Origin: Pseudomonas sp. DTU_2021_1001937_2_SI_NGA_ILE_001
Lineage (GTDB): Bacteria; Pseudomonadota; Gammaproteobacteria; Pseudomonadales; Pseudomonadaceae
DNA: 64,000 bases
NCBI RefSeq assembly: GCF_032463525.1
Contig: NZ_CP135971.1
Coordinates: 1,240,001-1,304,000, forward strand
Reading direction: 5' to 3'
The translations under genes and the position numbers were made by a program. Under the pieces are notes generated by a model, which was given only the letters and a program-made list of their open reading frames with translations, did not search any database and was not told the origin of the DNA. Below, one piece after another: positions 1 through 64,000 of the stretch (position 1 is its first letter; each line of letters starts with the position of its first letter).

Positions 1-104
1 TCCTCGATCAACTGTGCGTTAAGCGCATTCAGGGCCTGGGGACGATGCAGCGTGACCACGCCGACCCTTCCTCTAATCTCTGTGAGAATAGCCTCATAAC
101 TCAT
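1..104 (-). CDS. Enoyl-CoA hydratase/isomerase, N-terminal fragment (cut by window edge)
   Basis: Only the first 34 codons lie in the window. The protein begins [20 protein letters not shown] and continues with RPQALNALN, the classic N-terminal beta-strand and substrate-loop motif of crotonase-fold enoyl-CoA hydratases. These enzymes hydrate 2-enoyl-CoA in beta-oxidation or phenylacetate/branched-chain catabolism. An AAGGAAT ribosome-binding site precedes the ATG. It lies downstream of and in the same direction as the thiolase gene, 81 bases away, so the two are probably one catabolic operon. The active-site glutamates are outside the window, so the exact reaction cannot be told. Confidence 0.85.
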
Positions 105-185
105 TGAATTAATTCCTTATTTTTCTTTTTCAATCGCGCAGCAAATCAAACAAATCACCTGCAAAAACAACCGCAACTAATTGAT

Positions 186-1385
186 TTATTGGGTTATTTC
201 TATCGCAATTGCCGTCGCCTCTCCGCCACCAATGCAAATGGCCGCCACACCTCGCTTCAGGCCACGGCGGCGCAGTGCCGACAACAGCGTCACGAGGATC
301 CGCGCGCCCGAGGCACCTACCGGATGCCCCAACGCACAGGCTCCACCGTGGACATTGACCTTGTGATGGGGCAACTCCAGTACGCTCATCGCCACCAGGC
401 TCACCACCGCGAAAGCCTCGTTGATCTCGAACAGATCGACCTGTTCGGCGCTCCAGCCGGTACGCGCGAACAGCGCACGCACGGCGCCGATCGGCGCGGT
501 GGTGAACAGCCCAGGCTGATCCGCATAGGCAGCGTGGCCATGGATCACCGCCAGGGGTGCCAGGCCGCGACGCTGCGCTTCGGAACGGCGCATCAGCAAC
601 AGCGCCGCCGCGCCATCGGAAATTGAACTGGAGTTGGCCGCAGTGACCGTTCCGTCTTCGCGAAACGCCGGCTTGAGCGTCGCGATACGTTCCGGCCGCG
701 CCTTGGGGGGCTGCTCATCGCGGCTGATGGTGCCCGTCTGTTTGCCCTGGGGCACTTGCAACGGCACGATTTCTTCGTCGAACCAGCCGCTGTCCATCGC
801 TTCCTGTGCCCTGCCCAACGACGACAGCGCGTAGGCATCCTGCGCTTCACGGCTGAAGCCATGACGTTGCGCACAGTCTTCGGCGTAGGTGCCCATCAGT
901 CGACCAGGCTCGAAGGCGTCTTCGAGCCCGTCATAGAACATGTGATCGAGCACTCGACCATGGCCCATGCGATAGCCCTCACGGGCGCGGTCCAGTAGAT
1001 AGGGGGCGTTGGACATGCTCTCCATGCCGCCGGCCACCACCACGCTGGCACTGCCCGCCAGCAACAGGTCATGAGCCTGGATCACGGTCTGCATGCCGGA
1101 ACCGCACATTTTGTTGACCGTCGTGCAGCGTGTCGCCAGGCTCAGCCCGGCCCCCAGTGCCGCCTGGCGCGCCGGGGCCTGGCCGAGACCTGCCGGAAGC
1201 ACACAACCGAACAACACCTCTTCGATGGCTCCGGCCTCGATGCCGGCCCGCTGTACCGCAGCGCGGATCGCCGCGCTGCCCAGCTGCGGCGCGCTGAGCC
1301 CCTTGAGGTCACCTTGAAAACCACCCATGGGCGTGCGCGCCGCACTGACGATGACCACCGGATCCTGCTGAGCTTGAACGGACAT
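186..1385 (-). CDS. Acetyl-CoA acetyltransferase (thiolase)
   Basis: A 399-residue type II thiolase that condenses two acetyl-CoA or cleaves 3-ketoacyl-CoA in the cytoplasm. The nucleophilic cysteine motif NKMCGSGMQ lies near residue 90, NEAFA near 345, and the C-terminal GGACALGHPVGASGAR and CIGGGEA motifs are complete. Length matches the family. The start at 1385 is preceded by a good CAAGGAG site; an in-frame extension to 1463 has no such site and is not conserved-looking. The nearest relatives I recall are the FadAx-type enzymes of P. putida short-chain acyl-CoA clusters, and the hydratase gene downstream fits. No regulator is visible except the 186-base divergent gap to the lipoprotein gene. 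Confidence 0.93.
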   Translation of the reverse strand: MSVQAQQDPVVIVSAARTPMGGFQGDLKGLSAPQLGSAAIRAAVQRAGIEAGAIEEVLFGCVLPAGLGQAPARQAALGAGLSLATRCTTVNKMCGSGMQTVIQAHDLLLAGSASVVVAGGMESMSNAPYLLDRAREGYRMGHGRVLDHMFYDGLEDAFEPGRLMGTYAEDCAQRHGFSREAQDAYALSSLGRAQEAMDSGWFDEEIVPLQVPQGKQTGTISRDEQPPKARPERIATLKPAFREDGTVTAANSSSISDGAAALLLMRRSEAQRRGLAPLAVIHGHAAYADQPGLFTTAPIGAVRALFARTGWSAEQVDLFEINEAFAVVSLVAMSVLELPHHKVNVHGGACALGHPVGASGARILVTLLSALRRRGLKRGVAAICIGGGEATAIAIEITQ

Positions 1386-1571
1386 GCTGTACTCCTTGCG
1401 AGATGGGGCAGCGATGCCGCCGTCGGGCGACACAGCAACGCCATCGACCACTGCGATGGCCATCTCTTGAGCGTAGCGGAAGAAGACGGCCCTGAACGCC
1501 TCATCACCGGCAGCGAATCGCGCCGTCCCGTTGCGGTCAGATGCCTGACGACCATTGCGGAGAAACTCGAC

Positions 1572-2072
1572 GTGCGCCGATTACTTTACCTGTTGCTCAC
1601 CACGCTGATGCTCGGAAACGGCGGCTGTGCACTGTTGCCCGACCAGGACCCGCTGCTGATCGACGTGGCCGGGGTCGAGCCCTTGCCGGGCCAGGACCTG
1701 GAAGTGCGGATGGCGGTCACGCTGCGGGTGCAGAACCCCAATGACCGAGACATCGACTACAACGGCGTGGCGTTGCGTCTGGAGGTGAATGACCGACTGC
1801 TGGCCTCCGGGGTCAGTGATCGGTCGGGTCGGGTGCCGCGCTTTTCGGAAAGCTTGGTCGTGGTGCCGGTGAGCATCAGCGCCTTTTCCGCCCTGCGCCA
1901 GGCGCTGGGGCTGGCCCAGGGACAGCAGATCGAGCAACTGCCCTACACGCTGCACGGCAAGCTTTCCGCGGGTCCGTTCGCCACCCAGCGCTTCGAAGCC
2001 AGCGGCACCCTGGACCTGAGACCCCGCGCATCGAGCCCCGACGGCCGCTGGCTCAGCGAGCCGCAGCCATGA
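1572..2072 (+). CDS. LEA14-like (LEA type 2) lipoprotein
   Basis: A 166-residue protein starting at GTG (1572), with a GGAG site nine bases upstream and no better ATG. A hydrophobic N-terminus (about residues 4-17) ends in a cysteine (GNGGC), a slightly unusual lipobox. The rest, with VRMAVTLRVQNPND and a following beta-rich stretch, matches the water-stress/hypersensitive-response domain of LEA14 proteins, an immunoglobulin-like beta sandwich. The precise role of the bacterial members is not known; envelope-stress protection is often inferred. Its 3' end overlaps the convergent small gene by 20 bases. Confidence 0.8.
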   Translation: MRRLLYLLLTTLMLGNGGCALLPDQDPLLIDVAGVEPLPGQDLEVRMAVTLRVQNPNDRDIDYNGVALRLEVNDRLLASGVSDRSGRVPRFSESLVVVPVSISAFSALRQALGLAQGQQIEQLPYTLHGKLSAGPFATQRFEASGTLDLRPRASSPDGRWLSEPQP

Positions 2073-2307
2073 GCCGGTTGACCTCGCTACGCACCATGTT
2101 GGCGAACTCTGGCGGGCTCATGGCGTCGAGTTCGGCACGTACCCATTCGGCCCACTTGCCCTTGCGCTTGGATTTTTCCCCGATCAGGCGGGCCGCTTCA
2201 CCCTTGGCCTTGCCCAGATTGCTCTGCCATAGCTCGAACAGGCGCGCCTTTTCGTCTTCGATCGCCGCACGTTCGGGCAGGCTGAGATTGGCGAGATTGA
2301 AACTCAT
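2053..2307 (-). CDS. Small conserved-looking cytoplasmic protein, unknown function
   Basis: An 84-residue highly charged protein beginning MSFNLANLSLPERAAIEDEK. It is predicted all-helical (heptad-like LFELWQSNL, KWAEWVRAELDAM) with no signal peptide or membrane segment. A strong AGTAGGAGGT ribosome-binding site precedes the ATG, which makes it a real gene despite its size. It is convergent with and overlaps the LEA14-like gene. I do not recognise a family with an assigned function. Confidence 0.75.
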   Translation of the reverse strand: MSFNLANLSLPERAAIEDEKARLFELWQSNLGKAKGEAARLIGEKSKRKGKWAEWVRAELDAMSPPEFANMVRSEVNRLMAAAR

Positions 2308-2434
2308 GGCGGTTACCTCCTACTAAAACCGGGTGCAATCTTACACGGGGTGACGCGCAGGTTCATCGCGTTGCAACTTTTGCCTTGCCGCCCTACTCCA
2401 TTGCTCAAATGCCATCCACTGAAAGGAAACCATC

Positions 2435-2752
2435 ATGGCTCGCAAGACCAACGCGCAAAACACCGCCGACCAGATCAAGGATCAGGCATTCAGCGAACTG
2501 CAGGCGCTTATCGAAGAATCGGAGAAACTCCTCAAGGACAGTGCATCGCTGGTCGGCGAAGACGCCGAGACCCTCAAGGCACAACTGGGCCAGAAGCTCA
2601 CCCAGGCCCTGGATGCAGTGACCAGCGTACGTGAGCGTACCCGCCCGGTGGTCGAAGCCACCGAGACCTACATCGGCGGCCATCCTTGGCAGACCGTGGC
2701 GGTCTCCGCCGGATTCGGCCTGGTGGTCGGCCTGCTGCTGGGCCGTCGCTGA
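2435..2752 (+). CDS. DUF883 (ElaB/YqjD-type) membrane-anchored protein
   Basis: A 105-residue protein with a helical, amphipathic N-terminal part (residues about 5-75, many Lys/Glu/Gln) followed by a GGHPWQTVAVSAGFGLVVG segment and a final LLLGRR. This is the diagnostic arrangement of the DUF883 family: a C-tail-anchored inner-membrane protein whose E. coli members ElaB and YqjD bind ribosomes in stationary phase. AAAGGAAA precedes the ATG. Single gene; the repeat-rich 309-base gap follows. Confidence 0.88.
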   Translation: MARKTNAQNTADQIKDQAFSELQALIEESEKLLKDSASLVGEDAETLKAQLGQKLTQALDAVTSVRERTRPVVEATETYIGGHPWQTVAVSAGFGLVVGLLLGRR

Positions 2753-2765
2753 CGGTAGAAGCTTC

Positions 2766-3055
2766 AGCCGCCCTACCGTTCGGCCAAGCGGCATGTAGTT
2801 CGGTAGGCAGCGGCTTTGGCCGCAATACAGTTCAGTCAGGCCGGGTAGGAGCGGCTTCAGCCGCGAAGCGACCGCATGTTCATGACAGATGCAGTGCATT
2901 TCCTGGCGCTTTCGCGGCTAAAGCCGCTCCCACCGAGCCACATGCCGCTTAAGCGAACAATATTGGCTTTAGCCGCGAAGAGGCCCCGAAGTTCACTGCA
3001 TCTGCCATGAACACAAGGCCGCTCCAGCCAGTACCTGAGCGGTCGGTCCGGGCCT
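2766..3055. repeat. Older, decayed copy of the 140-145 bp element, split by a younger insertion
   Basis: The 309-base gap 2753-3061 holds no gene. Its left part (about 2776-2821, with AAGCGGCATGTAG and CAGCGGCTTTGGCC) resembles the left half of the element seen intact at 9587. Its right part (2967 to about 3030, with CTTTAGCCGCGAAG, CACTGCATCTGCCATGAAC) resembles the continuation of the same element. Between them sits the complete younger copy at 2822-2966. The old copy is diverged and its outer limits are uncertain. Confidence 0.65.
2822..2966 (-). mobile_element. MITE-like element, copy A (145 bp), nested
   Basis: Reverse orientation relative to the copy at 9587, about 90 percent identical to it by eye over its full length. 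The ends are CAATACAG and CAATATTG, each with one extra base outside. Two REP-like hairpins (GGAGCGGCTTCAGCCGCGAA and CGCGGCTAAAGCCGCTCCC) face each other about 40 bases apart. The flanking octamers are CTTTGGCC (2814-2821) and CTTTAGCC (2967-2974), a target-site duplication matching at 7 of 8 positions. The target was the REP hairpin of an older copy. Confidence 0.8.
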
Positions 3056-3061
3056 GACGTC

Positions 3062-3415
3062 CTAAAGTGCGCGATGTACCAGGGTCGGCTTGGTGAAGCG
3101 GTGCGACTTGTCCACCTTGGCCTGCAGCTCGGTGAGTTGAGCCTGACCTTCCGCTTCAGTGGCGTAGGGGCCGAGTATGATCTGCTGCTTGCCTTCGATG
3201 TTGACGATTGTCGGTGCGTAGTGCCGTTCCAACAGCCAAGCGCTGGTGTCACTCACCGCCTCACGGGTATTCATCTGGATGTACCACTTCGGCTCGCTGA
3301 CCGGCGCTGCCGCCGCTGGCGCATTGGCCGTGTCGGAACGAGCCGGAGCCTCGGGCTTTCCGGCATCGCACGCCGCCAATGCCAGCATCGCCATCATCAT
3401 TACCATCTTGCGCAC
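3062..3415 (-). CDS. SPOR-like lipoprotein
   Basis: A 117-residue protein. I place the start at the GTG at 3415, because CAGGAGC lies eight bases upstream; the in-frame extension to 3454 would bury the signal peptide. MRKMVMMMAMLALAAC is a textbook lipoprotein signal with lipobox LAAC. After an Ala/Pro linker the domain KWYIQMN... IVNIEGKQQIILGPYATEAEGQ resembles a SPOR repeat, a fold that binds denuded glycan strands of peptidoglycan at the septum. It therefore probably sits in the outer or inner membrane facing the periplasm. The exact role is unknown. Confidence 0.75.
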   Translation of the reverse strand: MRKMVMMMAMLALAACDAGKPEAPARSDTANAPAAAAPVSEPKWYIQMNTREAVSDTSAWLLERHYAPTIVNIEGKQQIILGPYATEAEGQAQLTELQAKVDKSHRFTKPTLVHRAL

Positions 3416-3679
3416 GTGGGATCGCTCCTGATTGAAGAGGCGCGAGTCTATCACCCCTGACGGGTCGCTCGACGCCCTGCGTTAAGGTGCCGCAGCCCCT
3501 GGATAGCGCACCGAGCACGCCGCGCCTCGGGAAGCCTGAGGCTGAAGCGGGAACGACAATGATGTAATCGGATGTTTCGACACGCCGGTAAAACGGCCGC
3601 ACGGGCAATGCGCCGGTGACGGCGGTCTATGCTCAGCAGCGCACCTGCTTCATTCAAGCCTGTCGGCAGGAGTCCATCG

Positions 3680-4747
3680 ATGTGCAACCATGACCCGCTT
3701 CACTGTTTCGTACCGCCCTACATTCTCGAACACATGACCCAGTCCCCCCATCGCCGGGTCAGCCAATGCGCAATCGCCAACCTGGCCGGCGGCTCGGCGT
3801 TTCTCGCCAGCCGCCTTACCGCCCAGGCCACCCCCGGCCTGCTGCCCGTCCAGCCCGGCCCAGGCGGCAGACACCGCCTGATCTACGACGCGGAAGGTAC
3901 GCCAAGGCTGCCCGGACGCCTGGCGCGCAGCGAAGGCCAGCCCGACAGCGGCGATCCGGCAGTGGATGAGGCCTACGACGGGTCGGGCCTGGTCCATGAC
4001 TTCTACGACAAGCTGTTCGCGCGTGACTCGCTGGACGGCCAGGGCATGGCACTGGTTTCCACCGTTCATGTGGGCGAGGTCGACCTGCAAGGCGATGCGG
4101 TGCCATTGAACAACGCCTACTGGAATGGTCGGCAGATGGCCTACGGAGATGGCGACGGCGAGGTGTTCCGGCGCTTTACCGGCAGCCTGGAAGTGATCGG
4201 CCACGAACTCAACCATGGCCTGCAGAGCTTCACCTCCAACCTCACCTACCAGGGCCAGTCCGGCGCACTGAACGAGCATTTCGCCGATGTGTTCGGCATT
4301 CTGGTGCGCCACTGGCACGAGGGCACACCGGCTCGCGAGGCCAGCTGGCTGGTGGGCCGCGAATTGCTGGTGCCGGCCACCACACGACGCGGGATCCGCG
4401 ACATGGAACAACCCGGCCAGGCCTACCGCCAGGACCCCGACCTGGGCGACGACCCGCAGCCGGCCCACATGAGCGACCTCTATACCGGCCCGCGTGATCG
4501 TGGCGGCGTGCATATCAATTCCGGCATTCCCAACCGCGCCTTCGTACTGGTGGCCAAGGCGCTGGGCGGTAATGCCTGGGACGAAGCCGGGCGGATATGG
4601 TATGACACACTTCTGCAATTGCCAGCCGACAGTCAGTTTCTCGACTGCGCACGGCTCAGCATCGAGATTGCCGGGCGCAAGCCATACGGGCCTGCGGCGC
4701 GCAAGGCCGTGGCGGCCGCCTGGAGCGAGGTGGGTATCCTGGTCTGA
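3680..4747 (+). CDS. Protealysin-like M4 zinc metallopeptidase
   Basis: A 355-residue thermolysin-family protease. HELNHG at 175-180 supplies the two zinc histidines and catalytic Glu; GALNEHFAD at 195-203 supplies the third zinc ligand Glu199; GGVHINSGIPNRAF near 273 carries the substrate-binding Asn/His motif. There is no signal peptide. Instead the N-terminus CNHDPLHCFVPPYILEHM is the short propeptide with a PPY motif typical of protealysin-like enzymes, which lack the long FTP/PepSY propeptide of secreted thermolysins. Start chosen at 3680 because GGCAGGAG lies just upstream. The emfourin-like gene follows 20 bases later. The family is known to cleave intracellular proteins such as actin or OmpX in Serratia; the target here is unknown. 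Confidence 0.92.
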   Translation: MCNHDPLHCFVPPYILEHMTQSPHRRVSQCAIANLAGGSAFLASRLTAQATPGLLPVQPGPGGRHRLIYDAEGTPRLPGRLARSEGQPDSGDPAVDEAYDGSGLVHDFYDKLFARDSLDGQGMALVSTVHVGEVDLQGDAVPLNNAYWNGRQMAYGDGDGEVFRRFTGSLEVIGHELNHGLQSFTSNLTYQGQSGALNEHFADVFGILVRHWHEGTPAREASWLVGRELLVPATTRRGIRDMEQPGQAYRQDPDLGDDPQPAHMSDLYTGPRDRGGVHINSGIPNRAFVLVAKALGGNAWDEAGRIWYDTLLQLPADSQFLDCARLSIEIAGRKPYGPAARKAVAAAWSEVGILV

Positions 4748-4767
4748 TCCCGAGGAGGAAACCGTTC

Positions 4768-5067
4768 ATGAAAGTCTGTTTCGTCCAGTCCGGCGGATTC
4801 GTCGGTGCGGTGCGGCGTTATGAGGTCGACACGGAACAGTTGCCTGCCGAACTGGCCCAGCACCTGCGCCAACTGGTGCTGGACAGCGGCCTGCGGGCCT
4901 CGGGCCAAGTCATTGCAAGCCAGGCGCGCGATGGCCGGGAATACGAGCTGACCATCGAAGACCAGAGCAGTACCCTGTGCCTGGTGTTCGACGAGCACAA
5001 CATTCCCCAAGCCGTACGTCCTCTGCTGGGCTTTCTGCAACGCCAGGCCCGTCCGGACCGTCCCTGA
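4768..5067 (+). CDS. Emfourin-like inhibitor of the protealysin-type protease
   Basis: A 99-residue cytoplasmic protein with a short beta N-terminus carrying QSGGFVG (residues 7-13), then acidic/leucine-rich text LPAELAQHLRQLVLD and a C-terminal EYELTIED...TLCLVFDEHNIP. Emfourins are small, tight-binding inhibitors encoded next to protealysin-like M4 proteases; the SGG loop near the N-terminus is the part I recall as entering the active site. GAGGAAAC precedes the ATG, 20 bases after the protease stop, so the pair is one transcription unit. The assignment rests on context and the SGGF motif. Confidence 0.75.
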   Translation: MKVCFVQSGGFVGAVRRYEVDTEQLPAELAQHLRQLVLDSGLRASGQVIASQARDGREYELTIEDQSSTLCLVFDEHNIPQAVRPLLGFLQRQARPDRP

Positions 5068-5243
5068 GCGGCCCATGCCGGGCTGGCAGTCCGCCGCCCG
5101 GCAGTTCAGAATATCCGCCCGATGCCGGGCGAACGTCGTCCTGCGGCTGCGGTCCATCATGTAGCCGCACCCGCGCGGTCATTAACCTGTGTGCATAATT
5201 ACAAGCCGTCACCACGGTAACAGGGTATCTTCCCCTGCCCTGC

Positions 5244-5906
5244 ATGACTCTCTCAGAACCAGTATTCACGGTGCCGATGAGTATCGAACCTCCCAGCCCC
5301 CCGCCAGCGGGCCTGATCATCTGCGAGCACTGCGACTCGCTGTATGAGATCCACCCCTTGCGTGCCGGCGAAGCCGCCTATTGCCTGCGCTGCGCTGCGC
5401 TGCTCAGCCGTGGCCAGCGCATGTCGCTCGAACAATGGCTGGCGCTCACCCTCACGGCGGCCATGCTGTTCATCTTGGCCAACATATTCCCGGTCATCAG
5501 CATCAGCATGCAGGGCCTGAGCAACGAAGTGACCCTGTGGCAATCGGTGCAAGCCCTGGCCCAGGGCCGCATTACGCTGATCGCCCTGGTCGCCGGGCTA
5601 TCGATCATCTTCGCTCCGCTGCTGCAGATCGTCCTGCTGCTCTGGGTCTTGCTGCATGCTCAACGCGGCATCGTCGCGCCGGGCTTCAAGGCCTGCATGC
5701 GGGCACTCGAACACCTGCGACCGTGGAGCATGCTGGAAGTGTGCATGCTGGGGATCCTGGTGGCGATCATCAAGCTGGCCGGCATGCTCGATGTGCATCC
5801 CGGCGTCGGGCTCTGGGCCATGGCGATGCTCATGGTGCTCATCCTGCTGATCGCCAACCGCAACATCCGTCGCCTCTGGGACCTGCTCGAGGTACGGCCG
5901 ACATGA
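5244..5906 (+). CDS. pqiA: PqiA-family inner-membrane protein, first half-subunit
   Basis: A 220-residue protein with an N-terminal zinc-ribbon-like CEHC...CLRC pair (about residues 26-56) and four predicted membrane segments in the following 160 residues. E. coli PqiA is one polypeptide with two such halves; here the halves are two genes. With PqiB and PqiC it forms a bridge moving lipids between the inner and outer membranes. The start is uncertain: ATG 5244 and ATG 5277 are both possible and neither has a strong ribosome-binding site. The stop overlaps the next start in an ATGA. Confidence 0.88.
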   Translation: MTLSEPVFTVPMSIEPPSPPPAGLIICEHCDSLYEIHPLRAGEAAYCLRCAALLSRGQRMSLEQWLALTLTAAMLFILANIFPVISISMQGLSNEVTLWQSVQALAQGRITLIALVAGLSIIFAPLLQIVLLLWVLLHAQRGIVAPGFKACMRALEHLRPWSMLEVCMLGILVAIIKLAGMLDVHPGVGLWAMAMLMVLILLIANRNIRRLWDLLEVRPT

Positions 5907-6517
5907 GCCGCATCCCCTATGCCTGGCAGCATCGGCTCAACCTGTGCCACCTCTGCGGCTATGCCTGCCCTGAGCACGCCCACTGCTGCCCGCGCTGCGA
6001 TGCACCGGTACACCACCGCAAGCCAAACAGCATCGCCCGTACCTGGGCATTTCTCATTGCCGGCATGATCTTCTACATACCGGCCAACGTGTTGCCGGTG
6101 ATGTACACCAACATGCTCGGCAACAGCAGCGAAAGCACGATCATGAGCGGCGTGATCGATTTCTTCCATCACGGCTCCTGGGACATCGCCCTGCTGATCT
6201 TCATCGCCAGCGTACTGGTGCCGTGCCTGAAATTCGCCGTGCTCGGCATGCTGCTGGTGACCTGCCAGCGGCGCAGCCGCTGGGCGATGGTCGAGCGTAC
6301 CCGCCTGTATCGCTTCATCGAGCTGATCGGCTACTGGTCGATGCTTGATGTGCTGGTCGTGGCCCTGGTGGCTTCCCTGGTGCAGTTCCGCGAACTCAGC
6401 AGTATCGAGCCGCGCATCGGCATCCTGTTCTTTGGTTTGGTCGTGGTGATGACGATGTTCGCCGCCATGAGTTTCGATCCCCGGCTCATCTGGGACGCAG
6501 AGGTTGAAGATGTCTGA
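5903..6517 (+). CDS. PqiA-family inner-membrane protein, second half-subunit
   Basis: A 204-residue protein starting MSRIPYAWQHRLNLCHLCGY, with CHLC and CCPRC zinc-ribbon cysteines in residues about 15-32 followed by four hydrophobic segments (for example AFLIAGMIFYIPANVLPVM and IALLIFIASVLVPCLKFAV). It is the counterpart of the C-terminal half of E. coli PqiA. The start overlaps the preceding stop (ATGA) and its own end overlaps pqiB by 8 bases, implying translational coupling along the operon. Confidence 0.9.
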   Translation: MSRIPYAWQHRLNLCHLCGYACPEHAHCCPRCDAPVHHRKPNSIARTWAFLIAGMIFYIPANVLPVMYTNMLGNSSESTIMSGVIDFFHHGSWDIALLIFIASVLVPCLKFAVLGMLLVTCQRRSRWAMVERTRLYRFIELIGYWSMLDVLVVALVASLVQFRELSSIEPRIGILFFGLVVVMTMFAAMSFDPRLIWDAEVEDV

Positions 6518-8186
6518 CAACACCCCCCCGAAAACGGCCGCTACACCACCTCAGCCGCAGATCAGGCAACGCAAGGCGCGCATCTCGCTGGTATGGCTGG
6601 TGCCCATCGTCGCCGGCCTGATCGGCCTGTCGATGGCTCTGCACGACTGGATGAACCTGGGTCCGAAGATCACCGTGAGCTTCGAGACCGCCGAGGGCCT
6701 GGAAGCCAACAAGACCCAGGTCAAGTACAAGAACGTGGTGATCGGCATGGTCACCGCCATCAGCCTCAGCGAGGATCGTACCCACGTTCTGGCCACCATC
6801 GAGCTGAACAACTCCGCAGGCCCCTTCACCCGCGTCGACAGCCAGTACTGGGTGGTACGACCGCGTATCGGCGCGCACGGCATCTCCGGGGTCGACACCC
6901 TGCTGTCGGGAGCCTTCATCAACGCCGACGCCGGCAACGCCGAGCAGACCACTCATGAGTTCGTCGGCCTGGAAACCCCGCCGCCGGTAACCTTCGGGGA
7001 AAAGGGCAAGCGCTTCATCCTGCACACCGACGACCTCGGCTCACTGGATATCGGCTCGCCGATCTATTACCGGCGCATCCAGGTCGGCCAGGTGGTGGGC
7101 TACAACCTGTCCGATGACGGCAAGGGTGTCGACGTGCAGATCTTCATCAATGCTCCCAACGACAAATACATCACCACCGACACGCGCTTCTGGAACGCCA
7201 GTGGCGTGGACGTCACGGTCGGTACCGCCGGCCTGAAGATCGACACCCAGTCACTGGCGTCCATCGTCTCGGGCGGTATCGCCTTCCGTGAACCGAACTG
7301 GAGCCCCGACGCCAAGCCCGCCGCCGAGAACGCGGAGTTCCGTATCTTCGACGACCAGGCCACCGCGCTGGCGCCGCCAGACGGCGACCCACTATATATC
7401 CGCATGCGCTTCAAGCAGTCGCTGCGTGGCCTGGCGGTCGGTGCCCCGGTGGACTTCCTGGGCGTCAACATCGGCAAGGTGCTGTCCGTTGACCTCGACT
7501 ACGATGGCGATACCCGCACCTTCCCTGGGGTGGTCGGTGCGCTGATCTACCCAAAGCGCCTGGGCGCCGCCGAAGAAAAACTTCGCGACCTGGCCGGCAA
7601 CGGCGATCCCGACGAGCAGTCGGCACGTATTCTCGGCTCATTCATCGGCAATGGCCTGCGCGCGCAGGTACGCACCGGCAACCTCCTCACCGGCCAGCTG
7701 TACATCGCCATGGAGTTCGATCCCAAGGCTCCCAAGGTCACCTTCAACCCCCGGGCACGACCTCTGGAAATTCCCACGGTGCCTGGCAGTTTCGACAAGC
7801 TTCAGGAGCAGTTGCAGGCCTTCGTCGACAAGCTCGGCCGGGTGCCGATCGACGAACTGGCCGCCAACCTCAACGGCAGCCTGAGCGAACTGCAAAAGAC
7901 CCTCAAGACCGTCAACGGCAGCGTGCTGCCGCATGTGCGCGGTACCCTGCAGCAGGCGGAGAAGACCCTGGCCAGCGCCAACGACAGCCTGGCCGAGGAC
8001 TCGCCAGGCCGCCAGCAGCTCGGCCAGATGCTTGAAGAAGTGCAACGGGCCGCACGCTCGATGCGCGTGCTCACCGACTTCCTCAGCCGCCAGCCCGAAT
8101 CGCTCATCCGTGGCCGTAGCGGCGATGCCGCGCCGGCGTCGTACAAGAGTTCGTCACGCACCAAGACCCTGGAGCCGCAACAATGA
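6510..8186 (+). CDS. pqiB: PqiB, MCE-domain lipid-transport tunnel protein
   Basis: A 558-residue protein with one N-terminal membrane anchor (about residues 26-48, LVWLVPIVAGLIGLSMAL) and three MCE (MlaD-like) domains. Visible MCE signatures are FETAEGLEANKTQVKYKNVVIG, then GSPIYYRRIQVGQVVGY and GAPVDFLGVNIGKV. A C-terminal helical region (LQEQLQAFVDKLG to about 530) forms the periplasmic needle in the E. coli protein. Start ATG 6510 is preferred over the TTG at 6504, with AGAGGTTGA upstream. Part of the coupled pqiA-pqiA'-pqiB-pqiC operon. Confidence 0.93.
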   Translation: MSDNTPPKTAATPPQPQIRQRKARISLVWLVPIVAGLIGLSMALHDWMNLGPKITVSFETAEGLEANKTQVKYKNVVIGMVTAISLSEDRTHVLATIELNNSAGPFTRVDSQYWVVRPRIGAHGISGVDTLLSGAFINADAGNAEQTTHEFVGLETPPPVTFGEKGKRFILHTDDLGSLDIGSPIYYRRIQVGQVVGYNLSDDGKGVDVQIFINAPNDKYITTDTRFWNASGVDVTVGTAGLKIDTQSLASIVSGGIAFREPNWSPDAKPAAENAEFRIFDDQATALAPPDGDPLYIRMRFKQSLRGLAVGAPVDFLGVNIGKVLSVDLDYDGDTRTFPGVVGALIYPKRLGAAEEKLRDLAGNGDPDEQSARILGSFIGNGLRAQVRTGNLLTGQLYIAMEFDPKAPKVTFNPRARPLEIPTVPGSFDKLQEQLQAFVDKLGRVPIDELAANLNGSLSELQKTLKTVNGSVLPHVRGTLQQAEKTLASANDSLAEDSPGRQQLGQMLEEVQRAARSMRVLTDFLSRQPESLIRGRSGDAAPASYKSSSRTKTLEPQQ

Positions 8187-8797
8187 CCCTGCGCCTGAAA
8201 CTCGCTGTCCTGGCCACGGCCCTGGGGCTGGCCGCCTGTTCCTCACCGACCATGCACTACTACACGCTGGTCGCGCCGTTGCACAGCGAAGCAACCAGCG
8301 GCGCGCCTGCGCCGTTCCAGTTCGAGATGCTACCCGTATTGCTACCCGTCCAGGTCGACCAGCCACCGCTGGTGGTGCGCCAGGGTGACGGCAGCCTGGC
8401 CATTCTCGATACCGAACGCTGGGGTGCACCGTTGGGGGATGAATTCCATGACGCCCTGACCGCACAGCTCGAACAGCGCTGGGGTCGCCGTGACATGGCC
8501 GGCCTGCCGAAGGAAGGCGACCTGCCGGTGCTGTCGCTGCGCACCGACGTGCGTCGCTTCGAGTCGGTGCCCGGCCAGTATGCACTGCTCGATGTGGTCT
8601 GGAACCTCAGCCTGCGTGGTGGCGCAGAGGGCGGCAAACGCCAGACATTGACCTGCAGCAGCGTGATTCGCGAGCAGGCCGGTAGCGGGTTGGACAGTCT
8701 GGTAATCGCGCATCAGAAGGCCATCTCGCGCCTGGCTGACAGCATCGCCCGCGGCACACAGGCGTGGGTCAGCCAGCCGGGCAAAGGCTGCCCATGA
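8183..8797 (+). CDS. pqiC: PqiC, outer-membrane lipoprotein of the Pqi system
   Basis: A 204-residue lipoprotein (DUF330/ABC-type transport auxiliary family). The signal MTLRLKLAVLATALGLAAC ends in a lipobox LAAC, and SSPTMHYYTL is the start typical of PqiC/YmbA. The domain contains LPVLLPVQVDQPPLVVRQG and WGAPLGDEFHDAL, the usual family landmarks. ATGA overlap with pqiB. PqiC is thought to dock the PqiB needle to the outer membrane. Confidence 0.9.
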   Translation: MTLRLKLAVLATALGLAACSSPTMHYYTLVAPLHSEATSGAPAPFQFEMLPVLLPVQVDQPPLVVRQGDGSLAILDTERWGAPLGDEFHDALTAQLEQRWGRRDMAGLPKEGDLPVLSLRTDVRRFESVPGQYALLDVVWNLSLRGGAEGGKRQTLTCSSVIREQAGSGLDSLVIAHQKAISRLADSIARGTQAWVSQPGKGCP

Positions 8798-9087
8798 GCG
8801 TCGCAGCGTCGAGCGATACCCGGGAACAGGTGCCGCTCGAGGGGTGTAATACTTCTGTTACCCATAATTAACCGAGCCGCGTTCAAAATCGTACAAAAAA
8901 GTTCAAATCCCCCCTACTGTCCTCGCTGATTTCCGGGTAATGTTCGCGCTCTGTAACATTGTTCTGCGAACTCCCACATACGACCATCAGTTGCTGCTGT
9001 TCCAGCTAGCAGGTCTGTTCGCTTCTTCTTACGTCAATTTATACGCAAGGCTTACACCCTATGCGGCAGATTTTCGAGGACAAACGG
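8798..9087 (+). promoter_or_regulatory. AT-rich leader/promoter region of the XRE regulator
   Basis: This 290-base gap between pqiC and the XRE gene has no convincing ORF. It is clearly more AT-rich than its surroundings around 8850-9060. It contains two direct GTTCAAA repeats (8881 and 8899), a possible autoregulatory site for the following repressor-like gene, and several TATA-like hexamers. No terminator hairpin with a T-run is evident after pqiC. Confidence 0.35.
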
Positions 9088-9534
9088 ATGACAGGGATCG
9101 GTCCCCGCCTGAAACGCGAACGCGTACGCCTGAAACTTTCCCAAAGCGCCCTGGGCGCCATAGGCGGCGTGGAGGCCAACGCCCAAGGCAACTACGAGAA
9201 TGGCCTGCGCTCACCGCGCGCCGATTACCTGTCGAAGCTGTCGGAAGTCGGGATCGATGTGAACTACGTGATCACCGGCCGCAAGATGCCGGCGCCCGCC
9301 AACGACAACGCCACCGCTGAATCCGAAAGCCTGCTGGAACAGACGGTGTCGGGTCTGCATGCGAGTCTGCACGGCATGAACCAGCACCTTTATCAGCTGG
9401 CGCGGCTGCTCGAGGCCCGGCAAGGCCAGGACGAAGATCTCGACCACGAGTACGTGCAGAACCTGTGCAAGGACGCCGAGGCGATCAGCCTGGCGGCGGT
9501 AAGGCTCATCTACAACACGGCAAGAACCCGCTGA
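9088..9534 (+). CDS. XRE/CI-type helix-turn-helix regulator
   Basis: A 148-residue protein. The N-terminal Cro/CI DNA-binding domain spans about residues 4-60 (GIGPRLKRERVRLKLSQSAL with the recognition helix region around GNYENG and SPRADYLSKL). A helical C-terminal half (SLLEQTVSGLHASLHGMNQH) may mediate dimerisation; there is no peptidase S24 domain. I prefer ATG 9088, with a GAGG site upstream, over ATG 9061, which has none. It stands alone between pqi and the sigma-factor pair; its targets are unknown. Confidence 0.8.
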   Translation: MTGIGPRLKRERVRLKLSQSALGAIGGVEANAQGNYENGLRSPRADYLSKLSEVGIDVNYVITGRKMPAPANDNATAESESLLEQTVSGLHASLHGMNQHLYQLARLLEARQGQDEDLDHEYVQNLCKDAEAISLAAVRLIYNTARTR

Positions 9535-9586
9535 ATCACCAGCAGGCTCGCTTCGACGGTCTCACTGGCCAGCATCGACTGAAACA

Positions 9587-9731
9587 CCAATACTGTTCGC
9601 TTAAGCGGCATGTGGCCCGGTGGGAGCGGCTTTAGCCGCGAAAGCGCCAGGAAACTTACTGCATCTGTTGTGAACATGCGATCGCTTCGCGGCTGAAGCC
9701 GCTCCCACCCGGTCTAACTGATCAGTATTGG
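9587..9731 (+). mobile_element. MITE-like element, copy B (145 bp), reference copy
   Basis: The best-preserved copy. Terminal inverted repeats CCAATACTG (9587-9595) and CAGTATTGG (9723-9731) are perfect. Inside lie two REP-like hairpins in inverted orientation, GGGAGCGGCTTTAGCCGCGA near 9622 and TCGCGGCTGAAGCCGCTCCC near 9687, separated by a conserved spacer with CTGCATCTGTTGTGAAC. The element is flanked by a perfect 8-bp duplication CTGAAACA (9579-9586 and 9732-9739). It sits 15 bases beyond the fecR-like stop codon. No ORF. Confidence 0.88.
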
Positions 9732-9746
9732 CTGAAACACACACCC

Positions 9747-10703
9747 TCATGCCAAGCGTGGCACCACGGTCACCCAGTAACGTGTGCGACGTTCGATGCT
9801 GACTGGCAGGCTGGCGGCCAGCAGGTCGAGGATCGCCTCGGTGTCGTCGAGGCGAAACACGCCGGTGACCTTCAGCTTCTCGACCCTCGCATTGCAGTTC
9901 AGGATGCCGGGGCGATAGCGTGAAACCTCACCGAGAAAGCTGCCTAACGCACGGTTTTCCACGCTCAGCACGCCAGAGCGCCAGTCAGGCTGCGCAGGGT
10001 CGAAGTGCTCGACAGCGCCGATGCCGCCATGACCCAGTGCTGCGCGCTGGCCCGCCAATAGAGACTGGCTGGCCCCTGCCTCGGCCAGCAACAGGGCGCT
10101 GCCCGTGTTCACCGCGACCCGGCAACGCTGCGCGTCCAGGCGAATGCACAACCGCGCCGAGTCAACGAGCACCTGGCCCTGGCGGGTGGCGATCGTCAGC
10201 GGCGTGTTACCGGGGACGACGTCCAGCGCTACCTCGCCCTCGATCAGGTTCAAGGCACGCAGCCCATCGCGAAACCTCAGGCTGACCGCCGACGCCGTGT
10301 TCAATTGCAGACGGCTGCCGTCCGGAAGGTTCAGGGTACGCCGCTCGCCGGTTGCGGTGCGCAGATCGGCCGTCCAGGCACGCCAGGGGGTTTGCGTGCC
10401 GAGCAGCCAGGCGCCTGGTATACAGGCCGCCATGACCAGGGCCTGCTTGAGCATTCGGCGGCGCCCGGCCTCGGCAGATGGACGATCGAGGCTGGCCAAC
10501 GCCAGTTGCGCCGGAACCTGCGCGAAGCGCTGACGCAGCCCTTGAGCTTTCTGCCACATCTGCTCATGGCGCGGACACTGCATCCGCCATTGCTGCAAGC
10601 GGGCGTGGTCTTCGGCACTGGCACCGCCCGACTCGATGAGTGCCAACCAGTGTGCGGCAGCCTGTGCCAGCTCACGGGCCTGATCGTCGTGCGGCCGCCT
10701 CAC
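9747..10703 (-). CDS. FecR-family anti-sigma/sigma-regulator protein
   Basis: A 318-residue inner-membrane protein. The N-terminal DUF4880-like part (AAAHWLALIESGGASAEDHARL) binds the ECF sigma factor in the cytoplasm. A hydrophobic segment near residues 88-102 (ALVMAACIPGAWLLG) crosses the membrane. The periplasmic FecR domain includes ATGERRTLNLPDGSRLQLNT and LIEGEVALDV. In the family it passes a signal from a TonB receptor to the sigma factor. Its start overlaps the sigma gene stop (ATGA). No receptor gene with an N-terminal signalling domain is adjacent. Confidence 0.9.
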   Translation of the reverse strand: MRRPHDDQARELAQAAAHWLALIESGGASAEDHARLQQWRMQCPRHEQMWQKAQGLRQRFAQVPAQLALASLDRPSAEAGRRRMLKQALVMAACIPGAWLLGTQTPWRAWTADLRTATGERRTLNLPDGSRLQLNTASAVSLRFRDGLRALNLIEGEVALDVVPGNTPLTIATRQGQVLVDSARLCIRLDAQRCRVAVNTGSALLLAEAGASQSLLAGQRAALGHGGIGAVEHFDPAQPDWRSGVLSVENRALGSFLGEVSRYRPGILNCNARVEKLKVTGVFRLDDTEAILDLLAASLPVSIERRTRYWVTVVPRLA

Positions 10704-11215
10704 AGGTCGGCCATCAGGCAGTGGGCGTAGGCCTGGGCCATATAGCGCTTCACGGTGCGCTCACTCACCTGGAGGCGCTCGGCGATCTGCGCGTAGCCCA
10801 GGCCTTCGAGCTGGGCCCACAGGAACGCCCGGCGCACCCCGCCCGCCAGACCGTCGAGCAGCTCGTCGAGGGCCTGCAGAGTCTGCAGGAGCATCCAGCG
10901 TTGCTCCGGCGAGGGAATCAGTTCCTGGGGCAAGGTGGCCAGTGCATCCAGGTAAGCCTGCTCCAGTTGGCGCCGGCGGTGATGGTTGAGCATCAGGCGC
11001 TTGCCCACCGTGGCCAGATAGGCACGCGGCTCGCGCAGCGCCTCCAGGGCCTGGCCTTGCGGCCCCAGCAGCACACGCAGGAAGGTTTCCTGGCTGAGGT
11101 CGGCTGCATCCCAGGCATTGCCCAGGCGGCGGCGCAACCACGACTCCAGCCAACTGCTGTGTTCTCGATAGAAAGCGTCCAGGCCAGGCTGGAGAGGATG
11201 GACTGCGTCGGTCAT
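10700..11215 (-). CDS. FecI-like ECF RNA polymerase sigma factor
   Basis: A 171-residue ECF sigma factor. Region 2 includes AWDAADLSQETFLRVL (about residues 34-49), the region-2.2/2.3 motif. Region 4 includes GLGYAQIAERLQVSERTVKRYMAQAYAHC near the C-terminus, a helix-turn-helix for the -35 element. Size fits the iron-starvation FecI group. It is co-transcribed with the FecR-like gene, and a Fur-box-like sequence lies about 30 bases upstream of the start, so it is probably iron-repressed. Confidence 0.92.
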   Translation of the reverse strand: MTDAVHPLQPGLDAFYREHSSWLESWLRRRLGNAWDAADLSQETFLRVLLGPQGQALEALREPRAYLATVGKRLMLNHHRRRQLEQAYLDALATLPQELIPSPEQRWMLLQTLQALDELLDGLAGGVRRAFLWAQLEGLGYAQIAERLQVSERTVKRYMAQAYAHCLMADL

Positions 11216-11242
11216 GCCAGCGGCACCAGGAAGTCAGCTATT

Positions 11243-11263
11243 GAAATGCGAATAATTCTATTT
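11243..11263 (-). promoter_or_regulatory. fur box: Probable Fur box upstream of the ECF sigma gene
   Basis: The + strand reads GAAATGCGAATAATTCTATTT, close to the pseudomonad Fur consensus AATGATAATNATTCTCATT, with dyad symmetry around the central AATAATT. Its position in front of a FecI-like gene is where Fur sites are usual. Matching is by eye. Confidence 0.5.
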
Positions 11264-11419
11264 AACTTACCCGTCGCCGCCAATCTGAATTTTCTGCCAA
11301 CGGCCATTGGTCGCATGGCTCTGGCAGACCGTGACCGGCAACTATGCTTAGCCGGTCGTGTACGACATCACTTTTTCAACCCACTTCCTTCCTGCCTTTC
11401 AACTTAAAGGACTATTGAA

Positions 11420-11767
11420 ATGCTGACACCACTGGAAGACGACTACATCGAACAGGCCGTAGGCAATCTGGTTTCGGGCCTGGTGTTCGCCGATGAATCC
11501 CTGCTGCGTCGTACCATGCACCCCAACAGCCGGATCATGAGCTACAGCAATGGACAGCCGCAGTGGTACACCCTCGACGAGTTCATCGAGACCATTCACT
11601 GCGAAACCACTGCGGAAAGCGACTTCAGCCCGTTCTGGGAGGGCCAGGCGCTACAGCCGTCGACCGATCCTGGCAAGCCGGGCAACGAATACCGACGTTC
11701 GCTGAAGGTGTACGCCGATTGCGTGAGCATCAACCGCCGCTATGTGACCGCCTATCCGCAACCTTGA
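11420..11767 (+). CDS. NTF2/SnoaL-like small protein (lumazine-binding-like fold), unknown substrate
   Basis: A 115-residue protein. VGNLVSGLVFADESLLRRTMHPNSRI is the pattern of NTF2-like proteins (a helix, then a strand carrying FHPDA-like residues), followed by beta-rich text to KVYADCVSINRRYVTAYPQP. These pocketed folds serve as hydrolases, isomerases or binding proteins, so the function is open. AAAGGAC precedes the ATG. The radical-SAM hairpin lies 35 bases beyond its stop and could serve as its terminator. Confidence 0.65.
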   Translation: MLTPLEDDYIEQAVGNLVSGLVFADESLLRRTMHPNSRIMSYSNGQPQWYTLDEFIETIHCETTAESDFSPFWEGQALQPSTDPGKPGNEYRRSLKVYADCVSINRRYVTAYPQP

Positions 11768-11801
11768 CCAAGCCGTCCACACCCTATTGAGTGATAGCCA
11801 G

Positions 11802-11840
11802 AAGCCCGATACTGTACATAAAAACAGTATCGGGCTTTTT
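11802..11840 (+). promoter_or_regulatory. LexA (SOS) box embedded in a perfect terminator-like hairpin
   Basis: Arms AAGCCCGATACTGT (11802-11815) and ACAGTATCGGGCTT (11824-11837) are perfectly complementary over 14 bases, with an 8-base loop and a following T-run. The inner part CTGT-N8-ACAG (11812-11827) matches the gammaproteobacterial LexA operator. The run of T ends one base before the ATG of the radical SAM gene. It may both end transcription from the NTF2-like gene and bind LexA. Confidence 0.7.
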
Positions 11841-11841
11841 C

Positions 11842-13062
11842 ATGCAGTTGATCGACAAGCTGAGCATTCTGGCCGACGCCGCCAAGTACGATGCCTCCTG
11901 CGCCAGCAGCGGCGCCCCCAAGCGCAGCTCACAGGGCAAGGCCGGGCTCGGCGCCACCAATGGCATGGGCATCTGCCACAGCTACACGCCGGACGGCCGC
12001 TGCGTGTCGCTGCTCAAGGTGCTGCTCACCAACTTCTGTCTCTACGACTGCCAGTATTGCGTCAACCGCCGCTCCAGCGACGTACCCAGGGCGCGTTTCA
12101 GCCCCGAGGAAGTGGTCCGCCTGACCCTGGACTTCTACCGGCGCAACTGCGTGAGCGGACTGTTTCTAAGCTCCGGCATCATTCGCTCGGCCGACTACAC
12201 CATGGAGCAACTGGTCGAGGTCGCCCGCCAGTTGCGCGAAGACCACCAGTTCCGCGGCTACATTCACCTCAAGACCATCCCGGATGCCGATCCGGCGCTG
12301 ATCGCCCTGGCCGGGCGCTACGCCGACCGCCTCAGCGTCAACATCGAGCTGCCCACCGACCGCAGCCTGCAGACCCTGGCACCGGAGAAGAACGTGGTCT
12401 CCATCCGCAAGGCCATGCACACCATCCACGATGGCGAGCAGCAGGTGCGCGACGAACCGCGCGCGCCGCGTTTCGCCCCCGCCGGACAGAGCACGCAGAT
12501 GATCGTCGGTGCCGACGCCACCGATGACAGCACCATCCTGCGCAGCGCGCAGACCCTCTACAGCAGCTATAAACTGCGCCGGGTCTATTACTCGGCGTTC
12601 AGCCCGATCCCCAACAGCCCCGGCAGCGTGCCCCTGGCCGCCCCGCCGCTGCTGCGCGAGCATCGTCTGTACCAGGCGGATTTCCTGCTGCGCGGCTACG
12701 GCTTCAGCGCCAGCGAGCTGCTCAAGGGGCCGGGGGACCTGGCGCTGGACATCGACCCCAAGCTGGCCTGGGCGCTGGGCAATCGCGAGGTCTTCCCGCT
12801 GGACCTGAACCGCGCCGAGCCCAACCTCATCGCGCGCATTCCCGGTATCGGCCTGCGCACCGCGCAGCGGCTGGTGGAATTGCGCCGCCAGCGGCGGATC
12901 CGCTATGAAGACCTGGCGCGTATGCGCTGCGTGCTGGCCAAGGCGCGGCCGTTCATCATTACCAGCGACTACCGTCCGACCCAGGCCGAGTCGTCCAGCG
13001 ACCACCTGTACCAGCAATTGCGCGACCGCCCGCAGCCCCAGCAGATGGGCCTGTGGGCATGA
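11842..13062 (+). CDS. Putative DNA modification/repair radical SAM protein (TIGR03916 type)
   Basis: A 406-residue protein. The radical SAM cluster cysteines CLYDCQYC (66, 70, 73) are intact. A helix-hairpin-helix DNA-binding motif IPGIGLRTAQRLVELRR sits near residues 338-354, preceded by FPLDLNRAE. The combination and the following partner gene identify the TIGR03916 group, whose reaction is unknown; DNA repair is inferred. ATG 11842 follows the LexA hairpin directly and has no Shine-Dalgarno sequence, so the mRNA may be leaderless, or an upstream GTG (11791) may be used. The stop overlaps the next gene (ATGA). Confidence 0.9.
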   Translation: MQLIDKLSILADAAKYDASCASSGAPKRSSQGKAGLGATNGMGICHSYTPDGRCVSLLKVLLTNFCLYDCQYCVNRRSSDVPRARFSPEEVVRLTLDFYRRNCVSGLFLSSGIIRSADYTMEQLVEVARQLREDHQFRGYIHLKTIPDADPALIALAGRYADRLSVNIELPTDRSLQTLAPEKNVVSIRKAMHTIHDGEQQVRDEPRAPRFAPAGQSTQMIVGADATDDSTILRSAQTLYSSYKLRRVYYSAFSPIPNSPGSVPLAAPPLLREHRLYQADFLLRGYGFSASELLKGPGDLALDIDPKLAWALGNREVFPLDLNRAEPNLIARIPGIGLRTAQRLVELRRQRRIRYEDLARMRCVLAKARPFIITSDYRPTQAESSSDHLYQQLRDRPQPQQMGLWA

Positions 13063-13907
13063 TCCGCCTGGATTGCGACGACCTGTTCGACACCTGGCGG
13101 CAACAAGCACGCTGGTTGCTCAGCCATGGGGTAGACCCCAGCCGGGTCAGTTGGGGCGGCGAGCACGACATCGATCTGTTCGGCAGCGATGAGGCCTTGC
13201 CAGAGGGTGCCGGTCCGTTTCAGGCCAAGGTGCCCCTGGCGCTGGTCGAGCAGCTGCAGGCTGCGTCGCAGTATCGTGGCGAGCAGCGCTGGAGCCTGTT
13301 GTACGAAGTGCTGTGGCGGGTCTGCCATGGCGACCGCACCGCCATGCTGGCTGGCGACCGACTGGGCAGCGAGCTGCAACGGCGGCTCAAGCAGGTCAGC
13401 CGCGAGGCCCATCACCTGCACGCCTTCCTGCGCTTCGTGGCGCTGCCCGCCGAAGCACCGCATGCCGACGCGCTGCCGCCAGAGTACGTGGCCTGGCACG
13501 AGCCGGCCCACGACATCCTGGCCTGCGCCAGTCGGCACTTCATCGGCCGCATGGGGCGTCATCGCTGGATGATCGCCACGCCCCGCGACGGGGTGTTCTA
13601 CGACGGCGAGCGCCTGCACCACGAACGGATCTGCCCACCCGCCTGGCAGGCCATGGCCCGCCAGGCGGACGATCCGGGCGGTGAGCTGTGGCTGACCTAC
13701 TACCAGAACATCTTCAACCCTGCACGCCTGAACCCCAAGGTCATGCAAGGCCACCTGCCGACACGCTTCTGGAAGAACCTCCCGGAAGGCCCGCTGATTC
13801 CAGAGCTGATCAGCCAGGCGCGCACCGGCAAGCAGCGCGACGGCCAGGCCCGCGACGTTGCGGCGCGCCCCGGCAAACGGATCCGCGCAGCCGGTCCACC
13901 GCGCTAA
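13059..13907 (+). CDS. TIGR03915-family DNA metabolism protein, partner of the radical SAM protein
   Basis: A 282-residue protein with WRQQARWLLSHGVDPSRVSW at the N-terminus and the middle landmarks WSLLYEVLWRVCHGDR and REAHHLHAFLRFVAL. It ends in YYQNIFNPARLNPKVMQGHLP, FWKNLPE. These are the features of the DUF4130/TIGR03915 family, always encoded beside or fused near the TIGR03916 radical SAM protein, sometimes with a uracil-DNA-glycosylase domain. No such domain is present here. ATGA overlap implies stoichiometric expression. The biochemical role is unknown; DNA repair is inferred from partner and SOS-type control. Confidence 0.85.
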   Translation: MIRLDCDDLFDTWRQQARWLLSHGVDPSRVSWGGEHDIDLFGSDEALPEGAGPFQAKVPLALVEQLQAASQYRGEQRWSLLYEVLWRVCHGDRTAMLAGDRLGSELQRRLKQVSREAHHLHAFLRFVALPAEAPHADALPPEYVAWHEPAHDILACASRHFIGRMGRHRWMIATPRDGVFYDGERLHHERICPPAWQAMARQADDPGGELWLTYYQNIFNPARLNPKVMQGHLPTRFWKNLPEGPLIPELISQARTGKQRDGQARDVAARPGKRIRAAGPPR

Positions 13908-13964
13908 AGGCCAGTCAGTCCGGCCTGGCAGCGAGGTGAAGCCTGCGCTGTATTGCGCTAAAGA

Positions 13965-14105
13965 CCAAAACTTGTCAGTTAGACCGGGTAGGAGCTTCAG
14001 CCGCGAAGCGACCGCCTTTCACAACAGATGCAGTGAGTTTCCTGGCGCTTTCGCAGCTGAAGCCGCTCCCACCGCGCCACATGCCGCTTAATCGAACAGT
14101 ATTGC
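13965..14105 (-). mobile_element. MITE-like element, copy C (141 bp)
   Basis: Reverse orientation. Ends are CCAAAACTTG on the left (diverged) and CAGTATTG on the right. Two REP-like hairpins and the conserved spacer are present; the left hairpin has lost a few bases (GGAGCTTCAGCCGCGAAG). The flanking duplication is GCTAAAGA (13957-13964 and 14106-14113), perfect. The right copy of the duplication contains the stop codon of the phzF-like gene (14107-14109). Confidence 0.85.
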
Positions 14106-14106
14106 G

Positions 14107-14949
14107 CTAAAGACTGATATGACCGTCGATGCACGCGACGGCATCGCCGCCCACCCAGATGTCATCGCCCATCCGCTGCACGTGCACCCGGCCATCGCGA
14201 CCGATCGCCGTACCCTGGCAAACCACGTAGCGCTCCACAGCCAGCCCCTCGTCGAACAACCAGCGTGCGATGCCGGCGTTCAGGCTGCCGGTCACCGGGT
14301 CTTCCGGCATGCCGTCGCCACCGATGAAGGCGCGCACCTCGAAGTCCGCCTGCTCACCCTCTGTCGCCGGATCGCAGGCCGCGAACAGGCCCACGGCCAG
14401 GCCGTCGAGCTGGCTGAAGTCCGGTTTCACCGCCAGCACCTCAGCGCGGCTGGCCAGGCGCAAGGCCATCCAGCCGGCGCCATTGTCGACCCAGCGCGCC
14501 TCGAGCACCTGTCCGGTCGCCAATCCCAACGCCGCGCAGACTCGCGCCTGCAGCTCGGCCTGCAACGGACCGCTGCGCAGCAAGGGCGGTGCGGTAAAGG
14601 CCAGCCGGGACCCATCGCGACGAATGCGCACCAGCCCGATACCACACTGCTGGATGATTTCCTCGCCCTTGGCTACGCCACCGGCCTCCAGCCATGCCCG
14701 GCAACTGCCGAGGGTCGGATGCCCGGCGAAGGGCAGTTCCTTGACGGTGGTGAAGATCCGCACCCGATAATCGGCACGTGGATCGGTGGGCTGCAACAGG
14801 AAGCAGGTTTCACTGAGGTTGGTCCAGTTGGCCAGTGCCGCCATCTGCTGCTCGCTCAGCGTGTCGGCCTGCAGCACCACCGCCAGCGGATTGCCCAGCA
14901 AAGGGCGGTCGGTGAACACATCGAGTTGTTTGAAGGCATAGCGGCGCAT
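14107..14949 (-). CDS. PhzF-family isomerase/epimerase-like protein
   Basis: A 280-residue protein with the diaminopimelate-epimerase-like double fold. Visible landmarks: FKQLDVFTDRPLLGNPLAVV at the N-terminus, NWTNLSETCFL carrying the catalytic Glu near residue 45, LPFAGHPTLG, and MPEDPVTGSLNAGIA in the C-terminal half. PhzF isomerises dihydro-3-hydroxyanthranilate in phenazine makers, but isolated homologues such as YddE have unknown substrates and no phz genes are near. Start at 14949 has GGGAG upstream; 14967 does not. Confidence 0.88.
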   Translation of the reverse strand: MRRYAFKQLDVFTDRPLLGNPLAVVLQADTLSEQQMAALANWTNLSETCFLLQPTDPRADYRVRIFTTVKELPFAGHPTLGSCRAWLEAGGVAKGEEIIQQCGIGLVRIRRDGSRLAFTAPPLLRSGPLQAELQARVCAALGLATGQVLEARWVDNGAGWMALRLASRAEVLAVKPDFSQLDGLAVGLFAACDPATEGEQADFEVRAFIGGDGMPEDPVTGSLNAGIARWLFDEGLAVERYVVCQGTAIGRDGRVHVQRMGDDIWVGGDAVACIDGHISL

Positions 14950-15061
14950 CCTGAAGCTCCCGTCCATTCAGAACCCGCGAGCCTGTCACAGCCACGACAA
15001 GCGGGTAAAGCCATGTGTGAGCGGTTAAGCTCTCAGCAGCCTGATGAAGGAGTACCCATCC

Positions 15062-15886
15062 ATGCCTGACAGCCTGACCCTCGAACGGCTTTGCGACTAC
15101 CTGCAGCAACCGCTGCTGGTGATCAGCGGCGCCGGAATCAGCACCGCCTCCGGTATTCCGGACTATCGCGACCGCGACGGCGTGCGGCGCGGCAAGCAAC
15201 CGATGATGTATCAGGAATTTCTCAACGACCCCGCCGCCCGCCAGCGCTACTGGGCCCGCGCCCTGCTCGGTTGGCCCCGCATCCTCGCCGCACAGCCCAA
15301 TGCCGCGCATCAGGCACTGGCCAGTCTGCAACAGGCCGGACGCATCGGCGGATTGATTACTCAGAACGTCGATGCCCTGCATGCGCGCGCCGGCAGCGAC
15401 GCCACCGAGCTGCACGGCAGCCTGCATCGAGTGCTGTGCCTGGATTGCGGCCGGCGCTTTCCGCGCGCCGACATCCAGGCGCGTATGCTTGCCGACAACC
15501 CCTACATGGCCGACGTCCAGGCGCGCCAGGCTCCCGATGGCGATACCCTGCTCGACCCTGTCTACGTGGCGGATTTCCAAGTACCGCCTTGCCCGGCCTG
15601 CCAAGGCTTGCGACTCAAACCCGATGTGGTGTTCTTCGGTGAAAACGTCGCCAGCGCCACGGCTGCCCGGGCGGCGGCCCAGGCCAGCGCGGCGCCGGGT
15701 CTGCTGGTGGTCGGCAGCTCGCTGATGGCCTGGTCGGCGTTTCGCCTGTGCAAGGCGATGGCCGAAGACGGCAAGCCGATTCTGGCCATCAACCAGGGCA
15801 AGACCCGCGCCGACCCACTGATCACCGCACGCACGGCACAGCCGTGCGAGCTATTGCTGCCAAGCGTCGTACAGGCCCTGGGCTGA
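15062..15886 (+). CDS. Sir2-family NAD+-dependent protein deacylase
   Basis: A 274-residue sirtuin. GAGISTASGIPDYRDRDG (23-40) is the NAD-binding motif, TQNVDALH (about 101-108) the second, and the catalytic His sits in ELHGSLH (about 118). Zinc-binding pairs are CLDC and CPAC. The YxxR pair of class III desuccinylases is not evident, so deacetylation or another deacylation is likely. AAGGAG lies seven bases before the ATG. Single gene; polB is convergent and 72 bases away. Confidence 0.93.
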   Translation: MPDSLTLERLCDYLQQPLLVISGAGISTASGIPDYRDRDGVRRGKQPMMYQEFLNDPAARQRYWARALLGWPRILAAQPNAAHQALASLQQAGRIGGLITQNVDALHARAGSDATELHGSLHRVLCLDCGRRFPRADIQARMLADNPYMADVQARQAPDGDTLLDPVYVADFQVPPCPACQGLRLKPDVVFFGENVASATAARAAAQASAAPGLLVVGSSLMAWSAFRLCKAMAEDGKPILAINQGKTRADPLITARTAQPCELLLPSVVQALG

Positions 15887-15958
15887 TCCCCATACTGATC
15901 GCTCGCTCCACCAGGATCAAAAGCAACCGAAGCGAACAGCCTTCGGCATTACGGCCCT

Positions 15959-18319
15959 TCAGAACAGGTCGAGCTGGCCGCCGACCAGCGTGGTGAAGTC
16001 ATCGTCGACGAAGGGCAGGATCGCATCGGCCAGCGGCTGCAGCTGACGCGTCACGTAATGGTCGTAGTCGATGGGCGCCTGGCGAGCTTCCAGGGGTTCA
16101 GGCCCGGCAGTGGTCATCACGTAGCTGATCCAGCCGCCGTTCTGGTACTGCCGCGGGCGACCCTGGCGGTCGTTGTATTCGTCGGCCAGGCGCGCGGCGC
16201 GTACATGCGGCGGCACGTTGCGCTCGTAGTCGCCCAGCGGGCGGCGCAGGCGCTTGCGGTACACCAGCAGTTGATCATGCTCGCCGGCCAGGGTGCGTTG
16301 CACGTAGTCGCGCACGAACGCCTGGTAAGGCCGGCGCTGGAAAATCAGCAGATACAACTGCTGCTGGAACTCGCGGGCCAGCGGCGACCAGTCGGTACGC
16401 ACCGACTCCAGGCCCTTGTAGACCATCTCCTGCTGACCATCGGCGCGTGTCACCAGGCCGGCGTAGCGCTTCTTGCTGCCCTCCTCCGCACCGCGGATGG
16501 TCGGCATCAGGAAGCGGCTGAAATGGGTTTCGTACTGCAGCTCCAGGGCGCTGCGCAGGCCGTGGGCCTCGCGCAGGTGGGTCTGCCACCACTGGTTGAC
16601 GGCCGCCACCAGCTCGCGGCCGATCGCCTCGGCCTCCTGCTCGCCGTGCGGCCGGCCCAGCCAGACGAAGGTCGAGTCGGTGTCGCCATAGATCACTTCG
16701 TAGCCGCTGGCCTGGATCAGCTCGCGGGTCTGCTGCATGATCTGGTGCCCGCGCAGGGTGATCGACGAGGCCAGGCGCGTGTCGAAGAATCGGCAGCCGC
16801 TGGAGCCCAACACCCCGTAGAAGGCGTTCATGATGATTTTCAGCGCCTGCGAAAGCGGCGCATTGCCCTCGCGCTTGGCCGCCTCACGGCCCTGCCAGAC
16901 CCGCTCGACGATACTCGGCAGGCTGTGTCGGGTGCGCGAGAAACGTGCGCCACGAAAGCCGGCCACCGAGTCCTGGTCGGTCGGATGCTGCAGGCCTTCG
17001 ATCAACCCCACGGGGTCGATGAGAAAGGTCCGAATGATCGACGGGTACAGGCTCTTGTAGTCGAGCACCAGCACCGACTCGTACAGGCCAGGCCGCGAAT
17101 CCATGACGAAGCCACCGGGGCTGGCCTCGGGCATGCGTTCGCCAAGGTTCGGCGCGACGAAGCCCAGGCGATGCATCTGCGGCATGTACAGGTGATAGAA
17201 CGCCGCCACCGAGCCACCGCTGCGGTCTGCGGCCAGGCCGGTGACCGTGGCGCGTTCGAGCAGGAAGCTCAGCAACTCGGTCTTGGCGAAGATCCGCGTG
17301 ACCAGTTCGCAGTCCTTGAGGTTGTAGTGCGCCAGGGCCGGCTTGTCTTCGGCGAACATGCGGTTGATTTCGTCCATGCGCTGGTAAGGCGTATCGATGG
17401 CCTTGCCCTCGCCCAGCAGCGTCTGCGCCACCGACTCCAGGCTGAACGACGGAAAACTCCAGGTGGCCGAGCGCAGCGCCTCGATGCCATCGATGATCAA
17501 ACGGCCGGCGGCCTCGGCGAAGAAGTGCTGGCGGCTGCCGTGCTCGCGCCAGCCCAGTGGCGTGGCGCCGCGCCCGAGCATCAGCGCAATGCCCAGGCGC
17601 CGGGCATGCTCTTGCAACACGCGCAGATCGAACTGCACCAGGTTCCAGCCGATGATCGCGTCGGGGTCGTGCTGTGCCATCCAGCGGTTCAAGGCGTGCA
17701 GCAGCTCGGCGCGGCTGGCGCAGTAGTGCAGCTCGAAATCCAGGCCGCTGGCGTCACCGTTGGCCGGCCCGAGCATGTACACCACACGCTGGCCACAACC
17801 TTCCAGGCCGATGGAATACAGCTCGCCCCGCTCGGTGGTTTCGATGTCCAGCGAGACCAGCCGCAGGCGCGGGCGGTAGTCGGGCGCCGGGCGTAGCTGT
17901 GCCTGCAGCAGTACTCCACTGCCGTCGTCACGGCCACTGAACTGCACGGGGGCGTTGATGAAACGCTCCATGAGGTAGCGCTCCGGCGGACGGATGTCGG
18001 CTTCATAGACATCCAGGTTGCCTTTGCGCAATAGCTTCTCGACCGCCAGCAACTGCCGGTACTGCTTGCAGTACAGGCCCACGACCGGGCGCTGGCGGAA
18101 ATCGCGCAGCGCCAGTTCCCGCCACTCGATGCCGGCCTCGTCGCGCAACAGTGCTTGCGCGCGTTCACGCTGCACGACCGGCACGAACGCCACCTGCACT
18201 TGCGGGGCCAGGCGTATCAGGCGTGGCCCCTGGTCGGTGGCCAGCCACAGCTCGACCTCGGTGCCTTCCGGCGTATCACGCCAGTGGCGGCTGAGAATGA
18301 AACCCTGTTGTAGATCCAA
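15959..18319 (-). CDS. polB: DNA polymerase II (family B)
   Basis: A 786-residue family-B polymerase, full length for Pol II. The 3'-5' exonuclease has LDIETT (157-162) and [12 protein letters not shown]; polymerase motif A is [15 protein letters not shown], motif [13 protein letters not shown], and motif C YGDTDS. The final QLDLF is a sliding-clamp-binding peptide. Pol II acts in translesion synthesis and replication restart and is SOS-induced in E. coli; I see no clear LexA box in the 176 bases before the start here. Confidence 0.96.
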
Positions 18320-18495
18320 CGCTGCCTCGCCTGCTTGAACTGGATAGGGATTCTACCTGCGGCACACGCCGGGCATTCGCAGAAAACCTCATGGACCACG
18401 CGCTGCTGCCGATAAACCGGGCAAGAGGCATGAAGTCGGCAGGGCGACGGGCAGCCGTCTATACCTGTTCATTATAAGCGCCCGGTAATAGCACT

Positions 18496-21093
18496 ATGAC
18501 TGCATCCCAATCTCCAGCCATCGCGACGCTCGGCACCGCGCCCTCGCGCAATGCCCTGCTGGTCAGACGCACATTGTTCGTGCTGCTGGGGCTGTTGGGC
18601 GCCATTTCGCTGCTGATGGTCGCGGTGGTACTGTCGATCGCCTGGCAGCTCAACCGTGAGACCAGCGCCCACAGCCAGCGCCTGGTGGACAAGCTCTGGC
18701 AAGCCACCGAGCAACGCCTGACCACCACGACCCGCGACAACGCCAACTGGGGCGACGCCTACAGTGCCCTGCACCTGCGAACCGACCTGGACTGGGCGTT
18801 CACCCGCGACAACCTCGGCCCGTCGTTATTCAACCACTTCGGTTTCGAGGGCATCTTCGTCATTGGCCCTGGCAACCGTACCACCTATGCCGTCGAGCAA
18901 GGTCAGCTCAGCGACGCCAGCCTGCAGGCCTGGCTCAAGGTCTTCCCTGAAGACCTGATCCGGGAGGCCCGCGAGGCCGACGACGAGGACGATGTCGCCC
19001 TGCGTATCGTCGAGCGCTATGGCCAACCTGTGCTGCTCAGCGCCGCCCGGCTCGGCCCTGGTAACAGGGTCTTCCTGGAAGGAACCGCCGGCGAGCAGTC
19101 GGTGCTGGTCCTGGCCTATCTGCTCAATCCAGGCAAGCTCAGGGCATTGGGTGACAGCTACGAGATCGATCAACTGCGCGCTGCCATCGACAGCACGGAT
19201 ACGACCGCCGAGCCACAGCTGCGGATCACCCCACAGTGGGTGCTGCGCTGGAATCCGGAGCAGCCGGGCAACCGCCTGCTCAAGGTCCTGTTGCCGACAC
19301 TGCTGGTTTCACTGGTCGTGTTGCTCTTCATGGCCGTGCGCATTGCGCGCCGAACCCTCAACAACGCCCGCCTGCTCGACCATCAATACACCGTCATCCA
19401 GGCCAGCCGCACCGCCCTCGGCGACAGCGAGGCGCGTTTTCGCAATCTGGCCGAGGCCGCTTCCGACTGGTTCTGGGAAACCGACCTGGAACTGCGGTTG
19501 CTCTACCTGTCCGAGCGCTTCGAAACCATCACCGGACAGCCGGCCCAGGCTTGGCTGGGCCAGCGTCTCGACCACCTGCTGCACAGTCTGGAACAGCCAT
19601 TGGGCACGTGGATCGCCAACCAGCATACCGGCGGGCCGCGGGCAGTGCTGCGCTGTACCCATGTCACGCTGCACGGCGACACCCTGACCAGCCTGCTCGC
19701 CGCCAGGCCGGTGCTCAACGCCGGCCAGGTGGTGGGCTACCAGGGCAGTGCCTCGGATATCACCCGTGAGGTGGCAGCCGAGGCACGTCTGCGTCAGTTG
19801 TCCGAGCATGACGCCCTCACCGGCCTGGCCAACCGCTCGCGCCTGCGCGAGGCGCTGCAGACGCGTCTTGAGCGTCTGCCGGGCGAGGCTGAGTCGCTGG
19901 CGTTGCTGACCCTGGACCTGGATCATTTCAAGCCGGTCAACGATCTGTACGGCCACAGTGGCGGTGACCAGGTCCTGCGTGAGGTCGCGCTGCGCCTGAC
20001 GCGCTGCCAACCCGAGGGTGCACTGCTGGCACGCCAGGGAGGCGACGAGTTCGTGATGCTCTTCGACACCGTGCCTGACCAGGCAGCCACCGAAGCCTTG
20101 TGTCAGCGCCTGATCGGCGCCATCGACCAGCCGTTCGTGGTCAGCGGCCAGGAAGTGGTCATCGGTCTGAGCATCGGTATCGCCTGCGCGCCGACCCATG
20201 GCACGGTGGCCGAAGACCTGCTGCGCTTTTCCGACCTGGCGCTGTACCAGGCCAAGAAAGGCGGTCGCAATACCTGGCGCTTCTATGAGCCCGCCATGAC
20301 CCAGCTCATGGAGCGCCAGCGCGAACTGGAAAAACATCTGCGCAAGGCTCTGCAGCACGGCCAGTTCAGCTTGCGCTACCAGCCCCGCTATGACATCCGC
20401 AGCGGCCGCATCAGCGGCGCTGAAGCGCTTATCCGCTGGGAACATCCGCAACTGGGCCTGTGCATGCCCGACCAGTTCATTGGCCTGGCCGAGGAAAAGG
20501 GCCTGATCGTGCCGCTCAGTGACTGGGTGCTGCTGCGTGCCTGCACCGATGCGCTGCAATGGCCAGGCGAGCTGCGTGTCTCGGTGAACATTTCCGCCGT
20601 GGAGTTTCGCACCGCCGGGCTGGTGGAGCGCATCCGCTCGGTGCTCGCCGCCACCGGCCTGCCGGCGGCGCGGCTGGAACTGGAGCTGACCGAACGGGTG
20701 GTGATCGACGATGCGCCATCCAGCCTGGAGCTGATGCTGGCACTCAAGGCCCTGGGCGTGCGCCTGTCGATGGACGACTTCGGTACCGGCTATTCGTCGC
20801 TCAGCTACCTCAAGGATTACCCGTTCGACACCCTGAAGATCGACCGCAGCTTCATCAACGAGATCGACCGCAGCGCCCAGGGCCGCTGCATCGTCCAGGC
20901 GATCATCGACCTGGGCCGGGCACTGTCCTTGAGCGTCACGGCCGAGGGGGTCGAGACCGAACAGCAGTTGCAGCAGTTGGCCGCCTTCGCCTGCGATGAA
21001 GCACAGGGCTACTTCCTGAACCGCCCCATGCCCCTGGCGGCTCTGCTGGAGGCCATTGCCCGGCAAAATGACAGCGCCTATCAACCCCATTGA
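18496..21093 (+). CDS. CHASE4-PAS-GGDEF-EAL cyclic-di-GMP signalling protein
   Basis: An 865-residue inner-membrane protein. Membrane segments at about 28-50 and 262-284 enclose a periplasmic CHASE4-type sensor (NWGDAYSALH, NHFGFEGIFVI). A PAS domain follows (about 310-425, FRNLAEAASDWFWETDLELR). The GGDEF domain (about 435-600) has an intact RQGGDEF, so cyclase activity is possible. The EAL domain (615-860) keeps EALIRW, NISAVEF, ELTE, DDFGTGYSSL, KIDRSFI and TAEGVE, so it should be an active phosphodiesterase. The stop is followed by a CBS gene 107 bases on. Weak ribosome-binding site. Confidence 0.94.
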   Translation: MTASQSPAIATLGTAPSRNALLVRRTLFVLLGLLGAISLLMVAVVLSIAWQLNRETSAHSQRLVDKLWQATEQRLTTTTRDNANWGDAYSALHLRTDLDWAFTRDNLGPSLFNHFGFEGIFVIGPGNRTTYAVEQGQLSDASLQAWLKVFPEDLIREAREADDEDDVALRIVERYGQPVLLSAARLGPGNRVFLEGTAGEQSVLVLAYLLNPGKLRALGDSYEIDQLRAAIDSTDTTAEPQLRITPQWVLRWNPEQPGNRLLKVLLPTLLVSLVVLLFMAVRIARRTLNNARLLDHQYTVIQASRTALGDSEARFRNLAEAASDWFWETDLELRLLYLSERFETITGQPAQAWLGQRLDHLLHSLEQPLGTWIANQHTGGPRAVLRCTHVTLHGDTLTSLLAARPVLNAGQVVGYQGSASDITREVAAEARLRQLSEHDALTGLANRSRLREALQTRLERLPGEAESLALLTLDLDHFKPVNDLYGHSGGDQVLREVALRLTRCQPEGALLARQGGDEFVMLFDTVPDQAATEALCQRLIGAIDQPFVVSGQEVVIGLSIGIACAPTHGTVAEDLLRFSDLALYQAKKGGRNTWRFYEPAMTQLMERQRELEKHLRKALQHGQFSLRYQPRYDIRSGRISGAEALIRWEHPQLGLCMPDQFIGLAEEKGLIVPLSDWVLLRACTDALQWPGELRVSVNISAVEFRTAGLVERIRSVLAATGLPAARLELELTERVVIDDAPSSLELMLALKALGVRLSMDDFGTGYSSLSYLKDYPFDTLKIDRSFINEIDRSAQGRCIVQAIIDLGRALSLSVTAEGVETEQQLQQLAAFACDEAQGYFLNRPMPLAALLEAIARQNDSAYQPH

Positions 21094-21200
21094 CGTTTTC
21101 TTCCCGGTACACGCCGCTTTCAGGCTTGCGGCCCGAACCGGCTTGCCCGATGCTTGCCCGGCAAGGTTACCGACAACAAGCCCCGTACCCGGAGAGCGCC

Positions 21201-21641
21201 ATGAAGACCGTTGCCCAACTGCTCAAACTCAAACCCGAAGCGCACCGCCAGGTCCACAGCATTGCTCCGGATGCGCTGGTCATCGATGCACTGCGCCTGA
21301 TGGCCGAGAAGAACATCGGCGCCCTGGCCGTGGTCGAGAACGGTGCCGTCATCGGCGTGGTGAGCGAACGTGACTATGCCCGCAAGATGGTGCTGCTGGG
21401 CCGCTCCTCGGTCGGTACACCGGTCAGCGCCATCATGAGCAGCAAGGTGATCACCGTGGACTCGGCGCAGAACGTCGAGACCTGCATGAACCTGATGACC
21501 GACCACCACCTGCGACACCTGCCGGTGGTCGACAACGGCGAACTGCTCGGCCTGCTGTCGATCGGTGACCTGGTCAAGGAAGCGATCGCGGAACAGGCCA
21601 GCCTGATTCAGCAGCTGGAGCAGTATATTCGCGGGGAGTGA
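21201..21641 (+). CDS. CBS-pair protein
   Basis: A 146-residue soluble protein made of two CBS motifs (a Bateman module): residues about 12-68 (VHSIAPDALVIDALRLMAEK, IGVVSERDYARKMV) and 75-135 (VITVDSAQNVETCMNLMTD, LLGLLSIGDLVKEAI). Stand-alone CBS pairs bind adenosine nucleotides or NAD and act as energy sensors; the partner here is unknown. ATG 21201 follows GGAGAGCG. Possibly co-transcribed with the GGDEF/EAL gene. Confidence 0.9.
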   Translation: MKTVAQLLKLKPEAHRQVHSIAPDALVIDALRLMAEKNIGALAVVENGAVIGVVSERDYARKMVLLGRSSVGTPVSAIMSSKVITVDSAQNVETCMNLMTDHHLRHLPVVDNGELLGLLSIGDLVKEAIAEQASLIQQLEQYIRGE

Positions 21642-21775
21642 CGCCACCTAAGGCCGGCGCTTGGGGTCGTGCAGACGCTAGCGGAATCCGGCGCAGCGGC
21701 CTGGCCGCAAAAAAGGCCGGCCCAGGCACAGGTCCAGTGCGGCTGAACCTGTGCTGGCGAGGCTTGATGGAAAAC

Positions 21776-22312
21776 TCAGTCGTCGAGGGCCGCCGCAGCG
21801 CCCTTGCCGCTCTTCGCCGCTTTCGGCGCCGGAGCTGGCGCTGGCGCTTCGGGGGCCGCAGCGGCCGGAGCCGGTGCAGCGGCTTCCTTCTCGCGCATCG
21901 GCATCTGGTCGATGGTGGCGAAGATTTCCTTGGGCTCGATGCTGTCGGCCTCGATCTTCTTCTCGCCGTCCTTGCCTACCAGAATGACGCGGGTCTTGTT
22001 GCCCGCGCCCAGTTTCAGCTCACGGATCAGCGCCATGGTCGCTTGCGCGTCCATACCCTTGCCGTTGCGCTCGCCGATGGTGTTCACCACGGTGTACAGC
22101 ACCATGTTGCGCTGCGCGAACGCCTCGCGATTGGCCGGCTCTTCCAGGGCTTTCTTGAGATGTACCAGGGTCGGGTCGGTGGGGCTGGGCGCGATGATGA
22201 TCAGAGGCCTGGCCTTGCCGCGCTCCTGCGCCAGCGGCGTATCGCCATCGGCGGCGAACACCGGCGCGGCGGCCAGCAACAGGGTGGCAAGGGTCAGTGA
22301 CCGGATAGGCAT
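21776..22312 (-). CDS. DUF4174 periplasmic protein
   Basis: A 178-residue protein with a cleavable signal peptide (MPIRSLTLATLLLAAAPVFA|AD). The core (ARPLIIIAPSPTDPTLVHLKKALEE through TRVILVGKDGEKKIEADSIEPKEIFATIDQMPMREKEA) is a thioredoxin-like alpha/beta fold without a CxxC, as in DUF4174 proteins. The tail is a low-complexity Ala/Pro/Lys run. AAGGAGCT precedes the start at 22312. Function unknown. Confidence 0.82.
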   Translation of the reverse strand: MPIRSLTLATLLLAAAPVFAADGDTPLAQERGKARPLIIIAPSPTDPTLVHLKKALEEPANREAFAQRNMVLYTVVNTIGERNGKGMDAQATMALIRELKLGAGNKTRVILVGKDGEKKIEADSIEPKEIFATIDQMPMREKEAAAPAPAAAAPEAPAPAPAPKAAKSGKGAAAALDD

Positions 22313-22437
22313 GGGGAGCTCCTTGTAAATCCATGGGTCGGCATGTTGCGATGTGATTCGCAAATCCCATGTGGGTTTCTACCCCATGTGAGTCCTTTCG
22401 GTACAGCGCAAATTTCACCCGCCCGGCCAGTGGTGCC

Positions 22438-23607
22438 TCAGGCCAGCAGGCTGTGCAGTGCTTCGACGATCCTTTGCGCTTGCGCGCGCGCCAGGGTGAG
22501 CGGCGGCAGCAGACGCACCACCCGGCCACGGGTGACATTGATCAACAGCCCCTGCTCACGGGCTGCCGCCAGGGCCAGACCCGGAATGGCCGAGTGCAGC
22601 TCGATGCCGATCATCAGCCCCAGCCCGCGCACCTCGGCCACCTTCGCGCAATCCGCCAGGCGCGCCTGCAGGGCCGCCAGCAGGTACTCGCCCTGCTCGC
22701 GGGCATTATTGACCAATTGTTGCCGCTCGATGACTTCCAGCACGGTGCAGCCTGCCCGACAGGCCAGGGGGTTGCCACCGAAGGTACTGCCGTGGCTGCC
22801 GGGGGTGAACAGGCCGGCGGCCTGCCCCCTGGCCAGGCAGGCACCAATGGGCACGCCGTTGCCAAGCCCTTTGGCCAGGGTCATGACATCCGGCACGATG
22901 CCGGCGTGCTCGGTGGCGAACCACCGACCGGTACGCCCCAGCCCGGTCTGGATCTCATCGACCATGAACAGCCAGCCGCGCCGCGCGCAGCGCGCCTGCA
23001 GCGCTTGCAGATAACCTGCCGGGGCGACCCGCACCCCGGCCTCACCCTGCACCGGTTCTACCAGCACCGCCGAAATGCGTGCGCCGTGACGGGCGCAGGC
23101 CTGGTCGAAGGCCGCCAGGTCGCCGAACGGCACGCGCAGCACATCCCCCGGCAACTTCGCGAATCCCAGACGTACCGCCGGGCCGTCGCTGGCGGCAAGG
23201 GTCCCCAGGGTACGACCATGGAAGGCGTCTTCCATGACCACCACCAGGGGCTGCTCGATGCCCTTGTACCAGCCGTGCAGCCGGGCGAGCTTGAGGGCCG
23301 CCTCGTTGGCTTCGGCACCGGAATTGCAAAAGAACACCTTTTCCAGTCCGGACAGGCGTACCAGGGCACGCGCCAGACGTTGCTGCCAGTCAATGCCGTA
23401 CAGGTTGGAGGTGTGCAACAGTAACCCGGCCTGCTCGCTGATCGCCTCGACCAGCGCGGGGTGTGCGTGCCCGATGTTGGTCACCGCGACCCCGGCCACC
23501 GCGTCAAGGTATTCGCGCCCGTCCTGGTCCCACAGGCGCGTATCGAGGCCACGTACGAAGTTCAGGGGCATCGGCTGGTAGGTGCTCATCAGGCAATCGG
23601 CGGTCAT
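22438..23607 (-). CDS. Class III aminotransferase, acetylornithine-aminotransferase-like
   Basis: A 389-residue PLP enzyme of the ArgD/AstC group. [16 protein letters not shown] binds the PLP phosphate, [11 protein letters not shown] is the Asp-Glu stretch that contacts the PLP ring, TLAKGLGNG carries the Schiff-base lysine, and [11 protein letters not shown] lies near the substrate. It transfers the delta-amino group of acetylornithine or a related omega-amine to 2-oxoglutarate. The genome's main argD is probably elsewhere, so this may be a paralogue with a catabolic role. It is divergent from a LysR gene 104 bases away, its likely regulator. Start 23607 has GGAG nine bases upstream. Confidence 0.9.
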
Positions 23608-23711
23608 TACGGCGGGCTCCATGGTGGTGCGGGGTTGCCTTGCAGTATCGTTAGCCACCCTCGCTGGATAAACCCGGCAAAACTTCAATATCTTTCAAGT
23701 GTGAGTTGTCA

Positions 23712-24626
23712 ATGGATCTATTCCAGGCCATGTCGGTGTTCGTCAAAGTGGTCGAGTCCGGCAGCATGACCGCCGCAGCCCGCGAATGTGCGATTTCCAC
23801 CACCATGGTGGGTAATCACCTGCGCGCGCTGGAGCAACGCCTGGGGGTCGGCCTGCTCAAGCGCACCACGCGCCGCCAGCGTCTCACCGAGTTTGGCGAG
23901 GCCTATTACCAGCGTTGCACCGAGGTGCTGGGCCTGGTCGCCGACTCCGAGCAGCTCGCCGAGCAGACCGTCGGCGAACCCATCGGCACGCTGCGCATCA
24001 CCGCGCCGCTGACCTTCGGCTCCGAGCGCCTGGCCCCGGCCCTGCATGGCTTCCACCAGCGTTATCCACGCATCCGCCTGGACGTGATGCTCAGCAACCA
24101 GCGCACCGACCTGCTGGAGTCCGGCTTCGACGCCGGCATCCGCATGGGGACGCTGCCCTCCTCGACGCGCCTGGTGGCCAGGCCGCTGCAGGACTACACC
24201 CTGACCATCTGCGCCGCGCCCGCCTACCTGGCGCGCCACGGCACCCCGCAGGTCCCCGAGGCGCTCAGCCAGCACGCTTGCCTGGCCTTCGCCTACCCGG
24301 CCGGCGACGACTGGAGCACCGTCGAACGAAAATGGCGGCTGCATGGCGTGGATGGCGAGATCGAGGTCCCGGTTTCCGGCCCCCTGACCCTCAATAACAC
24401 CGCCGCGCTGTACCAGGCAGCGCGCAGTGGCATGGGTATCGTGATGCTGCCCGATGCGCTGGTCGAAGAGGACTTGGCCAGCGGCCGTCTGATCGCCCTG
24501 CTGCCCGAATACGGCCTGCCCAGCCGCCCGATGCACCTGATCTACCCGCAGGATCGCTATCGATTGCCAAAACTGCGCGCTTTCGTCGACTACGTGCTGG
24601 AACAGTGGGGCAAGCCGGCCGACTGA
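23712..24626 (+). CDS. LysR-family transcriptional regulator
   Basis: A 304-residue LTTR: winged helix-turn-helix at about 4-62 (SGSMTAAARECAISTTMVGNHL, RTTRRQRLTEFG) and an effector domain from about 90. ATG 23712 is used; the TTG two codons earlier is less likely. Divergent from the aminotransferase, which LTTR practice would make its target. Its 3' end overlaps the convergent cysC gene by 37 bases. Confidence 0.92.
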   Translation: MDLFQAMSVFVKVVESGSMTAAARECAISTTMVGNHLRALEQRLGVGLLKRTTRRQRLTEFGEAYYQRCTEVLGLVADSEQLAEQTVGEPIGTLRITAPLTFGSERLAPALHGFHQRYPRIRLDVMLSNQRTDLLESGFDAGIRMGTLPSSTRLVARPLQDYTLTICAAPAYLARHGTPQVPEALSQHACLAFAYPAGDDWSTVERKWRLHGVDGEIEVPVSGPLTLNNTAALYQAARSGMGIVMLPDALVEEDLASGRLIALLPEYGLPSRPMHLIYPQDRYRLPKLRAFVDYVLEQWGKPAD

Positions 24627-25195
24627 GCGCTGGCCGCAGCGCGTTCACACAAGGCCTCGAGCAGCGGCGCGATGGCCATGCTGTGGCTGTCGAAGCGAAA
24701 CTCCGCGTCGACAGGCGCCTCGAACGGCGCGTCCCAGCCGGTGAGGTTGTGCAACTCGCCACGACGCGCCTTGGCATAAAGCCCCTTGGGGTCACGCGCC
24801 ATGCACACTTCCAGGCAGGTGCTGACATGCACCTCGGTAAATTGCCCGACCGCGAACAGCCGGCGCACCCGCTGACGGTCCTCGGCGAACGGTGAGACGA
24901 ACGCGCAGATCACGTGCAGCCCGGCACGCTGCAACAGCAGCGCCACTTCGCCAGCACGACGGATGTTTTCGCGGCGGTCGGCATCGCTCATGCCCAGGTC
25001 GGCGCACAGCCCACGGCGCAACTCATCGCCATCGAGCACCAGGGCACGCAGGCCCTGCGCGTCGAGACGTTGCGCCAGCGCCCTGGCCAGGGTGGTCTTG
25101 CCCGCTGCCGGCAGTCCGGTCAGCCAGAATACGTGGCCCTCGCCTGCGGCGGCGTTGGACGGTACGGAGGGGGAATCTGAAGCGTGGCTGGGCAT
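24590..25195 (-). CDS. cysC: Adenylyl-sulfate kinase (stand-alone)
   Basis: A 201-residue P-loop kinase that phosphorylates adenosine 5'-phosphosulfate to PAPS. The Walker A is GLPAAGKTT (27-35; the usual form is GLSGAGKS), DGDELRRGLCADLGMS is the substrate-binding stretch, and CAFVSPFAEDR corresponds to the FISPF motif. Start 25195 has AAGGAAG upstream. Pseudomonads usually carry CysC fused to CysN, so a free copy suggests a specialised sulfation use or a spare copy; no sulfotransferase gene is near. Confidence 0.88.
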   Translation of the reverse strand: MPSHASDSPSVPSNAAAGEGHVFWLTGLPAAGKTTLARALAQRLDAQGLRALVLDGDELRRGLCADLGMSDADRRENIRRAGEVALLLQRAGLHVICAFVSPFAEDRQRVRRLFAVGQFTEVHVSTCLEVCMARDPKGLYAKARRGELHNLTGWDAPFEAPVDAEFRFDSHSMAIAPLLEALCERAAASAQSAGLPHCSST

Positions 25196-25330
25196 GGTCT
25201 TCCTTGCATGACGAATGGCGCACTCCTGGCGTGACGGTAACGCCAAGCCCGAAGCTCGGCAAGCCAGGCTTGCAGGGCGGCGCCTCTGACGCATAAGGTG
25301 CGCCACACGCTTGAAACTGCAAGGACTTCC

Positions 25331-25897
25331 ATGATCAGCATCCGCCCCATGACCCGCGAAGACTTCGCGCTGTTCTGGCCAACCTTCCAGGCCGTCATCG
25401 CCGCTCAGGAAACCTACGCCTACGACCCCGCGCTGAACGCCGAGCAGGCCGCCGCCCTGTGGCTGGACCTGCCGCTGCACACCCTGGTCGCCGAAGAGGA
25501 CGGCCAACTGCTGGGCAGCTACTACCTCAAGGCCAACGCCGCCGGGCCCGGCAATCATGTGTGCAATTGCGGCTACATGGTCGCCGAGGCCGCACGAGGT
25601 CGCGGTGTGGCCAGGCTGATGTGCGAGCACTCGCAGCAGCTGGCGCGGCAGAGCGGTTTCCAGGCCATGCAGTTCAACTCCGTGGTGGCCTGCAATACGT
25701 TGGCAGTCGAGCTATGGACCCGTCTGGGCTTCGAGACCGTGGGGCGTCTGCCCAAGGCCTACCGGCATGCGCGGCAGGGGTTGGTGGACTGCCTGGTGAT
25801 GTACAAGTGGCTGGGCCCTGACACTCGACCCGAACGGCCGATGCTGATCGGGCGCAAGAACATCGAGTCGGTGGTCTCCCGGCCACGGCGGCGTTGA
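25331..25897 (+). CDS. GNAT-family N-acetyltransferase
   Basis: A 188-residue protein. The acetyl-CoA motif A is GYMVAEAARGRGVARLMCEH, near residues 82-101 (the QxxGxG/A pattern appears as ARGRGVA), and the C-terminal beta bulge region is ELWTRLGFETVGRLP. The substrate is unknown; similar proteins modify amino acids or small amines. AAGGAC precedes the ATG. Single gene. Confidence 0.9.
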   Translation: MISIRPMTREDFALFWPTFQAVIAAQETYAYDPALNAEQAAALWLDLPLHTLVAEEDGQLLGSYYLKANAAGPGNHVCNCGYMVAEAARGRGVARLMCEHSQQLARQSGFQAMQFNSVVACNTLAVELWTRLGFETVGRLPKAYRHARQGLVDCLVMYKWLGPDTRPERPMLIGRKNIESVVSRPRRR

Positions 25898-25937
25898 GCG
25901 CACGGCCGTTCACGCCTCTCTTTTCGGCCCAGGGGAC

Positions 25938-25980
25938 CTCAGTCGCAAAAAGCTTCCCGGCTGAAGCCGGTCCCACCGGG
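25938..25980. repeat. Single REP-like palindrome
   Basis: CCCGGCTGAAGCCGGTCCCACCGGG is a compact hairpin sequence of the REP type, related to one arm of the larger elements in this window but without their ends or a second hairpin. It lies between the GNAT gene and the small gene at 26028. Confidence 0.45.
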
Positions 25981-26027
25981 CCAGCGCGCCTGCACCCTGT
26001 GGCTATCCGGCATGAGGTGACACCCGT

Positions 26028-26300
26028 TCACTCCTTGACTTCGCTGAGCGCGAAACGCTGGCCCTTGGTGTCGCGCACCTCGTTGCCGACGATCCAGGCC
26101 ATGGTATGGCCGTCGTGATCGACCAGGCGTTGCGGCGTGCCCAGACTCAGGGTCCCGATTTCACCGCTCCAGTCGCGGCGCGGATCGTGCTCCAGGTAGG
26201 CGTACACCTTGCGCTCGCGGATGCGCCACACAGGATGGGCCTTGCGGGTCGAGATCACGTCGTAGGTCAGGTTGGGGTTGAACAGGGCTGCGGCAGTCAT
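26028..26300 (-). CDS. Small protein of unknown function
   Basis: A 90-residue soluble protein (MTAAALFNPNLTYDVISTRK ... VWRIRERKVYAYLEHDPRRD ... HTMAWIVGNEVRDTKGQRFAL). It looks like a small beta-barrel with many aromatic and charged residues. No motif is recognisable. The start at 26300 has GGAG upstream and its codon use resembles its neighbours, so I take it as real. It is transcribed away from the GNAT gene. Confidence 0.65.
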   Translation of the reverse strand: MTAAALFNPNLTYDVISTRKAHPVWRIRERKVYAYLEHDPRRDWSGEIGTLSLGTPQRLVDHDGHTMAWIVGNEVRDTKGQRFALSEVKE

Positions 26301-26449
26301 GGCTGGCTCCGTGTGCGGTGAGGTGGCTGACTGCACGTTGAAGCCACGGGGAATGAGGCAGGATAGACCAGCCTCAAGGCCTCCCGTTTAAACCAGCCGA
26401 CCAGCTGCACGCCCCGTCATCCGGGGCCTGCAGGCTGGGCGGCTGGCCA

Positions 26450-28024
26450 TCATCGGGTGCTTTGCAGCGCGGCGGGCGGCTGCAGCAGTACGCGGGTGAC
26501 CCGTCGCTCTTCGACAGCGGTGACCTGCAGCTTCCAGCCCTGGTGTTCAAGGCTGTCGCCGATCACCGGCAGACGGTCGAGCAGGCTCATCACCAAGCCG
26601 GCAAGGGTCTGGTAGTCCTCGGTGACACGCGCCTGAAAACCGGTGCGCTCGCGGATCAGGTTGAGGTTGAGGGCACCGGAGACCAGGAAATCATCGCCTT
26701 GCACGACGACATCCGGGCCGGCCATTTCGCTGGCGTCGGGCAACTGGCCAGCGATGGACTCAAGGATGTCGGTCATGCTGAGGATGCCGATGAAATCACC
26801 GAACTCGTTGACCACGAAGGCGATGTGCGTCGACTCCTTGCGCATCTGCTCCAGGGCGTTGAGGATCGAGAAGTTCTCCAGCAGGTTGATCGCCTTGCGC
26901 GCCATCAGGGCCATGTCCGGCTCATTGCCGGCCAACAGCTCACGCAGCAGCTCCTTCTTGTGTACGTAGCCTTGCGGTTCGTCGATGCCGCCCTCGCCCA
27001 CCAGCGGCAGGCGCGACACCGAAGAATGCATCAGCTTCAGGCGGATCTTCTCGGCGTCATCCTTGAGGTCGATGTATTCCACCTCGGCGCGCGGGGTCAT
27101 CACCGTACGGATCGGGCGCTCGGCCAGCTGCAGCACGCCGCTGATCATCACCCGCTCGCGGCGGTCGAACACCGCTTCTTCACTGCCCGTGGCATCTTCG
27201 ACCAGGTCGCTGATCTCTTCGTCCACCGAGCCTTCCTCCAGCTTGCGCCCACCCAGCAGGCGCATCACCGCGTGGGCGGCACGCTCGCGGCGTGGCAGGC
27301 TGCCATGCGCCGAAGCCTTGCGGCGCTTGCGGGCAATCTGGTTGAACAGCTCGATGAGGATCGAGAAGCCGATGGCCGCGTACAGGTAACCTTTCGGAAT
27401 GTGGAAGCCCAGGCCTTCGGCGGTGAGGCTGAAGCCGATCATCATCAGGAAGCCCAGGCACAGCATGATCACCGTCGGGTGTGCGTTGACGAACCTGGTC
27501 AGCGGCTTGCTGGCGACGATCATCACACCAATGGAGATGATCACGGCGATCATCATCACCGACAGGTGCTCGACCATGCCCACCGCGGTAATCACCGCGT
27601 CGAGCGAGAACACCGCATCAAGCACCACGATCTGCGCGACGATCGGCCAGAACAGGGCGTAGCTACCGGTGGTGGCGCGCTGGCTGACATGGCCTTCCAG
27701 GCGTTCATGCAATTCCATCGTGGCCTTGAACAGCAGGAATACACCACCGAACAGCATGATCAGGTCGCGCCCGGAGAAGCTCTGGCCGAACACTTCGAAC
27801 AGCGGCGTGGTGAGGGTCACCATCCACGAGATACTGGCCAACAGGCCCAGACGCATCAACAGCGCCAGGGTCAGGCCGATGATCCGCGCCTTGTCGCGCT
27901 GGTGCGGTGGCAACTTGTCGGCGAGGATGGCGATGAACACCAGGTTATCGATACCCAGCACCAGTTCCAGCACGATGAGAGTGAGCAGGCCAAGCCATGC
28001 CGTGGGATCAGCAATCCATTCCAT
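26450..28024 (-). CDS. TerC-family membrane protein fused to CBS pair and CorC/HlyC domain
   Basis: A 524-residue protein like E. coli YoaE/YegH. The TerC domain (about 1-240, seven membrane segments) has the signature [13 protein letters not shown] near the N-terminus and [17 protein letters not shown], whose acidic residues bind metal. A CBS pair follows (about 300-420, [31 protein letters not shown]) and then a CorC_HlyC domain (about 440-515). TerC proteins export or insert metals such as Mn2+; the CBS/CorC part presumably gates. No yybP-ykoY riboswitch is visible upstream. The ribosome-binding site is weak. Confidence 0.92.
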
Positions 28025-28442
28025 GAGGTCAGTTCTTCTGGCAGATATGGGGGGCAGACGTCAGCACGCGGTCAGCCAGGACCGGGCTTTGCTCGAGGAC
28101 AGAGACGCTGATACAGGAAAGGCAGGCCGACTGGCCGTGCCGCAAGCTGTCGCTGCGGGCGCAGGGAGGGATCGAGAATGGCGTGGAAACGCGATTGCGG
28201 CGATTGGGAGGTTCCTGGAGGGTGTTCATGGCATCCTGAAATTCAATACGGGAGCAAATCCTATAACAGCGAGTCACATTTCGATGTTCGGATAAGTATT
28301 ACAAAGCTTGACCGAGGTCTAGAGAGGATCGTGATCACGGCCGTGCTGCGACGATAAGCCACAGGCCTGCAGCGACCAGTTGTCAGACAACGGTGCTTCC
28401 GCGCTGGAGATCAAGGCCTGATTTGTTTTAAGATATTGCCAA

Positions 28443-28548
28443 TTCGACGCATGACCCCGTGTCGCGAGCTGCCTTTGTGGCAGCGACCGCAGATCCGGTG
28501 CATCGTCAGACTAATAAGAAAGCCCGTCCCTATGACGGGCTTTTTGCG
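28443..28548 (+). ncRNA. Candidate small RNA ending at a strong terminator
   Basis: The 607-base gap 28025-28631 has no convincing protein gene. On the + strand it contains a TAAGATAT-like -10 (28429-28436), a hairpin GTC-GCTGCC/GGCAGC-GAC (28461-28487) and then a near-ideal intrinsic terminator. No + strand gene precedes this terminator within 2.6 kb (the TerC gene runs the other way), so a short + strand transcript of about 100 nt is implied. I cannot match it to a named Pseudomonas sRNA. Confidence 0.4.
28519..28545 (+). terminator. Intrinsic terminator of the candidate small RNA
   Basis: Stem AAAGCCCGTC / GACGGGCTTT with a five-base loop and a run of five T. Confidence 0.85.
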
Positions 28549-28631
28549 TTTTCAGGATCTGCAAATTGCGGTCGACCCGGCGTTGCCAGGCTGGCCATCC
28601 TTTTCATACGAACTCATCGAGGCCCATTTCC

Positions 28632-28916
28632 ATGCTGCGGTATGTAGTATCCCACCTGTCCCAATGGCTTAAACGTTTCTCCTCGGAACAGGACCCACGT
28701 CACCATGCAGACAAACGCTATGCTCGCGACTTCACCCGCGAACAGGAGCGCGAGGCCAGCTGGAGCCTGTCGAGCATCCTGCTGGTGGTGGCGCTGAGTG
28801 CCTACTGCCTGGGTGGGTTGGGTTACTACGCCAAGACGCACATCTGGGACACCATGAGCGAAGCGCAGAAGGAACAGATGGCCCAGGCGATGATCGTCAG
28901 CGCGCAGAACCTTTGA
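28632..28916 (+). CDS. Small single-span membrane protein, unknown function
   Basis: A 94-residue protein: a charged, amphipathic N-terminal 45 residues (HLSQWLKRFSSEQDPRHHAD), one membrane segment (about 49-68, SILLVVALSAYCLGGLGYYA) and a C-terminal QAMIVSAQNL tail. GAGG lies nine bases upstream of the ATG. I do not recognise the family. A good terminator follows 24 bases after the stop, which supports a real single-gene unit. Confidence 0.65.
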   Translation: MLRYVVSHLSQWLKRFSSEQDPRHHADKRYARDFTREQEREASWSLSSILLVVALSAYCLGGLGYYAKTHIWDTMSEAQKEQMAQAMIVSAQNL

Positions 28917-28940
28917 CGCGCGGCTCCCGCCAGGCCCACA

Positions 28941-28968
28941 AGGGGAAGCATGACGCTTCCCCTTTTTC
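28941..28968 (+). terminator. Intrinsic terminator
   Basis: Perfect stem AGGGGAAGC / GCTTCCCCT with a five-base loop followed by TTTT, after the small membrane protein gene. Confidence 0.85.
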
Positions 28969-29055
28969 TTGCGTCCCCTTTTCATCGGCCTGCGACCGAC
29001 GCCCGGCGGGCCTGAGCTGTTAAGATGTGCGGCTTGTTTGTCGACGACTTCCGCC

Positions 29056-30030
29056 ATGACTCCGCAATCCCTCGCTATCCTGCACCAGCATCTGCTCGAT
29101 GCCCTGTCCCCCGCACCGACCGAAACTCGCCGCCTGTTCCATGGCCGTGGCCGGGTATGGCCGGGACTGGAGCACATCACCGTGGACTGGCTGCAGGGCG
29201 TGGTACTGGTGGCACTGTTCCGCGAGCCTGAGCCGCACGAACTGGATGCCCTGCGCCAGCAGCTGCACGAGTGGACCACCTCCGCGCCATGGCGGGACAG
29301 CCAGGCGCACAGCCTGCTGCTGCAGCACCGCTACAAACCGCAAAGCGACAGCGAATGGCTGCTCGGCGAGCCGGTCGAGCATTGGCTGATCAGCGAAGGC
29401 GGCCTGCGCTTCAAGCTGGATCTGGGCCGCAAACAGAACACCGGCCTGTTCCTCGACATGCGCCTTGGTCGCGACTGGGTGCGCCAGCAGGCGGCAGGCA
29501 AGCGCGTACTCAATCTTTTCGCCTACACCTGCGGCTTTTCCGTGGCCGCCATCGCCGGCGGCGCGCAGCAGGTGGTCAACCTGGACATGGCCAAGGCCGC
29601 GCTGAGCCGTGGCCGGGAAAACCACAAGCTCAACGACCACGACCTGGGCCGGGTGAGTTTTCTCGGCCATGACCTGTTCAATTCCTGGGGCAAGGTCAGC
29701 CGCAGCGGCCCCTACGACTTGATCATCGTTGACCCGCCGTCCTTCCAGAAAGGCAGCTTCGTGCTCGATAAGGACTACCAGCGGGTGCTGCGCCGTCTGC
29801 CGCAGCTGCTAAGCCCCGGTGGGCGGGTGCTGGCGTGCATGAACGATCCGGCCATTGGCCCGCAATTTCTCATCGAGCAGACGGCCCGCGAGGCGCCGCA
29901 GCTGCAGTTCGTCGAACGCCTGGACAACCCGCCAGAGTTTCCCGATGCCAGTGTCGATGGCAGCCTCAAGGTGCTGGTCTTCGCTCTGGACGAGAACGCA
30001 CCGTCAACCGAACCGGAGTTTCAAGCATGA
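29056..30030 (+). CDS. Class I SAM-dependent methyltransferase (RlmI/RlmK-like)
   Basis: A 324-residue protein. The Rossmann motif I is VLNLFAYTCGFSVAAIAGGA (about 152-171), and the catalytic motif DLIIVDPPSFQ (about 224-234) is that of base methyltransferases acting on rRNA or tRNA (RlmI/RlmK family; m5C or m2G). KLDLGRKQNTGLFLDMR just before motif I is also a hallmark of this group. There is no N-terminal PUA domain as in RlmI. ATGA overlap with the VOC gene. Confidence 0.88.
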   Translation: MTPQSLAILHQHLLDALSPAPTETRRLFHGRGRVWPGLEHITVDWLQGVVLVALFREPEPHELDALRQQLHEWTTSAPWRDSQAHSLLLQHRYKPQSDSEWLLGEPVEHWLISEGGLRFKLDLGRKQNTGLFLDMRLGRDWVRQQAAGKRVLNLFAYTCGFSVAAIAGGAQQVVNLDMAKAALSRGRENHKLNDHDLGRVSFLGHDLFNSWGKVSRSGPYDLIIVDPPSFQKGSFVLDKDYQRVLRRLPQLLSPGGRVLACMNDPAIGPQFLIEQTAREAPQLQFVERLDNPPEFPDASVDGSLKVLVFALDENAPSTEPEFQA

Positions 30031-30422
30031 CTCAGCTTCCCAAGCACGGCGCCGTGTTGTTCGGCAAGGACCTGCCAGGCCTGGCACAGTTCTACCGGCA
30101 GGTCGCCGGCCTGCAGGTCACTGTGCAGCAAGCGCGATTGATCGTCATGGAATCGGCCACCTATCAATTGGTCCTGCACGCGGTGCCAGCAGAGGTCGCC
30201 AAACGCCTGGAGATCACCCGTCCGCCGGCGCTGCGCCAAGACCTGCCGGTCAAGCTGGTGTTCCCCGTCGCCAGCCTGGCGGCCGCCCGGCAACAGGCCG
30301 AACAGTGCGGCGGCGGTCTTGGCACACCTGCCCAGGAGTGGGAGGCACGCAACTTCAGGGCCTGTGACGGTTTCGACCCCGAGGGCAACGTGGTGCAGCT
30401 GCGCGAAGCGGCCGGCGAATAA
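30027..30422 (+). CDS. VOC-superfamily (glyoxalase-like) protein
   Basis: A 131-residue single-domain-pair VOC protein: GAVLFGKDLPGLAQFYRQVAGL at the start and FDPEGNVVQLREAA at the end, the two ends of the beta-alpha-beta-beta-beta repeats. Metal-ligand positions are not obvious. Its start overlaps the methyltransferase stop, so they are co-translated. Substrate unknown. Confidence 0.85.
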   Translation: MTQLPKHGAVLFGKDLPGLAQFYRQVAGLQVTVQQARLIVMESATYQLVLHAVPAEVAKRLEITRPPALRQDLPVKLVFPVASLAAARQQAEQCGGGLGTPAQEWEARNFRACDGFDPEGNVVQLREAAGE

Positions 30423-30575
30423 ACCGACAACCTGCGTCCAGTACGCGGGTCAGACTCCCTGAAAGGCGGCGCTACGCCGGACATAGAGGCGGTCGATCAT
30501 GCTATCGTCACAAGCGATTGGACGATTGCGCAGGCGCCCCGCAAGCTGGCGGTTGTCATGAGTGGTGAGGGTGAA

Positions 30576-31574
30576 ATGGCTGAATCCGTCCTGATGGACC
30601 GTTTTGCACGCAAGGTCGACTATCTGCGCCTGTCGGTGACGGATCGTTGCGACTTTCGCTGCGTGTACTGCATGGCCGAAGACATGACCTTCCTGCCCCG
30701 CCAGCAGATCCTCAGCCTTGAAGAGCTCTACCAGGTTGCCGAAAGCTTCGTCGCCCTGGGCACCCGCAAGATCCGCCTGACCGGCGGCGAACCCCTGGTA
30801 CGCTCCGGCATCGTCGGCCTGTGCGAGCGCATCGCCGCCCTGCCCGGCCTGCGCGAACTGTGCCTGACCACCAACGGCTCTCAACTGGGCAAACTGGCCG
30901 CGCCGCTGTATCAGGCCGGGGTACGGCGCCTGAACATCAGCCTCGACAGCCTCGACCCGCAACGCTTCCGTGAATTGACCCGTACCGGCGACCTGCAGCA
31001 GGTCATCGCCGGCATCGATGCCGCCATCGCCGCCGGTTTCACCCATACCAAGCTCAACTGCGTGGTCATGCAAGGCCGCAACGATCACGAGATCAACGAC
31101 CTGGTGGCGTTTGCCGCCGAACGCCAGCTGGACATCTCCTTCATCGAAGAAATGCCCCTGGGCGCGATCAGCGAGCACAGCCGCAAGGAAGCTTTCTTTT
31201 CCAGCGAAGCGGTGCGCCAGCGTATCGCCGAGCGCTACACGCTGCTGCCCTCCACCGAGTCGACCCAGGGCCCGTCGCGCTACTGGCGCGTCGCCGAGGC
31301 ACCGGCCATCCGCATCGGCTTCATCTCGCCGCACAGCCATAACTTCTGCGCCACCTGCAACCGCGTACGACTCACCGTCGAAGGCCGCCTGCTGTTGTGC
31401 CTGGGCAACGAGCATTCGGCCGACCTGAAAGCCGTGCTGCGCGCCAACCCCGGCCAGCCGCAAGTGCTGCGCGAGGCCATCGTCCAGGCCATGCAGCTCA
31501 AGCCCTGGAGCCACGATTTCCGGCTCGATGATGAAGTACAGGTCGTGCGTTTCATGAACATGACCGGCGGCTGA
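30576..31574 (+). CDS. moaA: GTP 3',8-cyclase (molybdenum cofactor biosynthesis protein A)
   Basis: A 332-residue radical SAM enzyme that starts Moco synthesis by turning GTP into 3',8-cyclo-GTP. N-terminal cluster CDFRCVYC (25, 29, 32); second [4Fe-4S] cluster ligands in [10 protein letters not shown] and LLLCLGNE near the C-terminus; the essential C-terminal double glycine is present (MTGG). ATG 30576 has GTGAGGGT upstream; 30558 and 30594 are alternatives. Pseudomonads often have two moaA genes. No moaB/C/D/E neighbours here. Confidence 0.95.
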
Positions 31575-31768
31575 CCGGCGTCATTTGCCACAAGGTTGTG
31601 CGGGTAGCGGTTACTGTGACAGCGACCGGGTTCGGTCGAGGGCGGGCTCGCAGGCTCGGTGGGAAAATAGACAGAAGAGCCAGCGACGTGGTCTAGACCC
31701 GTTGGTCACTTCAGCGCCGCGCGCTGGCTCCATGAGATCAACGCTATCCCAATATGGCCGGGTGATAC

Positions 31769-31797
31769 AACCGGCACGTGCTGCATGTCCCGGTTTT
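31769..31797 (+). terminator. Possible terminator downstream of moaA
   Basis: AACCGG / CCGGTT arms with an interrupted inner pairing (CAC..GTG type) and four T. It lies about 195 bases after moaA; the stretch 31575-31848 otherwise holds no clear gene. Confidence 0.35.
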
Positions 31798-31848
31798 GCA
31801 ACAGAATGAAGACAGCGCCACCAGAACCGTGGCGCCGTCCCCTCGGGA

Positions 31849-32157
31849 CTAGGCGACGCGGGCGCTGGGGCGCGCCTGGTGCCAAGCGTGGCGCAGGCAG
31901 CCCAGCTGCTCTTCGATGAAGTCCCGGTCGGCGGCGGCCTTCTTGCCGACATAGCCCAGACCACGCCGGTACATCGGCAATGCCGCGCACAATTGCGGCT
32001 GGGCATTGCGGAACGCCTGTTCCTCGGTATGCGGTGTCATGGGGTCCAGGCGGACTTCACCCGCGCGGGTGATCCAGAGTACGTGGCTGTCCAGGGTGTC
32101 TTTGCGGGCGGCAAACAGACGAGCCAGTTCATCAATGGTCAGGGTGTTGATAGTCAT
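31849..32157 (-). CDS. Small soluble protein of unknown function
   Basis: A 102-residue protein (MTINTLTIDELARLFAARKD ... HVLWITRAGEVRLDPMTPHT ... AADRDFIEEQLGCLRHAWH). Good GAAGGAGC site before ATG 32157. No membrane segment and no known motif. The HVLWITRAGEVRL strand pair looks like a small alpha/beta domain. It is flanked by two gene-poor gaps. Confidence 0.65.
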   Translation of the reverse strand: MTINTLTIDELARLFAARKDTLDSHVLWITRAGEVRLDPMTPHTEEQAFRNAQPQLCAALPMYRRGLGYVGKKAAADRDFIEEQLGCLRHAWHQARPSARVA

Positions 32158-32675
32158 GTTGATGCTCCTTCGCTCGTTCACTGTTTCAAATCAAATGGCT
32201 TGATACATCGACTCGGCGCCGAACAGGCGGTGAACGCGACGATACGTGGCGTGCCACCGGGACCATCCGGGCTTGAAGGAGATGCAGGTAGCCTTGACGG
32301 GAAGCCACTACAGCGCGGCGTCGGATCCAGAGGAAGAACAGCGAAAGCCGATTACTCGACTGGCGATCGGGAACAGATCAGCCACAAGCGCGTCATGAGG
32401 TCGGTTCGCCAGCTCTCGCCTGTAACGACGGTCGGCCGGGTCATCTACGTCAATCTGCCTTGTGGGCAGCCTACATCCTGGAACATCCCGACGGCTTGTC
32501 GGGCCTGTTCTGTACACCTTTGCAGCACTCCCGATCGGGGAGATGGCCTCATCATGCAAAACGAAAAGGCAGACGTCAACAAGTTTTGTAGTGAATATTT
32601 CGACCCACTACAAAACTTGTCAGTCTGCCTGTGACCGCGTATTCCAGAAGCGGCGCGGGCCGCCGCCGGACGAGA
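32158..32675. other. Gene-poor gap with a long inverted repeat
   Basis: I find no convincing coding region in these 518 bases: possible frames lack ribosome-binding sites and family-like sequence. The base composition becomes AT-rich around 32550-32620, where the inverted repeat listed separately lies. The rest is ordinary GC-rich spacer, possibly decayed coding DNA. Confidence 0.5.
32567..32630. repeat. Long AT-rich inverted repeat (two head-to-head 25-27 bp arms)
   Basis: AGGCAGAC (32567-32574) and CAAGTTTTGTAGTG (32580-32593) on the left are exactly mirrored by CACTACAAAACTTG (32606-32619) and GTCTGCCT (32623-32630) on the right, leaving a 12-base centre. There is no T-run after it. CTGACAAGTTTTG from the arm is also the diverged end of MITE copy C, so this may be two element ends brought together. 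Confidence 0.75.
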
Positions 32676-33299
32676 TCAGCGAGCGCTGAGCGCCGAGTAG
32701 CTGTTCATCAGGTTGCGGTAGTTGGGCAAGCGCTGGCTGAGCAGGTTGCCCAGGCCTTCGATGTCGTTGCGCCAGTCGCGGTGCAGCTCACAGGCCACCG
32801 AGAACCAGTTCATCAGTTGCGCACCTGCGGCGGTCATACGCGCCCAGGCGGCCTGCTGGACGGTTTCGTTGAACGTGCCGGACGCGTCGGTGACCACGAA
32901 CACTTCGAAGCCTTCGGCAATGGCCGAGAGCGTCGGGAACGCCACGCAGACATCGGTGACCACACCGGCGATGATCAGTTGCTTGCGACCGGTGGCCTTG
33001 ACCGCCTTGACGAAGTCTTCGTTGTCCCAGGCGTTGATCTGCCCAGGGCGTGGAATGTACGGCGCATCCGGAAACTGCTCTTTCAGCTCCGGCACCAGTG
33101 GGCCATTAGGACCTTGCTCGAAGCTGGTGGTGAGGATGGTCGGCAGGTTGAAGAACTTGGCCAGGTCACCCAGGGCCAGCACATTGTTCTTGAACTCGTT
33201 GGGCGAGAAATCCTGAACCAGGGAGATCAGGCCGGTCTGGTGATCGACCAGCAGTACGGCGGCATCATCCTTGTTCAGGCGTTTGTACGGGGTACTCAT
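32676..33299 (-). CDS. Isochorismatase-family hydrolase (YcaC-like)
   Basis: A 207-residue cysteine hydrolase. LLVDHQTGL gives the catalytic Asp near residue 19, a Lys is near 90-100 (FVKAVKATGRKQLIIAG), and the nucleophile is Cys in GVVTDVCVAFPT (about 117). Closest in pattern to E. coli YcaC, an octamer of unknown substrate. GAAGGAGT precedes the ATG. It lies downstream of the amidohydrolase, same direction, 71 bases apart, and is probably in one operon with it and the monooxygenase gene. Confidence 0.9.
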   Translation of the reverse strand: MSTPYKRLNKDDAAVLLVDHQTGLISLVQDFSPNEFKNNVLALGDLAKFFNLPTILTTSFEQGPNGPLVPELKEQFPDAPYIPRPGQINAWDNEDFVKAVKATGRKQLIIAGVVTDVCVAFPTLSAIAEGFEVFVVTDASGTFNETVQQAAWARMTAAGAQLMNWFSVACELHRDWRNDIEGLGNLLSQRLPNYRNLMNSYSALSAR

Positions 33300-33370
33300 G
33301 ATGGACTCCTTCTTCGGGATTGAACCGGGCCGCTGATCGGCCCGGTGGGTTTGCACGCAGGTGACGCAAA

Positions 33371-35353
33371 TCAGAACGCGAAGCAGGAACAGCCGAACGC
33401 GCCCCAGAAGCCCTGGAAGTCGCTCACCGGAGCATTGGACAGGCGCGCCTTCTCGTGGCTGTGGGCATGTACGGTGCACGGCCCGCTGCATTGGTGAACC
33501 TGGGCCAGCACCGGCGAGGCCGGCCGCCAATGGCCCTGGACCTTGGCCACCGGCGACCAGTCCGGCAGCACCGGCAGACGCTTGGGCCCCAGGGGTTCGA
33601 AGTCGTCGGCGCCGTACACCACCTTGCCGTCGACGATGGTCAGCACCGATTCGATCCACTTGATCGCTTCGGGCTCGACACTGAAGAAGTCCGCCGACAG
33701 CGCCGTCAGGTCAGCCAGCTGGCCGACACGGATCTGGCCCTTCTTGCCCTGCTCAGAGGAGAACCACGCGCTGCCGTGGGTGAACAGCTCCAGCGCGGTT
33801 TCCCGCGGCAGACCTTCCGGATAGAGTTCCAGGCCGCCGACGGTGCGTCCGCTGACCATCCAGTACAGGGAAGTCCAGGGGTTGTAGCTCGACACCCGGG
33901 TGGCGTCGGTACCAGCCCCCACCGGCACGCCTTCGGCGAGCATGCGCTTGATCGGCGGCGTCGCCTCGGCGGCCTTGGCACCGTAGCGCTCGACGAAATA
34001 CTCCCCTTGGAAGGCCATGCGGTCCTGGATGGCGATGCCGCCACCCAGCGCGCGTACCCGTTCGATATTGCGCGGGGAAATGGTCTCGCAATGGTCGAAG
34101 AACCACGGCAGGCCGTTGAACGGAATGTCGCGGTTGACCTTCTCGAACACGTCCAGCATGCGGCTGATCGACTCGTCGTAGGTGGCATGCAGGCGGAACG
34201 GCCAGCGGTGTTCGACCAGATGACGCACCACCGGCTCCAGGTCGTTCTCCATGTCGCCAGGCAGGTCCGGGCGCGGTTCACGGAAATCTTCGAAGTCGGC
34301 CGCCGAGAAGGTCAGCATCTCCCCTGCCCCGTTGTGGCGGAAGAAGTCGTTGCCCTGGTGCAGGGTCACGCTGCTGGTCCAGTTCTTGAAGTCGGCCAGT
34401 TCTTCCTTGGGCTTCTGGGTGAACAGGTTGTAGGCAATGCGCACGGTCAACTGTTTTTCGCGGTTCAACTGCTCGATCACCACGTAGTCGTCGGGGTAGT
34501 TCTGGAAACCGCCACCGGCGTCGATGCAGCTGGTAATGCCCAGGCGGTTCAGCTCGCGCATGAACTGCCGGGTGGAGTTGACCTGATAGTCCAGCGGCAG
34601 CTTCGGCCCCTTGGCCAGGGTGGCATAGAGGATCATCGCGTTGGGCTTGGCCACCAGCATGCCGGTGGGGTTGCCGTTGGCGTCGCGGACGATTTCACCG
34701 CCCGGCGGGTTCGGCGTGTCTCGGGTGTAGCCCACCACGCGCAACGCGGCACGGTTGAGCAAGGCGCGGTCGTAGAGATGCAGCAGGAACACCGGCGTGT
34801 CCGGCGCCGCCTGGTTGATTTCGTCGAGAGTCGGCATGCGCTTCTCGGCGAACTGGAATTCGTTCCAGCCGCCGACTACACGGACCCATTGCGGCGAGGG
34901 CGTGCGCGCTGCCTGATCCTTGAGCATGCGCAGGGCATCGGCCACCGAGGGCACGCCTTCCCAACGCAGCTCCAAGTTGTAGTTCAGGCCGCCGCGGATC
35001 AGGTGCAGGTGCGAGTCGTTGAGGCCCGGGATCACCGTACGCCCCTTGAGGTCGATGACCTGGGTGGCGCTGCCGCGCAGGGCCATGACCTCGGCTTCGC
35101 TGCCCACCGCGACGAAACGTCCGCCGCTGATGGCCACCGCGCTGGCCTTGGGATTCTCGCGGTCAACGGTGTGGAACTTGCCGTTGAACAGGATCAGTTC
35201 GACATTATTCATCGCAGTACCTTTGGCAGAAGATGGGGAGGTGCCGGACTGGCCGGCGAACGAGAAGGCAGGCAGGATCGCCGCCGCCGCGCTGAGCAGC
35301 GAACTGTTGGCGATGAAGCGCCGCCGCTGCAGATCGGTCTTGTCGTCACTCAT
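33371..35353 (-). CDS. Exported YtcJ-like metal-dependent amidohydrolase
   Basis: A 660-residue protein. The N-terminus LQRRRFIANSSLLSAAAAI resembles a twin-arginine signal (RRRFI), so export through Tat is likely. The amidohydrolase-3 TIM barrel follows: HxH metal site in GLNDSHLHLIRGG, RLHATYDES near the middle, FDHCETI, and a late GAGTDATR supplying the last metal ligand. The tail of about 60 residues ends in GAFGCSCFAF, an unusual Cys-rich end. Substrate unknown. The start overlaps the end of the monooxygenase-like gene by 8 bases. Confidence 0.87.
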   Translation of the reverse strand: MSDDKTDLQRRRFIANSSLLSAAAAILPAFSFAGQSGTSPSSAKGTAMNNVELILFNGKFHTVDRENPKASAVAISGGRFVAVGSEAEVMALRGSATQVIDLKGRTVIPGLNDSHLHLIRGGLNYNLELRWEGVPSVADALRMLKDQAARTPSPQWVRVVGGWNEFQFAEKRMPTLDEINQAAPDTPVFLLHLYDRALLNRAALRVVGYTRDTPNPPGGEIVRDANGNPTGMLVAKPNAMILYATLAKGPKLPLDYQVNSTRQFMRELNRLGITSCIDAGGGFQNYPDDYVVIEQLNREKQLTVRIAYNLFTQKPKEELADFKNWTSSVTLHQGNDFFRHNGAGEMLTFSAADFEDFREPRPDLPGDMENDLEPVVRHLVEHRWPFRLHATYDESISRMLDVFEKVNRDIPFNGLPWFFDHCETISPRNIERVRALGGGIAIQDRMAFQGEYFVERYGAKAAEATPPIKRMLAEGVPVGAGTDATRVSSYNPWTSLYWMVSGRTVGGLELYPEGLPRETALELFTHGSAWFSSEQGKKGQIRVGQLADLTALSADFFSVEPEAIKWIESVLTIVDGKVVYGADDFEPLGPKRLPVLPDWSPVAKVQGHWRPASPVLAQVHQCSGPCTVHAHSHEKARLSNAPVSDFQGFWGAFGCSCFAF

Positions 35354-35981
35354 GGGTCGACTTCCTGTCGTTGGCAGAAGCATTGAGCCAGCCAGCGCAC
35401 AGCCGGGTGGCGGCCGGCATCATCAGGTACACCACCAGCAGGACGATGGTCAGGGTGATGAGCACGTTGCTCATGAAATAGCTCGACAACCAGGGGCGCA
35501 GCGCCAGTACGGGCTGCCACAGCAGTGGCACCAGCAGGCTGAGCGGCAGGATCACCAGGTACGACACCACGGCCTGCTTCCAGCGCGGCGGCGGTGGTTG
35601 CTCGTCGAAACCGGGGTTGAACCAGAACTCACTGTGCGGCGCGACCTGGGTCTGGTCCCCATCGGCCAGCATAGGCGCGGCCTCGCGCACCAGCTCGCGC
35701 CGCTGGTCAGAGTCCAGCCACTGCTGCATGGCCTCGGTGGAGGCGAAGCGCAACACCGAGGTGAATGCCTGCAGGCCGCCATTGCGACCGCGCATCACAT
35801 CGACACCCAGGTGCCCGGGGGTCTGGCTGGCAATGGCGACGATGCGTTTGAGCCACTGTTCGTAGTGCGACTCGTGCCCTGCCTTGATCCGGTGGCGGAT
35901 CACCAGGGTGACGACTTCGACGCTGGGCTCGCTCGCCTTGGCGTCGAGACGAGAGGTATCGGGCATTTCCGGCGGCTCCAT
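35346..35981 (-). CDS. Antibiotic-biosynthesis-monooxygenase domain protein with membrane segments
   Basis: A 211-residue protein (206 if the second ATG at 35966 is used). An ABM ferredoxin-like domain (about 20-110, VTLVIRHRIKAGHESHYEQWLKR, FWFNPGF) is followed by two or three membrane helices (SYLVILPLSLLVPLLW, SNVLITLTIVLLVVYLMMP). Such fused ABM-membrane proteins have no proven function. It overlaps the amidohydrolase start and lies downstream of a LysR gene in the same direction. Confidence 0.83.
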   Translation of the reverse strand: MEPPEMPDTSRLDAKASEPSVEVVTLVIRHRIKAGHESHYEQWLKRIVAIASQTPGHLGVDVMRGRNGGLQAFTSVLRFASTEAMQQWLDSDQRRELVREAAPMLADGDQTQVAPHSEFWFNPGFDEQPPPPRWKQAVVSYLVILPLSLLVPLLWQPVLALRPWLSSYFMSNVLITLTIVLLVVYLMMPAATRLCAGWLNASANDRKSTHE

Positions 35982-36096
35982 GACTCATCGGTCGGGACAC
36001 CAGGCCAGTCGGACGGCCTGGGTCGATTCGAGAGTGATGGTGCCGCCGATCAGCCTGCGGTAATTGGACGCATGTGCCGTGTTGGAAGTGAAACAC

Positions 36097-37014
36097 TCAC
36101 CCGATGGGCAGCGGCGCGGACATGTATTCCTGAATGCGCGCGCGCAACCAGCGTTCGGCCGGATCGTTGTCGTGCACCCCGCTCCAGACCATCGACAGCT
36201 CGGCCGGATCGATAGGGAACGGCGGGTCCTCGGCGCGCAGGCGACTGCCTTCCACCAGCGGACAGGCGGCATAGTCCGGGACGGTGGCAATCATCTCGGT
36301 GCCCGCCAGCAGCGCACGCAAGCCGTTGAACTGCGGCACCGCCAGCACCACCTTGCGCGTGCGGCCGACCTTGGCCAGGTCCAGATCGATATTGCCGCAC
36401 AGGTCGCCGGAGAACGACACCATGGCATGCGGGCGCGAGCAGTAGTCGTCCAGCGTCAGCGGTTCGGGGCGCGCGTCACCACGAATCACCTTGCAGGGAA
36501 TGTCGCGCAGTTTCTTGCGCTTGGCATTGGCCGGCAGGTCGACGGTCCAGCTCACGCCCACGGAAATCTCGCCACTGGCCAGCAGCGACGGCAGCAGCAG
36601 GTAGTTGGCACGGCGGATCACCACGATGATCCCCGGTGCCTCTTCACGCAGACGCGCCATGAGCGGCGGCAGCAGGCCGAACTCGGCATCGTCCGACAGA
36701 CCGATGCGAAACACCTCGGTGCTGCTCGCCGGGTCGAAATCCTTGGCACGGCTCACAGCCCCGGAGATGGTATCCAGTGCCGGGCGGATTTCCTTGAGAA
36801 TGTCCAGCGCCCGCGCCGTCGGCTCCATCACCCGGCCGTTGCGCAGCAGCAACTGATCGTCGAACAGGTCACGCAACCGCCCCAGTGCGGCACTCACCGC
36901 CGGCTGGCCGATGAACAGTTTTTCCGCCACGCGGGTCAGGTTGCGCTCGAACATCAGCGCTTCGAAGATCACCAGCAGGTTGAGGTCGACACGGCGCAGG
37001 TCGTTACGGTTCAT
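36097..37014 (-). CDS. LysR-family regulator (NodD/PcpR-like subgroup)
   Basis: A 305-residue LTTR. The N-terminal LRRVDLNLLVIFEALMFERN and TRVAEKLFIGQPAVSAALGR helix-turn-helix are typical of the NodD/LinR subgroup that responds to aromatic or phenolic ligands. The effector domain is complete. The start at 37014 is the only good candidate. It leads the monooxygenase/amidohydrolase/hydrolase genes in the same direction and probably controls them. Confidence 0.9.
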   Translation of the reverse strand: MNRNDLRRVDLNLLVIFEALMFERNLTRVAEKLFIGQPAVSAALGRLRDLFDDQLLLRNGRVMEPTARALDILKEIRPALDTISGAVSRAKDFDPASSTEVFRIGLSDDAEFGLLPPLMARLREEAPGIIVVIRRANYLLLPSLLASGEISVGVSWTVDLPANAKRKKLRDIPCKVIRGDARPEPLTLDDYCSRPHAMVSFSGDLCGNIDLDLAKVGRTRKVVLAVPQFNGLRALLAGTEMIATVPDYAACPLVEGSRLRAEDPPFPIDPAELSMVWSGVHDNDPAERWLRARIQEYMSAPLPIG

Positions 37015-37085
37015 GGGCGGCTTCCGGGCTCTGATGTGCGAAGGCAAGGCTTTGCATCAGTAGGCACGAAAGTCGCCGCACGGGC

Positions 37086-37219
37086 TTGTATGCATGTGCC
37101 TTGCAACGCCGGCACAAGCGGCTTCAGCCGTGAGACGCCGGCAGGATCAGCCTATCCGCTGTTATGAACATGCGCTCGCTTCGCGGCTGAAGCCGCTACC
37201 CCTGAATGACCAACATTGC
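37086..37219 (+). repeat. Decayed copy of the MITE-like element (copy D)
   Basis: The right half (ATGAACATGCGCTCGCTTCG, GGCTGAAGCCGCTACC, then CAACATTG) matches the reference element; the left half is strongly diverged and no target duplication can be found. It ends two bases before the poxB stop codon. Confidence 0.65.
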
Positions 37220-37221
37220 GG

Positions 37222-38940
37222 CTAGCGCAGGTTGGTCTTGGCCAGCTCCAGCACCTCGCTGCCTCGCCCACTCAGCACCGCCTTGAGCATGTACAGGCTG
37301 AAGCCCTTGGCCTGGGCCAGCTTGATCTTCGGCGGCATGGCCAGCTCCTGCTTGGCCACCACCACGTCGAGCAGCACCGGGCCGGGATGGTCGAAGGCGC
37401 GGCGCAACGCCGCCGGCAGCTGCTCGGCGCTGTCCACGCGAATGCCGAGGATGCCAGCACCCAGCGCGATGCCGAAAAACTCGGTCGGATGCAGGTCGGT
37501 GCCGAACGGCACATAGCCGCCGGCTTTCATTTCCATATCGACGAACCCCAGCGAGCTGTTGTTGAACACCACCATTTTCACCGGCAGGTTCAGCTGGCGA
37601 ACGCTCAGCAGGTCGCCGAGCATCATCGACAGGCCACCGTCACCGCACAGCGCCACCACCTGGCGCTGGGGAAACGCCACTTGCGCGCCCAGCGCCTGGG
37701 GCATGGCATTGGCCATGGAGCCATGGCTGAAGGAACCGAGCAGCCCGCGCTTGCCGTTCATGTGCAGATAGCGCGCCGCCCACAGGGTCGGGGTGCCGAC
37801 GTCGACGGTGAACAACGCATCATCATCGGCCAGCTGGTCGACCATGCGCGTCAGGTACTGCGGATGGATCGGCTGGCCGGCCGGCGTCGGCGTGGCCAGC
37901 TCGTCCAGCTCGGCGCGGGATTTCGCGTAATGCTTGAGCGCCTTGTCCAGGAAGCGCCGATCGTCATGTGGCTTGAGGCGCGGCAACAGCGCCTCCAGGG
38001 TGTCGCGCACATTGCCGACCAGGCCGAGGTCGACCGGCACACGGCGGCCGAGCTGGGTCGGGTCGAGATCGATCTGCACCACCTTGGCCTTTTCCGGGTA
38101 GAAATTCCGGTACGGGAAGCTGCTGCCGAGAATCACCAGGGTGTCGCAGTTGAGCATGGCGTGGTAACCGGAGCTGAAGCCGATCAACCCGGTCATGCCC
38201 ACGTCGAAGGGGTTGTCGTATTCGATGTACTGCTTGCCGCGCAAGGCATGCACCACCGGGGCCTTGAGCCGCTCGGCCAGGGCCACCACCTGGTCGTGGG
38301 CCTCGGCGCAACCGGCACCGCACAGCAGGGTCACTGCCTTGCTGCCATCGAGCAGTTGCGCCAGGGCCTGCAGTTCGCTTTCAGCCGGCAGCACCTGCGG
38401 GCGCAAGGCCTCGACCTTGCACAGCGGCGCCTCGGGCGCCGGCTGCAAGGCGACGTCACCGGGCAGCACGATGACTGCCACACCCTGCTGATGAACCGCC
38501 GCGCGCATGGCGCGCTCCAGAACCCTGGGGAACTGCTCGGCACTGCTGACCAGTTCGACGAAGTGACTGCACTCCTTGAACAACGCTTGCGGGTGGGTTT
38601 CCTGAAAATACTCCAGGCCGATTTCGGACGACGGAATGTGCGCGGCGATGGCCAGCACCGGCACCCGGCTGCGCTGGCAGTCGTACAGGCCGTTGATCAG
38701 GTGCAGGTTGCCCGGCCCGCAACTGCCCGCACACACCGCCAGGCGCCCGCTGGCCGCAGCCTGCGCGCCAGCGGCGAATGCTGCGGCTTCTTCGTGGCGG
38801 GTGTGCCGCCAGTTGATGGTTTTCAGGCGTCGCAAGCTATCGGACAGCCCGTTCAGGCTGTCCCCCGAAACGCCCCAGATGTCGGTGACGCCAGAAGCGG
38901 CGAGGCTAAGTGCGAGATGGTCGGCGATGGTCTTGGACAT
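37222..38940 (-). CDS. poxB: Pyruvate oxidase/thiamine-pyrophosphate enzyme (PoxB-like)
   Basis: A 572-residue ThDP enzyme, full length for the family. N-terminal PYR domain with the catalytic Glu in [13 protein letters not shown] (about 51), central FAD/DHS-like domain, and C-terminal PP domain with the ThDP-Mg motif [14 protein letters not shown] through VVFNNSSLG. PoxB oxidatively decarboxylates pyruvate to acetate and CO2, passing electrons to ubiquinone at the membrane via a C-terminal amphipathic segment; the tail [20 protein letters not shown] is compatible with this. RpoS control in E. coli; not visible here. Confidence 0.88.
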
Positions 38941-39029
38941 GCAGGCTTCCTGTATGAATGCGCAAGAAAGGCGTGAGCGGTATGGTTTTCTCGACCGCCC
39001 GCTGCGTCCTACAGTTCCAAAAAGCTGCG

Positions 39030-39431
39030 TCAGGCCATCTGGCTGGCGGCCTCGCGTGCTTCAAGGATGCGCGGCAGGTTGTCCTCGATCCAGCTGGCCA
39101 GCCCGTCGACCAGCGCAGCCACCTCCTCGCCCATCGGTGTCAGCCGGTATTCGACGTGCGGTGGTACCACCGGCAGTGCACGGCGCTCGACGAAGCCGTC
39201 CTGTTCCAGCTGCTGCAAGGTCTGGGCGAGCATTTTCTCGCTGACCCCGCCGATCTTGCGGCGCAGCTCGCTGAAGCGGTGCATGCCTTCACGCAACACC
39301 ACCAGTACCAGCACGCCCCAGCGACTGCACACATGTGCCAGCGCCGAGCGCGACGGGCATTCACTGGCAAGCAACTCGCCAGGTCGGCCAAGCATGGCCT
39401 GGGCAAACAGCGACGGAGAAGAATCAGACAT
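39030..39431 (-). CDS. HxlR-family transcriptional repressor (YtfH/QorR-like)
   Basis: A 133-residue winged-helix regulator with [20 protein letters not shown] at the start (the conserved N-terminal Cys and WxxxVL pattern), then [21 protein letters not shown] and [12 protein letters not shown]. HxlR regulators of this type sense electrophiles or quinones through cysteines. Divergent from a QorB-like gene, as ytfH/ytfG in E. coli. The operator in the gap should be its site. Confidence 0.92.
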
Positions 39432-39435
39432 GGCA

Positions 39436-39468
39436 CTAACCTTTTTGTACGTACTTACTAAAAGTTAG
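39436..39468. promoter_or_regulatory. Probable HxlR operator between the divergent genes
   Basis: CTAAC-C-TTTT on the left mirrors AAAAGTTAG on the right around a central TGTACGTACTTACT, which itself contains the palindrome GTACGTAC. It fills the middle of the 84-base divergent gap, overlapping both likely promoters. Confidence 0.6.
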
Positions 39469-39515
39469 CACACGAATTAGTCTGCGCACATCCCCACCGA
39501 AGCAGAGGATTCACC

Positions 39516-40373
39516 ATGATCGTCGTTACTGGAGCCACCGGCCAGCTGGGCCGCCTGGTCATCGAACAGTTGCTGGAAAAGCTCCCCGCGCAGCAGATCG
39601 TCGCCGCCGTACGCAGCCCGGACAAGGCGGCCGACCTCAAGGCGCTCGGCGTGCAGGTGCGCCAGGCCGACTACAACCAGCCGGCCACGCTGGACAGCGC
39701 CCTGCAGGGTGCCGAGAAAGTCTTGCTGGTATCGTCCAGCGAAGTCGGCAAGCGCCTGCCCCAGCACCAGGCGGTGATCGATGCCGCACAACGCGCCGGT
39801 ACCGCACTGCTGGTCTACACCAGCCTGTTGCATGCCGACCGTTCACCATTGGCACTGGGCGAAGAGCACGCTGGCACCGAGCGCTACCTGCAGGCCAGTG
39901 GCGTGCCGTTCGTGGTGCTGCGCAATGGCTGGTATACCGAGAACTATGCCGCCGGTATCCCCACGGCCTTGCAACTGGGCAGTCTCTATGGCGCTGCCGG
40001 TGAAGGGCGCATCAGCTCCGCAAGCCGAGCCGACTACGCTGCCGCTGCGGCAGCTGTGCTGCTGACCGCCCAGCCCCCCATTGGCGAGCACATCGAGCTG
40101 GGTGGCGACACGAGCTACACGCTGGCCGAGTTCGCCGCCGAGGCCGCACGCCTGACCGGCCAGCCACTGCCTTATGTCGACCTGCCCCAGGCCGACTATC
40201 AGGCCGCGCTGCTCAAGGCCGGGCTGCCGGCCATTTACGCCGAGCTGCTGGCCGACTCCGACGTCGGTGCCGCGCAAGGCGGGCTGTTCGATGACAGCCG
40301 GGCCTTGAGCCGGCTGATCGGCCGTCCCACCACGCCTTGGCAGCAGACCCTGGCCAGCGCGCTGCAAGGCTGA
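39516..40373 (+). CDS. qorB: NAD(P)H:quinone oxidoreductase, QorB-like atypical SDR
   Basis: A 285-residue NmrA-like SDR. N-terminal dinucleotide motif VVTGATGQLGRLV (GxxGxxG), AAVRSPDKAADL confers NADP preference, YTSLLHAD and NGWYTENY lie at the quinone site. E. coli QorB (YtfG) reduces quinones with NADPH. The gene is divergent from the HxlR regulator, which fits quinone-induced expression. Confidence 0.92.
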   Translation: MIVVTGATGQLGRLVIEQLLEKLPAQQIVAAVRSPDKAADLKALGVQVRQADYNQPATLDSALQGAEKVLLVSSSEVGKRLPQHQAVIDAAQRAGTALLVYTSLLHADRSPLALGEEHAGTERYLQASGVPFVVLRNGWYTENYAAGIPTALQLGSLYGAAGEGRISSASRADYAAAAAAVLLTAQPPIGEHIELGGDTSYTLAEFAAEAARLTGQPLPYVDLPQADYQAALLKAGLPAIYAELLADSDVGAAQGGLFDDSRALSRLIGRPTTPWQQTLASALQG

Positions 40374-40482
40374 GCCAAATCGGCAAGGCGGTGAATCGAG
40401 ATGAATGATTTGAGTTGTCGCGGGTCCCACTCTGTAGGCATGGCATACAGCCGCCATTTTGCAGACTGAAGAGGGACACAGC

Positions 40483-40785
40483 ATGAAAAGCATTCCACTG
40501 ATCGCCGCCCTGACCCTGGCCGGTGCCCTGTGCGGCACCCAACTGGCCGTCGCCGCCCAGCAGACCGAAGCCGAACCCAAGGGTGGCGCGCTCCATCCCT
40601 CGGAACTGAAAGTGGGTGAAAAAGCGCCAGCGGACTCGGATCGCGAAAGCGCTGCCATCGACTGGAAGGCCAAGGGATTGCCAGAGCCCGAGAAAGAAAG
40701 CCAGTGGGTGCAGGTCAAAGACAAGTACGTACGGGTACAGATCACCAACAACCGGATCATGGAGATCGTGCCGGTCAAGAAGTGA
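40483..40785 (+). CDS. Periplasmic RcnB-like small protein
   Basis: A 100-residue protein with a signal peptide (MKSIPLIAALTLAGALCGTQ LAVAA|QQ). The C-terminal RESAAIDWKAKGLPEPEKES followed by QWVQVKDKYVRVQITNNRIM is the RcnB/CigR-like motif, where a Trp-rich hairpin ends the protein. E. coli RcnB helps Ni/Co homeostasis, but most homologues are unstudied. GAGGGAC precedes the ATG. Confidence 0.8.
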   Translation: MKSIPLIAALTLAGALCGTQLAVAAQQTEAEPKGGALHPSELKVGEKAPADSDRESAAIDWKAKGLPEPEKESQWVQVKDKYVRVQITNNRIMEIVPVKK

Positions 40786-40794
40786 AACGGCTGC

Positions 40795-40825
40795 AAAAAA
40801 CAAGGGCGTGCCTGGCACGCCCTTG
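40795..40825 (-). terminator. Intrinsic terminator of the DJ-1-like gene
   Basis: Stem CAAGGGCGTGCC / GGCACGCCCTTG; reading on the - strand the stem is followed by a run of six T, so it ends the - strand gene. It can also serve the convergent + strand gene less well. Confidence 0.8.
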
Positions 40826-40839
40826 TCATTTCTGCGCAA

Positions 40840-41517
40840 TCAGCGCAAGCGATTGAGCAGCGCCTTGGCCGCTGCCTCGGAGCTGGCCGGGTTCTGGCCC
40901 GTGATCAGGCGCCCGTCCTCGACCACGTAGGATGCCCAGTTCGGGCCCTTCTGGTACTGCGCGCCCTGACGCTGGAACTCGTCCTCCAGCAGGAACGGTA
41001 CGACCTCGGTGAGCTGCACATCGGCCTCTTCAGCATTGCTGAAGCCGGTCACCCGGCGCCCCTTGACCAGTGGCTGGCCATCGGCGTTCTTGACATGGCG
41101 CAGCACGCCCGGCGCATGGCAGACGAAGCCAATCGGCTTGCTGGAACGGTCGAAGGCCTCGATCAGCGCAATGGACACCGGCGACTCGGCGAGGTCCCAC
41201 AACGGGCCGTGGCCACCGGGGTAGAACACCGTGTCATAGTCGTCCGCCTTCACCGCATCCAGGCGCAGGGTGCTGGCCAGGGCCTGCTGCGCGGCCGGGT
41301 CGGCCTTGAAGCGGTGGGTCAGCTCGGTCTGGAACTCGGGCTGGTCGCTCTTGGGGTCCAGCGGCGGCTGGCCGCCGGCCGGTGACGCCAACACCACCTC
41401 GGCCCCCGCGTCCTTGAACACGTAGTACGGCGCAGCGAACTCTTCCAGCCAGAAGCCGGTCTTGTGGCCGGTGTCGCCCAGTTGGTCGTGGGAGGTCAGG
41501 ACCATCAGTACTTTCAT
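40840..41517 (-). CDS. DJ-1/PfpI-family protein (class I glutamine amidotransferase-like, Hsp31/glyoxalase III type)
   Basis: A 225-residue protein. TSHDQLGDTGHKTGFWLEEF carries the conserved Glu, and the nucleophilic Cys lies in GFVCHAPGVL (about 133) followed by HVKNADG. DYDTVFYPGGHGPLWDL precedes it. Members of this branch convert methylglyoxal to lactate or act as holding chaperones. Start 41517 has GGAGCTTG upstream. Confidence 0.9.
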   Translation of the reverse strand: MKVLMVLTSHDQLGDTGHKTGFWLEEFAAPYYVFKDAGAEVVLASPAGGQPPLDPKSDQPEFQTELTHRFKADPAAQQALASTLRLDAVKADDYDTVFYPGGHGPLWDLAESPVSIALIEAFDRSSKPIGFVCHAPGVLRHVKNADGQPLVKGRRVTGFSNAEEADVQLTEVVPFLLEDEFQRQGAQYQKGPNWASYVVEDGRLITGQNPASSEAAAKALLNRLR

Positions 41518-41671
41518 AACAAGCTCCATGGGCTCGGCGGTCGCCCCGATGGCAACCGAGATGCTATTGAGGCCGTTAAAAGTCCGGCAAGTTCGCCCGG
41601 CGTGTCAACCCGCGTGACCTGCATGGGCCAATCGGGCTACCCTGCGGGTTCCGTCAACCCAGGAGGCCTGC

Positions 41672-42496
41672 ATGTCCAGCGCGACCGCTCACCTCGCAGC
41701 GCACAAGCCCTACTTCTGGCGCGACGCCGAGCTGCCATTCATCGAAGCCCGCTCGGTCGGCGACGGCCGCCAGGTCTGCTATGCACCGCATTCGCACCGG
41801 ATCTTCTCGATCGGCGCGATCACCTCAGGCTGCAATCTCTACCGTCTGGAAAAAACCACCACGCGCATTCAGGCCGGCACCGTGGTACTGATGAACCCCG
41901 GCCAGGTCCACGCCTGCAATCCCATCGACGACCAGCCCTGGTCCTACATCATGCTCTACGTCGACCCGCAATGGCTGGCCGACATCCAGCCCGATGGCGA
42001 AGGCACGGCCTTCCAGCCACTGGCGCCCTCGCACAGTCAGGATCCGGTGTTGTTCAGTGCACTGCTGGCCCTGTACGACACGCTGGTAGACAGCCAGGTG
42101 GCGATCCTGCACAAGCAGTGTGCCGCTGTAGAGTTCTTCGACCTCATGTACCGCCAGCTGGGTGGCATTCGACCGGCTACCGACAAACCCGCGCCGCGCA
42201 TCGAACGGGCCGCCGAGTACATCGATGCGCACTTCCGCCAGACCCTGCGTCTGCAGGACATCTGCCAGGCGGCGAGCCTGTCGCCCTCCTACCTGATCCG
42301 CGCCTTCGAGCAGCGCTACCACATGACGCCCCATGCCTACCTGCTCAACCGGCGTATCCAGCAGGCTCAACGCCAGCTGCGCGACGGCCAGCTGATCGCC
42401 GACGTGGCCTGCGACACCGGCTTCGCCGACCAGGCGCACCTGCAGCGCGAGTTCAAGAAACACCTGGCCGCGACGCCCGGGCAATACCGCCTGTAA
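41672..42496 (+). CDS. AraC-family transcriptional regulator
   Basis: A 274-residue protein: N-terminal cupin-type ligand domain (about 1-165; HSHRIFSIGAITSG, MNPGQVHACNP) and C-terminal double helix-turn-helix (170-274; LRLQDICQAASLSPSYLIRAF, IADVACDTGFADQAHLQREFKKH). The N-terminal half resembles regulators found beside amino-acid exporters. Convergent with the LysE-type exporter 8 bases away, which is a likely target. Confidence 0.93.
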   Translation: MSSATAHLAAHKPYFWRDAELPFIEARSVGDGRQVCYAPHSHRIFSIGAITSGCNLYRLEKTTTRIQAGTVVLMNPGQVHACNPIDDQPWSYIMLYVDPQWLADIQPDGEGTAFQPLAPSHSQDPVLFSALLALYDTLVDSQVAILHKQCAAVEFFDLMYRQLGGIRPATDKPAPRIERAAEYIDAHFRQTLRLQDICQAASLSPSYLIRAFEQRYHMTPHAYLLNRRIQQAQRQLRDGQLIADVACDTGFADQAHLQREFKKHLAATPGQYRL

Positions 42497-42503
42497 CGGG
42501 TCG

Positions 42504-43091
42504 TCAAGGCAACAGCAGATAACCCGCACAGCCCAGCAACGAAGCAGCCATGCAGCGGTTGAAGCCGCGAATCCGCGCCGGGCGGTCCAGGTAACGGCTC
42601 AACCTGGCGCCCGCATAGGCCCAGCAGCCCAGCGACAGGTAGCAGATCACCAGATACAGCCCGGCAAACTGCCAGATCAGCACTGCTTGCCCGTCGCCGA
42701 CGAAGGCCCCCATACCGGCGATACAGGCCAGCCAGGCCTTGGGGTTGAGCCATTGCATGATGGCACCGGTCAGCATCGTCGGCCGCGCCCTGGCGTGCTC
42801 GACGCTCAAGCGGCCGTCGTCGGTGGCCAGTTTCCAGGCCATGTACAGCAAAAAGGCCACACCGGCCCATTGGATGCCACGCGTCAGGAACGGCCATTGC
42901 TGCAAGGTCTCGTGCAGACCGAAGCCGATCAGCACCAGCAGCAGCGTGAAGCCCAGGGTGGCACCCAGCACATGGCGCATGCTGGCGCCGAAGCCGAAAC
43001 GCAACCCCGCGCTGAGCGCCACGATGTTCACCGGGCCGGGGGTAATGGACGACGCCAGCGCAAAGGTGGCCATGGAAATCAATACACTCAT
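42504..43091 (-). CDS. LysE/RhtB-family amino-acid exporter
   Basis: A 195-residue inner-membrane protein with about six membrane helices. TPGPVNIVALSAGLRFGFGA is the family signature near the N-terminus, and WLNPKAWLACIAGMGAFV is the conserved second-half motif. It exports an amino acid or related metabolite; the substrate is not predictable. The AraC gene next to it in convergent orientation is a common pairing. Confidence 0.93.
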   Translation of the reverse strand: MSVLISMATFALASSITPGPVNIVALSAGLRFGFGASMRHVLGATLGFTLLLVLIGFGLHETLQQWPFLTRGIQWAGVAFLLYMAWKLATDDGRLSVEHARARPTMLTGAIMQWLNPKAWLACIAGMGAFVGDGQAVLIWQFAGLYLVICYLSLGCWAYAGARLSRYLDRPARIRGFNRCMAASLLGCAGYLLLP

Positions 43092-43282
43092 CTGTCTGCC
43101 TCACCAGGAATCGAAAACGACCCTGGCAAGGTAGCGAGCGGCCGCGCGGGGGTATTGAAAGAAATTACCCTGCAGCGCGGGACGCCCGCCCTGCTCGCCT
43201 CTTGCTTTTTTATCGTTTAGCTCTACAAATGCCAGTTATGGGCGGCATGCCGCCATCGTTGTCCTCTTACCGAGTCCACTCC

Positions 43283-43777
43283 ATGTACAAAGCCCTCGCA
43301 TTCGCTGCCGCCTTCAGCCTCTCCGCACCGGCGCTGGCCGCCTGCCCGGCGAACACACCTGCCGACACCGCACGCTGGATTTTCACCCAGCACGCCGACT
43401 TCTACGTCAAGGGCAAGGGCGGGCCGCAGTACCTGTCGGCCAATCTGCTGGATTGGTTGAAGAAGGATTGGGCCTGCCAGGCCAACGGGGACATGTGCGC
43501 CATCTCGGCTGATCCCTGGACCGATGCCCAGGACGGCGAAGTGCAACAGCCGGTGACCTGGAAACAGGTGTCCAATGCCGATGGTCAGGCGGTGGTAGAG
43601 ATGAGCTACCTGCTCGGCTACAAGAATGCACCTGCACAGCAGGGGGTCGAACAGACCACCCGCCTGCTGCTGGTGAAAAGCCCCGCCAGCCAGTGCTGGG
43701 TCCTGGACAACCTGCAGGGGCCGGGTGACCGCCCCCTGCTCGACGCCCTCCAGGAGTTTCCCTACGACGGTGACTGA
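43283..43777 (+). CDS. Exported protein of unknown function
   Basis: A 164-residue protein with a clear signal peptide (MYKALAFAAAFSLSAPALA|AC). The mature part (ANTPADTARWIFTQHADFYV, YLSANLLDWLKKDWACQANG, WKQVSNADGQAVVEMSYLLG) resembles DUF3828-like periplasmic domains and has four cysteines that could form disulfides. The ribosome-binding site is weak. I cannot assign a function. Confidence 0.72.
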   Translation: MYKALAFAAAFSLSAPALAACPANTPADTARWIFTQHADFYVKGKGGPQYLSANLLDWLKKDWACQANGDMCAISADPWTDAQDGEVQQPVTWKQVSNADGQAVVEMSYLLGYKNAPAQQGVEQTTRLLLVKSPASQCWVLDNLQGPGDRPLLDALQEFPYDGD

Positions 43778-43792
43778 CCGACGGGTGACAAC

Positions 43793-44017
43793 TTACGCCT
43801 GGCTCCACTCCACATTGGTGATACCGAAGTGTTCAGCGTAAGGCTTGGAGACGCGCGGCACTCGCTCCAGGCGGTATTTGGGAATTCGCGCCAGGCCGGC
43901 GTCCACGCTTGCGTGGTGCCAGGCTTCGGCGTTGTCCATGTGCTTGGCTCGGATGTAGAAACTCTTGAAAGCGCCGTTCAACAAGTAGTCGATCCGGTAG
44001 TGTTTTTCCTGGGCCAT
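43793..44017 (-). CDS. DUF6555-like small protein
   Basis: A 74-residue soluble protein: MAQEKHYRIDYLLNGAFKSF, then YIRAKHMDNAEAWHHASVDA, ending AEHFGITNVEWSQA. This pattern (YRIDY, FYIRA, NAEAWHWASCDAG) is one I recall as a Pseudomonas-specific family, DUF6555, with no known role. GGGAGG lies upstream; ATG 44026 is an alternative start three codons earlier. Confidence 0.78.
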   Translation of the reverse strand: MAQEKHYRIDYLLNGAFKSFYIRAKHMDNAEAWHHASVDAGLARIPKYRLERVPRVSKPYAEHFGITNVEWSQA

Positions 44018-44309
44018 TAATGGCATTGCCTCCCTTATCTTGATGATCCTGTGCCTGGTCACGCCCTCCCATTGGCAGGACTGATCGACAGCAGTCCACG
44101 TCGCCCCCGGCGTGAACCCGCAACGCTTGTCCATCGATGCAGTCTTTGGTTGCGTGACAGGACACTGCGAAGTAAGGGACCTGCAAGCTCCGCGAAAGAT
44201 TCCTTTTTTTTTCCAGGCTGTCGATCAGCGAGCTGTCTGCATGGCCGCTTGCAGCCCGGTCGGGGCTCAGGTTTCGCAAGAGCAGTCGGCGTCCGAAGGC
44301 ACGGTTCGC

Positions 44310-45860
<1,551 letters not shown>

Positions 45861-45932
45861 CGGGGCTCCGGTCAGCGGGGGCAGGTTGCGGTCATTATGA
45901 CCGCAGCCTGCGCGCTGCACACCCGCTGCCGA

Positions 45933-46970
45933 TCAGGGTGCCGGGTTGGGCTGGCGGATGTGGATGGCTTCGATGCCAGCAATCACCTCATCGGACAATT
46001 GCAGGTCGATGCTCGCCAGGTTGCTGCCCAGCTGCTGCAGGTTGGTCGCGCCGATGATGTTGCTGGTCACGAACGGCCGGCTGGTGACATAGGCCAGGGC
46101 CATCTGCGCCGGGTCCAGGCCATGCTCGCGAGCCAGCTTCACGTACTCGGCGGTGGCCTGTACGGCCTGCGGGTTGTTGTAGCGCTGGAAGCGCTCGAAC
46201 AGGGTCAGGCGCGCCTCGGCCGGGCGTGCACCGTCGAGGTACTTGCCGGCCAGCACGCCGAACGCCAAGGGCGAATAGGCCAGCAGGCCGATCTGTTCAC
46301 GGATGGCGATTTCCGCCAGGCCCACCTCGAAGCTGCGGTTGAGCAGGTTGTAGGGGTTCTGGATCGACACCGCACGCGGCCAGCCATGGGTTTCGGCCAA
46401 GTGCAGGAAGCGCTGGGTGCCCCACGGGGTTTCGTTGGACAGGCCGATGTGGCGGATCTTGCCCTCCTTCACCAGGTCGTCGAGCACGGCCAGGGTTTCC
46501 TCGATGGCGACGAACTCGTCGCTGGCGTCATGCTGGTAGCCGAGCACGCCGAAGAAGTTGGTCTTGCGGTCTGGCCAGTGCAGTTGGTACAGGTCCAGGT
46601 AATCGGTGTTCAGGCGCTTGAGGCTGCCTTCCAGCGCCGCGGTGATGTTGCGCCGGTCCAGGCGCGGATTACCGTCACGAATGTGCTCCATACGTCCCGG
46701 CCCGGCCACCTTGCTGGCCAGCACCCAATCCTGGCGGTCACCGTACTTCTTGAAGTACTCGCCAATGATGCTCTCGGTGCGGGTGTAGGTTTCGCCGCGC
46801 GGCGGCACGGGGTACATCTCGGCGGTGTCGATGAAATTGACCGAGGCATCCTTGGCCAGGCGGATCTGCTCGAAAGCCTGCTCCTGAGTGTTCTGCTCGC
46901 CCCAGGTCATGGTGCCCAGGCAGATGGCGCTGACGGAGAGATCGGTCTTGCCGAGTGGACGATATTGCAT
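45933..46970 (-). CDS. NADP(H)-dependent aldo-keto reductase (Tas-like)
   Basis: A 345-residue TIM-barrel reductase. Start MQYRPLGKTDLSVSAICLGT; catalytic tetrad members Asp and Tyr in FIDTAEMYP, Lys in VLASKVAG, His in YQLHWPDR; cofactor-binding NIIGATNLQQL near the C-terminus. E. coli Tas is the closest pattern, a reductase of unclear natural substrate. It is upstream of norR, same strand, so they may share a transcript. Confidence 0.92.
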   Translation of the reverse strand: MQYRPLGKTDLSVSAICLGTMTWGEQNTQEQAFEQIRLAKDASVNFIDTAEMYPVPPRGETYTRTESIIGEYFKKYGDRQDWVLASKVAGPGRMEHIRDGNPRLDRRNITAALEGSLKRLNTDYLDLYQLHWPDRKTNFFGVLGYQHDASDEFVAIEETLAVLDDLVKEGKIRHIGLSNETPWGTQRFLHLAETHGWPRAVSIQNPYNLLNRSFEVGLAEIAIREQIGLLAYSPLAFGVLAGKYLDGARPAEARLTLFERFQRYNNPQAVQATAEYVKLAREHGLDPAQMALAYVTSRPFVTSNIIGATNLQQLGSNLASIDLQLSDEVIAGIEAIHIRQPNPAP

Positions 46971-47001
46971 CGGTGGCTCCCTTTTCTCGAATGATGACGG
47001 C

Positions 47002-48105
47002 TCATGGCGCCGCCTGCGGATTACGCCGCAGGCAGCGCTGATAGCGTTCGTTGACCCGCTGGGCGAACCAGGCGGTGGTCAGGTTACGGGTAATTTTCGG
47101 GCTTTGCAGCGTGATGCCGGGCAGTATGGCACGCGGCAGCTGTTTACCGGCTGTCTGCTCGGCCATTTCGAACACGCGCCGGTACACCTGGGTGTCCTCG
47201 AAGTCTGGCCCCACGCTGCTCTTCAGCTGCTTGTAAATCGCCGGATTGCCCAGCCCCAGGCGCGGGCCGAGGCTGCGTACCGCGCGCTCGGTGGCGCTGG
47301 GGTCCAGCGAATCGTGGAGGATCAGGTCGCCGTCCAGCGCCAGGTCGATACCGGTGAGGCGGCTGAGCGCGCTCTGGAACGCCGCGTTGCGGCTGGCGTA
47401 CCAGCCGGCGTTGAAGTCGGCGAAGCGGTACAGCGGCTCGGGATAATCGGCCGGGTAACCCAGCAGGTGCAAGGTGCCGAAATACACCCCCCCACGGCGG
47501 CTGAACACTTCGCGGCGCACAGTGCCGTCTACCGCGTAGGGATAGCCATCGGCGTGCTGCTCGGCGAAGGCGATGCTGACCTGCATGGGACCGCCGGTGT
47601 GTACCGGATTGAAGCGTCCGAACAGGGTCTGGCCCAGCGGCACCATGCCGATGAAGTCATCGAAGATCGCGCTCAGCTGGCCTTCGGTGCGCGCCGCGGC
47701 CAGGCGCGCCGCGTAGGTCTTGCCGTCTGGCGAGCGCAGGCCCAGCGCCGCGTCAACCAAGGCGCTGGGCAGGTGCAGGCGTGCGGCACGGCGGTCGATT
47801 TCCTGGCGCGCGATACGCGCCAGACCCGGCACCGACGGGTCGGCCTGGAAAGTCGACTCCTGCTCGGTGACCGCCAGCACGGAGCAGATGTTCTGCGGGC
47901 TGGGCTCGATGTCCTGGGTGCTCAGCGCCACCTGGATATCCGTCGCCCAGCCCTGACGGTCTTTGACGTTGGCCGGCAACAGCGCCGCGATACGCTCGCG
48001 GGCCTGCTCGGCATTCAGAGGCGGTGGCCCGCCAGGGCGACTGGCGCAACCGCCGAGCAACAAGGCCGCGACGGCCAGCAGACTGGGTAACAGGCTCGGA
48101 CTCAC
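47002..48105 (-). CDS. DUF1615 lipoprotein
   Basis: A 367-residue lipoprotein: MSPSLLPSLLAVAALLLGGC is a signal with lipobox LGGC. The mature domain (AEQARERIAALLPANVKDRQ, AVTEQESTFQADPSVPGLAR, FNPVHTGGPMQVSIAFAEQH) is DUF1615. The QESTFQADP and GPMQVS pieces resemble lysozyme-like lytic transglycosylase motifs (ESxFxxxA, GxMQ), so peptidoglycan cleavage is possible but unproven. Tandem with the aldo-keto reductase (31 bases) and glutaminase. Confidence 0.85.
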   Translation of the reverse strand: MSPSLLPSLLAVAALLLGGCASRPGGPPPLNAEQARERIAALLPANVKDRQGWATDIQVALSTQDIEPSPQNICSVLAVTEQESTFQADPSVPGLARIARQEIDRRAARLHLPSALVDAALGLRSPDGKTYAARLAAARTEGQLSAIFDDFIGMVPLGQTLFGRFNPVHTGGPMQVSIAFAEQHADGYPYAVDGTVRREVFSRRGGVYFGTLHLLGYPADYPEPLYRFADFNAGWYASRNAAFQSALSRLTGIDLALDGDLILHDSLDPSATERAVRSLGPRLGLGNPAIYKQLKSSVGPDFEDTQVYRRVFEMAEQTAGKQLPRAILPGITLQSPKITRNLTTAWFAQRVNERYQRCLRRNPQAAP

Positions 48106-48144
48106 TTCAGGCTCCTTGGCTGGTGAAGCGGACCCGCCTGGCCG

Positions 48145-49053
48145 TCAGAACACCGACCAGTCGATCCGCGCGCTCAACCGTTCCAGCGCCGCCATACCGA
48201 CCAGCGAATTGCCGGCAGCGTTCAATTCCGGAGACCACACACACACCGAGAAGCGCCCCGGCACCACGGCGATGATGCCGCCGCCGACGCCGCTCTTGCC
48301 CGGCAGGCCAACGCGATAGGCGAAGTTGCCGGCCTCGTCGTACAGCCCGCTGGTGGCCATGATCGAGTTGAGCTGGGTGGTCTGTCGGGGGGTGAGTATC
48401 TGCGCACCACTGTGGGCGCAGAAGCCTTCGTTGGCCAGGAAGCCGAAGGCCTTGGCCAGGTCGACGCAGGTCATGCTCAGTGCACAGTGATGAAAGTAGC
48501 TGCGCAGCACGTCGTCCACATCGTTATGGAAATTGCCGAAGGACTTCATCAGCCAAGCCGCCGCGGCATTGCGTGAGCGATGCTGGTATTCGGACTCGGC
48601 GACCTTGGCATCGGAAATGATGGTGCGATTGCCGCACAGGCGCCGCACGAAGTCGCGCATCGACAGCGCCGGCGCGGCGAAGCGGCCCTGGTTGATGTCG
48701 CAGATCACCAGCGCCCCGGCATTGATGAAGGGGTTGCGCGGCTTGCCGCGCTCGAACTCCAGCTGCACCAGCGAGTTGAACGGCTGCCCGGACGGCTCGT
48801 AGCCGACGCGCTCCCAGATCGACTCGCCGGAATGCCCGATGGCCTGCACCAGGCTGAACACTTTGGAAATGCTCTGGATCGAGAACGGCGTCAGCGCATC
48901 GCCCGCCTGATACACCTCGCCACTGTTGCTGTACACGGCAATACCCAGTTGATCCGGGCGCACCAGCTCCAACGCCGGAATGTAATTGGCGACCTTGCCC
49001 TGGCCGATCAGCGGCCGCACCTCATCCAGGATTTCGTTCAACAGCTCTTGCAT
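48145..49053 (-). CDS. glsA: Glutaminase
   Basis: A 302-residue serine-dependent beta-lactamase-like glutaminase, exactly the usual length. [12 protein letters not shown] carries the catalytic Ser-x-x-Lys, with [22 protein letters not shown] and GKSGVGGGI downstream. It hydrolyses glutamine to glutamate and ammonia in the cytoplasm. Start 49053 is chosen at MQELLNEIL; the longer frame to 49188 lacks similarity. Confidence 0.95.
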
Positions 49054-49194
49054 GCAACGCGCCCCGTGTTTTTGGGTGCGCACACTACACCAAGCGCGGA
49101 AAAATTGCGCCCGGTCCACCCGTTTTGTCCCCCGCTCGGCGGCCAGGTCGGGCGCCATCCGGCGCTCAGACCCGGCCCCAGCGCTCATGCCGCC

Positions 49195-51582
49195 CTACCA
49201 GCTGTAAGCCACCTGGGCGTAGTAGAAGGCGCCGCTGTAACCGTAGGGCGAGTAGGTGCTGTACGCCAGGTTTCCGCCACTGCTGGCAAAGTCATTGAGC
49301 TTCTCGGGGTACTGGTCGGTGACGTTGTCGCCGCCGACGGTGAAGGTCCAGTTGCGCCACCGGTAGTCCAGCGCCAGATCCAGCAGCCAGGCCGCACTGA
49401 ACGTCTGGTCGTTGACCGGGTCGGCCTGGTAGCTGGTGAACTCGCCATGACGCACCAGGTTCGAGTGCAGCACCCAGCTGCCGTAGGTGAAGTCGTTGCC
49501 AAGACTCAGCTTGTGCCGGGGCGTGGTATCGCCCATTAGACCGACACGCTCACGACGGTCGACGCGTACCAGGTTGACCCCCAACTGATCGAGCACGCTG
49601 GGGTTGGCCTTCACATCGGTCACTCGGGTGTGGTTGTAGTTATAGCCCAGGGTACTGTTCCAACCGAGCCCGTTGTCAAAGCGGTAGCGATAGTTGGCCA
49701 CCAGGTCGACGCCGTCGGTGCGGGTGTCGGTGGCGTTGGTGAAGTAGCGCACCGAGGTGTAGTTGATGTCCCCCACCCCGTTGGCCCGCAGGTAGCTGGC
49801 GGCGGCATTGTTGAGCACCAGGTTGGACGACAGCGAGATACGGTCACGGATGTCGATGCGGTAGACGTCGGCGGTTACGGTCAGGTTGTCCAGCGGCTCC
49901 AGCACCAGACCCAGGCTGTAATTGCGTGACTTCTCGGCCTGCAGGTCCTCGGCGCCGAGCAGTTGTGCCACCCGGCTGCTGGCCGGAAAGGTGCCGGCTT
50001 CCTGGATGCTGTTGCCGATCAGCTGCGACGAGGTGAAGGCAAAGTTCTGCTGGGCCAGCGACGGTGCCCTGAAGCCGGTGGACACACTGCCACGTAGCGC
50101 AACGCGCTCGGTGAAGGCATAGCGCGCCGACAACGAACCACTGAGGTTGGAACCGAAATCGCTGTAGTCCTCGTGACGCAGCGCCGCCGAAGCGCTGAGC
50201 CGGTCGGTGAAGTCGGTTTCCAGATCCAGGTACTGGGCCAGGTTGTGGCGCGAGTGGCTGCCGGCATCCGAATCCCGAAAGCCCGCCAGGCCCGAGCTGC
50301 CACTCTGGAAGTACGACTCGGGCTGCCCCGCTTCGATCTGATAGCCCTGGCGCAGGTACTCGGTGCCGACGGCCAGCGACACCGGGTTGGGCAGCCAGCT
50401 CAGCGTGAATTCCCGCGACAGATCCAGGCTCAGCTGCTTCTGGTCGTTGGTCAGTGTGCCGTTATCGAACGACCGTGGCGTGGCCAGGCCCAGCGCCGTA
50501 TTGATGGTGCGCGTATGGATCTCGTAGCGGTTCCTGCCGTAATTGGCGGACAGATCGTAATGCCAGTCGTAGGCCAGTTCGCCACGCAGGCCGGCAACCA
50601 GGCTGGTGTCTTCCAGGCTGCCGCGGATCAGCGGCAGGTAGCCGTTGGGGAAGATTGCCGGGTTGTTGTTCGAGGCATTGCTGGCACGATAGAAAGCCGC
50701 TGTCTCGCCCCGGCGCTTGCTGTAGCCACCGAAGCTGTAGAACTGAGCGGCATCGTTGAACGAATATTCGCTGTTGAACTGCAGCTTACCCTCTTCGCTG
50801 GCCGGCTCGCCTTGGCGGAACACATGCTGACCATAGGTGGCGGAGCCGATGCTCGCGGCGCGAAAATCATCGCCGGCGCGGTCGGTGTAGTCGTTGTTGG
50901 CCCCCTCCCCCGTAAGGTTGATGAAGCCGTTTTCGCCCAGCGCGAAACCACTGTTGCCGGTCACCTGGCGCTGAATGCCATCACCTTTCCTGTACTGGCC
51001 GTAGCGGGTCGACACCGAGCCGCCATGGTCGTCTTGCTTGAGGATGACGTTGATTACCCCGGCGATGGCGTCCGAGCCGTAGCGCGCCGAAGCGCCATCG
51101 CGCAGGACCTCGATATGGTCGATGGCCGACAGCGGAATCGCGTTCAGATCGGCCGGCGCCGAGCCACGCCCCACCGCACCGCCGAGGTTGACGAAGGCGG
51201 AAGTGTGGCGACGTTTACCGTTGACCAGCACCAGCACTTGGTCCGGCGAAAGACCGCGCAGCTGCGCCGGGCGAGTCAGCTCGGCACCATCCACCAGGCT
51301 GGGACGGGGAAAGTTGATCGATGGGATCAGCTTGGCCAGTACCGTGCCCAGCTCTGCCGAGCCACTGCTGCGCAAGGCGTCGCCACTGATGACGTCGATG
51401 GGGGCCAGCGAGGTGCTGGCGGTGCGTTCCTGGGTGCGCGTGCCGGTGACGATCACCGTGTCGAGGCTCGAAGCCGACGACGCCTTGTCGCCGTCCTCGA
51501 ACGCCGCGCTGGCTTGGCCAGCACTTAACAGATTGGCCGATACCACGGCCGTGGCCAGCCATTGACCTTTGAAACTCCTCAT
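49195..51582 (-). CDS. TonB-dependent outer-membrane receptor
   Basis: A 795-residue protein with a signal peptide (MRSFKGQWLATAVVSANLLS AGQASA). The plug starts at LDTVIVTGTRTQERTA, with LRGLSPDQVLVLVNGKRRHT and VEVLRDGASARYGSDAIAGV as in siderophore/cobalamin/vitamin receptors. The 22-strand barrel ends in FYYAQVAYSW (C-terminal aromatic). There is no N-terminal STN signalling domain, so it cannot be the partner of the FecIR pair at 10 kb. The ligand is not predictable. GGGAGCGG precedes the ATG. Confidence 0.94.
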   Translation of the reverse strand: MRSFKGQWLATAVVSANLLSAGQASAAFEDGDKASSASSLDTVIVTGTRTQERTASTSLAPIDVISGDALRSSGSAELGTVLAKLIPSINFPRPSLVDGAELTRPAQLRGLSPDQVLVLVNGKRRHTSAFVNLGGAVGRGSAPADLNAIPLSAIDHIEVLRDGASARYGSDAIAGVINVILKQDDHGGSVSTRYGQYRKGDGIQRQVTGNSGFALGENGFINLTGEGANNDYTDRAGDDFRAASIGSATYGQHVFRQGEPASEEGKLQFNSEYSFNDAAQFYSFGGYSKRRGETAAFYRASNASNNNPAIFPNGYLPLIRGSLEDTSLVAGLRGELAYDWHYDLSANYGRNRYEIHTRTINTALGLATPRSFDNGTLTNDQKQLSLDLSREFTLSWLPNPVSLAVGTEYLRQGYQIEAGQPESYFQSGSSGLAGFRDSDAGSHSRHNLAQYLDLETDFTDRLSASAALRHEDYSDFGSNLSGSLSARYAFTERVALRGSVSTGFRAPSLAQQNFAFTSSQLIGNSIQEAGTFPASSRVAQLLGAEDLQAEKSRNYSLGLVLEPLDNLTVTADVYRIDIRDRISLSSNLVLNNAAASYLRANGVGDINYTSVRYFTNATDTRTDGVDLVANYRYRFDNGLGWNSTLGYNYNHTRVTDVKANPSVLDQLGVNLVRVDRRERVGLMGDTTPRHKLSLGNDFTYGSWVLHSNLVRHGEFTSYQADPVNDQTFSAAWLLDLALDYRWRNWTFTVGGDNVTDQYPEKLNDFASSGGNLAYSTYSPYGYSGAFYYAQVAYSW

Positions 51583-51927
51583 ACCGCTCCCTCTGAATCC
51601 CTTCGGTCGGAGCGTTCCGCCCGACCGTGACGAGCGATCCGTGCGGCGGACGGTGGCGGTCATCTTCTGGTTATGGTGTGTAGCCGGTGGCCCGATGACA
51701 TATATCCTAACGCGATTAATATCCCCTTTCTAAATTCCGATATTGAATATCCAAATAGCTGGCTGGTGGGGGTGTGGGCGGATGGCTCTATCCGCGCAGT
51801 CGCCGAATCGTGTTGGTACAGACGCCGGTATTCTCTGCCGGGACTCAGTCATTCGGCGTTTCAATCGCCGAGGCCAGCCGTGGCGCTGACGGGTGACGCT
51901 CGGTGAACCGCCACCCCGCTGCGACGC
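51583..51927 (-). promoter_or_regulatory. AT-rich promoter region upstream of the TonB receptor
   Basis: This 345-base gap has no supported gene. The stretch 51690-51760 is AT-rich and holds a perfect 13-base palindrome GATATTGAATATC (51739-51751) and a second GATATTAATC-like half nearby, possible operators for the receptor gene. I do not recognise a Fur or Zur consensus. Confidence 0.4.
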
Positions 51928-52530
51928 TCAAGGCACCTGAAACGGATGCAGCATCGGCCGTGGGCGTTCCAGCGGTGCTGGCGCCGGCTCGACCAGCGGC
52001 CACTGCGCGAGGGGTTCGTACTTGCCTTTGTATGACTCGTAAAGCACGAACTCCCGGGCGGCGATGCGAAACTCGGTATCCAGGGGCGCTTCCGGCACCG
52101 GGCCGCGGTAGTCGCGCATCAGTGTCAGGTGCGGCTGGAACTCACGCGGGTCGACGGCGAAACCCAGCGGCAGCATGGCCTGCTGCAACTCATAGACCCA
52201 GCGCAGCAAGGCCGCTTGCGGCTGCTCGGGGACCAGTACCAGGGCCTGGCTACGTCGCCATACCTCAAGCTGGTCGAGGATGATCGCCGACGGCGCCGGC
52301 AGCGGCCGCAGCCGCGCAGCGGCATCGAGAATGGCGGGCAACTGGCTGACACCCACGTCACCGAGAAACATCAGGGTCAGGTGGAAGTTGGCAGTCGGCA
52401 CAGGCCGCCCATTACGCAGTTTGAGTGCCGAGCGCCAGCGGGAAATCGCCTTGCCCTGTACAGCGCTGCAAGGCAGCGCGAAGAACAGGCGCTTGAAAGG
52501 CTCGTGTGGCAAAAGATCATGGCTGTTCAT
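51928..52530 (-). CDS. thpR: RNA 2',3'-cyclic phosphodiesterase (2H family)
   Basis: A 200-residue 2H phosphoesterase. The two catalytic HxTx motifs are HLTL at 50-53 (ANFHLTLMFLGDV) and HLTL near 134 (FQPHLTLMRDY). RLFFALPCS at the N-terminus is typical. ThpR hydrolyses 2',3'-cyclic phosphates and can ligate tRNA halves in vitro. The C-terminal tail is short and proline-rich. Single gene. Confidence 0.93.
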   Translation of the reverse strand: MNSHDLLPHEPFKRLFFALPCSAVQGKAISRWRSALKLRNGRPVPTANFHLTLMFLGDVGVSQLPAILDAAARLRPLPAPSAIILDQLEVWRRSQALVLVPEQPQAALLRWVYELQQAMLPLGFAVDPREFQPHLTLMRDYRGPVPEAPLDTEFRIAAREFVLYESYKGKYEPLAQWPLVEPAPAPLERPRPMLHPFQVP

Positions 52531-52621
52531 TCGGCATCACTCCATCGGCTACGGCAGTCACCTTACCACCAATCAAATGGAGGGCTGCCAGCCCATCGAA
52601 GTTCACCGGCGCCGTGCAGCG

Positions 52622-53686
52622 TCAGGTATCCGCCGCCAGCTCACGCAGCAGCTCGGCCACCAATCGCTCAGCCGGCAACGCCCGGGCCAGCGCAGCACCC
52701 TGCCCGGCCCAGTGTGCAGCGAACTGGTGATTATCGGCCTTGGCTGCCAGCGCATTGAGCTGCTTGGCGGCATCGTAGGCCAATGGATAGGCCGCCGGCT
52801 GGGGTGCACCGGCCTGCTCGGCGTGCTTGATGAACGCGTTGACGATGCCCCGCGCCGGACGCCCGGAAAGGCTGGCGGTCAACCGCGTGGCCTGAGCGTC
52901 GGGGCTATGCAGCGCAGCCCGGTAGCCGGCATTGGCCGCCGACTCCGGGCAGAGGATGAAGGCCGTACCCAGTTGCGCGGCGCTCGCGCCCAGGGCCAGG
53001 GCGGCACGGATGCCCTGGCCGTCCATGATGCCGCCGGCGGCGATCACCGGCAGGTCGAGGCGTTCGACCAGCAGGCGCACCAGCACCGAGGTGCTCAGGC
53101 GTTCATCGCTGGCAGCGGGGTCGAACAGGCCACGATGACCACCGGCCTCGATGCCTTGGGCGACAACGGCATCGAAGCCCAGCTGCTGGATCTGCTGCGC
53201 CTCGTGCAGGTTGGTGGCGCTGGCCAGGGTATAGATACCGGCCTGGCGCAGGGCCTGCAATTGGCTGGCGCTGGGCAGGCCGAAGTGGAAGCTGGCCACT
53301 GCCGGGCGTGTGTCGAGCAGCAGGGCGAACTGCTCTTCGTCCTCGGCGAAGCTGTGGTAGATCTGCGCCAGGGTCGCTGGAGGCTCGGCACCGAACGCGG
53401 CGAACAGCGGACGCAGATGCTCCAGCCAGGTCTGTTCACGTTGGGCATCGCGCTGCGCTGGGGCATGGCAGAAGACATTGACGTTGAAGGGCCGATCGGT
53501 AAGCGCGCGGGTCTGTTCGATCATCTGCCGGGCCTGCGCCACGCTGCTGGCGCCGATACCCAGCGAACCCAGGCCGCCAGCGTTGCACACCGCCGCCGCC
53601 AGTTCCGGGGTGGCGACCCCGGCCATGGGCGCCTGGATGATCGGGTTGATGCCCAGGCGGGCCAGGAAGGCGTTGGATGAGCTCAT
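52622..53686 (-). CDS. Nitronate monooxygenase (NMO-type FMN flavoprotein)
   Basis: A 354-residue FMN TIM-barrel. [19 protein letters not shown] is the N-terminal motif, GGHRGLFD and [20 protein letters not shown] the phosphate-binding motifs, and [17 protein letters not shown] the class signature; the catalytic His is probably in EAGGHRG. It oxidises alkyl nitronates such as propionate-3-nitronate. ATG 53686 follows GGAG by six bases. Confidence 0.92.
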
Positions 53687-53778
53687 GTACGACTCCATTG
53701 CGGGTTTACTTTCCGACGAAAAATGTAAACGCATCGTTCTTGAATGGCCAATCAGCGTAGCCCTTGCCAGCCTCTGCC

Positions 53779-53818
53779 TGGCTGAAGCCGCGCCCACCGG
53801 GAGCCGCTTCAGCCACGA
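53779..53818. repeat. REP-like palindrome
   Basis: CTGGCTGAAGCCGCGCCCAC and GGGAGCCGCTTCAGCCACGA are two short REP-like arms facing each other between the nitronate monooxygenase and VOC genes. No element ends or target duplication. Confidence 0.45.
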
Positions 53819-53830
53819 ACGGCACATCGC

Positions 53831-54355
53831 TCAGTCCTCGCAGAACCTCAGGCGGTTGCCGAACGGATCGTGGACTTCCAGGAGCCGACCCCAGGGCTGT
53901 TCGACGATCTGCGGGCGCCCGTAGCCATACTGTTTACCGCGCAGTTCATCGCGCAGTGCCTCGACGCCTTGCAAAGGAATGAACAAGGTCGCACCGGGGC
54001 TGGCATCGCCGTGGTGTTCCGACAAATGCAGGTGCAGGCCATCGCGAACGATGCCCAGGTACAGGGGCAGACCGGGCTCGAAGCGGTGCTCGAATTCGAT
54101 GCCGAAACCCAGGAAGTCGAGATAGAACTCCCTGGCCTTGGCCTCATCGAAACTGCGCAGGATCGGAATGCAGCGCTGGAAACTCACCGCGGGCCGTGGC
54201 CGCTCGCTCGGCAAACGGGCGGCGGCGACATTCCAGTCCTTGTAGCCCAGTTGCCGGGCCACCAGTTCCAGCGCGGCAGAGTGAGACAGCTCGGCACCTG
54301 GCAGTTGCGTGCGCAGGGCCTTGGCCATGTGCTTGGCCTGTTCGAGGGTGATCAT
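53831..54355 (-). CDS. Glyoxalase/bleomycin-resistance-type VOC protein with N-terminal helical domain
   Basis: A 174-residue protein. Residues 1-50 (MITLEQAKHMAKALRTQLPG, ALELVARQLGYKDWNVAAAR) form a helical glyoxalase-associated domain found in some Pseudomonas VOC proteins. The VOC domain follows (PILRSFDEAKAREFYLDFLG, HLHLSEHHGDASPGATLFIP, LEVHDPFGNRLRFCED). The arrangement resembles proteins annotated as bleomycin-resistance-like, where the VOC domain binds a drug. Substrate unknown. Confidence 0.87.
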   Translation of the reverse strand: MITLEQAKHMAKALRTQLPGAELSHSAALELVARQLGYKDWNVAAARLPSERPRPAVSFQRCIPILRSFDEAKAREFYLDFLGFGIEFEHRFEPGLPLYLGIVRDGLHLHLSEHHGDASPGATLFIPLQGVEALRDELRGKQYGYGRPQIVEQPWGRLLEVHDPFGNRLRFCED

Positions 54356-54549
54356 TAAAGCTCTCCGGTCGAGGCGATGCGGTGCTCGCGTTACCAGACC
54401 CCAACATTAGAAAGCCATGAATGAAGAAGGGGCGAAACCGATGCTTTCACCTTCCCGGGACCCGGGGCGAGCGGCAGGCAGCATCCGGCCTGCCGCCGAT
54501 CCTACACCCCCACGAGCGGCGCTGAAAGCCTTCGCGAGTTGCCGCTCTG

Positions 54550-55416
54550 TCAGCGCTCTTGCGGTTTCAGCTCCAGCACCCGGTCGCGACCGCCTTCCGC
54601 CACCAGGTAGGTACCATCTTCTTTGGCAATGATCGCCTGCGGCGCCTTGAGCATCGACAACACGGTGCGCTGTCGGCCTTGGGTATCGACCAGCAGCAGC
54701 CGGGCGCGGTGCGTGGAGTCTTCCGTCACCCAAAGGCCGCGCCCGTCGCACATCACGAAGGTCGGCTGGTTGAGGCCGACCAGCACCGCCGGGTCGCTGC
54801 CGTCGGCGGTCAGTTCGCGGACCACCCCCATGCCCTTTTCGGTGTAGAGCAAACGCCCGTCTGTGCAGCGGGTGATCGACTCGGGCTCGTGCAAGCCGGT
54901 GCGCACCACGTCCAGAGCGCCGTCGCGCCAGCGATAGCGCAGGATGCGCCCCTGCGCCTTGTGGTCCTCGACGGCATACAGCTCGTCGCCGTCATCCCAC
55001 AGGCCCTGAACATTCGCGCCCTGGAACAGCGTGCTGACTTGGCCATCCTTGAGAAAGCCGACCTTCGCACCCGCCACTTCCTGGCTGAACACCCAGCCGC
55101 CACGGGTAGCGACGATACCGTCGGGCTTGGACAGGCCTTCGACCACCGAGGTGCGAGTGCCATCGGCCTGGATGCGCAGGATGCTGCCCTGCCCGTCACG
55201 CAGTTCCCGGCTGACCAGCAAGGCGCCGTTCTCGGCAGGCGCCATGGACGCCGCCTTGGCCACGTCGTCATGCACCACCCGGTAATGCCAGCCGCTTGCC
55301 GCCTGGACCGGGTAGTAGGCTTGCCAGGTGAAGAACCCCAGCACCATCAGCAACAGAAGGACTACGAGGCCGCAGGCAATGCGCAAGCCGGGGGTCGGCA
55401 GCCAGGGTCGGCTCAT
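54550..55416 (-). CDS. Membrane-anchored SMP-30/NHL-like beta-propeller protein
   Basis: A 288-residue protein with one N-terminal membrane anchor (about 12-33, ACGLVVLLLLMVLGFFTW) and a periplasmic six-bladed propeller. Repeated blades read GILRYRWRDGALDVVRTGLH, PESITRCTDGRLLYTEK, TFVMCDGRGLWVTED, QAIIAKEDGTYLVAEGGRDR, close to SMP-30/strictosidine-synthase-like enzymes. Such propellers bind Ca2+, Zn2+ or Mn2+. AGGAGGGT precedes the ATG. The Mn2+ riboswitch lies about 150 bases upstream on the same strand. Confidence 0.82.
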   Translation of the reverse strand: MSRPWLPTPGLRIACGLVVLLLLMVLGFFTWQAYYPVQAASGWHYRVVHDDVAKAASMAPAENGALLVSRELRDGQGSILRIQADGTRTSVVEGLSKPDGIVATRGGWVFSQEVAGAKVGFLKDGQVSTLFQGANVQGLWDDGDELYAVEDHKAQGRILRYRWRDGALDVVRTGLHEPESITRCTDGRLLYTEKGMGVVRELTADGSDPAVLVGLNQPTFVMCDGRGLWVTEDSTHRARLLLVDTQGRQRTVLSMLKAPQAIIAKEDGTYLVAEGGRDRVLELKPQER

Positions 55417-55565
55417 GGCTGACCCTCCTGCCGCAAGCGGGCGCTGACGACGGTGATGAGACGTGTCTGAAAGGAAAGAGCTGAAAGGATTAAGTTCACG
55501 ATGCATGCCTGACCGGGCGCTGACACAACGACAAAGTCCCATGCCCGGCCCAGAATGCGACTCTA

Positions 55566-55670
55566 TCATCGGTCTCGCCAACCCGAAGGTGTCCGCGCCA
55601 CGGCCGACTGGCCAGGCATGTTGACGCGAACGCTCCGGCATTGGCACCGGAGCAGGCTACTCCCCAACAA
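55566..55670 (-). promoter_or_regulatory. yybP-ykoY (Mn2+) riboswitch
   Basis: Reading the - strand, TTGTTGG (P1) leads into GGAGTAGCC (loop L1); then come the hairpin GCTCCGG/CCGGAGC, GTCAACATGCC, a second arm, and GGCGAGACC (loop L3), closing with CCGATGA, which pairs with the start of P1 using G-U wobbles. GGGGAGTAGC and GC(A/G)AGACC are the two invariant metal-binding loops of the yybP-ykoY class. The downstream gene is the SMP-30-like protein. Upstream is a metE fragment on the same strand. Confidence 0.85.
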
Positions 55671-55738
55671 GTGGCGCCAGTCTAGCCACGCCCATGTGAA
55701 AAAAATATCAACGGGTCAGTCGCACGGCAGGGCGTGGC

Positions 55739-56815
55739 TTATGCGGCACGCAGGGTGCCGTGTGGCTCTGGCTGCCGCAGGGCCGAAGCCAGCAACGCCA
55801 CCTCTTGGCACTTACGCAGCGCAACGACATGCACGCCATCGGGCACGGCGTCCTGCTGGTCAGGATGCTTCTGCTCGGGCTGCAGTGCACAGGATGGCGC
55901 CACCCAGAGCCGTTCGCCCAGGCGCTCCCGGGCCTGGCGCAGCAGCGCGTGGGCCTTGCCCAGGTCGTCGTGGCCGGCGTTGCGGCCATCGACCACGCCA
56001 AGGGACAGAATCTTGTAGGCCGGCAGACGGTCAACCACGATAGGGAGCTGTTCGGGAGCGCACACCAGGTCCACATGCAGGCCGTCCACCGGTAACCCGG
56101 CGGCCAGGCCCAGGTTGCTCGCCAGGGCGCCGAAACACGTGGCCACCAGCTTCTTCAGCGGCTCGCGTTGCAGCAGGTTGTAGACCCGTTCGTAGGCATT
56201 CTTCCAGTCCTGCGGCAGCTCCAGGCCAAGGATCGGTTCGTCGATCTGCACCCACTCCACCCCTTGGGCTGCCAGGCGCTGGAAGATCTGCCCGTATAGC
56301 GGCAGCAGCCGGTCGACCAGTTCCAGCTTGTCGAACTCGGCACCTTGGCCCTTGCCCAGCCACAGATAGGTCAAGGGGCCGATCACCACCGGCTTGACCG
56401 CATGACCCAGGGCATGAGCCTCGTCGACCTCCTCGAACAACGACTCCCAGTTCAGGGTGAAGACCTGCCCGGCAGTCAATTCGGGGACCGTGTAACGCGC
56501 AGGGCCGTCGAACCACTGCGCCTGCGGATGAGCCGCAGCGCCGTCAGCCAGGCCTGGCAAGGTGTGCCGCCCCGGGGGAATCACGCCGAAGGCCTGCGAG
56601 TGGTTCAGCACCGTGTCGCCCCAGGCGAAGTCACCCACCGGCAGCAGCTCGATGCCAGCGTCCTTCTGCAGTTGCCAATGCGCGGCACGCAGGTTGCGGC
56701 CCACCGCGTGCAGACCGGCTTCGTCGAGTTCACCAGAGCGGAACGCGGCCTTGGCCTTGTGCAGTTCAGAATCGCGCCCGATGGACGGAAATCCCAGATT
56801 ATGTGCCAAGGCCAT
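55739..56815 (-). pseudogene. metE (fragment): N-terminal fragment of cobalamin-independent methionine synthase (MetE)
   Basis: A 358-residue frame resembling only the N-terminal domain of MetE (full length about 755). NLGFPSIGRDSELHKAKAAF, LPVGDFAWGDTVL, VKPVVIGPLTYLWLGKGQG, IEWVQ-like VEWVQIDEPILGLELP and GLPVDGLHVDLV are well kept. Around residue 320-340 similarity falls off and the frame ends in GTLRAA. The C-terminal domain with the zinc/homocysteine ligands is absent and no remnant is seen in the 322 bases downstream. It cannot be an active methionine synthase by itself. The genome presumably has another metE or metH. Confidence 0.75.
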
Positions 56816-56952
56816 GTCGTGTGCTCCGCTGCAAAGATTCGATGGCGGCATTCTGGTCAGGCTCGAACCCTGAGGCAAACTCATAAATTTGAAGATGGTC
56901 CTCAGTTTTATTCATGTTGAATGCCGCCGAGTGAACTTCCAGGCGGGCAAAC

Positions 56953-57094
56953 CCAATACTGTTCGCTTAAGCGGCATGTGGCCCGGCGGGAGCGGCTTTA
57001 GTCGCGAGAGCGCCGGGAAATTCAGTGCATCTGTTGTGAACAGGCGGTCGCTTCGCGGCTGAAGCCGCTACCCGGTCTAACTGACCTGTCTTGC
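56953..57094 (+). mobile_element. MITE-like element, copy E (142 bp)
   Basis: Left end CCAATACTG (56953-56961) is perfect; the right end CTGTCTTG is diverged. Two inverted REP-like hairpins and the spacer CAGTGCATCTGTTGTGAAC are present. Perfect flanking octamers GGGCAAAC (56945-56952 and 57095-57102). It lies in the divergent gap between the metE fragment and the MTHFR-like gene. Confidence 0.85.
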
Positions 57095-57186
57095 GGGCAA
57101 ACCTCGTCCCGCAACGTCGTTTCTGGACAAGGTACTGGCCCGACATTGCGGGACAATCAGCTATCCCAGCCTCAGGCAGCGACACT

Positions 57187-58773
57187 ATGCTCACCCTCAG
57201 ACAAGCCCTGCACAACGCGCCTTTCGTGTGTCTGGTGGAGTTCGTGCCCAAGCCCACGGACAAGAGCTTCGCGACGTTCGAAACGCAGATGCAGCGCACC
57301 CAGGTGTGTGGCTGGCCCCTGCTGGGTACCATCGCTGACCGAGTCGGCAGCCGCTTCGACCTGACGCCGCTGGATGCTTACCAACGACTGCGCCAGCCGG
57401 TGCCGGCACTGGTGCATTTTTCCGGCAAGGATCGCGAACGCAGCGACCTGCTCGCGCAGCTCGAGCGCATGCAACGCCTGGGCCTCGAGCAGTTGTTCAT
57501 CGTCACCGGCGACCGCCTGCCCGGCCATGAACCCGGCCAGCAGCCGGTGCGTTACCTGGAGTCGGTCGCCGCCCTGCAGATCGCCCGTCAGGCGCGCCCG
57601 AACTGGCTGCTGGGCGCCGCGCTCAATCCCTTCAAGTACCGCGAAGAAGAACGCGGCGCACAGTATTTCAAGGCCGAAAAAAAGCTGGCCGCCGGTGCGG
57701 ACTTTCTCAGCCTGCAACTGGGCTACGACCCCGAGTGCCATGTGCAGGCACTGCAATGGATGCGCCGCCAGCCCTCGCCCCGTCCGATGCTGGCCTGTGT
57801 CATGGCGCTCACCGCCGGGCGGGCGAAGATGCTCGAACACGTGGCCGGCACCGTGGTCAGCCCGTCGATGCTGGCTGCCGTCAGCGCCGAGGCCGAGGTG
57901 TCCAAGGCGTTCGCCCAGCAACGCAGCCTCGAGCGCCTGGGCCTGCAGATAGTCGGTCTGCAATTGATGGGCTATGCCGGCGTGGAACTCTCTGGCATTC
58001 ACGACGCCGACCAACTGCAAGCGCTGGAGCAGGCCATCGAACACTGGCAGGCGCGCATCGCCACGCTGGATCAGTGGTTCCCGGCCTGGCAGGCCAGCTG
58101 GCAGCTGCCGGGCCACCCCGCCGTGACCTTCGCACCGGCACAGCCTGCCGGGCAAACCGACCTTTCGCCGGCCAGGGCCAGCCTCAAGGAGCGGCTGCGC
58201 TACCACCTGCTGCGGGGTCTGCACCATCAACTGTTCAGCCGTACCACCCTGCTCAGTCGCACCTTCGGCTGGGCGGTGCGTCGCCCCATGTGGGCGACCC
58301 CAGGGGGCGCAAGGGCTCTGGAAAAGCTCGAACGCAGCCTCAAGCGGCCGCTGCTGGGCTGTGACACCTGCGGCCGATGCCGCCTGGAAGACACCCTCTA
58401 CGTCTGCCCGGAAAGCTGCCCCAAAGGCCTGGCCAACGGCCCTTGCGGTGGCACCCGGTTGAACCGCTGCGAGTTCGGTGACCGCGAGTGCATCCACAGC
58501 ATCAAGTACCGCATCGCCGTGTCCGCGCGCCAGACCGACGTACTGACCCAGCGGCTGATCCCCTGCGTTGAGGCCCCCAGCCGCCATCGCAGCTCCTGGC
58601 CGGGCTGGTTCGCGCCCCCTTCCCAGGCAGGCGCCGATCCAGTAACGGCGTTCAACCCTCCCCCAGCACGGCCAACACCTCGCGCAAACGAGCCACAGCC
58701 GCTGCCGAACAGGCCTGCATCGGCGCCCGCAGCCCGGGCGCCAACCACCCCTGCAGCGCCAGCGCAGCCTTGA
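57187..58773 (+). CDS. Methylenetetrahydrofolate-reductase-like protein with C-terminal cysteine-rich domain
   Basis: A 528-residue protein. The MTHFR TIM barrel (about 10-310) includes FVCLVEFVPKPTDKSF, LFIVTGDRLPGH and LGAALNPFKYREEERGAQYF. A Cys-rich MTHFR_C domain follows (about 390-440): CDTCGRCRLE, CPESCPKGLANGPCGG, RCEFGDREC. Such fusions occur with THF-linked demethylation or one-carbon enzymes. The last 45 residues (NPPPARPTPRANEPQPLPN and on) are low complexity and lie antisense to the dapA-like gene, with which the gene overlaps by 122 bases. Start 57187. Confidence 0.85.
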   Translation: MLTLRQALHNAPFVCLVEFVPKPTDKSFATFETQMQRTQVCGWPLLGTIADRVGSRFDLTPLDAYQRLRQPVPALVHFSGKDRERSDLLAQLERMQRLGLEQLFIVTGDRLPGHEPGQQPVRYLESVAALQIARQARPNWLLGAALNPFKYREEERGAQYFKAEKKLAAGADFLSLQLGYDPECHVQALQWMRRQPSPRPMLACVMALTAGRAKMLEHVAGTVVSPSMLAAVSAEAEVSKAFAQQRSLERLGLQIVGLQLMGYAGVELSGIHDADQLQALEQAIEHWQARIATLDQWFPAWQASWQLPGHPAVTFAPAQPAGQTDLSPARASLKERLRYHLLRGLHHQLFSRTTLLSRTFGWAVRRPMWATPGGARALEKLERSLKRPLLGCDTCGRCRLEDTLYVCPESCPKGLANGPCGGTRLNRCEFGDRECIHSIKYRIAVSARQTDVLTQRLIPCVEAPSRHRSSWPGWFAPPSQAGADPVTAFNPPPARPTPRANEPQPLPNRPASAPAARAPTTPAAPAQP

Positions 58774-59518
58774 CCGGTGCCGGATTCGGCTCGATGAAAG
58801 CCGCCTGCAGCCACGGCAGCAGGCGGTAGAAGGTCTGCCGCGCCAGCGCCAGCTCGCCGTCCTCGACCTGCCGCTGCAGCCTCACGTAGAGGTCGGCGCG
58901 CACATGTGCTGACACCGAGATCGCGCCGGCGCCACCCAGGCACAGGTTGTTGAAGATCTGCAGGTCTTCGCCGGTCAGAATCTCGGCATGGCCGTCGTAG
59001 ATAAGTGCGGTGGTGGTTTCCAGGTCGCCGCCGCAGTCCTTCACCGCCGCGATGCGCGGGTGACGCACGATATGCCGCAGCGTCTCGCGCTCGAAGCGCA
59101 CACCGGTGCGGTAAGGGATGTCATAGAGCACCAGCGGCACGCTGGCGGCATCGGCAACCGTCTGGAAAAAAGCCTCCAGGCCGGCCTGGGACGGACGGAT
59201 GTAATACGGCGCCGGCACCAGCAGCCCGGCCAGCGGGCGGGTCTGCACCTGCTGCTGGAAAGCCAGCAGTTCGCGCAGGTTGTTGCCGGCCAGGCCCATG
59301 ATCACCTGCTGGCCCGGCACCCGTTGCAACACCGCATCGAGCACCGCCAATTGCTCGGCATGGCTGAGCGCCGCCGCCTCGCCGGAAGTGCCACACACCA
59401 CCAGACCCCGTACGCCGTCGTCCAGCAGTTTGCCGGCGAGGTCCTGCAACGCGGGAAAATCGATTTCACCGTCACGAAACGGTGTGACCAGGGCTACCCA
59501 GATACCACGAAATGACAT
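58652..59518 (-). CDS. Dihydrodipicolinate-synthase-family aldolase
   Basis: A 288-residue TIM-barrel of the DapA/N-acetylneuraminate-lyase family. VALVTPFRDGEIDF and VVCGTSGEAAALSHAE near the N-terminus bind the pyruvate carboxylate; YDIPYRTGV supplies the Tyr and AAVKDCGGD the Schiff-base Lys near residue 160. It condenses or cleaves pyruvate with an aldehyde. An additional DapA-like enzyme next to an MTHFR-like gene suggests a catabolic, not lysine-biosynthetic, role. Convergent with and overlapping the MTHFR gene. Confidence 0.92.
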   Translation of the reverse strand: MSFRGIWVALVTPFRDGEIDFPALQDLAGKLLDDGVRGLVVCGTSGEAAALSHAEQLAVLDAVLQRVPGQQVIMGLAGNNLRELLAFQQQVQTRPLAGLLVPAPYYIRPSQAGLEAFFQTVADAASVPLVLYDIPYRTGVRFERETLRHIVRHPRIAAVKDCGGDLETTTALIYDGHAEILTGEDLQIFNNLCLGGAGAISVSAHVRADLYVRLQRQVEDGELALARQTFYRLLPWLQAAFIEPNPAPVKAALALQGWLAPGLRAPMQACSAAAVARLREVLAVLGEG

Positions 59519-59902
59519 GCATGTTCTCCTTGAACTGACCGTTGGGTCTCGTCAGGGAGGGAGGCGGGAGCGAGTGCTGGGAGGGGGTTACCTGGCGCCA
59601 TCGTGTCCTGTCAGCCCATCTGACGGGACAGCGCGCCCCGGTCAAATGAGCGACTGTTTCTTGGATTTCTTGGCAACGGACAGGCATGCGCCAGCCTGCA
59701 GGCGGGAGCCTGGCAGCAGGGGCGTATGGTCAAGGCTCGAAAGCATTGGGAGTCCGTTGCGATGAAGGTGCCCGGCGATCATGGGGGCCACGCCCGTCGA
59801 TTGTCAACTGGCATTCTGCCCACGCGCACGATGGCTTTAAGCCATTAATCTGCTTAAGCTCCACCTTCGCCACGCCAATCAACGGAAGGAAAAGGATCAG
59901 TA
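59519..59902. other. Divergent gap with a 27-bp inverted repeat
   Basis: No gene is supported in these 384 bases. TGTCCTGTCAG (59604-59614) and CTGACGGGACA (59620-59630) form an inverted repeat with one G-T mismatch and a five-base centre, a possible regulator site or terminator without T-run. The stretch 59830-59902 is less GC-rich and must hold the promoter of the DUF262-DUF1524 gene; AAGGAT lies before its ATG. Confidence 0.45.
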
Positions 59903-61915
59903 ATGGCTTCCAGTGACATGAATCTACGCTCGTTAGGCGAGCTACTCGGTGAGTTCAGCTTTGAAATTCCCGACTACCAACGCGGTTACTCCTGGACGCA
60001 ACCCCAATGGCAGGCCCTGTGGCGTGATGTACGCCACCTTGAACAGAACAACCTGCATCAGCATTTCACCGGCATGATGCTGGTGCGACGGCTCGAGCAT
60101 TCAGCCAAGGCGCCGACGCTCGAACTGATCGACGGCCAACAGCGCCTGGTCACCAGCATGGTGTTCGCCAATGCCCTGCGTGCCCGGCTCGAACAGAAGG
60201 CCCAGCCCTATGCGATCAACTTCAATGACAATCCGGAGTTTCAGGACTACTTCAGCTTCTATGCCCTGAACCGGTTGTCGGTCGAGGCCCGGCTCGCCCG
60301 CGACGCTTCGAGTTACGCACTGAACCTTAAAGCCGCCGCGCACTGGTTCACCGAGCAGGCGGATCAACTGACCCCGAAGCAAGCCGATGCGATGCTCACC
60401 GCGTTGCTGGACAAGTGCTGCCTGTTCATGCTCGAAGTATCCAGCCGTTTCGATCTGCATGTTGCCTTCGAGACCCTGAACAACCGGGGTCGGCCGCTTT
60501 CGAAGATGGAACTGCTGAAAAATCGCCTGATCTACCTCACCACTGTTCTGCCCCCCCAGGAACAGGCGGCGACGTCGCTACGCGAGCAGATCCACAGCGC
60601 CTGGAAAGGCATTTATCGCGCCTTGGGGCGTAGTGCAAAAACCCAGAACCACGACGATGAATTCCTGCAAGCCCACACCACGGCCTATTTCGGTCGCTCG
60701 CGTGAGGCCGATTGGCTGGACAAGGTGCTGTTCGAGACACAGTTCTGCATCGACAACGCCGAGCTCTCGTTCGCCGCGATCAACGAGTACATCCAAAGCC
60801 TGGAAACCGCCGCAGTATGGTGGTCACACGTGCATGCGCCAGAGCAATTGCCCAAGGCGCTTCAGAAGCACCTGGACCGGCTGACCCATTGCGGATTCGG
60901 CTATTTCAAACCGCTGATCCTCGCCGCGTGCCTGCGCATCGCCAATGACCTGCCCGGGGCGACGGTTCGTCCCGCCGAGTTCGCCAAGGCGCTATCGCCT
61001 CTGGAGACCTTGTTCGAGCAAATCGAACGTTTCGTCGTCATTGTGTTTCGCTTGCTGGGCAACCGTGGTACGTACGGCAAAGCGGACGTGGACTGGGCGG
61101 CCTACGAGTTGTCGAAGGCCGGCCGCAGCGGCTTTCTCAGCGATCACTACGGCATGACCGCGACTGACGCCGCGGGCGTTATCCGCTTCGCCGCCGATTG
61201 GCTGAAGGCGTATATCTGCAATATGGACCCCGCCTCGGATGAGTATCTGGATGAGCGCTTCGATTGGGAGGGCGCGTTTTCTCAGTCAGCCTTGCAAAGC
61301 AGCATCGATAAACGCTTCCAGAAAGGCGACGGCTATTACAACTGGGATTTCACCCGCCTGGCGCTGTTCGAATACGAATCGCATTTCCAGCTGGAGGGCA
61401 ACCACCCACCCAAGGTGGCATGGAGCACGTTCAGCTTCGATGAAACAGTCGAGCACATCTTCCCGCAGAATCCCTCGGGCCTGGGCCTGGCCTATTGGAA
61501 CGAGCAGATTCCCATCGACGGCCGCTCCAACCGTGGTGGCAAACTGAGCAAGGCTTTGCAGAACTCCCTCGGTAACCTCCTGCTGTTATCGCGCAGCAGC
61601 AATGCAGCGGCATCCAACGAAGCCTACTGGCTCAAGTCCGGTCGTGAAGAAAGTGGCAAGCGGGTGCGCTTCCGTAACGCCAGTTATTCCGCCACCGAAG
61701 TGGCGCAGCAGTATCAGCAATGGAATACCCAGAGCATTGCGGTGCGCGGGATCAGCTTGTTGAAGTTCATCGAACAACGCTGGAGCATCTGCCTGAGCGA
61801 GACCCCAGAAGACCTGCAAAGCTACCTGCCTCTGTGCTTCGGCCCGCAGACGGAAGCGGTCAAGGACGGCAAGACCGGCAAGCTGTCATCGCGCAGCCTC
61901 AAAGCCAAACCCTGA
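59903..61915 (+). CDS. DUF262-DUF1524 protein, GmrSD-type restriction/anti-phage nuclease
   Basis: A 670-residue soluble protein. The N-terminal DUF262 (ParB-fold NTPase-like) domain starts FEIPDYQRGYSWT and has the signature LELIDGQQRLVTS (DGQQR at 77-81); RFDLHVAFETLNNRGRPLSK is the second conserved stretch. The C-terminal DUF1524 HNH nuclease has TVEHIFPQN (about 516-524) and NSLGNLLLLSRSSNAAASN. GmrSD cuts glucosylated hydroxymethylcytosine phage DNA; related SspE proteins sense phosphorothioate DNA. There is no methylase or dnd/ssp gene beside it, so it is a stand-alone type IV-like defence gene. All catalytic motifs are intact. Confidence 0.9.
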   Translation: MASSDMNLRSLGELLGEFSFEIPDYQRGYSWTQPQWQALWRDVRHLEQNNLHQHFTGMMLVRRLEHSAKAPTLELIDGQQRLVTSMVFANALRARLEQKAQPYAINFNDNPEFQDYFSFYALNRLSVEARLARDASSYALNLKAAAHWFTEQADQLTPKQADAMLTALLDKCCLFMLEVSSRFDLHVAFETLNNRGRPLSKMELLKNRLIYLTTVLPPQEQAATSLREQIHSAWKGIYRALGRSAKTQNHDDEFLQAHTTAYFGRSREADWLDKVLFETQFCIDNAELSFAAINEYIQSLETAAVWWSHVHAPEQLPKALQKHLDRLTHCGFGYFKPLILAACLRIANDLPGATVRPAEFAKALSPLETLFEQIERFVVIVFRLLGNRGTYGKADVDWAAYELSKAGRSGFLSDHYGMTATDAAGVIRFAADWLKAYICNMDPASDEYLDERFDWEGAFSQSALQSSIDKRFQKGDGYYNWDFTRLALFEYESHFQLEGNHPPKVAWSTFSFDETVEHIFPQNPSGLGLAYWNEQIPIDGRSNRGGKLSKALQNSLGNLLLLSRSSNAAASNEAYWLKSGREESGKRVRFRNASYSATEVAQQYQQWNTQSIAVRGISLLKFIEQRWSICLSETPEDLQSYLPLCFGPQTEAVKDGKTGKLSSRSLKAKP

Positions 61916-61969
61916 ACCGGCCGTTGCCACCTGCCAGCAGCGCTGCGTCGGCCACCGCCGCAGCCAATC

Positions 61970-62050
61970 AGCTGGCGAAAGGGTCAGGAAATTCAGCGTA
62001 TCTGCCGTTAACATGAGGTCGCTTCGCGGCGGACGCCGCTGCGGTCCAAC
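61970..62050 (+). repeat. Decayed partial copy of the MITE-like element
   Basis: GCGAAAGGGTCAGGAAATTC, TATCTGCCGTTAACATGAGG and CGCTTCGCGGCGGACGCCGC align with the middle and right half of the reference element but no ends or target duplication survive. It lies directly left of copy F in the 298-base gap 61916-62213. Confidence 0.6.
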
Positions 62051-62071
62051 CGAGCGGCATGGCGTTCAAGG

Positions 62072-62211
62072 GCAATACTGTTCGATCAAGCGGCATGTGT
62101 CCCGGTGGGAGCGGCTTTAGCCGCGAAAGCGCCAGGAAACTCACTGTATCTGTCGTGAACAGGTGGTCGCTTCGCGGCTGAAGCCTACCCGGTCTGACTG
62201 ACCCGTATGGC
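62072..62211 (+). mobile_element. MITE-like element, copy F (140 bp)
   Basis: Left end CAATACTG is perfect; the right end CGTATGG is diverged. The hairpins and the spacer ACTGTATCTGTCGTGAAC are present; the second hairpin has lost a few bases (GGCTGAAGCCTACC). Perfect octamers GTTCAAGG flank it (62064-62071 and 62212-62219). The right octamer contains the stop codon of the LysR gene. Confidence 0.85.
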
Positions 62212-62213
62212 GT

Positions 62214-63122
62214 TCAAGGGGGTATCCACTCCCCCACCACCTCCGCCACCCAGTCGATGAACACCCGCAGCTTGGCGCTGACATGCCGACTTGGCGGCCA
62301 GGCGATATGCATCGGCATGGGCGCCAGGTGCCAGTCCGGGAACAGCACCTGCAGCTCATCGCGCTGCACGGCCGGCTCGGCCATGTAATCGGGCAGCCAG
62401 AGCACGCCCAGGCCCGCCAGGCCGGCGGCCAGGTAGGCATTGCCGTCGTCGACCAGCAAGGCGTGCTGCACATTCACGGTGAGATTTTCAGCCTCGCGCT
62501 GCATGGCATAGGGCAATGGCTTGCCGGTGCGCGCCCATCGGAAGCCCACAGCACGGTGGTGCGGGTTTTCCAGGTCGCGGGGATGGACAGGCGTGCCAGC
62601 ACGTTGCAGGTAGGCCGGTGCCGCATAGACCCCCAGTTGCAGATCGCGCAGGCGCCGGGCCTTGAGTGACTGGTCGCTGAGTTCGCCGCCCCGTACCACG
62701 CAGTCGATGTTTTCATCGATGAGATCGACCTTGCGGTCGCTGACGCCCATCTCCAGCTGGATGTCGGGGTAACGCGCATAAAAGTCCGGCAGCGCCGGAA
62801 TCAGCAGCAGGCGCGCCAGCGGGCTGGGCACATCGACACGCAGGCGCCCACGTGGCAAGGCCGTAGCGGCAGACAGCCCGGTCTCGGCGTCGTCGAGGTC
62901 GGCGAGCAGGCGCACGACCCGTTCGTAATAGGCCGCGCCATCGGCCGTGACATTGACCTTGCGCGTGGTGCGGTTGAGCAGCCGCACACGCAGGCGCGCC
63001 TCCAGTTGCTGAACCAGCTGGGTCACGCTGGTCTTGCTCAGGTGCAGGGTGGCGGCAGCCTTGGTGAAGCTGCCGGTTTCCACCACGCGAGCGAAGGCGC
63101 GCATGGCATCGAAGCGGTCCAT
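62214..63122 (-). CDS. LysR-family transcriptional regulator (DmlR-like)
   Basis: A 302-residue LTTR: MDRFDAMRAFARVVETGSFT and KAAATLHLSKTSVTQLVQQL form the helix-turn-helix, NRTTRKVNVTADGAAYYERV continues it, and the effector domain starts near 90 (LPRGRLRVDVPSPLARLLL). This subgroup usually represses or activates a neighbouring oxidoreductase or transporter. Divergent from the RidA gene 113 bases away. The C-terminus WIPP ends at a stop within the element's duplicated target. Confidence 0.92.
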   Translation of the reverse strand: MDRFDAMRAFARVVETGSFTKAAATLHLSKTSVTQLVQQLEARLRVRLLNRTTRKVNVTADGAAYYERVVRLLADLDDAETGLSAATALPRGRLRVDVPSPLARLLLIPALPDFYARYPDIQLEMGVSDRKVDLIDENIDCVVRGGELSDQSLKARRLRDLQLGVYAAPAYLQRAGTPVHPRDLENPHHRAVGFRWARTGKPLPYAMQREAENLTVNVQHALLVDDGNAYLAAGLAGLGVLWLPDYMAEPAVQRDELQVLFPDWHLAPMPMHIAWPPSRHVSAKLRVFIDWVAEVVGEWIPP

Positions 63123-63235
63123 GGAATCTCCTGATTGTTTGGCAGATGCAAACAGTGATGGGCGCGATGGCGAGTTTATCCCTCCGACGCGGCTGCCTAA
63201 AGTGCCAGGCATTCCCAGCCACTGGAGCCACTACC

Positions 63236-63640
63236 ATGACCACCCGTGATGTGATCTTCCCCGCCGGCCGCCAGGCCCTCTATGAGCGCAATCGCTACTC
63301 CCCGGCGATCCGCAGCAATGGCTTTCTGTTCGTGTCCGGGCAGGTCGGCAGCCGCGAGGACGGCTCGCCCGAAACCGACCTGCAGGACCAGGTGCGCCGC
63401 GCCTTCAGCAACCTTGATGCGATTCTCAGCGCAGCAGGCGGCAGCTTCGCCGACGTGGTCGATGTGACGATATTCATGGTCGACCCGCAGCAGACCTTCG
63501 AGGCCATCTGGCAAGTGGTGCCGGAGTTCTGGGGCGAGGCGCCCTACCCCACGTTGACCGCCGTGGGCGTGACCTGGCTGTACGGCTTCGATTTCGAAAT
63601 CAAGGTGATTGCCAGGGCACCAGAGACTGAAGAGGGCTGA
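63236..63640 (+). CDS. RidA-family enamine/imine deaminase
   Basis: A 134-residue YjgF/YER057c/UK114 protein: YSPAIRSNGFLFVSGQVGSR, DLQDQVRRAFSNLDAILSAA, VVDVTIFMVDPQQTF and PYPTLTAVGVTWLYGFDFEI. The usual carboxylate-binding arginine of the archetype (NRxAR) is replaced here by LTAVG, so it belongs to a divergent subfamily and may not deaminate 2-aminoacrylate. Downstream is a good terminator. Confidence 0.9.
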   Translation: MTTRDVIFPAGRQALYERNRYSPAIRSNGFLFVSGQVGSREDGSPETDLQDQVRRAFSNLDAILSAAGGSFADVVDVTIFMVDPQQTFEAIWQVVPEFWGEAPYPTLTAVGVTWLYGFDFEIKVIARAPETEEG

Positions 63641-63657
63641 GCGCCAGGCAACTGTGC

Positions 63658-63689
63658 AAACGCCCCGACGGGTGTGTCGGGGCGTTTTT
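63658..63689 (+). terminator. Intrinsic terminator after the RidA gene
   Basis: Stem AAACGCCCCGAC / GTCGGGGCGTTT with a short GGTGT loop and a run of five T. On the other strand it could also serve the convergent permease gene. Confidence 0.9.
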
Positions 63690-63703
63690 CGTCGTGGCGA
63701 ATG

Positions 63704-64000
63704 TCAGTCGTTGTAGCGCAGCTGCGCCGCACGACGCGCTTCACTGCGGCTGCGGGTCGCCAGGCAGTAGTACAGCGGTGCGGTCACCAGCAGGCCCACC
63801 AGCCACGACAGGTCGGCGCCTTCGATGTAGTGGGCATAAGGGCCGACGTACAGCGAGGTATTGGCGAACGGCAGTTGCACCAGGATGCCGATGGCATAGG
63901 CAACGATGGCGTGATGGTTGAAGCGCCCGTAGATGCCGCCGTCGTTGCGGAAGATCGACTCGATCTCGTAGACCCCGCGCTTGATCAGGTAGAAGTCGAT
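63704..64000 (-). CDS. NCS1-family nucleobase/hydantoin-type permease, C-terminal fragment (cut by window edge)
   Basis: The last 98 codons are present and continue beyond the window. IDFYLIKRGVYEIESIFRND, YGRFNHHAIVAYAIGILVQL and PYAHYIEGADLSWLVGLLVT are the C-terminal signature of NCS1 symporters (cytosine, uracil, allantoin, hydantoin permeases): the YYLIRRG loop and the last two membrane helices. The tail SRSEARRAAQLRYND is cytoplasmic. Convergent with the RidA gene. Confidence 0.87.
   Translation of the reverse strand: MDFYLIKRGVYEIESIFRNDGGIYGRFNHHAIVAYAIGILVQLPFANTSLYVGPYAHYIEGADLSWLVGLLVTAPLYYCLATRSRSEARRAAQLRYND

Follow-up and report, generated by a model that had tools for sequence, protein, structure and literature searches.

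The five copies and their surroundings

The window, i.e. the whole 64,000-nucleotide stretch of Pseudomonas DNA analysed here, contains five copies (A to E) of a short repeated element. They were found at the places where an earlier reading of the sequence alone (the sequence-only reading) had put them, with the common ends, the plan of hairpin, spacer and inverted hairpin, and the direct repeats at a constant offset on both sides that it had described. Its element bounds had to be moved inward, since the ninth terminal base is part of the target copy, and the true elements in the window are 138-143 bp long. Specifically, copy A (2823..2965, minus strand, 143 bp) lies between the 10-bp target copies GCTTTGGCCG (2813..2822) and GCTTTAGCCG (2966..2975), which match at 9 of 10 positions, and copy B (9588..9730, plus strand, 143 bp) lies between ACTGAAACAC (9578..9587) and GCTGAAACAC (9731..9740), again with a 9/10 match. 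In copy B, the class patterns located one REP, GTGGGAGCGGCTTTAGCCGCGA, at 9620..9641 on the plus strand and a second, inverted REP at 9683..9708 on the minus strand. Copies C (13966..14104, minus strand, 139 bp), D (56954..57093, plus strand, 140 bp) and E (62073..62210, plus strand, 138 bp) each have identical target copies on the two sides, namely CGCTAAAGAC (13956..13965 and 14105..14114), CGGGCAAACC (56944..56953 and 57094..57103) and CGTTCAAGGG (62063..62072 and 62211..62220), respectively. Two degenerate copies were also present on the plus strand, one without a recognised left end (37110..37219, 52.4 bits) and one adjoining E (61975..62060, 49.1 bits). When compared with open reading frames of at least 80 aa and GC3 of at least 0.7, which are mechanical calls and not proven genes, A, B and C were intergenic as had been stated, but D overlapped the first 3 bases of one call and E overlapped a call of 110 aa.

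Structure and abundance of the element

The element, CAATACTG...CAGTATTG, is 143 bp long in 42 of the 67 copies for which both ends were found. It consists, in order, of the left end CAATACTGTTCGCTTAAGCG, the REP described for copy B, a spacer of about 41 bp containing TGCATCTG and TGTGAAC, the inverted REP, and the right end CAATACTGGTCAGTTAGG (read inward). Being short and non-coding with terminal inverted repeats, it has the form of a MITE, and its interior, two inverted REPs starting GT[AG]G with a spacer between them, has the form of a REPIN. Folding of copy B as a single DNA strand is much more favourable than that of its shuffled versions (z = -7.1). At least two REP types were found in one end frame, and the host genome (G000) contains a second subfamily with GCGAGCTTGCTCGC stems. 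Among the 42 copies, conservation was 0.989 and 0.975 for the REPs, 0.952 for the left end, 0.903 for the right end and 0.907 for the spacer; the better conservation of the REPs than of the ends is not predicted by a pure passenger model, but the copies had been gathered by similarity.

Searches of the 5.66-Mb host genome, which comprises two contigs, gave at least 102 matches to copy B, with reverse-strand cross-matches counted and 40 of 340 first-look candidates scored. The stretches fetched, 247 kb in all, yielded 108 non-redundant element matches. Of these, 41 were partial or scored low and were not used for the duplication count; the remaining 67 form the two-ended set, which comes from stretches chosen for having matches and is therefore no census. 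A contiguous 464 kb including the window held 34 element matches, 12 of which, including a weak one of 20.5 bits, covered the model from position 3 to position 144 or beyond, and a rough extrapolation from this region gives about 150 copies per genome. The five copies in the window are members of a large MITE family.

Ten-bp target duplications

The direct repeats had been read as 8 bp long, and comparison of flanks across many copies, which the sequence-only reading had suggested, showed that direct repeats do occur above chance but that their true length is 10 bp. At length 10, the mean flank identity in the 67 two-ended copies was 0.772, compared with a mean of 0.467 and a maximum of 0.554 for random pairing (300 shuffles); 23 of the pairs were perfect and 37 had at most one mismatch. 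At length 8 there were no perfect pairs and no excess over shuffles, and the lengths other than 10 from 4 to 14 gave one perfect pair altogether, at length 9; mean identity was marginally above the highest shuffled value for lengths 4 (0.366 vs 0.332) and 7 (0.177 vs 0.168). Identity of at least 9/10 was seen in 37 of the 67 true pairs, compared with 366 of 4422 mismatched pairs (8%). The 5' target copy is unlike the REP core in 18 copies, and in 11 of these the two flanks still agree at 9 or 10 positions.

Empty sites in a sister strain

A scan of named genomes with a 43-mer of the MITE gave a sole match, the MAG 'uncultured Pseudomonas sp. S1C11885_SP265' (G411, 4.8 Mb). Its long alignments with the host genome were mostly 97-99% identical (range 94-100), and we therefore regard it as a sister strain that is probably of the same species. 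With 58 flank probes placed in this genome, the 67 sites compared comprised 29 filled, 6 empty and 9 complex sites and 23 at which the two flanks were not both placed. The script had scored site 4248338 as empty (28 filled, 7 empty), but the sister sequence itself shows a copy there, and the totals above include it among the filled sites. Copies A and B are filled in the sister strain; at E, the sister lacks about 2.4 kb ending with the copy, so that the site is not readable as empty.

The six empty sites are those of copies C and D in the window and of the copies at 4248487, 4670481, 5230190 and 1900003. Each holds exactly one 10-mer and lacks the whole 139-143 bp together with the other 10-mer, confirming, by the comparison with a related strain that had been proposed earlier, that what was inserted is the element together with a single target copy. 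The element has thus been mobile since the divergence of the two strains, and both the 10-bp duplications and the insertion polymorphism are those of a MITE. The copy at 4670481 is nested in the REP of another copy, and that at 1900003 is a tandem unit, for which recombination is an alternative. At two complex sites, 382252 and 4843152, the sister has an extra copy beside another target copy, carrying the other REP type at the former and a mosaic of both types at the latter. The target copies matched at 9-10 of 10 positions at the six empty-in-sister sites, compared with a median of 8 at filled sites (one-sided p = 0.015), as expected for younger insertions. The six polymorphic copies were 80-98% identical to the class-I consensus and 92-96% identical to their nearest relatives, arguing against a very recent burst. 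No site-spanning match to the 1.3 kb around copy B was found elsewhere among 38 genomes (the host's own included; 10 candidates scored per genome), and a search of a plasmid collection gave no MITE match. Three further loci, L120, L121 and L307, entered none of the comparisons.

Target preference, nesting and arrays

Among the 67 5' 10-mers, 57 have T as the fifth base and 57 have A as the sixth, and the sequences clustered round CGGCTAAAGC and its complement, i.e. the REP core. The cores of several Pseudomonas REPs contain such a sequence, as do the class-I REPs of the element itself. A palindromic target was also considered, and a composition-preserving shuffle gave it no support (mean of 3.01 matches vs a shuffle mean of 2.73 and maximum of 3.64).

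Neighbouring copies share target copies: 31 of the 67 abut another element end across a 10-mer, and REP-like context was present on at least one side of 34 and on both sides of 11 (raw counts, with no control computed). For example, copy A lies within the REP of a disrupted earlier copy that had been overlooked, the left (2773..2822) and right (2966..3023) parts of which were recognised by similarity on the plus strand; when the flanks of A are joined with one 10-mer, the result is an unbroken relative of the element, scoring 54.7 bits. In addition, arrays at C1:4746772-4747444 and 1899722-1900146 have a period of 153 bp (143 + 10), which fits neighbours sharing one 10-mer.

REPs inside and outside the element

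The REP count in the 464 kb admitted sequences that differed from one of three class patterns by no more than one base. Among 31 class-I REPs, 23 had a CAATACTG-like sequence at -45 to -15 with at least 6/8 identity and 14 with at least 7/8, compared with 6.9% and 0.4%, respectively, of 4000 random points. Such an end accompanied 3 of 7 class-II and 0 of 4 class-III REPs. Elements in a second genome of the genus, G149, agree with those of the host in their frame and over part of the spacer but have other REP stems. Among 11 loci of other genomes (L296-L306), 8 lacked CAATACTG and CAGTATTG within one mismatch, and L300, L302 and L303 each had one single-mismatch match to an end; the loci lacking these ends include REPINs built on a similar plan in G020 and class-I REPs in G012 and G024. 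The likeness of the spacer to that of G020 was judged by eye, with additional matches of 72-75% over the REPIN. The sequence-only reading had allowed that the REPs were taken aboard or that the element was a source of them. Because other genomes of the genus contain both REPINs built in this way and class-I REPs without the ends, capture is favoured over origin here, and the REPIN appears to have been captured by the element rather than invented in it.

A search of the host genome with PF01797 identified two RAYT homologues. The one on C2 (NF047646, 149.6 bits) is surrounded by class-II REPs. On C1, the chromosomal homologue (98.9 bits) is free of REPs of classes I-III over the 3.2 kb that were read and seems to have lost the catalytic HxH histidine and tyrosine. 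Neither homologue, and hence no RAYT found in this genome, is flanked by class-I REPs, the class carried by the element. Moreover, what moves is the entire element, with its 10-bp duplication, and its bounds are not the REPs.

An IS4-type element with matching ends

Ends that we took to be those of the IS4 family were the lead to a search for a partner among IS4-type loci. Matches to Nterm_IS4 were present in 18 of 199 same-genus genomes and absent from the host genome, in which the only DDE_Tnp_1 element was a different IS in three copies; no matching ends were seen when these were read by eye. Of 30 IS4-type loci in the genus, one, in G149, has CAATACTG ends flanking a transposase. This IS is 1473 bp long (C1:5396749-5398221; L077:452-1924), has the ends CAATACTGTTCACTTAAGC and CAATACTGTTCAGTTAGAC, and is flanked by the target copies GGGCTAAAGC and CGGCTAAAGC. 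Its ends match those of the MITE at 18 of 20 positions on the left and 17 of 20 on the right (16 of 20 crosswise), the likeness extending over no more than about 20 bp at either end. Directly after the second 10-mer of the IS begins a MITE-like copy that carries REPs and has a left end but no recognised right end. The suggestion of the sequence-only reading to look for an IS with matching ends gave nothing in the host genome with the Nterm_IS4 and DDE_Tnp_1 searches and one candidate in G149, with a 10-bp rather than an 8-bp duplication.

The G149 transposase gene is interrupted by one stop, and its pieces matched NF033592 (IS4 family) with 184 and 47 bits (cut-off 115). An uninterrupted counterpart with 99% identity is the 403-aa database protein P0001, whose contig is 1454 bases long; both contain a Y..R...E......K motif, which is typical of IS4. 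Among 398 same-genus genomes, this type of transposase (E <= 1e-60) was found in G149 only, and elements of 122-152 bp with exact ends were found in the host genome (7) and G149 (2) only, with 0 in the reversed control; the pattern is strict, finding 7 copies in a genome with at least 67 two-ended ones, so that weak copies elsewhere would be missed. A scan of named genomes for the transposase found none. The nearest named family is ISBvi1, with 62% protein identity to the G149-type enzyme. Two ISBvi1-like elements of Cupriavidus have the ends CAATACTGTTCAGATAG and AAATACTGTTCAGATAC and, by eye, the 10-bp copies CGGCTAGACA and ACTTTAAGCC. In five further IS4-group elements for which both ends were identified, the copies read by eye were of 11 bp (L065, L073, L076 and L093) or absent (L067). 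The MITE thus has its ends in common with an IS bearing a transposase gene (interrupted in G149) and, as judged from the two Cupriavidus members and the G149 IS, has the end sequence, the 10-bp duplication and the TA-centred target of the ISBvi1-like subgroup.

Proposed mechanism and alternatives

We propose, with a probability of about 0.85, that the element is an ISBvi1-like MITE of the IS4 family with a REPIN interior, moved in trans and inserted through a 10-bp cut at TA-centred sites. A transposase acting in trans would bind the ends CAATACTGTTCRCTTAAG (left) and CAATACTGNTCAGTTAG (right) and move the 143-bp unit, presumably by cut-and-paste, and a 10-bp staggered cut would be made at sites with a central TA, typically of the REP-core type. 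Insertion would tend to be into REPs, other copies or the target copy beside an existing element, and this preference would lead to nested insertions and head-to-tail arrays, the REPs spreading as passengers of the MITE. From its ends, duplication length and target, the mover is most likely an ISBvi1-like DDE enzyme of the IS4 family; the earlier claim of a DDE-type transposase rather than a RAYT is supported in these respects, but no such enzyme was seen in the host genome. The G149 IS or a relative may be the mover in the host species, where the partner would be an uninterrupted ISBvi1-like element with CAATACTGTTC ends.

Three other explanations were weighed. The host genome, in yielding no IS4-type transposase, leaves room for a DDE enzyme from outside the ISBvi1-like subgroup, the G149 IS being a coincidence or a mere neighbour; however, both ends, the 10-bp duplication, the target and the co-occurrence in genomes all fit the subgroup, and we consider this unlikely. 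It is slightly more unlikely that a RAYT, of the IS200/IS605-like kind, moves the REPIN alone and that the outer arms, like the direct repeats, predate it. REPINs without outer ends do exist in other species, and C2 carries a RAYT amid REPs, but these are of class II and not class I, and the C1 homologue is without class I-III REPs in the stretch read and seemingly without its catalytic residues. The six empty sites, from which more than the REPIN is missing, refute RAYT movement there.

The least probable explanation, to which we give very little credence, is spread by recombination or local duplication only, with the direct repeats being pre-existing REP-core sequence. The tandem arrays, the many REP-core-like target copies and the empty site at 1900003, where a tandem unit could be removed by recombination, would be in keeping with it, but target copies that are not REP-like match too, and five dispersed empty sites, each with exactly one 10-mer, refute it.

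Implications and comparison with known systems

The dispersal of class-I REPs in this lineage may have been taken over by a DDE (IS4-type) system, a possibility that we put forward tentatively and rate at somewhat below even. The element would then be a REPIN-MITE chimera carrying two preferred landing sites of its own, the REP cores, with each insertion adding targets and driving nested and tandem growth, with REP types exchanged in one end frame. REPs and REPINs are regarded as RAYT-dependent, and the element provides comparative evidence that REPs can spread as the cargo of an unrelated transposition system. Such spread via another enzyme would complicate the use of REP counts as a gauge of RAYT activity and offers a concrete route by which REPs might persist without a RAYT of their own. 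An element bearing its own target sequence is, in addition, a testable case.

We take R0 and R2 of P. fluorescens SBW25 to be elements that later became known as RAYT/REPIN elements. Like the present element, these two and MITEPsy1 are described, in the available text of the sources, as small non-autonomous repeats with terminal repeats common to an IS (PMC3189936, PMC2718517). MITEPsy1 differs in being 100 nt long with 4-nt duplications (PMC3189936), and R0 and R2, of 89 and 110 bp, share inverted repeats with two ISs, target duplication being unmentioned in the available part of that paper (PMC2718517). REPs are treated in the accessible portions of PMC3733652 and PMC3686654, and the accessible portion of a MITE review (PMC10969869) contains neither 'IS4' nor 'REPIN'. 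The view that the element had not been described agrees with the literature searched, which was open-access only (ISfinder and subscription journals lying outside it) and yielded no account of the element.

According to the available text of the respective papers, REPINs are tied to RAYTs (Bertels and Rainey 2011, PMC3116915), and known IS200/IS605 members have neither terminal inverted repeats nor larger target duplications (Nunvar 2010, PMC2817692). The element resembles the REPIN/RAYT system as presented there (PMC3116915, PMC2817692) in having REPs with a GTGGGA hairpin, arranged as inverted pairs around a spacer, but differs in that its REPIN lies within IS4-type ends with 10-bp duplications and is present or absent as a whole unit. 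REPs are also IS targets, including for the IS4-family ISRm22 with 6-bp direct repeats, in the text available from Tobes and Pareja 2006 (PMC1525189); insertion of an IS4-family element in REPs is common to both, whereas ISRm22, as presented there, is a full IS and the present element carries REPs itself. The ISBvi1-like ISs of Cupriavidus (NZ_CP017750, annotated as ISBvi1 family, and NC_007974, unannotated) are like the MITE in their CAATACTGTTCA/AAATACTGTTCA ends, 10-bp duplication and TA-centred targets such as CGGCTAGACA, but unlike it in being, in the element measured, 1455 bp long with a transposase. The element of the window combines known kinds: an IS4-type MITE encloses a REPIN and inserts preferentially in the core of REPs.

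Across the 42 copies of 143 bp of the MITE in the genome containing the window, the two REPs were more highly conserved (0.975-0.989) than the element's own ends (0.90-0.95), a difference that is not explained if the REPs are simple passengers. The element at the sister-strain site of C1:4843152 (L231; C1 and C2 being the contigs of the genome) is a mosaic, in which the left REP belongs to class II and the right REP to class I, and this arrangement suggests that MITE subfamilies have recombined. The insertion at C1:5230190 may touch a gene, since the corresponding empty site in the sister (L252, about 1295) falls within a 224-aa ORF call. In another genome of the genus, G020, REPINs were present in tandem arrays, with REPs of the GGGACCGGCTTTAGCCGGGAA type (L296, L298 and L299). 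On the minus strand of the window, positions 55507-55674 match the model of the manganese riboswitch yybP-ykoY (RF00080) with 45.4 bits, where the gathering score is 45.

Two RAYT homologues were located in the genome. One, on C2 (L282:1183-1794), is surrounded by class-II REPs; the other, at about 220 kb of C1 (L285:1213-1791), is apparently degenerate, and no REPs of classes I to III were found nearby.

An IS encoding a 341-aa DDE_Tnp_1 transposase is present in the genome in three copies (L061, L062 and L063), the ends of which, compared by eye, differ from those of the MITE. Duplications of 11 bp were observed at four IS4-group elements of the genus (L065, L073, L076 and L093), two of which, L076 and L093, carry CAATGCTG ends.
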